This document shows positions 1 to 34,848 of a DNA stretch of 34,848 nucleotides, piece by piece (positions within the stretch are counted from its first letter, which is position 1; each line of letters opens with the position of its first letter). The position numbers and the translations under genes were made by a program. Source of the stretch: an uncultured Sphingomonas sp. (lineage in GTDB: Bacteria; Pseudomonadota; Alphaproteobacteria; Sphingomonadales; Sphingomonadaceae); contig NZ_CADCWA010000004.1 in assembly GCF_902806285.1 (NCBI RefSeq), positions 1 to 34,848 on the forward strand. Direction: 5' to 3'. The notes below the pieces were generated by a model. The model had not been told where the DNA came from, ran no database searches, and saw nothing but the letters and a program-made list of their open reading frames with translations.

Positions 1-940
1 CCATGCGGTTCGCGTGCCTCGCCAGGCGACCTTCGTGCAGGCGAAAGGCTTCCGCGGCCACGAGCATGCCGAGACGCGCGTTGAGTTCGAGCACGGCATC
101 CAGGACCGGGACGGGCCGGCGCTCCACGATGGCGCCGGCATCGGCCAGCCTGCGCAGCGCCGCTTCGCCGTTGTTCAGGACCGCAGCCTCCGTTTCGCCC
201 CACACCACGTTAGTCGGTACCACGAGGCGGAGGCCCGCGATGCCGCCGGAGCCCATGCTGGGTGCGCCCACGCCCCTGGCGGCCGCATCGACGATGATCG
301 CTTCCGAGATGGTCCGGCACAGCACTCCCGCCGTGTCGAGCGTTCTCGAAAGCGGAAAGCAGCCATCCAGCGGCCAGCGCCCACCCGACGGCTTGAACCC
401 GATCACACCGTTGAAGGCTGCGGGCACGCGGACGGAGCCGCTCGTATCCGTGCCGATGGCAATGGGAACGAGCCCCAGCGCCACCGCCACCGCGCACCCC
501 GAGGAGGAACCTCCCGGAACGCGCGGCTCGCTGCCGCCGTGGGCGTTCGGGGGCGTGCCGTAGTGCGGGTTCAGGCCCAGGACGGAGTAGGCGAACTCGG
601 TGAGGTTGAGCTTGCCCACGGTGACGGCGCCAGCCTCGGCCAGGCGCCGGACCAGTTCGGCGTCCCGTTCCGCGGGGACGTCCTCGAGCACGATCGAGCC
701 GGCGCGGGTTGCCTCGCCCCTGAGGTCGAACAGGTCCTTCCAGGCGATCGGCACGCCGTCCAGCGGGCCGAGCGCATGGCCTGCATCGTGGCGCTGGGCA
801 GAGGCGGACGCTTCCTCCATCGCACGCGCCGGCGTTGTCCGGACGAAGATCGCTCGGTCATCAAGTGCCGAGATCCTGTCGAGGTCATGGCCGACGGCTT
901 CCAGCGGGCGTGCGGGTGATGAGCGCATCCGGATGCTCAT
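1..940 (-). CDS. Amidase signature family hydrolase (partial, C-terminus off the left edge)
   Basis: The frame runs open from ATG 940 to the left edge, giving 313 residues of a family that is usually 450-500 long. The amidase signature is clear: Lys68 in WKDLFD, the PGGSSSG loop with the cis-Ser at 145, and TDTSGSVRVP with the nucleophile Ser169, which is the Ser-cisSer-Lys triad. The family hydrolyses amide bonds in the cytosol; the substrate cannot be read from sequence. The start is 37 bases after the stop of the upstream sigma factor on the same strand, so the two are probably cotranscribed. A second in-frame ATG at 928 is possible. Plus-strand open frames across this stretch are antisense shadows. 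Confidence 0.9.
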   Translation of the reverse strand, partial: MSIRMRSSPARPLEAVGHDLDRISALDDRAIFVRTTPARAMEEASASAQRHDAGHALGPLDGVPIAWKDLFDLRGEATRAGSIVLEDVPAERDAELVRRLAEAGAVTVGKLNLTEFAYSVLGLNPHYGTPPNAHGGSEPRVPGGSSSGCAVAVALGLVPIAIGTDTSGSVRVPAAFNGVIGFKPSGGRWPLDGCFPLSRTLDTAGVLCRTISEAIIVDAAARGVGAPSMGSGGIAGLRLVVPTNVVWGETEAAVLNNGEAALRRLADAGAIVERRPVPVLDAVLELNARLGMLVAAEAFRLHEGRLARHANRM

Positions 941-977
941 GCCGGCGCGGTCGGCCTTTCCCGATACGGACGGAACT

Positions 978-1601
978 TCAGGCGCCGGCTGCATCGGAGG
1001 CAACTTCAAGCTGCATCTTCCTGATCGCGCGATGGATGTTGACCTTGAGGAGCGCAACCGACTGACCTGAGGCACTTGCCGCCTCCGACAGAGACATTTC
1101 ACGAACCTTCACGAGTTCAAGAGCCTGCTTCTGCTTCGGTGATAGGCTGGCCGTGAACTGAGCAAGGGTATGTTCCGGTGGTCGCAGCTCCTCGCCGTCG
1201 TGGCCTGGATCGGCGTAGCTCTCGTAAGCTGCCTGGTTGTGCACCTCGCGCGCCTGAAGGCGACCCCGGCGCCGGAGCGCGTCGATGGAGCGCCGCACCG
1301 CGATCGCCGCCAGCCACGGCTTCACCGGCCGGCCGGCCTGGTACGTATGCCGCACGCGATGCACGCTCAGCATGGTGTCCTGAACCACGTCCGGGATCAT
1401 GTCGGCCGACCAGCAGCGCCGCCGTGCGACCCCGGAGACGAACGGGGTCACGGAAGTCACGAACTGCCGATACGCACCCGCATCCCCGAGCTGTGCCGCG
1501 ACGAGCAGGTCGCTCCAGCGATCGTCAGGCAGCCATTCGTTATCGCTTGCCAAGGGTCTCTCCACTTGCACCAAACTGGAGCCGTCCACCAAAGGCGCCA
1601 C
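978..1601 (-). CDS. ECF-type RNA polymerase sigma factor, SigF-like, without an adjacent anti-sigma gene
   Basis: A 207-residue sigma-70 family protein with region 2 at about residues 30-105 (DVVQDTMLSVHRVRHTY, then GRPVKPWLAAIAVRR) and region 4 at about 150-200 (LSPKQKQALELVKV...LLKVNIHRAIRKM). It is closely similar along its length to the sigma factor at 23051-23665. The start is GTG, with GGAGG four bases upstream. The second copy overlaps an NrsF gene, but this one is followed only by the amidase, so any anti-sigma partner is elsewhere or shared. I see no copy of the GTAAC/CGAA promoter reading into it. ECF class is sure; SigF subgroup is inferred from the paralogue. Confidence 0.93.
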   Translation of the reverse strand: MAPLVDGSSLVQVERPLASDNEWLPDDRWSDLLVAAQLGDAGAYRQFVTSVTPFVSGVARRRCWSADMIPDVVQDTMLSVHRVRHTYQAGRPVKPWLAAIAVRRSIDALRRRGRLQAREVHNQAAYESYADPGHDGEELRPPEHTLAQFTASLSPKQKQALELVKVREMSLSEAASASGQSVALLKVNIHRAIRKMQLEVASDAAGA

Positions 1602-1941
1602 TCAGCCTCCAGACGACTAGTAAGCCAACCGGAGGCGGCCGGGTGTCGTTCCGGAGCGGGACAGGGATGCCGCCAACTTGCGCAGCTTAGGATCGTGTCG
1701 CGCAAGATTGGTCCACCGCATGTTGACCGGCCCCAGGGCGGCCGACTGCACTCGCCGCCTCGTCCTGCGCTGAGGTGTAACCATAGCCGCGGCGGCAGCG
1801 AACGACAGGACACCCGCAGCAAACGGCGAAGGACATTTGCAATGTTTGCGGGCGGTACAGCCACCGTCGCCAGCGCAGGTGGCGAAGAACCGCCCTATCG
1901 ATCGGGGTGGCTGGATGACGAACGCCGCTAGGGGAGTGACA
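1602..1941. other. Intergenic region between divergent sigma factor and cytochrome b operon
   Basis: About 340 bases without a supported gene. It holds the ribosome site of the minus-strand sigma factor at its left end and the SigF-like promoter at 1777-1802 for the plus-strand operon. The rest of the leader, about 130 bases from the promoter to ATG 1942, shows no structure I can name. Confidence 0.6.
1777..1802 (+). promoter_or_regulatory. SigF-like ECF promoter for the cytochrome b / molybdoenzyme / Moco operon
   Basis: GTAACC at 1777-1782, exactly 16 bases, then CGAA at 1799-1802. The same two boxes with the same spacing recur before other genes of the window. It points at ATG 1942, about 140 bases on. 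Confidence 0.8.
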
Positions 1942-2799
1942 ATGGCTGCAACCACGCTGACCGCTCCCGTTGCGGACCCGGCTCCGGAACGAGGACGACT
2001 CGTCAAGCGCCATAGGATCGCGACCCGCATCTGGCATTGGGTCAGCGCGCTGGCGGTGTTCGTGCTGCTGATGAGCGGGCTGATGATCTTCAACGCCCAC
2101 CCCGCGCTCTACTGGGGGAAGTATGGGGCCAACGCCGATACGCCGTGGCTGATGATCAACTCGGACGCGAACGGCGGTTTCGTCAGGTTGGCGGGCTACC
2201 GGATCCCGACCGACGGCGTCCTCGGGCGCTGGGCGGATGGCGACGGGAACATGCATACCAACGCCTTCCCGGGCTGGGCTACGATCCCCTCCTACTACAG
2301 CCTGTCGGGCGGCCGGCGCTGGCATTTCGCCTTCGCCTGGGTGCTGAGCCTGTCGCTCATCGCCTTTCTGCTCACCAGTCTGTTCAACCGGCACATCAAG
2401 CGCGACCTGGCACCGACCTTGGAAGAGCTCAAGCCGGCGCATATTGGCCAGGACATCGCGGACCATGCCCGGCTGCGCTTTCCCAAGGGCGAGGCGGCGC
2501 TGCGCTACAACATCCTCCAGAAGCTGAGCTACGTCGGCGTGATCTTCGTGCTGCTGCCGGTGATGATCCTGACCGGCCTCGCCATGTCCCCCGCCATGAA
2601 CGCGGCCTGGCCGTGGCTTACCGAGATCTTCGCCGGCCGGGCTTCGGCACGATCGATCCACTTCATCGCGGCTGCGCTGCTCGCCCTGTTCATCCTCGTG
2701 CACCTGATCATGGTGGTGCTGGCCGGGCCCTTCAACGAGATCCGATCCATGATCACCGGCCGCTTCCGCATCGTTCCTCAACCGGGGGACAAGGCATGA
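1942..2799 (+). CDS. Cytochrome b561-like membrane subunit of a molybdoenzyme
   Basis: A 285-residue integral membrane protein of the di-haem cytochrome b family (PF01292-like). Predicted helices lie near residues 34-52, 128-148, 195-215 and 238-262. Candidate haem ligands are His32 (IWHW), His128 (RRWHF), His240 and His254 (ILVHL). It should pass quinol electrons to the periplasmic molybdoenzyme encoded next, whose ATG overlaps this stop. I chose ATG 1942 because GGGGAG lies five bases before it; in-frame starts at 1837 and 1915 would add a poor N-terminus. It is not MsrQ, which belongs to a different six-helix family. The SigF-like promoter lies upstream. Confidence 0.88.
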   Translation: MAATTLTAPVADPAPERGRLVKRHRIATRIWHWVSALAVFVLLMSGLMIFNAHPALYWGKYGANADTPWLMINSDANGGFVRLAGYRIPTDGVLGRWADGDGNMHTNAFPGWATIPSYYSLSGGRRWHFAFAWVLSLSLIAFLLTSLFNRHIKRDLAPTLEELKPAHIGQDIADHARLRFPKGEAALRYNILQKLSYVGVIFVLLPVMILTGLAMSPAMNAAWPWLTEIFAGRASARSIHFIAAALLALFILVHLIMVVLAGPFNEIRSMITGRFRIVPQPGDKA

Positions 2800-3551
2800 T
2801 CAGCCGGCGCAAGATGCTCGCTTCGCTCGGGGCTGGGGCAGGGGGGCTGGTGCTCTCGGGCTGCGATCGGCTCGACGGGAGCGAGACCTTCCGCGGCGTC
2901 CTTCGGTCGAGTGAAGGCCTGACCATGCGGGCGCAGCGGCTGATCAGCGATCGCACCGCGCTGGCTCGCGAGTTCAGCCCGTCCGACATGTCGCCGGTGT
3001 TCCGCTCGAACGGCACGGCCATGCCCGGCACCAGCGCCTACCAGGCCCACCTGGCCAGCGGCTTCCGCGACTGGCGCCTGCGGGTCGACGGCCTCGTCCG
3101 CCGGCCACTGTCGCTGTCGCTGCAGCAGATCAGGGCGATGCCGGTACGTACGCAGATCACCCGGCACGATTGCGTCGAAGGCTGGAGCGCGATCGGCAAG
3201 TGGCATGGCGTGCCGCTCAAGCTGCTGCTGGACGCGGCCGGCCTGCGCCAGGAAGCTCGCTACCTCGTCTTCCACTGCGCGGACCTGTACGGCACCAACC
3301 CATATTACGAGAGCATCGACCTGATCGACGGCTTCCATCCCCAGACCATTCTCGCCTGGGGCATGAACGACGCCATGTTGCCCGTGCCCAACGGCGCGCC
3401 GCTGCGCCTCCGGGTCGAGCGACAGCTCGGCTACAAGCACGCGAAATATGTAGAACGCGTCGAGGCCGTCGCGACGCTCGCGGGAATTCAGGGCGGCAAG
3501 GGGGGGCTTTGGGAGGATAACAGCGACTACGAATGGTACGCGGGCATTTGA
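2796..3551 (+). CDS. Tat-exported molybdopterin-dependent oxidoreductase, sulfite oxidase / YedY-like, predicted lipoprotein
   Basis: A 251-residue protein with the sulfite oxidase fold. The N-terminus carries a twin-arginine motif (SRRKML) followed by the lipobox LSGC with Cys23, so it is probably exported folded and lipid-anchored on the periplasmic side. Cys126 in TRHDCVEGW is the expected molybdenum ligand. The family uses Mo-MPT without an added nucleotide. The gene overlaps the cytochrome b by four bases, an electron-delivery arrangement like that of MsrPQ/YedYZ but with a different membrane partner. By analogy it may reduce oxidised methionine or other S-/N-oxides in the envelope; the substrate is inference. 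The moa genes follow after 67 bases. Confidence 0.9.
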   Translation: MISRRKMLASLGAGAGGLVLSGCDRLDGSETFRGVLRSSEGLTMRAQRLISDRTALAREFSPSDMSPVFRSNGTAMPGTSAYQAHLASGFRDWRLRVDGLVRRPLSLSLQQIRAMPVRTQITRHDCVEGWSAIGKWHGVPLKLLLDAAGLRQEARYLVFHCADLYGTNPYYESIDLIDGFHPQTILAWGMNDAMLPVPNGAPLRLRVERQLGYKHAKYVERVEAVATLAGIQGGKGGLWEDNSDYEWYAGI

Positions 3552-3618
3552 TCCGAATTGAAGCCTCCTTGTCGCGGTACGCGGCGTTTCACGTGGGCGT
3601 TGGGCGGGCCTTGGCGGC

Positions 3619-4599
3619 ATGATCGATCCGTTCGGCCGCTCGATCTCGTACCTGCGCCTGTCGGTGACCGACCGCTGCGACCTGCGCTGCACCTATTGCA
3701 TGCCGGAGCGGATGCGTTTTCTTCCACGGGCCGACCTGCTGACGCTGGAGGAGCTCGACGAACTCGCCAGCGCCTTCATCGCCAAGGGCGTGACCAAGCT
3801 CCGCCTGACCGGCGGCGAGCCGCTGGTGCGCAAGGACATCATGCGGTTGATCGACGGGCTGTCCAGGCACCTGCGTTCGGGTGCGCTCGAGGAGCTGACC
3901 TTGACGACCAACGGCACGCGGTTGGCGCAGCACGCCGCCGACCTGGCGCGGGCAGGGGTGAAGCGGGTGAACGTCTCGCTCGATAGCCTGAACCCTGAGA
4001 CATACGCCCGGATAACCCGCGGCGGGCGGCTGGCCGAGGTGATCGCCGGGATCGATGCGGCGATCGCGGCCGGGATCCGGGTCAAGCTCAACAGCGTCGC
4101 CTTGCTGCACGACAACCTCATGGAACTGCCGGACATCGCCGCCTGGGCGCACGATCGCGGCGCCGACTTCACGGTGATCGAGGTCATGCCGCTCGGCTCG
4201 GTGGAGGCCGACCGCATCGACCAGTATGTGCCGTTGACGGAGGTTCGCCGCCGCTTCGAGCAGCGCTGGACGCTCACCGACGTTGCCCTGCGGACCGGTG
4301 GCCCCGCCCGTTACGCCCGTACCTCCGATGGCGGGCTGATCGGCTTCATCACGCCGCTCAGCCACAACTTCTGCGGTTCCTGCAACCGGGTCCGCGTGAC
4401 CTGCACCGGCAAGCTGTTCCTGTGTCTCGGCAACGCCCACGAGGCCGACCTGGGAGCGTTGCTGCGGAGCGGCGACCAGGAGGCGCTGAGCCGGGGCATC
4501 GATCGCGCGATCGGGATCAAGCCGGAACGGCACCATTTCGCGATCCGGGAGCGCGGCGCGGTGGCGCTCGACCGCCATATGTCGGTGACCGGCGGATGA
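3619..4599 (+). CDS. moaA: GTP 3',8-cyclase MoaA
   Basis: A 326-residue radical SAM enzyme that starts molybdopterin synthesis by converting GTP to 3',8-cyclo-7,8-dihydro-GTP. The N-terminal cluster is CDLRCTYC (Cys20, Cys24, Cys27) and the C-terminal 4Fe-4S ligands are Cys252, Cys255 and Cys269. LTGGEPL fits SAM binding, and the protein ends in the Gly-Gly tail that MoaA needs. Length is normal. It is the first of six Moco genes packed with overlaps behind the molybdoenzyme. The stop overlaps the start of moaD by four bases. Confidence 0.97.
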
Positions 4600-4838
4600 G
4601 GGTACGGCTGCTTTGCTTTGGGCGTCTGACGGAAGCACGGAGCGAGCGCGAAGCCACGATCGAGCTTGCCGACGGCGTCGACGACACAGCGGCTTTGCGG
4701 GCCTGGCTGGCACGGGACCACCCCGGCTTTGCGCAGCCGTCGGTACGCATCGCCCTCAACGGAGAAGTCGTCACCGGCGACCGGCCGCTGGTCGACGGCG
4801 ACGAAGTGGCGTTCATGCCTCCGGTGAGCGGCGGATGA
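4596..4838 (+). CDS. moaD: Molybdopterin synthase small subunit MoaD
   Basis: An 80-residue ubiquitin-like sulfur carrier ending in SGG; the terminal glycine is adenylated and thiocarboxylated to feed the dithiolene synthesis by MoaD-MoaE. The ATG overlaps the stop of moaA and its own stop overlaps the moaE start, both by four bases, so translation is probably coupled. No moeB-type activating enzyme is in the window, so activation must come from elsewhere. Confidence 0.94.
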
Positions 4839-5284
4839 TCAGGGTCCAGGCCGAGCCGTTCCAGCCCGATGCCGAACTCGCCGACTTGCTGGCACGGGCG
4901 CCCGGGGCCGGCGCCGCGGTGTTCTTCGTGGGGCAGGTCCGCGGCGAGGCGGGGGCGGTCAGCACCCTGACGCTCGACCACTATCCCGCCTTCACCGAAC
5001 GCGGGATTTCCACCATCGTGGCGGCCGGCGAGGAGCGCTTCGGCTGGAGCGCCGTGTCGGTGATCCATCGCCATGGGCGTCTGGAGGCGGGGGAAGCGAT
5101 CGTCTTCGTCGGAGTTGCGGCGAGCCACCGCCGGGCCGCCTTCGAAGCGGCGGACTATCTGATGGATCGGCTCAAGACCGAGGCTCCGTTCTGGAAGCGC
5201 GAGGACGGCCCGGCCGGAAACCGGTGGATCGAGCCGAGCGAGGCTGACCGCGCCGACCGAGCGCGCTGGGGAGACGGGATTTGA
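4835..5284 (+). CDS. moaE: Molybdopterin synthase catalytic subunit MoaE
   Basis: A 149-residue protein that with MoaD converts cyclic pyranopterin monophosphate to molybdopterin. Typical stretches are VFFVGQVRG near residue 30, HRHGRLEAGE in the middle and the active-site part LKTEAPFWKRE with its two lysines. Length is standard. It overlaps moaD and moaB by four bases at each end. Confidence 0.95.
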   Translation: MIRVQAEPFQPDAELADLLARAPGAGAAVFFVGQVRGEAGAVSTLTLDHYPAFTERGISTIVAAGEERFGWSAVSVIHRHGRLEAGEAIVFVGVAASHRRAAFEAADYLMDRLKTEAPFWKREDGPAGNRWIEPSEADRADRARWGDGI

Positions 5285-5805
5285 TCGACGAGCAACGCAC
5301 CTTCACTCCGGTCCAGCTGGCCGTCCTCAGCGTGTCCGACACGCGGACGCTCGAAACCGACACCTCCGGCGCGACCCTGGCTGCGCGGATCGAAGCCGCC
5401 GGCCACCTGCTGGCCGACCGGAAGATCGTGAAGGACGACGTCGCGGCGATCGCCGCTGCGGTGCAGGCCTGGATCGACGATGAGGGCGTGGACGTGGTCA
5501 TCACCACCGGCGGCACCGGCTTCGCGACGCGGGACGTCACGCCGGAAGCGGTGCGCCCGCTATTGCAGAAGGAAATGGAGGGCTTCGCGGTGGTCTTCCA
5601 CACCGTCAGCCACCAATCGGTCGGCCTGTCGACGCTGCAGTCGCGCGCCTTTGCAGGCTTCGCGGACGGCACCTTCATTTTCTGCCTTCCCGGCTCCAAC
5701 GGTGCGGTGAAGGACGCGTGGGACAAGGTCATCTCGCCCCAGCTCGATTCACGGCAGCGGCCGTGCAACCTGGTCGAGCTGATGCCGCGGTTGCAGCGGT
5801 CCTGA
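5281..5805 (+). CDS. moaB: Molybdenum cofactor biosynthesis protein MoaB (molybdopterin adenylyltransferase type)
   Basis: A 174-residue MoaB/Mog fold protein. Family marks are LSVSDTR near residue 16, the nucleotide loop TTGGTGF near residue 77 and [13 protein letters not shown] near residue 137. MogA-type members adenylylate molybdopterin before molybdate insertion by MoeA; MoaB may fill that role here because no mogA is present. The start is TTG at 5281, overlapping the moaE stop by four bases, consistent with coupled translation. Confidence 0.92.
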
Positions 5806-6281
5806 TGGCGGACCTCACCCACTTCGACGAGACCGGCCGAGCGCGCATGGTCGACGTTTCGGCCAAGGCGGAAACCGTTCGGGTCGCGGTCGCGCGTGGG
5901 GCTGTGCGGATGCCTCCTGAGACACTCGCAACCGTCGAAGCCGGCGGCGTGGCCAAGGGCGACGTCGCCGCGGTCGCGGAGCTTGCCGGGATCATGGGGG
6001 CCAAGAAGACCAGCGACCTGGTTCCGCTGTGCCATCCGCTGAGCCTGTCATCCGTCCGGGTCCGGATCGAGCCCGACCGGCAGCTCTCCGGTTTGCGCGT
6101 CGAGGCGGAGGTCAAGACGACTGGGCAGACCGGCGTCGAGATGGAGGCCCTGACCGCGGTGTCGGTGGCGTGCCTGACGATCTACGACATGTTGAAGTCG
6201 GGTGCGCGGGACATGACGATCGGTCCCATCGAGCTTGTCCGGAAGAGCGGAGGCAAGTCGGGTGACTGGCGGCGCGACTGA
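5805..6281 (+). CDS. moaC: Cyclic pyranopterin monophosphate synthase MoaC
   Basis: A 158-residue enzyme for the second half of the first Moco step, turning the MoaA product into cyclic pyranopterin monophosphate. Three signature blocks are present: [34 protein letters not shown] and the C-terminal GGKSGDW. I chose ATG 5805, which shares one base with the moaB stop (TGATG); a longer frame from 5718 would run through the end of moaB. The 3' end overlaps moeA. Confidence 0.96.
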
Positions 6282-7509
6282 GCTGCTCGACCTGGCTGAC
6301 GCGCGGGCGCTTCTGCTGCGCGCGGTCGAGGCGACGCCGGGCGAGCGCGTGCCGCTTGCCCAGTGCAGCGGACGCATCCTCGCCGACGCGGTCATCGCCG
6401 AACGCAACCAGCCGCCCGAGGCGCTGTCGGCGATGGACGGCTATGCCATCCGCCTGGAAGATGCGGTCGCAGGCTCCACCCTGCAGGTCATCGGCACATC
6501 GCCTGCGGGCAAGCCCTTTCGCCGGCCGGTCAGGCGCAACCAGGCCGTCCAGATCGCCACCGGCGGCGTGGTGCCGCCCGGTGCCGACCATATCCTCATC
6601 CAGGAGAATGTGACGCGTGAGGGCAGCCGGCTGCGCGTCGGCCAGTGCAATCCGCAGGCCTACATTCGTCCAGCGGGAATGGACTTCGCCGCTGGCGAGG
6701 TGGTGCTGCGCGAAGGCGATGAACTGACGCCCGGGCGGCTTGCCTTGGCTGGTGCCGCCAACGCGGGCAGCCTGCTGGTGCGGCGCCGGCCCCGGGTAGC
6801 GATCATGCCGGGTGGCGACGAACTGCGTGAGCCTGGCGAGCCGCTCGGCGAAGGAGAGATCGTCAACTCGATCACCAGCGCGCTCGCAGCCCTGGTCGGG
6901 AATTGGGGCGGCACGCCGCTGCCGCAGCCGATCCTGCCCGACGAGCGCAACGCGGCCGAAGCGCAGCTCCGCTCCAGCGAGGGCCTTGGCGCGGAGGTCA
7001 TCGTCACGCTGGGCGGCGCCTCCGTCGGCGAACGCGACTGCCTGCGGCCGGCGTTCAACGACCTGGGCGCGGACATCGTCTTCCACGGCATCGCCGTCGT
7101 TCCGGGCAAGCCGTGCTGGCACGCCCGCTTCGCGGACGGCCGCCTGGTGCTCGGCCTGCCGGGCAACCCATCCTCGGCGTTCGTGTGCGCGCACCTGCTG
7201 CTCAAGCCCTTGCTGTGGGCGCTGACGGGTCGTGATCCCGGAGAGGCCGTGCGCCCCATAGCTGCGAGGTTGACCCGACCACTGGCTGAGAACGGGCGGC
7301 GCGAAGCCTATCTGCGCGCAAAAGTCGAAGTGGACGGAGAAGGCTGCCTCGCCGTCACGCCCTGGCCGAACCAGGACAGCGGCATGGTTACTCCGCTCGC
7401 GTCCGTCAACAGCCTGCTGGTGAGACCCATAGCCGCCCCGGTCGCCTCTACGGGCGAGATGGCGCAAGTTCTTGTGATCGGCCGGATAAGCGCGAGCTCC
7501 AAACAGTAG
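6262..7509 (+). CDS. moeA: Molybdopterin molybdotransferase MoeA
   Basis: About 415 residues of MoeA, which inserts molybdate into adenylylated molybdopterin. Recognisable blocks are SAMDGYA near residue 60, [12 protein letters not shown] near residue 100, [12 protein letters not shown] in the MogA-like domain and [12 protein letters not shown], followed by the C-terminal domain IV. I chose GTG 6262, with GGAGG nine bases upstream; a TTG at 6235 in the same frame is possible. It overlaps moaC by 20 bases and closes the operon. No mobA follows, which fits a sulfite-oxidase-family client using Mo-MPT. Confidence 0.94.
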
Positions 7510-7553
7510 CGACTCCGCCTGCTGCCCAACACGGCACCAACTTCTTAACATTT

Positions 7554-7612
7554 GATATTGATCCTGATTAGGTGCAATATCGTCCTGGTTAGGACAAACA
7601 GTCCTGATTCTG
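7554..7612. promoter_or_regulatory. Nested and tandem palindromes, candidate operator before the AraC-type regulator
   Basis: GATATTG at 7554-7560 pairs with CAATATC at 7575-7581. Inside this lies CCTGATTAGG at 7563-7572, centred on the same point, so 11 of 14 positions of a 28-base palindrome are symmetric. A second palindrome, GTCCT-N4-AGGAC at 7582-7595, is centred 21 bases further on, and a third half-site TCCTGATT begins at 7602. The stretch is AT-rich compared with its surroundings and lies about 85-140 bases before the AraC-type start. Confidence 0.6.
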
Positions 7613-7696
7613 CGTGGCTGTGCGAACGCTTCCTTGTTCCATTTTCAGCCGCTGGGACCCGCGTTGTGCGCTCCCGGTCCCTGTAGGAGAGATGAG

Positions 7697-8584
7697 ATGG
7701 CCGCCACCACCCCATTGATATCTCCCGCGGCGTTGGCCAGCGACCTGTCGGCGCCGCCCGTGCTGAGCAGCGAAACCTCCGGGTGGAAAGGGGCGGAGGT
7801 CCGGTTGTGGCAGGGCATCGACCCGCACAGCTACCCGCCGCTCGATCATCATTGCCTGACGCTGCACCTCGGCGACCCGCGGCGCATCATCAGGCGGGGG
7901 GAAGGCGGCGAGTTGCAGGCGGATATCCGTCCTGGCGCCGTCTCGTTCACGCCGATCGGCGCGGTGTACGAGTGGGAGACCACCGGTCCGGTCGACTATG
8001 CCGAACTGTACCTGTCTGCCGAATTCATCCGCAAGATCAACGCCGAGGTGTTCGACCGGGACAGCACCGGCCTTGCCCTGGAGGATCGCCTGGGGGTGCA
8101 GGAACCGCTGATCGAAGCGACCTTCAACGGATTGATCGAGGAGATGTCGGAAATGAAACCCGACTCGCGCCTGTACCTCGACTCCCTTCTCCTGACCCTC
8201 TCGGTTCGTCTGGTCAGGCTGTGCGGGAGCGTGCCCGACGAATTCGGGCAGCGGCGCCCCACGCTCGCGCCGGCCCGGCTGCGGCGTGTTCTCGAATATA
8301 TCGAAACGAACTTGTCCCTGGACATCGGGGTCGCCGATCTGGCCGCCGTCGCACGCATGAGCCCGTTCCACTTCAGCCGTGCGTTCACGCTGGCAACCGG
8401 CGGCTCGCCCTACTCGCACCTCATCAAGCGGCGGCTTGCCCGGGCCAAGACGCTTCTGGGTGAAGCGGACACGGACATACCCGCGATTGCGCTCGAATGC
8501 GGGTTCCGGACCGAGGGCCAATTCTGCCGCATGTTCAAGCGCAGTGTCGGCACGACTCCGCGGCGTTACCGGCGCGAGGCCTGA
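7697..8584 (+). CDS. AraC-family transcriptional regulator (first of a paralogous pair)
   Basis: 295 residues with an N-terminal sensory half that I cannot assign to a ligand and a C-terminal AraC double helix-turn-helix from about residue 190 (LRRVLEYIETNLSLDIGVAD, then FHFSRAF and the second helix pair ending FCRMFKRSVGTTPRRYR). ATG 7697 has GGAG eight bases upstream; a longer frame from 7634 is not favoured. The regulator at 14669-15562 shares both halves, for example the DHH motif near residue 50 and the LEDRLG stretch, so the two are duplicates with possibly different signals. A strong palindromic site lies before this gene. Targets are unknown; nearby candidates are DUF427 and the nitrilase. 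Confidence 0.9.
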   Translation: MAATTPLISPAALASDLSAPPVLSSETSGWKGAEVRLWQGIDPHSYPPLDHHCLTLHLGDPRRIIRRGEGGELQADIRPGAVSFTPIGAVYEWETTGPVDYAELYLSAEFIRKINAEVFDRDSTGLALEDRLGVQEPLIEATFNGLIEEMSEMKPDSRLYLDSLLLTLSVRLVRLCGSVPDEFGQRRPTLAPARLRRVLEYIETNLSLDIGVADLAAVARMSPFHFSRAFTLATGGSPYSHLIKRRLARAKTLLGEADTDIPAIALECGFRTEGQFCRMFKRSVGTTPRRYRREA

Positions 8585-8618
8585 CGCCTGCACCAGGGTC
8601 GCCGCTGCGGCTGGAAGG

Positions 8619-8900
8619 CTACGCGACCTGCACACCCTTCCAGAACGCCACGCGATCCTTGATCTGCTCGGCCGCCGCCAGCGGTTCGGGATAGTACCAT
8701 GCGGCGTCCGGGTTCTCGGCACCGTTCACGACCAGCGTGAAATAGTGTGCCGTGCCTTTCCAGGGGCAGCGCGTAGTGGTGTCGCTCCGGTTCAGCATTG
8801 CCTGGTTCACGGACGCTCTTGGGAAGTAGTGGTTGCCCTCTACGACCACCGTGTCCTCGGACTCGGCGACCGTTTCGCCATTCCATACAGCTCGCACCAT
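8619..8900 (-). CDS. DUF427 family protein
   Basis: A 93-residue single-domain protein with the DUF427 pattern: VRAVWNGETVAES at the start, VVVEGNHYFP, the CPWKGTAHYF core near residue 45 and AAWYYPEP near residue 70. No signal peptide or membrane helix. A perfect AGGAGG lies before ATG 8900. The function of the family is not established. It converges on the AraC-type regulator and is divergent from the nitrilase. Confidence 0.9.
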   Translation of the reverse strand: MVRAVWNGETVAESEDTVVVEGNHYFPRASVNQAMLNRSDTTTRCPWKGTAHYFTLVVNGAENPDAAWYYPEPLAAAEQIKDRVAFWKGVQVA

Positions 8901-9064
8901 GTTGCACCTCCTGCTTGCGTGTCCTGTTCCGTCCAGACCTGGCCGGGCGCAGCCGCAACCAAGGCAAGCGCTTCTCCTGCAAAACGTGTAGGGAGCTCCT
9001 CCCGCCAGGGGAGCCGCCTGCAGGCATGCGTTGCAGCGGTCCAGAGCTTGAGGAGTCGCCAGCG

Positions 9065-10021
9065 TTGAGAAGCAGGATCGTACGTGCGGCGGTGGTGCAG
9101 GCCGAGGTCGGCGGCACCTTGCAGGAAGGGCTGGAGCTGACCCGGGCCAAGGCGGCCGAGGCAGCCGCTGCCGGCGCCGAACTCATCGTTTTCCCGGAAA
9201 CCTGGATCCCCGGCTATCCCGCCTGGCTCGACGTGTGCCGCGATGCGGGCTTGTGGGATCATGCTCCGGTGAAGGCGATCTTCGGCCGGATTGCGGAAAA
9301 CAGCGTTGCCGTTCCCGGTCCGGCGTTCGACCATCTCGCCGATACCGCGCGTCAATGCGGTGCGACGCTGGTCGTCGGGGTCAGCGAACGGGTCGATCGC
9401 GGCGCCGGCCGGGGCACGCTCTACAACTCGCTGCTGACGATCGCTCCCGACGGCAAGCTCCTCAACCACCACCGCAAGCTGATGCCGACCTATACCGAGC
9501 GGCTGATCTGGGGCGCCGGCGACACGGCCGGGCTGCGCGCGGTCGATACGCCGGCCGGCCGGGTCAGTTCGCTCGTCTGCTGGGAGCATTGGATGCCGCT
9601 CGCCCGCCAGGCGCTGCATGAATCGGGGGAGGACGTGCACGTCGCGGTTTGGCCGACTGTCCACGAGTTGCACCAGGTGGCGAGCCGGCAATATGCGTTT
9701 GAAGGCCGCTGCTTCGTCCTCGCCTCGGGCGCGCTGATGCGTGCCTCGTCGCTCCCCCCGGAGCTTGAGCCGCACCCGGACCGCGTGACCAGGGGCGACC
9801 AGTGGGTGCTGCGCGGCGGTAGCGCGATCGTCGGCCCGGACGGCAAGTACGTCGTTGAGCCCGTCTACGACGCCCCCGACATCCTCTTCGCCGAGCTCGA
9901 CCTGCGCCGCGCCAGCGAGGAGAGCATGACCCTGGACGTCACCGGCCATTACCACCGCTCCGAGTTGTTCGAGTTCCGAACCGTTGGCAGCGGCGGGAGG
10001 GATGCCGGCGAGGGCCGGTGA
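9065..10021 (+). CDS. Nitrilase / carbon-nitrogen hydrolase
   Basis: 318 residues with the complete Glu-Lys-Cys triad: Glu45 in VFPETWIPGYP, Lys138 in HHRKLMPTYTERL and Cys172 in SLVCWEHWMPLAR. The CWEH(W)MPLAR block is typical of true nitrilases, which convert organic nitriles to acids and ammonia, rather than of simple amidases. TTG 9065 is chosen because GGAG lies nine bases before it; ATG 9026 would add 13 residues. It converges with the OsmC fusion gene. The substrate is not predictable. Confidence 0.92.
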   Translation: MRSRIVRAAVVQAEVGGTLQEGLELTRAKAAEAAAAGAELIVFPETWIPGYPAWLDVCRDAGLWDHAPVKAIFGRIAENSVAVPGPAFDHLADTARQCGATLVVGVSERVDRGAGRGTLYNSLLTIAPDGKLLNHHRKLMPTYTERLIWGAGDTAGLRAVDTPAGRVSSLVCWEHWMPLARQALHESGEDVHVAVWPTVHELHQVASRQYAFEGRCFVLASGALMRASSLPPELEPHPDRVTRGDQWVLRGGSAIVGPDGKYVVEPVYDAPDILFAELDLRRASEESMTLDVTGHYHRSELFEFRTVGSGGRDAGEGR

Positions 10022-10035
10022 GGCGCAGCCGGAGC

Positions 10036-11304
10036 CTAGCCTGCGTCGGCCTCGACACATGCTTCCTCCATTTGCAGGACGTGATCCTCCGGGCGGTCAG
10101 GCGCGCCGTTGTCGGGCACGCCCGCCCCCAGCCGTTCGGTGAGAACCGTCGCGCCTTCGATGAGCGTGTGATGGACCGGGCACCGTTCCGCGATCTCCAG
10201 CAAACGGGCTTGCTGGTCTTCGCTCAGCGATCCTTCAAAGGCGAGCTTGCGGACGAAGAGGTCCGGTGCCGAAGCCGTCTTGCCGGTGTGCCCGACTTCA
10301 ACGACGACGCGCTCCAGTGGCCAACCCTTGCGCGACGCATACAGGCGACAGGTCATCGCGGTGCACGCCCCCAGCCCCGCGGCTAGGAGGTCGTAGGGCG
10401 TGGGGCCTGAACCCAGCCCGCCCACGCTCGCCGGCTCGTCGGCCAGAAAGCTTCCCGATTGGGTGACGACTCGGACCTGGAACTTGCCGGCGCGGGTTTC
10501 CTCGACGCGAAGGCCGCTCGCAGGGGCAATCGGAACCGAGGGCTTGAGGTCGAGATAGCGGCTGGACCAAGCGGCAATGATCGCAGCGGCATAATCGGCA
10601 TCCGCCTCTCGCCGGAGGAGGTGATCGGCGTGGTCCAGCGATACGAAGCTCTTGGGATGCCGGGCCGTCCCGAAGATTTCCGAAGCATTGTTGATCGAGA
10701 CGATCTCGTCGACCGGCGAGTGCAGGACCAGCAGGGCTCGGCCAAGCTCGGCGATGCGGACCTGTTGTTGCTGCGCGCGGATATCTTTGACGAACCCGGC
10801 ACCCAGATGGAATGCGCGGCCGCCGATCGACACGGGAACAGGGTTTCCCTCGGTTGCGTCATCCACGGCGCCGCGCACGTGGGTGAGCACATGCCCGGCG
10901 TCGAACGGGGCGCCGATCACTGCCACTGCCTTGACCTCGTGGAGGGCACTCGCCGCCGCCAGCACGGCGGCACCGCCGAAGCTGTGCCCGACCAGCAATT
11001 GCGGCGTCATGCCCGCCGCCGCCATCGCATTTGCAGCCGACACGAGGTCGCGAACATCGCCCGACAGGCCGCGCCCGAACGCGCCCTCGCTTTCCCCAAG
11101 GCCGGTGAAGTCGAAGCGCAGGACGCCGATCCCGCTTTCCGCCAGCGCTCGGCTGAGCTTGACCGCGGCCAGCGACGTTTTGTCGCACGTGAAGCAATGG
11201 GCGAAGAGTGCGTAGGCGCTTGGGCAACCCAGCCCGGTCTCGAGCGTACCCGAAAGCCGCTCCCCGGCGTCATTGTCGAAGTCGAATGCGCGGCCGGCTA
11301 CCAA
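10036..11304 (-). CDS. Fusion of alpha/beta hydrolase and OsmC-type peroxidase domains
   Basis: 422 residues in two domains. Residues 1-255 are an alpha/beta hydrolase with nucleophile elbow GHSFGG (Ser108), probable acid Asp199 and His near 225-228. Residues 270-400 are an OsmC/Ohr-like domain with Cys314 (LGACTAMTC) and Cys375 (ERCPVHHT), the expected peroxidatic and resolving cysteines. OsmC/Ohr proteins reduce organic hydroperoxides; the hydrolase half may release the acyl or peroxy substrate, which is inference. The start is TTG with GGGAG upstream. A fusion of these two domains is a known but minority arrangement. Confidence 0.92.
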
Positions 11305-11689
11305 TTTGCGCTCTCCCGCTAGGCGTGGACGATCAGCACCCCTTGCGCGGGCTGAGGCAACTGAAACAAGCCATTCAGGCGGTTGTGCCCGGACATCACA
11401 GCGGGATTCTTCACCTGGGTCAGTATCGTATGCCTATTCCGTCAGATCTTGAACGATCTTGCGGAAAGCAGCGGTAATCGACTGCTGCGCTTTGGCCCAG
11501 TTGCGCTCAGTCCTTAAGCGGCATTTTGCGGCCTTTCCTGCTCGATAATCATCAGCCGGCCGGATTGCGGGAGCCAGCCACCGGGTCGCCTGTTACTTCC
11601 ACGTCGAATGAAGTGGATGGAAGCCCGTACACCCGCGACGACTTGCATGCGGCGGACAGTTCCTGCGTGCCACTGAGAAGGTCGAACCC
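11305..11689. other. Intergenic region before the DUF417 gene
   Basis: About 385 bases with no supported gene between divergent transcription units. GATCTT is repeated at 11445 and 11455, one helical turn apart, with AGATC/GATCT arms across them, which could be a small operator. I found no copy of the GTAAC/CGAA promoter here. Confidence 0.4.
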
Positions 11690-12220
11690 ATGAGCACCAA
11701 CGCTATGCCGCTTGTCGAGGGAGCCTCCACCCGCCAGCTCGACTCTACCGCCCTCGGCACGACGGTGTCGCGCGTGGGAAGCTGGCTGGTCACCGCCGCG
11801 CTGGCGATCATCTTCCTGTGGTTCGGAAGCATGAAGTTCGTGCCTTTCCAGGCGGAAGGCCTGGCCGGGATCATCTCCAACAATCCCCTGATCTCGTGGC
11901 TCTATACCCTGTTCGGAGTCCAGGGCGGCGCGAGGTTCCTGGGGGTTTTCGAACTTGCCACCGGAGCCTTGCTCGCTGCCCGGGTGATTGATCCTCGGGC
12001 TTCGGCGCTTGGTGCCGCTATGGGCGCCTGGGCCTTCCTTCTCACCATCAGCTGCATGTTCACCACCCCCGGCGTGATCGCGGCGGGTCACGAGGGGACG
12101 TTGAATCTGTCGACCGCTCCGGGCGCCTTCCTCCTGAAGGACGTCGGCCTGTTTGCGGCGTGCATCTGGCTGCTGGGCCAATCGCTGAATGAAGCTAGCA
12201 CCCGTCGGCGGTTGCGCTGA
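11690..12220 (+). CDS. DUF417 / YkgB family inner-membrane protein (RclC-like)
   Basis: 176 residues with four predicted membrane helices, the first at about 29-50 (VGSWLV...FLWFG). The DUF417 pattern is clear: KFVPFQAEGLAGIISNNP, SWLYTLFGVQG, FLGVFELATG, LLTISCMFTTPGV and FLLKDVGLF. The E. coli relative RclC belongs to the reactive chlorine resistance operon. This does not prove the same role here, but it fits neighbours such as OsmC and the methionine sulfoxide reductases. It may share a transcript with the following hydrolase, 113 bases away. Confidence 0.88.
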   Translation: MSTNAMPLVEGASTRQLDSTALGTTVSRVGSWLVTAALAIIFLWFGSMKFVPFQAEGLAGIISNNPLISWLYTLFGVQGGARFLGVFELATGALLAARVIDPRASALGAAMGAWAFLLTISCMFTTPGVIAAGHEGTLNLSTAPGAFLLKDVGLFAACIWLLGQSLNEASTRRRLR

Positions 12221-12333
12221 CGGATCGCTGGACCGCGCGTCGCATCCCCCTCCCGCGGCGCGCGGTCCGAACTTGCTCTTGGCAACATAAACTGCGGCAC
12301 GCCCGACCGCCGTACCTGAAAGGAAAGCCAGCA

Positions 12334-13221
12334 ATGCTGCCCCAAACCAACGGAGCCGATGCCGACCTTGCGACCAAGTACCGCTATGCAGCGGTGCACG
12401 GCCGCCAGGTCTTCTATCGCGAGGCGGGCGATCCTTCCGCGCCGACCATCATCCTGCTGGCGGGGCTGCCAAGCGGCAGCCAGATGTACCGCGACCTGAT
12501 TTCGGCGTTGTCGGACCGCTTCCACGTGATCGCCCCCGACTACATCGGCTTCGGCCATTCGGAGGCGCCTTCGAACCAGGAGTTTGACTACACGTTCGAC
12601 AACCTTACGGCCCATGTGACCGGCCTGATCGACGAACTCGGGCTCACCTCCTACCTGCTCTACATGCAGGATTATGGCGGTCCGGTGGGCTGCCGCATCT
12701 TCGTGCAGCGTCCGGACGCGGTTGCGGGCTTGGTCGTTCAGAACGCCAATGCCTACGTTGAAGGTGTCGGTGCCCCGCTGAAGGACGCGCTGACCCCCTT
12801 GTGGGAGAACCGAACGGCCGAGACAGAAGCACCGGGCCGCGAGTTCCTGGGCGCGGAGAGCACCATGCAGCAATGGCTGGTAGGCGCCCGCGACGAAGAG
12901 AACATCAACCCTGACAATTGGGTGCTCGACCAGGCGCTGCTGGATCGGCCCGGCACCCAGGATTACCAGGTCGACCTGCTCGCGGACTACAAGTCCAACG
13001 TCGCGCGGTACGACGATCTGCATGTCGCGTTCCGCGAGCATCAGCCCAAGACGTTGATCCTGTGGGGCAAGAACGACCCGATCTTTATCCCGCCGGGCGC
13101 CGAAGCCTACCAGCGCGACCTTCCTGATGCCAAGCTTGTCTGGCTCGACGCAGGCCATTTCGTGCTTGACGAGAACACTCCCCAGGTCGCGCGCGAAATC
13201 AAGGCGTACTTCGCGGACTGA
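12334..13221 (+). CDS. Alpha/beta hydrolase, epoxide hydrolase / haloalkane dehalogenase-like
   Basis: 295 residues. The nucleophile is an aspartate, Asp113 in YMQDYGGPVG, as in epoxide hydrolases and haloalkane dehalogenases, with Asp248 in WGKNDP and His275 in DAGHFVLDE completing the triad. The N-terminal GLPSGSQMY region supplies the oxyanion hole. Such enzymes open epoxides or remove halogens; the choice cannot be made from sequence alone. ATG 12334 follows AAGGAAAG. No signal peptide is seen. Confidence 0.9.
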   Translation: MLPQTNGADADLATKYRYAAVHGRQVFYREAGDPSAPTIILLAGLPSGSQMYRDLISALSDRFHVIAPDYIGFGHSEAPSNQEFDYTFDNLTAHVTGLIDELGLTSYLLYMQDYGGPVGCRIFVQRPDAVAGLVVQNANAYVEGVGAPLKDALTPLWENRTAETEAPGREFLGAESTMQQWLVGARDEENINPDNWVLDQALLDRPGTQDYQVDLLADYKSNVARYDDLHVAFREHQPKTLILWGKNDPIFIPPGAEAYQRDLPDAKLVWLDAGHFVLDENTPQVAREIKAYFAD

Positions 13222-13599
13222 TGCTTTTCGCTACCGAAAGGAAGGGGAGTGGCGGCGAGCCTAGGCGGAGCGCCGGCGCGACTCTCTTCGGCGGTCCCTG
13301 CCAGGGCAACGAGCCCTTCAACGGCAGGCGGCCACCCTGATCCGTGTTCCTCTTGGCCTCGCCAGGTTTCTGCAAAGATACGGCGCAAGATCTGACCGAA
13401 AAAGGCAAGAAAGGCAGATCAGGGACAAGCTCCAGGCGGTCTTTGACAAGTTCCTGGAAAATTACATGAATCAAGCCCTAGCGATTCGTGGTAAGTCGCT
13501 AGCTGGCCTTTGAAGCGTACTGTGAGTCGCGGCATGGGATCTCCGAAGACACATTCTCACTACTCTTCCGCCTGGAGCGGTTTTCAGAAGGTCTCGCGG
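13222..13599. other. Intergenic region before the histidine kinase
   Basis: About 378 bases. GATCTG at 13389-13394 and CAGATC at 13415-13420 could form a weak stem. A plus-strand frame is open from about 13264 to the TGA at 13510-13512 but has no usable start codon. In-frame TTG 13510 and ATG 13534 are possible earlier starts for the kinase. Nothing else is recognised. Confidence 0.4.
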
Positions 13600-14655
13600 A
13601 TGTTTGATCGCCAAATCGCTGATCCGGGGGCGATGAACAGTTTGCTCCTGGCAATCATCGCTGCCTCCGATGTGCCGCTCGTGCTGCTCGATGGAAACAG
13701 CAACATTCTTGCAGCGAGCACGTCGTTCAACGCCAGCTTCTCGTCCAACATGGCCAACCCGGCCGGTCAGTCGCTGTTTGCGTTGGGCGCCGGTGATTGG
13801 AACGTACCGGAAATGCGCTCGCTGATCGAGGCGACGATCTCTGGCTGCTCCAAGATCGGCTCCTACGAGATCGATCTCTTCCGCCAGGGGCAGGGGACCC
13901 GCCGCCTCGTTCTCGGTGCCGAGAAGTTGAGCTACGCGGATCCTAGCAAGACCCGAATGTTGTTGACGATCGCCGACGTGACGGAGGCTCGACTGGCAGA
14001 ACGGCTCAAGGAGACGATACTGGAGGAGAAGACGATCCTTCTCCTAGAACTGCAGCATCGCGTTGCCAACAGCTTGCAGGTCATCGCCAGCGTCCTGATG
14101 CAAAGCGCCCGCCGGGTGCAGTCCGAAGAGATCAAAACTCACCTCTTCGAAGCGCACAACCGGGTGATGTCAGTAGCGACAGTGCAACGGCATCTCACGG
14201 CCACCACGATCAGCAATGTCGACATGCGCGCGTACCTGACCGAGCTTTGCCAAAGCATCGGCGCATCGATGATCAGCCATGATCACGATCTCGTGCTCAC
14301 GATGAACATCGACGAGAGCGTAACTACTGCGGACTTTTCGATCAGCATCGGTTTGGTGGTCACCGAACTGGTCATCAATGCGCTCAAGCACGCCTTCCCT
14401 GGGCAACGCAGCGGCACGATCAACATCACGTACAATGGCGCCGACGCTGCCTGGATGCTTTCTGTTGCCGACGACGGCGTGGGTCGGCCCACCGATCCAA
14501 GACTGCACTATACCGGGCTCGGGACGAGCATCGTCCGGGCCATTGCGGATCGGCTTTCGGCGCGGATCGAACATGACGACGGCCATCCTGGCACCAAGGT
14601 CTCGATGCTGAGGTCGGCCAGCGGACCGGTCCAGCCGACGCTTGGGAGAGCGTAG
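13600..14655 (+). CDS. PAS-containing sensor histidine kinase, HisKA_2 family
   Basis: 351 residues from ATG 13600. An N-terminal PAS-like domain spans about 13-128, followed by a short helix and the HisKA_2 phosphoacceptor with His153 in ELQHRVANSLQ, then an HATPase with ELVINALKHAF, VADDGVG and TGLGTSIV. No membrane helix is seen, so it is a soluble sensor. This kinase type is frequent in alphaproteobacterial stress and light signalling. No response regulator is adjacent; an AraC-type regulator starts 14 bases after its stop. The start is uncertain: AAGG precedes 13600, but 13510 (TTG) and 13534 (ATG) are in frame. Confidence 0.9.
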   Translation: MFDRQIADPGAMNSLLLAIIAASDVPLVLLDGNSNILAASTSFNASFSSNMANPAGQSLFALGAGDWNVPEMRSLIEATISGCSKIGSYEIDLFRQGQGTRRLVLGAEKLSYADPSKTRMLLTIADVTEARLAERLKETILEEKTILLLELQHRVANSLQVIASVLMQSARRVQSEEIKTHLFEAHNRVMSVATVQRHLTATTISNVDMRAYLTELCQSIGASMISHDHDLVLTMNIDESVTTADFSISIGLVVTELVINALKHAFPGQRSGTINITYNGADAAWMLSVADDGVGRPTDPRLHYTGLGTSIVRAIADRLSARIEHDDGHPGTKVSMLRSASGPVQPTLGRA

Positions 14656-14668
14656 CGGAGATGGCGCC

Positions 14669-15562
14669 GTGACTGCCCTCAGCGCAGCGCCATACCCTGT
14701 GTCACCACTGTCGTGGGACGGTATCTCCGGTCCTCCGATCATGAGCAACGAGGGTGGAGACTGGACCACCCCGCTGATCCGCTGGTGGTCCAACGTAGAC
14801 CCGCACATCCTGCAGCCGGCCCTGGATCACCATTACCTGACCATGCACTTGGGCGGCCCGAAGCGGGTCGAGCGGCGAGGCGAGGGGAGCCTCCAGGCCG
14901 TCGATATCGAGTCCGGCGCCTTGTCGATCATTCCGTCAGGCGCCGCGTTCGAGTGGCACACGCTTGGACCGATCGAGTTCGCGCACATCTACTTGCCGCC
15001 CGGCGGGCTGAAGCGGGTCGGCCTTGAAGAACTCGATCGGGACGGCCGCTCGGTCTCGCTTGAGGATCGGCTCGGCATGCGCGATCCGCTGCTCCAGACC
15101 CTCTTCCTGGAGATCCTCGGTGAGCTGATGGGACAGGGCAAGGGATCGCGTCTCTATACCGAGACCTTGCTGCACTCGCTGCAACTCCGGCTGATCAAGT
15201 CGTACGCCAACGCGGCCCCGGCGCGGGTGCGGGAGCGGCATTCCATTGCGCCGCTGCGGTTGCGCCGTGTGCTGGATTACATGGAGGCGAACCTTGAGGA
15301 AGACATCACGTTGGCGGATCTGGCGTCGGCTGCCGGAGCTAGCCCGTTTCACTTCAGCCGTTCCTTCACGACCGCGATGGGCATGCCCCCCTATCGGTAC
15401 CTGCTGACCCGGCGGATCGAGCGCGCCAAGACGTTGCTCGCCGCGGGCGAGGGATCGATGGGAGACGTCGCCCGGCAGTGCGGATTCAATAGCGGCGCGC
15501 AGTTCTCGCGGATGTTCAAGCGGGTCACCGGAAGCTCGCCGCTGAGATATCGGCAGCGATAG
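14669..15562 (+). CDS. AraC-family transcriptional regulator (second of a paralogous pair)
   Basis: About 297 residues, matching the length and plan of the regulator at 7697-8584: a sensory N-terminal half (DHHYLTMHLGGP near residue 50, SLEDRLGMRDPLLQ near residue 140) and a C-terminal double helix-turn-helix (LRRVLDYMEANLEEDITLAD, FHFSRSF, FSRMFKRVTGSSPLRYR). GTG 14669 has GGAG eight bases before it; TTG 14642 inside the kinase end is an alternative. The 13-base gap to the kinase implies one transcript, so the kinase may act on its expression or activity; that is inference. Confidence 0.9.
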   Translation: MTALSAAPYPVSPLSWDGISGPPIMSNEGGDWTTPLIRWWSNVDPHILQPALDHHYLTMHLGGPKRVERRGEGSLQAVDIESGALSIIPSGAAFEWHTLGPIEFAHIYLPPGGLKRVGLEELDRDGRSVSLEDRLGMRDPLLQTLFLEILGELMGQGKGSRLYTETLLHSLQLRLIKSYANAAPARVRERHSIAPLRLRRVLDYMEANLEEDITLADLASAAGASPFHFSRSFTTAMGMPPYRYLLTRRIERAKTLLAAGEGSMGDVARQCGFNSGAQFSRMFKRVTGSSPLRYRQR

Positions 15563-15626
15563 CCTTTCTGGCCCGGCCAGTTCGTCGAAGCCTGCCGCTT
15601 CTGCTGCGGGTCCAGCGACCGCGCTT

Positions 15627-15652
15627 GTAACCGTGGATGGTTCGTCGACGAA
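15627..15652 (+). promoter_or_regulatory. SigF-like ECF promoter for the DUF1223 gene
   Basis: GTAACC at 15627-15632, 16 bases, CGAA at 15649-15652. A transcript would begin near 15660, about 30 bases before ATG 15691. This supports the 15691 start over the in-frame 15637, which would lie inside the promoter. Confidence 0.85.
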
Positions 15653-15690
15653 ATTGGTTGAGAGCCGTCACCGGACGGCGAGGAGCCATC

Positions 15691-16452
15691 ATGCCCAACC
15701 TGTCGATCATCACATCTTCAACGATCGCGCTCGCGGGCGCGGCATTGCTGGCGGGCTGCGGACAAGCCCCTGCATCCGAGGCTGCCGCAGCACCGCTGCA
15801 GCCGCAGTTGAAGGTCGCCGGCGCTTCGGCAACGCATCCCGTGGTCGTTGAACTCTTTCAAAGCCAAGGCTGTTCGTCTTGCCCGCCGGCGAACGCGAAC
15901 GTCAACGCCATCGCGGGCCGCCCGGACGTGCTCGCGCTCTCGTTCGCGGTCACCTACTGGGACCAGCTTGGCTGGAAGGACACCTTCGACTCGCCCAAGT
16001 TCACCGCGCGCCAGTGGGACTATGCCAATCATGCCGGCCGCCCCCAGGTGGCGACCCCGCAGGTCATCCTGAATGGCGGACCGACCATCATCGGCCATGA
16101 CCGCCGACAGCTCGACGCAGCGATGGCCAAGGCAGGACCGGCGCGCGGAGGGCCGGCGGTCTCGATTGCCGGAGCAACGCTGAACGTCGCAGCACAGCCG
16201 GGCGGCAAGCCGTCGACGGTGTGGCTCGTGCGATACGATCCTAAGTCACGTGAGGTGGCGATCCGGGCCGGCGAGAACAACGGCCGCACACTGCCGCACC
16301 GGAATATCGTGGTGGACCTGGTGGATCTCGGGTCGTGGCAAGGGAAGCCCTCGACCTTCCAGCTCCCTGCCGCAAGTGAACCGGGACTGCTGACGGCAGT
16401 ACTGGTGCAACAGGGCAAGGGCGGTCCGATCACTTCCGCGGCGAAGGTTTAG
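15691..16452 (+). CDS. DUF1223 thioredoxin-fold lipoprotein
   Basis: 253 residues. The N-terminus is a lipoprotein signal with lipobox ALLAGC (Cys23). The DUF1223 core follows: VVELFQSQGCSSCPPAN with the redox pair Cys61-Ser-Ser-Cys64, then SFAVTYWDQLGWKDTF and GRPQVATPQVILNG. The fold resembles thioredoxin, so the CxxC may handle disulfides or sulfenic acids in the envelope; the true activity of the family is not established. ATG 15691 has AGGAG upstream and a SigF-like promoter at a suitable distance. It stands alone. Confidence 0.9.
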   Translation: MPNLSIITSSTIALAGAALLAGCGQAPASEAAAAPLQPQLKVAGASATHPVVVELFQSQGCSSCPPANANVNAIAGRPDVLALSFAVTYWDQLGWKDTFDSPKFTARQWDYANHAGRPQVATPQVILNGGPTIIGHDRRQLDAAMAKAGPARGGPAVSIAGATLNVAAQPGGKPSTVWLVRYDPKSREVAIRAGENNGRTLPHRNIVVDLVDLGSWQGKPSTFQLPAASEPGLLTAVLVQQGKGGPITSAAKV

Positions 16453-16714
16453 AAGGGCCGGTGTTCGGCCACCGCTGGGCGGACACGGTCGGCACATTTG
16501 GCGGCAATCCTGCGGGTTTTGCGGCGATGTTGGCATTTTGCAGATCCCCGTAAACGCTTGCGGTGTCGAGAGGTTGAACTCTCGTCGAAGCGCGCGCCTT
16601 CGTATGCGGGCGAACGGCTCTGTTTGAAAGGCCGGCATCTGGCTCGCTTGCCCGAGGTCAGGCGGACGTGATTGCCCGACTTGACCATATTTGGGGCCAG
16701 CAGGAGGCTGACAA

Positions 16715-17014
16715 GTGAACGATGATCCCGACCATCTGGACGGCAACGCCGCCGCCGGTCCACTCACTACCGTCTTCGCGGTCGATATGACGCGGTCCGT
16801 TGTGGTGTGTGCCGGCTGTGGGCGCGAGGATGCGCTTGCGACGCTGCGCTTGTACGGACGCCAAAACGCAATGGTGCTCCGCTGCCCGGCATGTGAGGCC
16901 GTCAACCTGCGCTTGCTCGACACGGGCACCACCACCCACCTCGATGTCCGCGGATGCAGCCGGCTGTCCTTTGCGACCGCCCCGGACGCTCGTTCCGCGC
17001 CGGCGGAGCGGTAA
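16715..17014 (+). CDS. DUF6510 zinc-ribbon protein
   Basis: A 99-residue protein with two CxxC pairs, Cys32/Cys35 and Cys57/Cys60, which form a zinc ribbon, and the family opening LDGNAAAGPL. GTG 16715 has a perfect AGGAGG seven bases before it. As I recall, DUF6510 genes in actinobacteria often sit beside a sulfite-oxidase-like enzyme and a flavin reductase; the matching pair here lies 13 kb away at 30071-31470. Role unknown. Confidence 0.82.
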   Translation: MNDDPDHLDGNAAAGPLTTVFAVDMTRSVVVCAGCGREDALATLRLYGRQNAMVLRCPACEAVNLRLLDTGTTTHLDVRGCSRLSFATAPDARSAPAER

Positions 17015-17071
17015 TGCGAAGTGCCGCAGGATGAACAGCGGACGTAGCTCATCATCCGATGAGAATCGTTG

Positions 17072-18778
17072 ATGGGCGACGAGCATGTCCTGGCGGCCTT
17101 GCTGCCGGTGATCCTGCTGCTTGCGCTCGGGCTGTTCGCCGCTCTCGCATCGCGGGCGATCGGTCTCAGCCCGATCGTCGGCTATCTCGTGCTCGGCCTC
17201 GGCTTGCGCTTTGCAGGGTTGGACCGCGTCTTCGCCAGCGACACGGTCGCCATCCTGGCCGCGCTGGGCGTCGTGTTTCTGCTGTTCGACATCGGGCTCG
17301 ACTTCTCGTTCAAGCACATCCGGGCCCATGCCGCCGACATCTTCGGCTTCGGACCGGTACAGATGCTCGGCGGCACGATCGCCCTTGGCGGCGTTGCGCT
17401 GTTGGCAGGGTTCGCACTGCCCACGGCCCTGCTGGTCGGGGCGACATTGGCGCTGTCATCGACCGCCGTAGTCGCCCGCCTCATCGCCGAGCGGCATCAG
17501 CAGAACTGCCCCGTCGGCCTGACGGCAACCGCGATCCTCATCTTCCAGGACGTGGCCGCCATCTTCCTGCTCATCGTCGCCGGCGCCCTCGGCAGCGATG
17601 CGCCGCTACTACCCGCCTTCGGCCTGGCCCTGCTCAAGGCGGCCGCGGCGTTCGGGGTTGCGCTGCTCCTGGGCCGGCTGGTCGTGCGCCCGCTGTTCGC
17701 CACCATTGCGCGGAGCCGCAACGAGGAGGTGTTCACCGGCATCGCCTTGCTGGTGGCGCTGGCCGCGGGCTGGGCCACCGGCGCCATCGGCCTGTCATTG
17801 ACGCTGGGCGCTTTCCTGGGCGGCATGATCATCGCGGAAACCCCCTTCCGCGCGGTTATCCAGTCCGAGATCAAGCCGTTCCGCGGCCTCTTCCTGAGCT
17901 TCTTCTTCATCGCGGTCGGCCTGTCGATCGACCTGATGGTATTGCTGAGTGTCTGGCCCGCTTTGATCGGGGTGACGGTACTGCTTGTCGTGGTGAAGAT
18001 AGCCACCAATGCCGCGGCCAGCTTCTCGTTCCGGTGGTCGGTTCCGGGCTCCACCCAGCTCAGCTTCCTCCTGGCCCAGGGATCGGAGTTCGCCTTTGTG
18101 CTGCTCAGCCTGCCGCCGGTCCGGAACCTGGTCGGCGAACGCGCCAGCGCAGTGCTGATCGCCGCCGTCGCGCTGAGCCTGGCCGCAACCCCGACCATCG
18201 CCGAAGCGGGGCGGAACCTGGCGGGCCGCATGCGCATGCGCAAGCCGGTGCCGGCGGACCCGGAGCTGGAGCCGCAGGGAGAGATCGCACCCGTGTTCAT
18301 CGCGGGCATGGGCACGGCCGGGCGGACGCTGGCCGACGCGCTTGACGCGTTCGAGATCGGCTATGCCGCGGTCGAACGCGACGAAAGGCGCCTGCGGGAA
18401 GCCATCGCCGACGGCTACAAGGTAGCCTTTGGGAACTTTGCCGACCCCAGGATCTGGGGACCTGTTGCACTGCATGGCCGCCGGATCAGCGTGCTCACCA
18501 CCCCGTCGTTCGAGGTATCGCGCGCGCTGTCCGCTGCCATGCTGGACCTTTATCCGGCACTGACCCGGATCGCCATCGTGCATAGCGCCGAGCAGGCGGA
18601 ACAATACCGCTCCATCGGGATGCTCAGCGTGATCGACCGAAGCACCCCGCCCGGGCTCGACGTCGCTGAGCTGGTCCTGCGGCAACTCGGCATCGAGCCG
18701 GCGCGGGTCGACCGCTGGCTTGCCCAGGAAGTCGCGCGGGCGCTTGGCCCGGTGCCCGGCAGGGCCGAAGCGGCCTGA
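17072..18778 (+). CDS. CPA2-family monovalent cation:proton antiporter with regulatory NAD-binding domain
   Basis: 568 residues. Residues 1-385 are a Na+/H+ exchanger domain with about 12 helices, including the FDIGLDFSF and ALSSTAVVARL stretches and FQDVAA near residue 155 of the KefB/C type. Residues about 405-520 are a TrkA-N-like Rossmann domain (FIAGMGTAGRTLADAL). KefB/KefC relatives export potassium to acidify the cytosol during electrophile stress, which suits this region; the ion is inferred. ATG 17072 is preferred over TTG 17069. No SigF-like motif is found before it. Confidence 0.92.
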   Translation: MGDEHVLAALLPVILLLALGLFAALASRAIGLSPIVGYLVLGLGLRFAGLDRVFASDTVAILAALGVVFLLFDIGLDFSFKHIRAHAADIFGFGPVQMLGGTIALGGVALLAGFALPTALLVGATLALSSTAVVARLIAERHQQNCPVGLTATAILIFQDVAAIFLLIVAGALGSDAPLLPAFGLALLKAAAAFGVALLLGRLVVRPLFATIARSRNEEVFTGIALLVALAAGWATGAIGLSLTLGAFLGGMIIAETPFRAVIQSEIKPFRGLFLSFFFIAVGLSIDLMVLLSVWPALIGVTVLLVVVKIATNAAASFSFRWSVPGSTQLSFLLAQGSEFAFVLLSLPPVRNLVGERASAVLIAAVALSLAATPTIAEAGRNLAGRMRMRKPVPADPELEPQGEIAPVFIAGMGTAGRTLADALDAFEIGYAAVERDERRLREAIADGYKVAFGNFADPRIWGPVALHGRRISVLTTPSFEVSRALSAAMLDLYPALTRIAIVHSAEQAEQYRSIGMLSVIDRSTPPGLDVAELVLRQLGIEPARVDRWLAQEVARALGPVPGRAEAA

Positions 18779-18798
18779 CGCCGGGCCGGGCAGTTCCT

Positions 18799-18824
18799 GT
18801 AACCCGAAGACGCGGCGCTGCGAA
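18799..18824 (+). promoter_or_regulatory. SigF-like ECF promoter for the split-barrel flavoprotein / GlcG-like pair
   Basis: GTAACC at 18799-18804, 16 bases, CGAA at 18821-18824. It starts 20 bases after the antiporter stop and points at ATG 18948, leaving a leader of about 115 bases. Confidence 0.82.
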
Positions 18825-18947
18825 GCAAGACTGAAGCGCACAGGGCCGCACAGGGGCTACTTGGGCCCGCTTATAGCCAGCAGTTCTAGCACCGCAGCAG
18901 GCCCGGAACAGCGGTCCTTCTACCCTGACGCGAAAAGGAGCGTGATC

Positions 18948-19601
18948 ATGGCCTACGACTTCCTTGACCGTCTCACCACCCCGGGGGTTGAAGCCGCCCG
19001 GGTGGCGAATGGCTCCGGTGGGCTATGGGAAAACCTCCAGGGGGACCATTCGTCCGCCTGCTTCAGCGACCGGGAGAAGGCGTTCATCGCGGACCGCGAC
19101 AGCTTCTATCTAGCGAGCGTTTCGCAGACTGGTTGGCCGTACATCCAGCATCGTGGCGGTCCGCCCGGTTTCCTGCGGGTGCTGGATCCGGAGACGCTTG
19201 GGTTCGCCGACTATCGTGGGAACCGCCAATATCTCAGCCTCGGCAACATCGCCGACGACGATCGGGTCGCGCTGTTCCTGATGGACTATCCCCACCGTCG
19301 CCGGCTCAAGGTCCTGGCGCACATGACGGCGCACGACCTCGCCACCGCACTCGACCTCGCCCGGCACCTGACAACGCCTGGCTATCGTGGGGTCGCCGAG
19401 CGCGCCTTTACCTTACGGCTGGAAGCCTTTGACTGGAACTGCCCCCAGCACATCACCCCCAGGTTCACGGCGGCTGAGGTCGAGGCGGGAACGGCTCCGT
19501 TGCGCGAACGGCTCGCCGCACTGGAAATCGAGAACGAGCGGCTGCGCGACGCCATGACGAACACGACCGTTGCGCCCGTCCAAGAAGGAAACCGGAGATG
19601 A
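18948..19601 (+). CDS. Pyridoxamine 5'-phosphate oxidase-family split-barrel flavoprotein
   Basis: 217 residues. The fold is suggested by DRDSFYLASVSQTGWPYIQHRGGPPGF-type sequence around residues 45-72 and by the following YRGNRQYLSLGNIADDDRV stretch. Members bind FMN, F420 or haem and reduce small molecules. A short C-terminal coiled coil (about 185-205, rich in Leu, Glu and Arg) may mediate pairing. ATG 18948 has AAGGAG seven bases upstream. It overlaps the secreted GlcG-like gene by four bases and has a SigF-like promoter upstream. Substrate unknown. Confidence 0.88.
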   Translation: MAYDFLDRLTTPGVEAARVANGSGGLWENLQGDHSSACFSDREKAFIADRDSFYLASVSQTGWPYIQHRGGPPGFLRVLDPETLGFADYRGNRQYLSLGNIADDDRVALFLMDYPHRRRLKVLAHMTAHDLATALDLARHLTTPGYRGVAERAFTLRLEAFDWNCPQHITPRFTAAEVEAGTAPLRERLAALEIENERLRDAMTNTTVAPVQEGNRR

Positions 19602-20131
19602 AGAAACCGTTGCTCACCCTGAGCGCAGCCGCCGCCACGGCCTTGACCAACGCGCCCGCGCAGGCCCAGGTCGCCACATCGGGCTATAGCCTGCCCTTGG
19701 CGCTGGCGATGGAGGCCGCCGCAGAGGCGGTGCGGGTTTGCGAGGGCAACGGCTACGCCGTGTCTGCCTCGATCGTCGAGCCTTCCGGGCTGATCAAGGT
19801 CCAGGCCAAGGGCGATCATTCCACGGTCCACACCCGCGACTCCAGCTTCCGCAAGGCTTATACGGTGGTGACCCTGGGGCCGATTTTCCGCTTCGATACC
19901 ACAAGCGCTTTCGCCGAACTCGCGTCCAAGAACCCGGCCGGACCCGCGCTGTCCTCGCTGCCGGACATCCTGCCGCTGGCGGGCGGCGTCGCGATCAAGG
20001 CGGGCAACGAGATCGTCGCGGCGATCGGGGTCGGAGGTGCCCCGGGCGGCGACAAGGACGAGGTCTGCGCTCACGCCGGGGCCGCGAAGATCCAGGCTCG
20101 CGTCACCGCCGCCCAGAAGCGGCCAGCCTGA
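19598..20131 (+). CDS. GlcG/HbpS-family protein, secreted
   Basis: 177 residues with a Sec signal peptide (MKK start, hydrophobic stretch, AQA cleavage near residue 23) and a single GlcG/HbpS domain: LALAMEAAAEAVRVCEGNGY, SFRKAYTVVT, LPLAGGVAIKAG and AIGVGGAPGGDKDEVCA. HbpS of Streptomyces binds haem and takes part in redox sensing, but many members are uncharacterised. Overlap with the flavoprotein gene implies one transcript from the SigF-like promoter. Confidence 0.9.
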   Translation: MKKPLLTLSAAAATALTNAPAQAQVATSGYSLPLALAMEAAAEAVRVCEGNGYAVSASIVEPSGLIKVQAKGDHSTVHTRDSSFRKAYTVVTLGPIFRFDTTSAFAELASKNPAGPALSSLPDILPLAGGVAIKAGNEIVAAIGVGGAPGGDKDEVCAHAGAAKIQARVTAAQKRPA

Positions 20132-20189
20132 CGCTGCAGGCCGCTACCGTTCCGGCTCGGCTGCGCCCGGGCAATCCCGTCGGAGCACC

Positions 20190-21242
20190 TCAGCAGCAGC
20201 CGCCGCTCGCCTCCGGGGCCGTCGCCTTCGCACTGAACGGGCTCGACGTGCCGCACCCGGCGAACACACCGTAGTGACGACTGAAATCGCCAAAGAACTC
20301 GAAGTGGGCGGCAAAGCGCGTGTCGCGGAGCATCTTCCACGTATTCCCGCAAACCGGGAACAGCCGGCCGGCCTCGATCAGGTGATGACCGTCCAGTTCG
20401 AACACGCGCTCCGAACCGGGCACCGTTCCGAGGTAGCGTACGGCCTGGCCATAGTCTTCGCATTGCGGCTCCAGCCCCTCAAGCTTGAACAGGCGGTAGG
20501 TCGCCGAATGGAATGCGATTCCGTCAAGCCGCGCAGCGATCGCCGGATCGCCAATGCTCAACGGCCGGTCGGTGACTAGCCGCGGATCGGCGAAGCCCGC
20601 CTGCTTGGCGAGGCTGTCGAAGTCGCCCCAATAGAGCGCACCCGCCAGGCACTCGCCATGCAGGACCGGGTCGGAGAGCAGTGCTTCGGGCACGCGGCGG
20701 TCGGCATAGACATCAGAGAAGTAGAGCTCACCGCCAGGCTTGAGCAGCCGGTGGGCGGCGCGCAGAACCGCCAGCTTGTCGTGCACGAGATTGATGACGC
20801 AGTTGGAGACGATCACGTCGAAGCCTGCATCAGGCAGGCCGAGCGCCTGCAGATGCTCGATGTCGCCCTCGACGAACCGGACGTTGGAGTGGGCGTAGCC
20901 GAACCGCTCGCGGTGCCAGTCCAGGTGGCGGTTGGCGACGGAGAGCTGCTCGGCGGTCGCATCGACCCCGGTGACGCTGCCCGCCTCGCCGACGAGCTGT
21001 GCCAGCAGATAGGCGTCCTGTCCCGATCCGGAGCCGAGGTCGAGCACATGAGCGCCGGCGATTGCCTGCGGAACGACCAGCCCGCAGCCATAGTAACGCG
21101 AACGGACTTCCTCATGCACGTTGTTCAGGGCCGCCTGGATTGCTGGCGGCGGGGCGGCAGGGCTGCAGCACGCGTCGGTACGCAGGTCCTGTGAGCCGCT
21201 TAGGATCTCGCCATAATAATGCTGGCTGTTTTCGATGTTCAT
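20190..21242 (-). CDS. arsM: Arsenite S-adenosylmethionine methyltransferase ArsM
   Basis: 350 residues. The SAM site is VLDLGSGSGQDAYLL near residue 67. All three cysteines expected of As(III) methyltransferases are present: Cys53 (YYGCGLVVP), Cys148 (SNCVINL) and Cys198 (HGECLAGALY). There are also vicinal pairs at 25-26 and at the very C-terminus. It methylates trivalent arsenic with SAM and thiols. It lies 40 bases behind the aquaporin gene on the same strand, and both appear to be read from the SigF-like promoter at 22050-22075. No arsR or arsenate reductase gene is nearby. Confidence 0.93.
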   Translation of the reverse strand: MNIENSQHYYGEILSGSQDLRTDACCSPAAPPPAIQAALNNVHEEVRSRYYGCGLVVPQAIAGAHVLDLGSGSGQDAYLLAQLVGEAGSVTGVDATAEQLSVANRHLDWHRERFGYAHSNVRFVEGDIEHLQALGLPDAGFDVIVSNCVINLVHDKLAVLRAAHRLLKPGGELYFSDVYADRRVPEALLSDPVLHGECLAGALYWGDFDSLAKQAGFADPRLVTDRPLSIGDPAIAARLDGIAFHSATYRLFKLEGLEPQCEDYGQAVRYLGTVPGSERVFELDGHHLIEAGRLFPVCGNTWKMLRDTRFAAHFEFFGDFSRHYGVFAGCGTSSPFSAKATAPEASGGCC

Positions 21243-21282
21243 GCCGCGACCTCGAGGTTGGGGATGGGAGAGCGTCAGGCCC

Positions 21283-22017
21283 TTAGACCGGTGCCTTGGG
21301 GAAGAGGTACGAGCCTAGCGCCGACCCGGCGAGCGCGCCGGCCAGCTGGGCCAGCACGAACCCGGGCACATCGGTGGGGGCAATGCCGGCGAAGCTGTTG
21401 GTCAAAGCGCGCGCAGCGGTGATCGCCGGGTTGGCGAAGCTGCTGGATGAGGTGAACCAGTAGGCCGCGGAGATGTACAGAGCGACCGCGGGCGCGATCC
21501 AGGATGGCTTGTGCCGCGCCGTCCCGACGATCGTCAGGATGAGGCCGAAGGTCCCGACGAACTCGCCTAGCCACTGCCCCGGACCGGTCCGCGCCTTGGC
21601 GGATAGTTCCAGCAGCGGCATCTCGAACATCGCGTGCACGACCAGAATGCCGGCGATGCCAGCGATCAGCTGCGTGAGGGCGAACAGGCCGGCCTCGCGC
21701 CAGGACTGGTCGCCTCGCAGCGCCGCGACCATGCTGACTGCCGGATTCATCTGCGCGCCCGATACCGGCGCCAGCATGGTGATAAGCACAAACAGCATCG
21801 CACCGGTCGCGGCCATGTTGGCCAGCAGCGCCAGCGCCACGTTGCCGCCCGCCAGCCGTTCGGCCATGACGCCCGACCCGACCACGGCGGCGAACAGCAG
21901 GAAAGATCCCGTCGCTTCCGCTGCGGCCCGTCGGCCGAGCGGCGCAAGCGTCATGAGGGCCGGCTCGCCGGAGCGCGGCACGCGTCTAGCTGGGCCTGCG
22001 ATATGGACGCTACGCAT
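21283..22017 (-). CDS. MIP-family aquaporin/aquaglyceroporin, probably AqpS-like
   Basis: 244 residues with six predicted helices and two half-helix NPA motifs, GAQMNPAVS near residue 91 and SFANPAITAAR near residue 198. Channels of this family pass water, glycerol or arsenite; next to arsM an arsenite or methylarsenical role is likely but inferred. ATG 22017 has GGGGA upstream and lies about 26 bases after the predicted transcript start; ATG 21954 is a shorter alternative. It is divergent from doxX. Confidence 0.92.
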   Translation of the reverse strand: MRSVHIAGPARRVPRSGEPALMTLAPLGRRAAAEATGSFLLFAAVVGSGVMAERLAGGNVALALLANMAATGAMLFVLITMLAPVSGAQMNPAVSMVAALRGDQSWREAGLFALTQLIAGIAGILVVHAMFEMPLLELSAKARTGPGQWLGEFVGTFGLILTIVGTARHKPSWIAPAVALYISAAYWFTSSSSFANPAITAARALTNSFAGIAPTDVPGFVLAQLAGALAGSALGSYLFPKAPV

Positions 22018-22049
22018 GGTCGATGATCCCCAAGGGTCGTTGCAAGTGC

Positions 22050-22075
22050 TTCGGCCGCATGGCGGGTGAAGTTAC
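22050..22075 (-). promoter_or_regulatory. SigF-like ECF promoter for aquaporin-arsM
   Basis: On the minus strand: GTAACT (22075-22070), 16 bases, CGAA (22053-22050). The predicted start near 22043 leaves a short leader to ATG 22017. Confidence 0.85.
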
Positions 22076-22144
22076 GCCCGGCATGTCAAACGGGTGCGAT
22101 GATCGTCCAGGTCCGTCAGCTGAGCTGTCCCGACACTGAATCTC

Positions 22145-22169
22145 GTAACTTTTCCAGACGCCGCGCGAA
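22145..22169 (+). promoter_or_regulatory. SigF-like ECF promoter for doxX, spacing one base short
   Basis: GTAACT at 22145-22150, 15 bases, CGAA at 22166-22169. It points at ATG 22204, about 27 bases after the predicted start. It is divergent from the aquaporin promoter 70 bases away. Confidence 0.65.
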
Positions 22170-22203
22170 ACGCCAGCAACATCCGGCAGACAGGAGTTCA
22201 GGC

Positions 22204-22695
22204 ATGTTGATTGCGGGCGATACGGCAGTGACCGCATCCGGCACGATGGAGAGTGGCGCTGGGCAGGCGGCTTCGCTGCTGTTGTTGCGGATCGGCACTG
22301 GGCTGCTCCTCGTCCTGTGGGGTTCGCTTCGGGTGCTTGCGCCCGCAACGGGACCTGGTCTGGCCAACAAATATTATGGCGGCCTGCTGGACCTGACGGT
22401 GGTACAGAGGGCCTTTGGAGCCGCTGAAGTAATCCTTGGCATGCTGGTCGTGCTGGGATTGTTCCGGCGCTTCGCTTACCCGGCACAGGCGCTTATCCTG
22501 GTCCTTGGAGCGACAGCCTTGTGGCGCTACCTGCTCGATCCCATGGGGTTGTACCTGCTCGACAAGGAAAGCAGTCAGATCCTCTTTTTCCCCTCGATCA
22601 CGGTCGCCGCGGCGACCTTGGTCCTGCTGGCATTCCGCCAGGCCGACCGCTGGTCGCTCGATAGCAGGCTGGCTGACCGGAGGGGCGCCAGGTGA
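22204..22695 (+). CDS. DoxX-like inner-membrane protein
   Basis: 163 residues with four predicted membrane helices and the DoxX-type pattern: LLLLRIGTGLLLVLWG, the AFGAAEVILGMLVVLGLFRRFAY stretch split around residues 62-84, and a last helix near 125-145. DoxX proteins are linked to thiol and oxidative stress. AGGAG lies seven bases before ATG 22204. It has a SigF-like promoter and may be cotranscribed with the sigma-NrsF pair, giving an autoregulatory loop, though 355 bases separate them. Confidence 0.85.
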   Translation: MLIAGDTAVTASGTMESGAGQAASLLLLRIGTGLLLVLWGSLRVLAPATGPGLANKYYGGLLDLTVVQRAFGAAEVILGMLVVLGLFRRFAYPAQALILVLGATALWRYLLDPMGLYLLDKESSQILFFPSITVAAATLVLLAFRQADRWSLDSRLADRRGAR

Positions 22696-23050
22696 CCAAC
22701 AGTCGCCCCGGCAAGCTCTGCCTCCTTGCTGTTACCGCTGCAGGGGCGGATCGGGTATTGGCCCACTAGCTGCCAGTCCGCTTACGGCCATGTCGGGGCG
22801 CGGCGCTCCCGCACTGGCTCTACGCGAACGTTCGGCCGCTTCTGTCTCGCTGCCAGGTGCCCCGCTGCGGCAATGGCCTGCACCTCGGGTGGAAAGGTCG
22901 CGTTCACGCGCGTCGCGCCCGCACCCTGTCAAGAGCGCCAACAGCGGCAATCGCTCAGCCGAGAAAGAGTCGCTTCGTCTTATCCTGCTTGATGCCGTCC
23001 AAGACCTTGTTGACCTGTCGCTGTTTCGATTCGCGCCGCTTTCAGGTTAC
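22696..23050. other. Gap between doxX and the sigma factor gene
   Basis: About 355 bases. The plus-strand frame of the sigma factor is open throughout but has no family-like sequence before ATG 23051. On the minus strand, 23040-22954 encodes a Lys/Arg-rich helical tail that ends in a stop and has no start codon, possibly a gene remnant. A minus-strand frame from TTG 22950 looks unconvincing. The backward SigF-like motif lies at the right end. Confidence 0.4.
23025..23050 (-). promoter_or_regulatory. SigF-like motif pointing backward from the sigma factor start
   Basis: On the minus strand: GTAACC (23050-23045), 16 bases, CGAA (23028-23025). The -35 box touches the ATG of the sigma gene. It would drive a transcript away from it, where no convincing gene exists. 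Confidence 0.5.
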
Positions 23051-23665
23051 ATGGCTGCTCGCTTGGAGGTCGACCTGCTCAAGGATGGAAAGCCGCTGAC
23101 CGTTGCCAGGGCCGCCATCAATGCCGATTGGAGTGCGCTCCTCACGGCGGCGCAGGCGGGCGACGCCGACGCGTATCGCCGCTTCCTCGGCGCAGTCGTG
23201 CCGTTTGTGCGGACGGTCGCCCGCCGGCGCTGCTGGTCCGAGGACCAGGCCGAGGACGTGGTGCAGGACGTCCTGCTGACCATTCACCGCGTCCGGCACA
23301 CCTACGAGCCCGGGCGACCGGTCAAGCCTTGGCTCACCGCGATCACTGTTCGCAGGGCAATCGATGCGACCCGCAAGCGTGGCCGTGTCAGCGCGCGGGA
23401 AGTGTTCGATGAGCATGCCTATGAAACCTTTGCCGACCCGGGAGCGAACCAGGAGGTGGACAAGGACGCGCCGAAGATACTGGCCGGAATGACGGCGGGT
23501 CTTACGCGCGGGCAGAAGGAAGCGATCGACTTGGTCAAGGTCAAAGAGATGTCGCTGGCCGAAGCCTCCGCGTTTTCCGGCCAGACAGTCGCCTCGCTCA
23601 AGGTCAACATTCATCGCGCGATCAAGAAGATGCGGCTCGATTTACTGGGGAAGTCATCCGAATGA
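23051..23665 (+). CDS. sigF: ECF-type RNA polymerase sigma factor, SigF-like
   Basis: 204 residues with region 2 at about 25-105 (AEDVVQDVLLTIHRVRHTY, GRPVKPWLTAITVRRAID) and region 4 at about 145-195 (LTRGQKEAIDLVKVKEMS...LKVNIHRAIKKM). Its last four bases overlap the start of an NrsF-type anti-sigma gene, the arrangement of Caulobacter sigF-nrsF. I chose ATG 23051, where the family homology and the paralogue begin; the ribosome site is weak (CAGG). It is the best candidate to read the GTAAC(C/T)-N16-CGAA promoters of the window. Confidence 0.93.
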   Translation: MAARLEVDLLKDGKPLTVARAAINADWSALLTAAQAGDADAYRRFLGAVVPFVRTVARRRCWSEDQAEDVVQDVLLTIHRVRHTYEPGRPVKPWLTAITVRRAIDATRKRGRVSAREVFDEHAYETFADPGANQEVDKDAPKILAGMTAGLTRGQKEAIDLVKVKEMSLAEASAFSGQTVASLKVNIHRAIKKMRLDLLGKSSE

Positions 23666-24336
23666 CGCGCCTGCCGCATACCCTGCTGATCGAAGAGCTG
23701 ACTGCGGATGTACGGCCGGTCAGGCCGCTCGCCTCACCGTTGCGGCGAGCCGCCTCGACGCTCATGGCGCTCGCTCTGGTCGCGACACTGGCAGTGCTGG
23801 TCGCCTCGAACCTTACCCAATTCCGGAGCCTGCATGCGGGGCGCGAGGTGCTGCTGATGCTGGAGATGGCGGCGATGCTCGCCACCGGGGCCTTGGCGAT
23901 CACCGGGGCGTTCTTCGCATCCGTACCTGGTCGCGCGCGGGGGTGGCTTCTGGCGCCTTTGCCGTTCTTCGCCGCATGGCTGCTGTTCAGCGGTACGGGT
24001 TGCTACAACCTGATGATCTCCAATGGCGGCACAGGCTCTGGGCAACCCTCGGGAGATAGTACGCACTGCCTCCTATTCATCCTCGGGGTCAGTGCGCTCC
24101 TCGCGCCGGCGGTGATCTGGCGGCTTTCGCGGGCAGCTCCGATCGACCCGCTACCCGTAGCGCTGCTTGGCGGCCTCGGAGTAGCGGCGCTCAGCGCGTT
24201 CCTGCTGCAGTTCTTCCATCCCTTCGCCGTGACCTTCCTGGACCTGGGCGTGCACCTCGCCGCCATCCTGCTGGTGGTGGGGGTCACGGGCCTGCTGAAC
24301 CGGCGAGCGCTCATCGGCAGGAAGTTACCCGTTTGA
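23662..24336 (+). CDS. nrsF: NrsF / DUF1109-type membrane anti-sigma factor
   Basis: 224 residues with a cytosolic N-terminus of about 30 residues and six predicted helices (about 35-50, 63-86, 95-112, 137-155, 165-185, 195-213). Two cysteines, Cys114 (SGTGCYNL) and Cys136 (DSTHCLLF), are candidates for the redox or metal switch described for Caulobacter NrsF, where paired cysteines control release of SigF. Start overlap with the sigma gene ensures balanced translation. Family assignment rests on the partner, topology and the DSTHC block. Confidence 0.88.
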   Translation: MTRLPHTLLIEELTADVRPVRPLASPLRRAASTLMALALVATLAVLVASNLTQFRSLHAGREVLLMLEMAAMLATGALAITGAFFASVPGRARGWLLAPLPFFAAWLLFSGTGCYNLMISNGGTGSGQPSGDSTHCLLFILGVSALLAPAVIWRLSRAAPIDPLPVALLGGLGVAALSAFLLQFFHPFAVTFLDLGVHLAAILLVVGVTGLLNRRALIGRKLPV

Positions 24337-24459
24337 CGCTTGCCACCGTGCGTGATCGGGGCGAATTCCAAGCCTTCCGAAACATCAACGTTCAACTCCC
24401 ATGCAGTGGCACAAGCCCCCGAGCGGTGGGCCGCCGTGACCTGAGGTCCGACAGCTCAT

Positions 24460-24485
24460 GTAACTTGAGGCGGGGCATCGGCGAA
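24460..24485 (+). promoter_or_regulatory. SigF-like ECF promoter for the glycoside hydrolase gene
   Basis: GTAACT at 24460-24465, 16 bases, CGAA at 24482-24485. It lies after the nrsF stop and about 80 bases before GTG 24568. Confidence 0.82.
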
Positions 24486-24567
24486 TGGAGCCAAGGGCGC
24501 GCAGTAGCGCGGCATGTTCGGCGGGTTCTCAGCTCCGGCCGCGGGGGCGTAGCGGAGATGCAAAACT

Positions 24568-25869
24568 GTGCCGAAGACCTTCATGTTCGCTACGGGGATC
24601 GAGAACTCTAATCCGACTATCAATGGGGGACGCACACGCGTCGACGAACTGGAGAGCTGCGGGCATTACCGGCACTGGAAACTGGATCTTCAACTCGTGG
24701 AGGAGATGGGGATCAGCTACCTGCGGTACGGGCCTCCGCTGCATCGGACATGGCTGGGCGACGGCCGCTACGACTGGGAGTTCGCCGACCTCGCCATGTC
24801 CGACATCTTCCGCCGGAACATCGTGCCGATCGTCGATCTTTGCCACTTCGGCCTGCCCGACTGGCTCGGGAACTTCCAGAACCCGGACTTCCCGACGCTG
24901 TTCGAGGGATACGCCACCGACTTCGCGACCCGCTACCCCTTCGTCCAGTTCTACACGCCGGTGAACGAGATGTTCATCTGCGCGCTGTTCTCCGCCAAGT
25001 TCGGCTGGTGGAACGAGGAGGGCACCACCGACCAGACGTTCGTCACTGCGCTCAAGAACATCGTGCGCGCCAACGTGCTGGCCATGCGGGCCATCCTGCG
25101 GGTTCGTCCCGACGCCATTTTCATCCAGTCGGAGTCCTCCGAGTATTTCCATGCCGAAGGGCCGACCGCGGTGGCCAAGGCCGAGATGCTGAACTCGATG
25201 CGGTTCCTCAGCCTCGACCTCAACTACGGCAAGCGCGTGGAATCGGGCATGTACCAATACCTCGCGGACAACGGCATGACCCGCGAAGAGTACGACTTCT
25301 TCATGACCCAGCGCCTGAAGCATCATTGCATCATGGGCAACGACTATTACTGGACCAACGAGCACCGGGTCATGGTGAGCGGCGACAGCCGGGCCTCCGG
25401 CGAGGTGCTCGGCTATGACGCGATCACCAAGCAGTACCACGATCGCTACCGCCTGCCGGTGATGCACACAGAAACAAACTTCAATGATGGCGCGGACGGC
25501 CAAGGCGCGGTGGACTGGCTGTGGAAGCAATGGGCCAACGTCCTGCGGGTGCGCAACGACGGCGTGCCGATCCTCGGCTTCACCTGGTACTCGCTGACGG
25601 ACCAGATCGACTGGGATACTGCGCTGCGTGAGACCAACGGAACGGTGAACCCGGTCGGCCTGTTCGACCTCGACCGCAACATCCGGCCGGTCGGCAGAGC
25701 CTACCAGCACCTCATGCATCAATGGTGCACGGTTCTTCCGACCCAAAGCATGTGCCTGGTCGTGCCGACGATCTGGCCGCAGGAATATGACGAGCCTCAT
25801 GCGCGGCGTCAGCGGGCCGAAGCGCTTGAGTACCGGCGCTGGCTCGAAGATACGGACGCGGGCACGTAA
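24568..25869 (+). CDS. Glycoside hydrolase family 1-like protein
   Basis: 433 residues of a family 1-type TIM barrel. The acid/base is Glu134 in YTPVNEMFI and the nucleophile Glu302 in MHTETNF. Other blocks are FATGIENSNPT at the N-terminus, LCHFGLPDWL near residue 91 and LGFTWYSLTDQIDWD near residue 345. It should hydrolyse a beta-glycoside in the cytosol; no signal peptide is present. The start is GTG with GGAG ten bases upstream; ATG 24583 is in frame. It is monocistronic behind a SigF-like promoter, which is odd for a sugar enzyme. Confidence 0.9.
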   Translation: MPKTFMFATGIENSNPTINGGRTRVDELESCGHYRHWKLDLQLVEEMGISYLRYGPPLHRTWLGDGRYDWEFADLAMSDIFRRNIVPIVDLCHFGLPDWLGNFQNPDFPTLFEGYATDFATRYPFVQFYTPVNEMFICALFSAKFGWWNEEGTTDQTFVTALKNIVRANVLAMRAILRVRPDAIFIQSESSEYFHAEGPTAVAKAEMLNSMRFLSLDLNYGKRVESGMYQYLADNGMTREEYDFFMTQRLKHHCIMGNDYYWTNEHRVMVSGDSRASGEVLGYDAITKQYHDRYRLPVMHTETNFNDGADGQGAVDWLWKQWANVLRVRNDGVPILGFTWYSLTDQIDWDTALRETNGTVNPVGLFDLDRNIRPVGRAYQHLMHQWCTVLPTQSMCLVVPTIWPQEYDEPHARRQRAEALEYRRWLEDTDAGT

Positions 25870-25906
25870 GATGAGATCCTACGGCATCGCCGTCGACTGA
25901 AGCCAT

Positions 25907-26374
25907 TCAACGCGTTTGCGAGACCATACTCGCCGGCTGCGATGCCGTGCCGCCGCAGCGCACGGCCACGGACAGGGGAGCAGCCTTGCCTGGCAGCTCA
26001 TCAGCCTTCGGCTTCCGGTCAGATTGCTGAAGCCCGATGACGCCGCCGATGATCAGGGCGAAGCAGGCGATTTCCGCCAGGCTGAGGGACTCGCCGAGGA
26101 TGACCACCCCCAGGAGAACCGTTCCCACCGAGCCGATGCCGGTCCAAACGGTGTACCCGACTCCGACGTCGAGGGTCTTGAGGGCTTGAGTAAGGAAGTA
26201 GATGCTGCCGGCAACCGCGACGATCGAGATTATGGAGGGCCACAGGACGCTGAAGCCTTCCGACGCTCCGGTAGCCAGTGCGAAGATGATCTCGAGACCG
26301 GCGGCGAGCAGAAGCAGCATCCAAGCTTTGATGCGAGACTGAGCTGGTGGGCTTTGGGCAAGGGTCGTGGTCAC
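25907..26374 (-). CDS. SMR-family exporter subunit with a long C-terminal tail
   Basis: 155 residues: four helices of the small multidrug resistance fold, with the essential Glu in AAGLEIIFALATGASEGF and the GVGYTVWTGIGSVGT signature, then about 40 extra hydrophilic residues after LQQSDRKPK. The usual length is 105-110. GTG 26374 has AAGGAA upstream. It follows another SMR gene by 47 bases, so the two probably form a heteromeric exporter of the paired SMR type. Substrates of such pairs include quaternary ammonium compounds or guanidinium; here unknown. Confidence 0.88.
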   Translation of the reverse strand: MTTTLAQSPPAQSRIKAWMLLLLAAGLEIIFALATGASEGFSVLWPSIISIVAVAGSIYFLTQALKTLDVGVGYTVWTGIGSVGTVLLGVVILGESLSLAEIACFALIIGGVIGLQQSDRKPKADELPGKAAPLSVAVRCGGTASQPASMVSQTR

Positions 26375-26421
26375 GGGCGGTTCCTTTGGCGGCGAAGGCC
26401 CTCAGGGGCAGGGATCTCGCG

Positions 26422-26742
26422 TCAGACACCCGACGCCATCTTGAGGGAGATCACGCCGGTGATCACCGCGATGATCGAGATGATCTTGCCAGCGTTCAGT
26501 TCTTCCTTGAACAGGACGACGCCGAAGATGACGGTGCCCACAGCGCCGATCGCGGTCCAGATCGCATAGCCCACGCCCACGTCCAGGACCTTGAGGGACA
26601 AGGACAGGAAGTAGATTGCCACCGCAGCCGCGGCGAAGGTCTGCAGCGAGTACCACCGATGGGTGAACCCTTTGGAGGCGTTGGCGGACAAGGCGAAGAC
26701 AACCTCGAACACCGATGCGATCGCTAGATGAAGCCAGTGCAA
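26422..26742 (-). CDS. SMR-family exporter subunit
   Basis: 106 residues, standard length, with four helices, the essential Glu in IASVFEVVFALSANASKGF and GVGYAIWTAIGAVGT, which resembles the Gdx/SugE branch more than EmrE. The start is TTG 26742 with AGAGG seven bases upstream. First gene of a two-gene SMR operon. I looked for a guanidine riboswitch upstream and could not recognise one. Confidence 0.88.
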   Translation of the reverse strand: MHWLHLAIASVFEVVFALSANASKGFTHRWYSLQTFAAAAVAIYFLSLSLKVLDVGVGYAIWTAIGAVGTVIFGVVLFKEELNAGKIISIIAVITGVISLKMASGV

Positions 26743-27168
26743 CGACGATCCTCTCGTGGACTTCCTCGGAACTGTCCGACCCCTTCTTAAGCCGAAGCTG
26801 TCAAGGCACGGCAGCTATGATCACTAAGGTCCGTCCGCCCGCCGACGTTCCGCTCGCCTGGGTGCAACATCGAAGTTTGGCAGCTTACGCCTGATCGGCG
26901 CAGGATCGGTCCGCAGCCGAACAGCGCGCGGATGCGTCTTTCTTGCGGCGTACCGCCCCATCCTGCGCAGAAACGCACCAGCGGGTGGAAGCGCTACGGC
27001 ATGGTGGAACGGGCCCGATCGGGCCGGGGTTGCTGTATCAAGGCCTAAGGTGATGGCTCATGCGCACCCGGGCGCTTGCGAGACGCTCGCGGCTGCAGGC
27101 TTGGCGCGACGGCATAACTACCCGACGGTGGCCATCCATGAATCCTCAATCCAGCAAAGGTGCTTGTC
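26743..27168. other. Intergenic region between SMR pair and DUF2188 gene
   Basis: About 426 bases, divergent genes on both sides. GGCCCGATCGGGCC at 27012-27025 is a perfect 14-base palindrome. It sits inside GGAAC-N17-GGTTG (27006-27032), one base off the GGAAC/CGTT pattern of the alphaproteobacterial general stress sigma factor EcfG. No gene is supported. Confidence 0.4.
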
Positions 27169-27792
27169 ATGCCTCGTAACCGCAACGAAGACTTCCCCCC
27201 GGAAGAGAATGACGAACTGCGCGAAAGCGACCAGGCGCAGGACGTTGCGGAGGACGCACTGGAGATCGGCACCAGCCCGTCGGGCGCAAGCGAGCATGGC
27301 GGAGGCTCGAACCGCGGCGCGGTCGTTCCCGACGATGCGCCCGACCTGATCGATACGATGAACCAGATGGTGAGCAGCGGCCACATCGATCATGGCGCGT
27401 TCCGTGGGGAGCCGATGCACGACGACGAGGAGGATCGGTTCGGCCAGACCGACCCGAACGACGAAGATGGCGAGGACCTTCCAAGTCTTGGCGGCGATCT
27501 GGCGGGCGTCAGCACGCAGGACATTCGGGAGCCCTTTGTCGGCCAGGGACGAATGGACCACATCACCTACCGCGTCGTCGAGCATGACGGCGGTTGGACC
27601 TACAAGCAGGGCGACACCTTCACCGAAACCTACCGGACCCATGACGAGGCCCGCGCGGCGGCGGTGCTGGCCTGCCGGGAGCAAGGTGTCTCGGGGGACA
27701 CCGCCTACATCGAGTATCAGCAGGCAGACGGGCACTGGATCACGGAGCGTGCGGATGGGGCGGACCGGCCCGGAGTCGACGTAACCGGCTGA
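27169..27792 (+). CDS. Acidic protein with C-terminal DUF2188 domain
   Basis: 207 residues. Residues 1-125 are hydrophilic, rich in Asp, Glu and Gly, and probably disordered (EENDELRES, HDDEEDRFG, DPNDEDGED). Residues about 133-195 match DUF2188: ITYRVVEHDGGWTYKQG, then THDEARAAAVLACREQG and a closing GHWITE. No signal or membrane segment. ATG 27169 has AAAGG upstream; an in-frame GTG at 27160 overlaps that site and is not favoured. The composition resembles stress-induced hydrophilic proteins. Function unknown. Confidence 0.82.
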   Translation: MPRNRNEDFPPEENDELRESDQAQDVAEDALEIGTSPSGASEHGGGSNRGAVVPDDAPDLIDTMNQMVSSGHIDHGAFRGEPMHDDEEDRFGQTDPNDEDGEDLPSLGGDLAGVSTQDIREPFVGQGRMDHITYRVVEHDGGWTYKQGDTFTETYRTHDEARAAAVLACREQGVSGDTAYIEYQQADGHWITERADGADRPGVDVTG

Positions 27793-27970
27793 CCCACGTT
27801 TGATTCCAACCAAGCCGACCGGGAGCAATCGCAGTCGCCGGCGTCATCTGCCTGATACTTGGACGCAGTTTACGCCCGTTTTGAGCAGTATCTGCGGGCT
27901 CCAAGCGCATGCGAAACTCGTTGAACTTCCAGCACTTGGCGTCCCAAATCCTTGAGGTTGGAGAAAACCG

Positions 27971-28417
27971 ATGGAGTATCGCAAGACCCCCGAAGCCCTC
28001 GCCGCCTTGTCCGAGGAGCAGCGCCGCGTCACTCAGCAAAGCGGCACCGAACGCCCAGGAACGGGTGCTCTATTGAAGAACAAGGAGCCCGGCATCTACG
28101 TCGACATTGTTTCGGGCGAGCCGCTGTTCGCGTCGGCGGACAAATATGAATCCGGCACCGGCTGGCCGAGCTTTACCAAGCCCATCGAACCCGCGAACGT
28201 CAGGGAGCTGAGCGACAGCGCCCATGGCATGACCCGGACGGAGGTGCGCTCGGCCCATGGTGACAGCCACCTGGGGCACGTCTTCCCCGACGGCCCGCGC
28301 GACAAGGGCGGCCTTCGCTACTGCATCAACTCGGCTTCTCTCCGCTTCGTGCACCGCGACGACATGGCAGCCGAAGGCTATGGCGCCTACGCCGACCAGG
28401 TGGAGACGGTGGCATGA
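27971..28417 (+). CDS. msrB: Peptide-methionine (R)-S-oxide reductase MsrB
   Basis: 148 residues. The catalytic cysteine is Cys118 in [23 protein letters not shown] and [10 protein letters not shown] are typical. It is the only cysteine in the protein: the four zinc ligands and the usual resolving cysteine are missing, so recycling must use an external thiol. There is no signal peptide. GGAG lies eight bases before ATG 27971. Its stop overlaps msrA by four bases. Confidence 0.96.
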
Positions 28418-28932
28418 CGCAGGAACGTGCCTTGCTCGCCGGCGGCTGCTTCTGGGGCATGCAGGATCTCATCCGCAAGCTCCCGGGCGTGCAGTCGACC
28501 AGGGTCGGCTACTCGGGCGGCGAGGTCGCGAACGCGACCTACCGCAACCACGGCAATCATGCCGAAGCGATCGAGATCATCTTCGACCCTGCCGTGATCA
28601 GCTTCAGGGACCTGCTGGAGGTCTTCTTCCAGATCCATGATCCCTCGACACCCAATCGCCAGGGCGGCGACCGCGGGGCAAGCTATCGCTCGGCGATCTT
28701 CTACCTCGACGAGCAGCAGCGCCTGGTCGCCGAGCGGACGATCGCGGAGGTCGACGCCTCGGGCCTATGGCCGGGCAGCGTCGTCACCGAAGTCACCGCA
28801 GCCGGCGACTTCTGGGAAGCCGAGCCCGAGCACCAGGATTATCTGGAACGTCGGCCCAACGGCTACACCTGCCACTTCGTCAGGCCCGATTGGAAGCTGC
28901 CTGCGATGGCGAGCGCGGATGGGGGGCACTGA
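28414..28932 (+). CDS. msrA: Peptide-methionine (S)-S-oxide reductase MsrA
   Basis: 172 residues with the GGCFWG active site (Cys12), [12 protein letters not shown] and a second cysteine at 153 (NGYTCHF) that may resolve the sulfenic acid. It reduces the S epimer of methionine sulfoxide, complementing MsrB. The ATG overlaps the msrB stop, and a thioredoxin-like gene follows two bases after its own stop. Cytosolic. Confidence 0.97.
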
Positions 28933-28933
28933 G

Positions 28934-29422
28934 ATGTTGAAGCGCGCTCCGGAACTCCGCGTGCCTTTCTGGATCGACGGGGACGGAAACGAACGCGAGC
29001 CGCTCGGGCTCGCGGAGCTCGGGCCCGGCCACAAGATCCTCTACTGCTTCCAGCATTGGTGCCCCGGCTGCCATTCGAGCGGCTTCCCGACCCTGGTGCG
29101 CCTGACAAAGGCTCTGGCCGGCCGCGGCTTTGGCTTCGCGGTGGTGCAGACGGTGTTCGAGGGCGCGGAGGTCAATACCGTTTCGCGGCTGCGCGAGACG
29201 CAGCTGCGTTATGACCTGCGGGTTCCTTTCGGACATGATCCTGCCCCTGAAGGCAGCCGTCTGCCGACTGTGATGACGGACTACCAGACCCGCGGAACTC
29301 CTTGGTTCATCGTCATCAATGGGTCGGGCGACGTCATCTTCACCGACTTTCACCTTCAGGCAGACAACTTCCTGGAGCTGATGCACACGCATGTGCTGGC
29401 CGCGGCCGGTCAAGACGCGTGA
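28934..29422 (+). CDS. Thioredoxin-fold protein with CPGC motif
   Basis: 162 residues of a TlpA/AhpC-TSA-like thioredoxin fold. The active site is HWCPGCHSSGF (Cys43, Cys46), with another cysteine at 38 and the cis-Pro block TRGTPWFIVI near residue 120. It is the third gene of a tight msrB-msrA unit. I infer that it recycles one or both reductases, above all the single-cysteine MsrB. No signal peptide, so it is cytosolic. It could instead be a peroxidase. Confidence 0.88.
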   Translation: MLKRAPELRVPFWIDGDGNEREPLGLAELGPGHKILYCFQHWCPGCHSSGFPTLVRLTKALAGRGFGFAVVQTVFEGAEVNTVSRLRETQLRYDLRVPFGHDPAPEGSRLPTVMTDYQTRGTPWFIVINGSGDVIFTDFHLQADNFLELMHTHVLAAAGQDA

Positions 29423-29499
29423 ACAGGTCCGATTGACTGCCCTCCTCGGGCAAAGCTGAGACGAACACCCTGAGCGAACATCGAGATCGGAGAACCGAC

Positions 29500-30012
29500 A
29501 TGACCGGCTATGAAGCGGGAAAGACAATGAATCCTCGCGGCAAGCTTCCACGAGTTGCACTAGCATTGGCGCTGGTCCTCGCTGGTGGAGCGGCGGTCGC
29601 ACAATCGGCGCGCAGCGTGTCGTCGCCGGCCATCGCCGCCAACGCCGTCAGATGGAGTCCCGTGCCAGCCGCGATTCCCGCCGGCGCGCAGATCGCTGTA
29701 TTGATGGGCGACCCCACCAAAGCGGGACCCTTTGTGGCGCGACTTCGCTTCCCGCCCGGTTACCGGTTCCCGGCGCATACCCACTCGGTCGACGAACTCG
29801 TCACCGTGTTGAGCGGGACCGTGCATTTCGCGCGCGGAAATACGCTGGACAGAACCAAGGGCCGCCCGCTTGGCCAACACGGCTTCAATCCGACGCCCGC
29901 CGGCGTTCCGCACTACCTTTACACGGATCGGGGTGCGACCATCCAGATCCAGGGCGAGGGGCCGTTCGACTTCAAGTACCTCAAGGCGAGCGACGACCGG
30001 CGCAATCGATAA
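29500..30012 (+). CDS. Secreted cupin-domain protein
   Basis: 170 residues with a signal peptide (hydrophobic VALALALVLAGGAAVA, then AQS) and one cupin barrel. Metal ligands are likely in FPAHTHSVDELVTVLSG (His, His, Glu) and the later GVPHYLY. The family is too broad for a function; small periplasmic cupins of this sort are often called ChrR-like. ATG 29500 has GGAGA upstream; ATG 29527 is an equally good start by signal peptide. Confidence 0.85.
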   Translation: MTGYEAGKTMNPRGKLPRVALALALVLAGGAAVAQSARSVSSPAIAANAVRWSPVPAAIPAGAQIAVLMGDPTKAGPFVARLRFPPGYRFPAHTHSVDELVTVLSGTVHFARGNTLDRTKGRPLGQHGFNPTPAGVPHYLYTDRGATIQIQGEGPFDFKYLKASDDRRNR

Positions 30013-30070
30013 CGCCGAAGTGAGCCCATGGCTTTGAGATATGGACAGTACGACTGCGGGAGATCATCCG

Positions 30071-30688
30071 ATGCTGACCACGCGAGGGTTCCGGGGCAAT
30101 CGCCGCCCGGCAGGCGAGCTTGCCGGTCGGGTTCCGCCTGGACAGCACCCGACCGATGATTTCCCGGTGCTTACTGCAGGGCCGACCCCGCGAACGCCCG
30201 TTGCGGACTGGTCCTTGTCCTTGAGCCAAGGCGGGGAAGCCATGGCGACTTGGACGTGGGAGCAGTTCGGCGCGCTCCCGCAGACCGAAATCACCAGGGA
30301 CATCCATTGCGTCACTAAATGGACCAAGCTCGACACACTCTGGCGCGGGGTGACCTTCGACGACCTGCTTGTCGCGGCCGGGATCGAGACGACGCCGACC
30401 ATGTTCGTCATGGCGCATTCCGATGGCGACTATACGACCAATCTGCCAGTTGCCGACTTGATTGGCGGCAAGGCGATGGTCGCAACGCATTATGAAGGCA
30501 AGCCGATCGAGGCGGCGCACGGCGGGCCGGCGCGGCTTCTCGTGCCCCACCTCTACTTCTGGAAAAGCGCCAAATGGGTCCGAGGGCTCGAGTTTATCGA
30601 GGCCGATGCGCCGGGCTTCTGGGAGCAACTCGGCTACCACATCTACGGCGATCCCTGGCGCGAGCAGCGCTACACCGGTGATCCGTGA
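30071..30688 (+). CDS. Sulfite oxidase-like molybdopterin oxidoreductase (cytosolic)
   Basis: 205 residues of a compact sulfite oxidase fold. The opening RGFRGNRR...GRVPPGQHPTDDFPVL is typical of the sulfite-oxidase-like group; Cys80 in DIHCVTKWTK should bind molybdenum. No signal peptide, in contrast to the lipoprotein at 2796-3551. I chose ATG 30071, with GGGAG eight bases before it; ATG 30041 adds ten residues. It overlaps the flavin reductase by four bases, so the pair is likely a soluble NAD(P)H-driven molybdoenzyme system. Substrate unknown. Confidence 0.92.
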   Translation: MLTTRGFRGNRRPAGELAGRVPPGQHPTDDFPVLTAGPTPRTPVADWSLSLSQGGEAMATWTWEQFGALPQTEITRDIHCVTKWTKLDTLWRGVTFDDLLVAAGIETTPTMFVMAHSDGDYTTNLPVADLIGGKAMVATHYEGKPIEAAHGGPARLLVPHLYFWKSAKWVRGLEFIEADAPGFWEQLGYHIYGDPWREQRYTGDP

Positions 30689-31470
30689 CGCCTGGAGTCC
30701 AGGGGCGCCTGCCGTGGCACGTCGCCACCGTGACTCGGATCCGCCCTGAAGCGAAGGATGTGGTGACGGTCGCGATGACGGTGCCCGACTGGCCCGGCCA
30801 TCTGGCCGGCCAGCACCTGGACCTCAGGCTGACCGCCGAGGACGGGTATGAGGCGCAGCGGAGCTACTCGATCGCATCGGCACCGGGGAACCCAGCCGTT
30901 GAGATTACCGTCGAGCGGGTCGAGGGCGGGGAGGTGTCTCCGTTCGTGCTGGACGAACTCAGGGAAGGGGACCAGCTCGAGCTCAGGGGCCCGATCGGCG
31001 GCTATTTCACTTGGACGCCGGGGTCGGTCGACATGCCTGGCACATCGGAGGAGGTCAGTCCCGTCTTGCTGGTCGGCGGGGGATCGGGCGTGGTGCCGCT
31101 CATGGCAATGCTCCGCGACCGGGCCGAACGTGGCGCCGCCGATCCTATGCGGCTGCTTTATTCATCGCGCGCTATCGAGGCGATCATCTTTCGCGACGAA
31201 CTCGAGCATCTCGCAGCGGCGGACAACGGCTTCGCGCTCACCCACACGCTGACGCGCGCTCAACCTGCGGATTGGCGGGGAGAACGCCGCCGCATCGATC
31301 GCGACATGCTCGCGGCGGTGGGTTTCGCAGCCGGCGAGAACCCACGCGCCTTCGTCTGTGGGCCGACGCCCCTCGTCGAGCAGGTCGCGGCCGATCTGCT
31401 GGCGCTGGGTTATGCGGAGGCACGGGTCAAGACGGAGCGGTTTGGCCCCTCCGGCGGTCCAAAATCATAG
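30685..31470 (+). CDS. Ferredoxin reductase-type FAD/NAD(P)H oxidoreductase
   Basis: 261 residues. FAD binding is shown by RSYSIAS (59-65), NAD(P) binding by LLVGGGSGVVPLMAML near residue 129 and FVCGPTPLVE near residue 229. There is no 2Fe-2S domain, so electrons pass from flavin to a partner, most likely the overlapping molybdoenzyme. GTG 30685 is coupled to the preceding stop. Confidence 0.92.
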   Translation: MTPGVQGRLPWHVATVTRIRPEAKDVVTVAMTVPDWPGHLAGQHLDLRLTAEDGYEAQRSYSIASAPGNPAVEITVERVEGGEVSPFVLDELREGDQLELRGPIGGYFTWTPGSVDMPGTSEEVSPVLLVGGGSGVVPLMAMLRDRAERGAADPMRLLYSSRAIEAIIFRDELEHLAAADNGFALTHTLTRAQPADWRGERRRIDRDMLAAVGFAAGENPRAFVCGPTPLVEQVAADLLALGYAEARVKTERFGPSGGPKS

Positions 31471-31543
31471 ATCGTCCAACGAAGCTTCGGTCAAACCGTG
31501 CGGCCGACGGCCTCGGCGCCCGCCAGTGTCGCGCCCAGCGGAG

Positions 31544-32317
31544 ATGATGCTGCCGATCCCGCTTCAGGCAACCTTGTGGGCGCTACTGGCCGCGTCCGGT
31601 CTGGTTCTCGGAGCAGCAATCGCCGTCCTGTTCCAGGATCGCCTGACTCACCGATTGGTCGCAACGGTCATGGGCATCGGTGGCGGGGTACTCATCGCCG
31701 TTCTGTCGGTCGACCTCATGACGAGGGCCTTTGACGAAGGCGGCGCACTGGCGGCGGGGTCGGGGGTCTTGTTCGGAGCCGTGGTGTTCAGCTTCTGCAA
31801 TTGGCGCCTTGCCCAGCACGGGGCAAGGAACCGCAAGCGATGCGGCGGCTGCGTCAGCCAGCCGTCAGAAGACCAGCAAAAGGGAAGCGGATCGGCCATC
31901 GCAATCGGCTCCTTGCTCGACGGCATCCCGGAGTCGCTCGTTATCGGCTTGTCCATCCTGCACGGCAGCAGTGTCAGCGCGGGGTTGATCGTTGGCTTTT
32001 TCCTCTCGAACGTGCCCCAAGGCTTGTCGAGCGCGGCCGGCATGAAGGGGGCGGGCCGATCGAACCGGTATATCTGGACGGTCTGGATCGGAGTTGTCGC
32101 GCTCAGCGGCCTTGCCGCGACGGTTGGCAGCCTGCTCCTCACTTCGACGGCACCGGTCATCCCAGCGGCGATCCTGGCCTTTGCGGCGGGCGGAGTGCTA
32201 GCCATGCTCGCCGAGGTCATGATCCCCGAAGCTTTCGAAGACGCTCAGCCGTTCATGGGGCTGATCACGGTTCTGGGCTTCTTGCTCTCGTTTCTCATCA
32301 TCAAGCTGTGGGCCTGA
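31544..32317 (+). CDS. ZIP-like metal transporter family membrane protein
   Basis: 257 residues with about eight helices. SLLDGIPESLVIGLS near residue 123 and SNVPQGLSSA near residue 155 are at the positions of the metal-binding helices IV and V of ZIP proteins, but the usual histidines are replaced by Asp126 and Asn156, so metal choice may differ or transport may be lost. A Cys-rich loop (KRCGGC near 98-103) lies between helices III and IV. The start is ATG 31544 or 31547; the ribosome site is close (CGGAG). It follows the flavin reductase by 73 bases. Confidence 0.8.
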   Translation: MMLPIPLQATLWALLAASGLVLGAAIAVLFQDRLTHRLVATVMGIGGGVLIAVLSVDLMTRAFDEGGALAAGSGVLFGAVVFSFCNWRLAQHGARNRKRCGGCVSQPSEDQQKGSGSAIAIGSLLDGIPESLVIGLSILHGSSVSAGLIVGFFLSNVPQGLSSAAGMKGAGRSNRYIWTVWIGVVALSGLAATVGSLLLTSTAPVIPAAILAFAAGGVLAMLAEVMIPEAFEDAQPFMGLITVLGFLLSFLIIKLWA

Positions 32318-32603
32318 GCGTGCCCGGCACGCTGCGCCCGAACCCTGGCCACCGAAGGCGGTATCAACTCCCTCTTGGCAGGCCGATCGATGCGGAACTA
32401 GGCGGCAAGCCGCGGTGGAGGTCGGCGTTCACGGCATGATGTGGATCGAGCCTCGCGGTCCGATGCCATAGGACGCGGTTACATCTAGCGTCTCTTTCGG
32501 ACCCAGTACGAAGCACGCCCCCACACGGGTTGGCTGACCTGTCCAGATAGTTGGCCAACGGCTCCGCGTAAAAGCCCAGGAAAACGTGCCTGTGCGCTAG
32601 AGG

Positions 32604-32677
32604 TGGATGCCCGACGTGGATTCGAACCACGATTGACGGAGTCAGAGTCCGTAGTCTTACCATTAGACGATCGGGCA
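32604..32677 (-). tRNA. tRNA-Gln (anticodon CTG)
   Basis: On the minus strand a full cloverleaf: acceptor TGCCCGA paired with TCGGGCA, D-arm GTCT/AGAC, anticodon stem ACGGA/TCCGT around CTCTGAC (anticodon CTG), T-arm CGTGG-TTCGAAT-CCACG, a T discriminator and an encoded CCA. Confidence 0.97.
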
Positions 32678-32821
32678 GCGCCGTGGAGCCCGCCCACCTA
32701 GATTTCGCGCCGGTGCCTGTCAACTTGCGGAGCCGGACCACTTCCGCTTAAACTAGTCGCAAGTCAGCCGTTTCCACGTGTCGCAAGCAGGTGGCGGTGA
32801 AGGAAAGAACAGGCGACATCC

Positions 32822-33871
32822 ATGGCGCAGTCTGCCGCCAGCGCGCCGCTGCCTTCCTCGTCCGGAAGGGCGGGCATCGACACGACAGCCGGCCGGGCCG
32901 CGTCCCGGCACACCTATGCGGCCATCGATCTCGGCACCAACAATTGCCGGCTGCTGGTCGCTCGGCCGACCGACGGCGGGTTCACCGTGGTTGACGCCTT
33001 TTCCCGGATCGTCCGCTTGGGGGAGGGCCTGGCGCAGAGCGGCCGCTTGTCGGACGAGGCGATGAACCGGGCGGTGGAAGCGCTGGGGGTCTGCTCCGAC
33101 AAGCTCAGGCGGCGGCGGGTGTGCCTGTCCCGGTCGGTCGCAACGGAGGCTTGCCGCCGCGCCGCCAACGGCCGCGAGTTCGTCGACCGGGTGCAGCGCG
33201 AGACGGGCTTGGCGCTGGAGATCATCGCCCCGCAGGAGGAAGCGCGGCTGGCGGTGCTGGGCTGCCACAAGCTGCTGGAGCCGGGCGACGGGCCGGCGCT
33301 GATCTTCGACATCGGCGGCGGCTCGACCGAGCTGGTGCTGGTCGACCCGGGCGAAGGGGACCACGCCCCGCGGATCAAGGCGTGGTGGAGCGCGCCGTGG
33401 GGGGTGGTGTCGCTGACCGAAAGCGAAGGGCTGGCGGCGATCGAGGGCGACGAGCGGGTGCCAGCCTACCGGCGGATGCGCGAACGGACCCGCCACGCCT
33501 TTTCCCGCTTCGCCGAGCTGCTGCCCAAGGATGCGGCCAACATCCGGCTGCTGGGGACCAGCGGAACGGTGACGACCCTCGCGTCCGTGCACCTCGCCCT
33601 GCCTAGTTACGACCGCCGGGCGGTGGACGGGCTGCACGTGCCGATCGCGGCCATGCGCAACATCAGCACCACCATCTCGGAGATGAACTTCGCGGAGCGC
33701 TCGTCGCTGCCGTGCATCGGTACCGAACGCGCCGACCTGGTGGTCGCGGGCTGTGCGATCCTGGAGGCGATCCTCGACATCTGGCCGGCCGAGCGCCTGG
33801 GCGTCGCCGACCGCGGCATTCGCGAGGGCATTCTCCGCAGCCTGATGGCGCGCGACGGCCACGCCCTGTGA
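32822..33871 (+). CDS. Ppx/GppA-family exopolyphosphatase / pppGpp phosphohydrolase
   Basis: 349 residues of the sugar kinase/actin-like ATPase fold: phosphate-1 motif AAIDLGTNNCRLLV near residue 33, phosphate-2 motif FDIGGGSTELVLVD near residue 162 and LLGTSGTVTTLAS near residue 242. It lacks the C-terminal HD-like domain of longer Ppx/GppA proteins. It degrades polyphosphate or pppGpp; which one cannot be told. The first 28 residues are variable and low in complexity, so a later start is possible. It overlaps rlmE by four bases. Confidence 0.93.
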   Translation: MAQSAASAPLPSSSGRAGIDTTAGRAASRHTYAAIDLGTNNCRLLVARPTDGGFTVVDAFSRIVRLGEGLAQSGRLSDEAMNRAVEALGVCSDKLRRRRVCLSRSVATEACRRAANGREFVDRVQRETGLALEIIAPQEEARLAVLGCHKLLEPGDGPALIFDIGGGSTELVLVDPGEGDHAPRIKAWWSAPWGVVSLTESEGLAAIEGDERVPAYRRMRERTRHAFSRFAELLPKDAANIRLLGTSGTVTTLASVHLALPSYDRRAVDGLHVPIAAMRNISTTISEMNFAERSSLPCIGTERADLVVAGCAILEAILDIWPAERLGVADRGIREGILRSLMARDGHAL

Positions 33872-34512
33872 AGCGCGTCCTCACGGCCAAGGGGCGCAAG
33901 GTCGGCTCGACGCGCTGGCTGGAGCGGCAGCTCAACGATCCATATGTGAAACGCGCCAGGGCCGAGGGCTACCGCAGCCGCGCGGCCTATAAGTTGCTGG
34001 AGCTCGACGAGAAGTTCGGGCTGCTACGCGGCGTGAAGAGCGTGGTGGACCTCGGCATCGCGCCCGGAGGGTGGAGCCAGGTCGTCCGCAAGAAGGCGCC
34101 CGGGGCGGCGGTGGCGGGCATCGACCTGCTGCCGACCGACCCGATCGACGGCGTTGCCATCCTGCACATGGACTTCATGGACGATGCCGCGCCGGACGCA
34201 CTGCGGGAAGCGCTGGGCGGACCGGCCGACCTGGTGCTGTCGGACATGGCCGCAAATACGGTCGGGCATCCACAGACCGATCACCTCAGGACCATGGGGC
34301 TGGTCGAGGCGGGCCTGGAGTTCGCCTGCGAGGTGCTGCGTCCGGGCGGCGCGTACGTGGCCAAGGTGCTGGCGGGCGGCACGGACAACCAGCTGCTCGC
34401 CGAGCTCAAGCGGCATTTTACGACCGTGAAACATGCCAAGCCCCCGGCCAGCCGCAAGGACTCGAGTGAGTGGTATGTGGTCGCGCAGGGGTTCAAGGGG
34501 CAGGCCGAGTAA
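33868..34512 (+). CDS. rlmE: 23S rRNA (uridine-2'-O-)-methyltransferase RlmE
   Basis: 214 residues of the FtsJ/RrmJ family, which methylates the ribose of U2552 (E. coli numbering) in the ribosomal A-loop. The Lys-Asp-Lys-Glu tetrad is complete: Lys42 (AAYKLLELDEKF), Asp126 (DLVLSDMAAN), Lys166 (YVAKVLAGG) and Glu201 (SSEWYVVA). The SAM site is VVDLGIAPGGWSQ. GTG 33868 overlaps the upstream stop (GTGA), implying coupling. Confidence 0.96.
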   Translation: MKRVLTAKGRKVGSTRWLERQLNDPYVKRARAEGYRSRAAYKLLELDEKFGLLRGVKSVVDLGIAPGGWSQVVRKKAPGAAVAGIDLLPTDPIDGVAILHMDFMDDAAPDALREALGGPADLVLSDMAANTVGHPQTDHLRTMGLVEAGLEFACEVLRPGGAYVAKVLAGGTDNQLLAELKRHFTTVKHAKPPASRKDSSEWYVVAQGFKGQAE

Positions 34513-34695
34513 GGCGCGAATGGTCTCAATGGTCGCGGTCGTGAGCGATCTTCGCGCACCCTTCGTTCGCTGAATGTGAAAGAGCCTGCAGCCAGTGCTG
34601 CCGACAACTGGAGCAGGTGGAATCCTATTGTTCAAGCGCGAAGGCGAATGTCTGCAATCGGTGGAAAGCGGACATCACGCTCGAAGAAATCTAAC

Positions 34696-34848
34696 CTACC
34701 TGACGCGGCTCAGTCTGAGCGCATAGCTCTGGGCAGCGCCCTTCTCGTCGGTCCAGTTTTGTGTAACCTCGACTGCGTCGCCCGCGATGCGACGCCAACT
34801 AAACGAGCTTGGGGCGTTGACAGGGGTGAAGCTGACTTTTCCATCCTC
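34696..34848 (-). CDS. C-terminus of an unidentified protein (partial, start off the right edge)
   Basis: The minus-strand frame from the right edge is open for 50 codons and ends at TAG 34696. The sequence reads like real protein (SFTPVNAPSSFSWRRIAG, VEVTQNWTDEKG, ending LRLSRVR), with alternating hydrophobic residues as in a beta-barrel end. I do not recognise the family. It converges with rlmE. Confidence 0.6.
   Translation of the reverse strand, partial: EDGKVSFTPVNAPSSFSWRRIAGDAVEVTQNWTDEKGAAQSYALRLSRVR

Follow-up and report, generated by a model that had tools for sequence, protein, structure and literature searches.

The 34,848-nt stretch of Sphingomonas DNA that we analysed (the window) carries two genes for ECF sigma factors of the SigF type, one gene for the membrane anti-sigma factor NrsF and seven copies of a SigF-type promoter box, arranged as follows (the Moco genes are named after their Pfam families):

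978-1601, minus: sigF1, ECF sigma factor, SigF type (Sigma70_r2 and r4_2, both above cut-off)
1777-1802, plus: SigF box, N16, T at -1, diverging from sigF1, 112 nt before the chosen cytochrome b start
1915-2799, plus: b-type cytochrome (PF01292)
2796-3551, plus: sulfite-oxidase-fold molybdoenzyme, MsrP-like (PF00174; below the MsrP cut-off)
3619-7509, plus: moaA, ThiS-type moaD, moaE, MoCF-domain gene (moaB/mog type), moaC and moeA (Pfam, each above cut-off)
15627-15652, plus: SigF box, N16, 38 nt before the DUF1223 gene
15691-16452, plus: DUF1223 protein (PF06764) with a CxxC motif; signal peptide judged by eye
18799-18824, plus: SigF box, N16, 123 nt before the PPOX-HbpS pair
18948-19601, plus: PPOX-type flavoprotein (PF01243; TIGR04025 below cut-off)
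19598-20131, plus: HbpS-like protein, called GlcG in the original prediction (PF03928)
20190-21242, minus: arsM-like methyltransferase, downstream of the aquaporin gene (arsenite methyltransferase model below cut-off)
21283-22017, minus: aquaporin-family channel (PF00230)
22050-22075, minus: SigF box, N16, 32 nt before the aquaporin gene
22145-22169, plus: SigF box, N15, 34 nt before the DoxX-like gene
22204-22695, plus: DoxX-like membrane protein
22919-23019, minus: decayed 5' end of an exported msrB (the relative's ATG codons lost, then an in-frame stop)
23025-23050, minus: orphan SigF box, N16, abutting the sigF2 start and pointing away from it
23051-23665, plus: sigF2, ECF sigma factor, SigF type (region 2 above cut-off; region 4 25.1 bits against 25.7)
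23662-24336, plus: nrsF, membrane anti-sigma factor (PF06532, 46 bits against a cut-off of 26.8)
24460-24485, plus: SigF box, N16, 82 nt before the GH1 gene
24568-25869, plus: glycosidase family 1 protein, GH1 (PF00232)

The original prediction had listed six exact copies of GTAACY-N16-CGAA (1777, 15627, 18799, 22050 minus, 23025 minus and 24460) and one N15 copy (22145, plus strand), and each lies exactly where it was placed. In dinucleotide shuffles of the window the exact pattern occurred 0.01 times on average, with six or more copies in 0/100 shuffles, and the N14-18 pattern 0.23 times, with seven or more copies in 0/100; the motif is rare by chance, as had been claimed, and rarer than the 0.13 copies then expected. 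Allowing one mismatch gave 10 N16 sites, 4 beyond the exact ones (shuffles average 1.5), and no additional N15 site in the window, so that the signal resides in the exact matches. By the gene models of this analysis all seven boxes are entirely intergenic, in a window of which 15.1% is intergenic. The base at -1 is T or C in all seven, as also in the available description of the published ECF16 promoter (PMC8315932), and the promoter form (T/C)GTAACc-N16-CGAA, whose consensus is given in PMC8315932 and PMC3420878, is present. Five of the six exact copies lie in the right orientation upstream of a gene (cytochrome b, DUF1223, PPOX flavoprotein, aquaporin and GH1), as does the N15 copy (DoxX-like gene), in agreement with the original prediction, while the sixth (23025-23050, minus) has no intact gene in front of it.

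The first of these genes and its neighbour resemble MsrPQ in that a sulfite-oxidase-fold molybdoenzyme adjoins a membrane b-type cytochrome, with a SigF box, but both partners differ. The molybdoenzyme (best PDB match 1xdq) reaches 89.8 bits with its best NCBIfam model, MsrP, against an equivalog cut-off of 207, and the cytochrome belongs to PF01292, which we take to be a family other than that of MsrQ, with no MsrQ model among its NCBIfam matches.

For each gene we examined box conservation in its 30 best fetched homologues, leaving out the window's own copy. A box occurred near the DUF1223 start in 12/29 homologues, with an in-frame start codon at most 60 nt past the box in all 12, and near the cytochrome b start in 7/29, where one box lies 471 nt off and four others are not followed by an in-frame start before the aligned part begins; cytochrome b stands directly behind DUF1223 in 10/30 loci. 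Boxes were found at 12 of 24 DUF1223 loci with NrsF and 0 of 5 without (P ~0.05, own row excluded), and at 6 of 14 cytochrome b loci with NrsF against 1 of 15 without, a weak association (P = 0.031, own row excluded); with the relaxed GTAACN the latter association becomes 10/14 against 1/15, this relaxation of the sixth base being chosen post hoc. For GH1, a box was found near the start in 2/29 homologues, which are both fetched 88%-identity copies, and in none of the 27 others, one of which comes without upstream DNA (a third 88% copy, G140:C1:1063332, fell outside the sample). Near the PPOX start it occurred in 3/29, all of a single genus (g89), and was absent before the four closest homologues. 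The DoxX-like protein, named DoxX in the original prediction, had no Pfam or NCBIfam match and is 69% identical to the product of an ORF directly behind sigF-nrsF at another locus (L074). None of 12 aquaporin homologues had the box, so that the case for aquaporin-arsM as a target is confined to the window. Of the targets listed earlier, conservation supports DUF1223 and cytochrome b, the GH1 of the closest copies and the PPOX of one lineage; aquaporin-arsM gains no such support.

The orphan box at 23025 is the left-over promoter of a decayed msrB. The DNA past it aligns to locus L073 with a score of 88, as compared with a maximum of 32 in 200 letter shuffles; the nearest relative has an exported msrB downstream of the equivalent box, and of the eight loci from L073 to L080, three (L073, L075 and L078) have a box in this position pointing at msrB. 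Elsewhere in the genome itself, on contig C17, an exported msrB frame lies behind a box and stays open to the contig end. A candidate msrA at that end was rejected, its match to the relative's msrA being an overlapping frame of msrB, and no sigma remnant was found when the DNA upstream of the msrB on C17 was searched.

It is quite possible, if somewhat on the doubtful side, that only some boxes work (those of cytochrome b, DUF1223, GH1, the DoxX-like gene and PPOX), and that the aquaporin and relic boxes drive no product now. Such a division would fit the box-less aquaporin homologues (0/12) and the loss of an intact gene behind the relic box; yet both boxes are exact and carry T or C at -1, and the relic box could still yield RNA toward the DoxX-like gene.

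Rather less probable is that the boxes are SigF promoters of a regulon whose job is copper or metal buffering (bufferin-type operons, arsM, aquaporin), with Met-sulfoxide repair as a side branch. By eye, bufferin-like and/or DUF692-like genes lie behind the divergent box at non-sphingomonad alphaproteobacterial subclade loci (L084, L086, L089, L090 and L094), and bufferin-like genes (a label for DUF2282-type proteins) lie behind a box at several common-type sphingomonad loci too; the window's nitrilase-like gene was effectively left out of this neighbour comparison of SigF loci. Caulobacter SigF, in the published portions available, is Cu-induced and its mutant Cu-sensitive. However, a Pfam scan of 30 window proteins gave no match to DUF2282, DUF692 or DUF2063, the aquaporin box is not conserved, and at L073, L075 and L078 it is msrB that holds the divergent place.

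The sigma factor with NrsF said to lie among the boxes is sigF2-nrsF (23051-24336). The original prediction did not mention the other SigF-type sigma factor, which lies at 978-1601 on the minus strand. We take both as ECF sigma factors with regions 2 and 4. They share 61% identity over 174 aa, and no further gene of the genome comes close to them, the third match reaching 28% (E = 3e-7); the tree does not place them as sisters. The single NrsF (DUF1109) gene of the window, also the only one in the assembly, adjoins sigF2, and none adjoins sigF1. Each sigma gene adjoins a box that points away from it, a polarity found in 18 of 23 subclade loci, with boxes pointing toward sigF in 0 of 23. Even at a tolerance of one mismatch, neither sigF1 nor sigF2 has an upstream box pointing toward it, and autoregulation by an own box is thus not seen here; 9 of 25 loci of the common family type do have such a box. 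This divergent polarity is new, no report of it having been found in the open-licence literature. The two sigma factors might read different promoters, the boxes belonging to one only, as their separation in the tree and the pairing of NrsF with sigF2 could suggest, but we consider this unlikely, since their promoter-reading regions are much alike (alignment, by eye) and each adjoins a box facing away.

The window NrsF has Cys114 and Cys136 as its sole cysteines. Of the two conserved cysteines published for Caulobacter (C131 and C181), the first is present and the second absent, as it is in every one of the 22 NrsFs that were aligned from loci L073 to L095 (the set lacks L084); instead, 22 of the 23 sequences have a cysteine on predicted TM3. 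The published pair is described as highly conserved in the available part of PMC3511200; it is not part of the Pfam match, which the window NrsF itself attains. The NrsF model gave no PDB match with E <= 0.001. The cysteine on predicted TM3 in place of the published one is new, with no report found in the open-licence literature. We tentatively propose, as a possibility rather than our expectation, a second NrsF class with an invariant TM4 cysteine, a TM3 (not TM5) cysteine and an invariant TM5 histidine (H186 in the window), three residues that could make up a redox-active or metal-binding Cys2His site on the periplasmic side. This class would go with an inverted promoter, a SigF that lacks self-activation, a divergent repair or metal-buffering operon and a -35 box abutting the sigF start; here, two sigma factors and one NrsF would run a local regulon for periplasmic methionine repair.

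Across the 2.5-Mb MAG we counted 19 N15-17 boxes, of which 7 lie in this 35-kb contig (P ~1e-9) and 12 in the remaining 2.49 Mb, a density that favours a regulon. The proposed genome-wide enrichment did not materialise: the reversed control also gave 19 sites, and the excess is local to this contig. Counts did not exceed the reversed control in 8 of 9 other genomes. In genome G200, 13 of 18 N15-16 boxes fall within one 30-kb contig, so that clustering is not unique to the window. Near relatives' sigF (27 loci) the spacer was N16 in 18 cases and N15 in 8 (reversed control, 0 and 0), and at 19 family loci N16 in 27 and N15 in 2 (0 and 1). T or C stands at -1 in 6 of the 12 off-window sites. Gene context was obtained for L008-L015, L018 and L019 among these 12: L011 precedes an exported-looking msrB, L014 (N17) lies upstream of a peptidase-like gene, L013 falls between gene models, and L008, L009, L010, L012, L015 and L018 fall within gene models of this analysis. 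L019, ~105 nt before a DsbD-like gene (named by eye), was not counted, having A at -1. Because the MAG is 87% complete, further targets or another NrsF may be missing. An origin of the repeats by chance or as a mobile repeat, rather than as promoters, is extremely improbable: the genome-wide parity with the reversed control would fit, but the shuffle mean is 0.01, the spacer sequences differ among sites, unlike copies of one repeat, and the spacing peaks in other genomes.

The system is of the known ECF16 kind, in a new variant form; the comparisons that follow draw on partial texts of the cited articles. Caulobacter crescentus SigF-NrsF (ECF16; PMC3511200, PMC8224329) shares the sigma-NrsF pair, the box GTAACC-N16-CGAA, in line with the original prediction, and regulon members of the YedY/MsrP-type molybdoenzyme and DoxX kinds. 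Its eight genes form three units, including DUF2282-DUF692-DUF2063 operons, and its NrsF uses C131 and C181, whereas the window has clustered targets including Moco genes, DUF1223, PPOX-HbpS and GH1, two sigma factors, and the second NrsF cysteine on predicted TM3. Brucella melitensis BcrS-AbcS (PMC8315932), also ECF16 and induced by HOCl, has an MsrPQ-type output and a box, (T/C)GTAAC-N17-CGAA, with the same spacing as the window's when counted from GTAAC; bcrS-abcS is reported to be autoregulated through its own box, whereas no box faces sigF2. Bradyrhizobium EcfF-OsrA (PMC3420878) shares the ECF16 type, the DUF1109 anti-sigma factor, and methionine sulfoxide reductase and DsbD-like targets, but its box has N14-15 with a looser -10, ecfF is autoregulated, and OsrA requires for its H2O2 response C179, a cysteine that the window NrsF lacks. 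In Cupriavidus metallidurans (rpoQ-rsqA/gigPABT; PMC10304878) a sigma-anti-sigma pair likewise lies divergent to an operon with homology to the Caulobacter SigF cluster, but the targets differ and the account shows no sigma-dependent promoter. Reported NrsF inducers differ by species (metals, H2O2, HOCl). The original prediction suggested that the clustered regulon with this membership may be undescribed; what is new is its membership, clustering, sensor and promoter polarity, the box and the SigF link to MsrPQ and DoxX being already published.

Taken together, the region is very probably a local regulon of an ECF16-type SigF with the membrane anti-sigma factor NrsF and a periplasmic repair output, an interpretation that the density and conservation checks support, with transcription as its prediction. 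By analogy with characterised relatives, NrsF would retain SigF at the membrane of the unstressed cell, and an oxidant or metal at its periplasmic cysteines (Cys114, Cys136) would free SigF for transcription at the T/C-GTAACY-N15/16-CGAA boxes. Predicted targets are the cytochrome b-molybdoenzyme-Moco operon, DUF1223, PPOX-HbpS, the DoxX-like gene, GH1, perhaps aquaporin-arsM and, on another contig, the exported msrB. We infer that sigF1 reads the same boxes and that the regulon's main task is probably to repair oxidised methionines of periplasmic proteins, through exported MsrB and the MsrP-like enzyme, which has a membrane cytochrome and cofactor genes to itself.

The region apparently is a switchboard for the repair of oxidised cell-envelope proteins. 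Its clustered boxes, a ready reporter set, would tie DUF1223, the PPOX-HbpS pair and this GH1 to envelope repair, and a natural lineage with a moved sensor cysteine offers a direct test of which NrsF residue senses, and what.

All six exact copies of the box GTAACY-N16-CGAA and the single N15 copy of the original prediction were found (starting at 1777, 15627, 18799, 22050 [minus], 22145 [N15], 23025 [minus] and 24460), whereas shuffled sequence contained a mean of 0.01 exact copies. By our gene models all seven lie entirely within intergenic DNA, which makes up just 15.1% of the window. Allowing one mismatch added four N16 sites, as compared with a shuffle mean of 1.5, and no further N15 site in the window. 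The window is the complete contig C4 of a 2.52-Mb MAG (203 contigs, 87% complete) and holds 7 of the 19 N15-17 sites of this genome, where the density outside it predicts 0.17 (P about 7 x 10−10). This excess is local, because the reversed pattern likewise occurs 19 times, so that the genome as a whole shows no excess of the N15-17 pattern. The base preceding GTAAC, which was outside the search pattern, is T or C at 7/7 window sites (5 T) and at 6/12 off-window sites (1 T), in agreement with the box signal; a passage of PMC8315932 gives the ECF16 box as (T/C)GTAAC-N17-CGAA, a spacing equal to ours when counted from GTAAC.

A single sigma factor accompanied by NrsF, a membrane anti-sigma factor, had been predicted among these boxes. 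The pairing with NrsF stands for sigF2, but the count does not, as a second ECF sigma factor gene is also present:

978-1601, minus strand: sigF1, 61% identical to sigF2
23051-23665: sigF2, with nrsF behind it

These two genes are the only close copies in their own assembly, in which one NrsF was found, behind sigF2. In a SigF tree of 70 rows, with some loci included twice, sigF1 and sigF2 are not sister sequences: sigF2 clusters with the loci L073 and L074 (support 98/98), and both fall within a set of 14 rows that come mostly from sphingomonads (support 100/99).

According to Pfam, one box leads a unit of a b-type cytochrome, a molybdoenzyme of the sulfite-oxidase fold and six Moco genes; further boxes precede DUF1223, a PPOX flavoprotein paired with an HbpS-like protein, an aquaporin paired with an arsM-like gene, and GH1. 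The DoxX-like gene, which owes its name to the original prediction, had no match in Pfam or NCBIfam, and its orthologue sits behind nrsF in L074. Because the molybdoenzyme, although closest to MsrP, scores under the MsrP cut-off and is partnered by a PF01292 cytochrome, the pair may work in the manner of MsrPQ, but we do not claim membership in MsrPQ. The window also carries a membrane protein (11690-12220) whose sole NCBIfam match is RclC (reactive chlorine resistance; 60.7 bits against a cut-off of 275), without an exact SigF box before it and with a similar gene (43%) in the box cluster of genome G200; together with two nearby AraC-family regulators (7694-8584 and 14741-15562), it suggests a reactive-chlorine theme. 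At 30041-31470 there is another, smaller molybdopterin-binding oxidoreductase, with an FAD/NAD reductase after it and no exact box before it, and two adjoining small multidrug resistance family genes occupy 25907-26742 on the minus strand.

Conservation of the box was assessed for each gene in the 30 best-scoring of about 298 genomes, with our own copy excluded from the counts, and differed between targets. It was borne out for DUF1223, where 12/29 had an exact box in the interval from -300 to +130 around the extrapolated start, each followed within 60 nt by an in-frame start codon (12/12), and for cytochrome b (7/29, between -900 and +30), of whose boxes one is 471 nt away and four have no in-frame start between them and the aligned part. 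The DUF1223 box occurred in 12/24 genomes with NrsF versus 0/5 without (P = 0.043 including our own row; 0.052 without it, by hand calculation), and the cytochrome b box in 6/14 versus 1/15 (P = 0.031). For GH1 (2/29), it extended to both fetched copies of 88% identity but to none of the 27 whose identity is 74% or lower (one of these, L234, lacks upstream DNA); for PPOX, it was found in three of 29, all of one genus, but not in the four closest homologues. Conservation did not extend to the aquaporin box, which was present in 0/12 homologues from 18 genomes searched. NrsF itself is present in 144/298 genomes. In 10/30 DUF1223 loci, cytochrome b begins no more than 1.2 kb from the start of DUF1223 and, by coordinates, no more than about 2 kb separates cytochrome b from sigF or nrsF in six genomes (G140, G003, G072, G097, G028 and G011). 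Because of this adjacency in other genomes, the window resembles a dispersed form of a DUF1223-cytochrome b-molybdoenzyme-SigF-NrsF group that recurs.

Scanning named genomes yielded 27 loci with relatives of the window SigF (396 kb, from sphingomonads, Rhodospirillales and others), in which there were 8 N15, 18 N16 and 2 N17 boxes and 0-3 at every other spacing from 8 to 25, while the reversed control gave 0, 0 and 1, with 0-4 at the remaining spacings. In 19 further family loci (L053 being left out as a duplicate of L080), there were 27 N16 and 2 N15 boxes, with 0 and 1 in the reversed control. Across whole genomes, the box count exceeded the reversed control in only 1/9. Genome G200 has 13 of its 18 boxes (N15-16) on one 30-kb contig (C67; L063, L175, L176), together with sigF and two NrsF copies; they precede sigF, DUF1223, MsrA and the second NrsF, among others, as well as nitrilase-like, thioredoxin-like, CcdA-like and bufferin-like proteins named by eye. 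Within the family this contig makes another clustered regulon, denser than that of the window, and clustering thus recurs. In locus L084, where one NrsF adjoins sigF, two additional NrsF-like genes lie in tandem (6163-7544), the first behind an N17 box.

One box (23025-23050, minus) had been left without a gene, and the misfit is real: it abuts the start of sigF2 and points away from it. The nearest relative, L073 (77%), has at the equivalent place a box that shares the first 13 bases of the orphan box and faces an exported-looking msrB, then msrA; msrB is likewise at that place in L075 and L078. Window DNA behind the orphan box aligns with the 5' end of the L073 msrB (score 88; best of 200 shuffles, 32), with the relative's ATG codons missing and an in-frame stop after. 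Since this decayed msrB 5' end follows the orphan box and the L073 box faces an msrB gene, the orphan box is best read, from sequence, as a relic of the msrB promoter. On contig C17 of the window's genome, an msrB frame of this exported type has a box of its own and is open to the contig's very end. A further msrB-msrA pair in the window (27971-28932; no signal peptides by eye) has no SigF box, which suggests that repair in the cytoplasm is under different control. In L074 and L079, a radical-SAM-like protein (by eye) takes the msrB place behind the divergent sigF box.

With GTAACN allowed, the box at the sigF start points away in 18, toward in 0 and is absent from 5 of the 23 loci of this subclade (L073-L095; L096-L099 excluded; L092 starts about 33 bases before the gene), whereas among 25 common-type loci (L028-L052, the best-scoring of 114 family genomes with a match) it points toward sigF in 9, away in 1 and is absent from 15 (18/0 vs 1/9; P = 1.4 x 10−6). 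A divergent arrangement is already known from Cupriavidus rpoQ-gigPABT, as described in part of PMC10304878.

Caulobacter NrsF has two highly conserved cysteines, 131 and 181 (excerpt of PMC3511200), and Bradyrhizobium OsrA conserves 129 and 179, its H2O2 response requiring C179 (excerpt of PMC3420878). We aligned the window NrsF with those picked automatically behind sigF in 34/46 loci. The first cysteine is present in 35/35, and the second published one is present in 12 and absent from 23; 22 of these 23 carry one at window position 114 instead, L080 has neither, and none of the 35 sequences combines the two. In an AlphaFold2 model (20 sequences; mean pLDDT 88, about 64 at residues 121-130), six long helices are predicted: residue 114 lies close to where helix 3 ends, 136 close to where helix 4 begins, and 185-186, the site of the lost cysteine, at the end of helix 5; given an inside N-terminus, which we infer, all would be on the periplasmic side. 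H186 is invariant among the 20 aligned sequences. Because L055, L056 and L097 retain the TM5 cysteine though their genomes' sigmas fall on the window side of the tree, the change does not form one clean split.

The box, the sigma-NrsF pair and the Msr and DoxX targets are already published; among open-licence papers, we found no prior report of a clustered regulon with the present membership, of the NrsF cysteine change or of the sigF promoter polarity difference. By analogy with characterised members, NrsF would hold SigF back until an oxidant or a metal in the periplasm acts on the NrsF cysteines, and freed SigF would fire the boxes. The main rival for the core function is copper handling, in keeping with bufferin-like genes (by eye) behind boxes in other alphaproteobacterial loci and with the Cu sensitivity of a Caulobacter sigF mutant (excerpt of PMC8224329). 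Because an exported MsrB sits in the same putative regulon, we take the core function to be, probably, repair of periplasmic methionine sulfoxide by the molybdoenzyme-cytochrome pair and exported MsrB, with the Moco genes supplying the molybdoenzyme cofactor.
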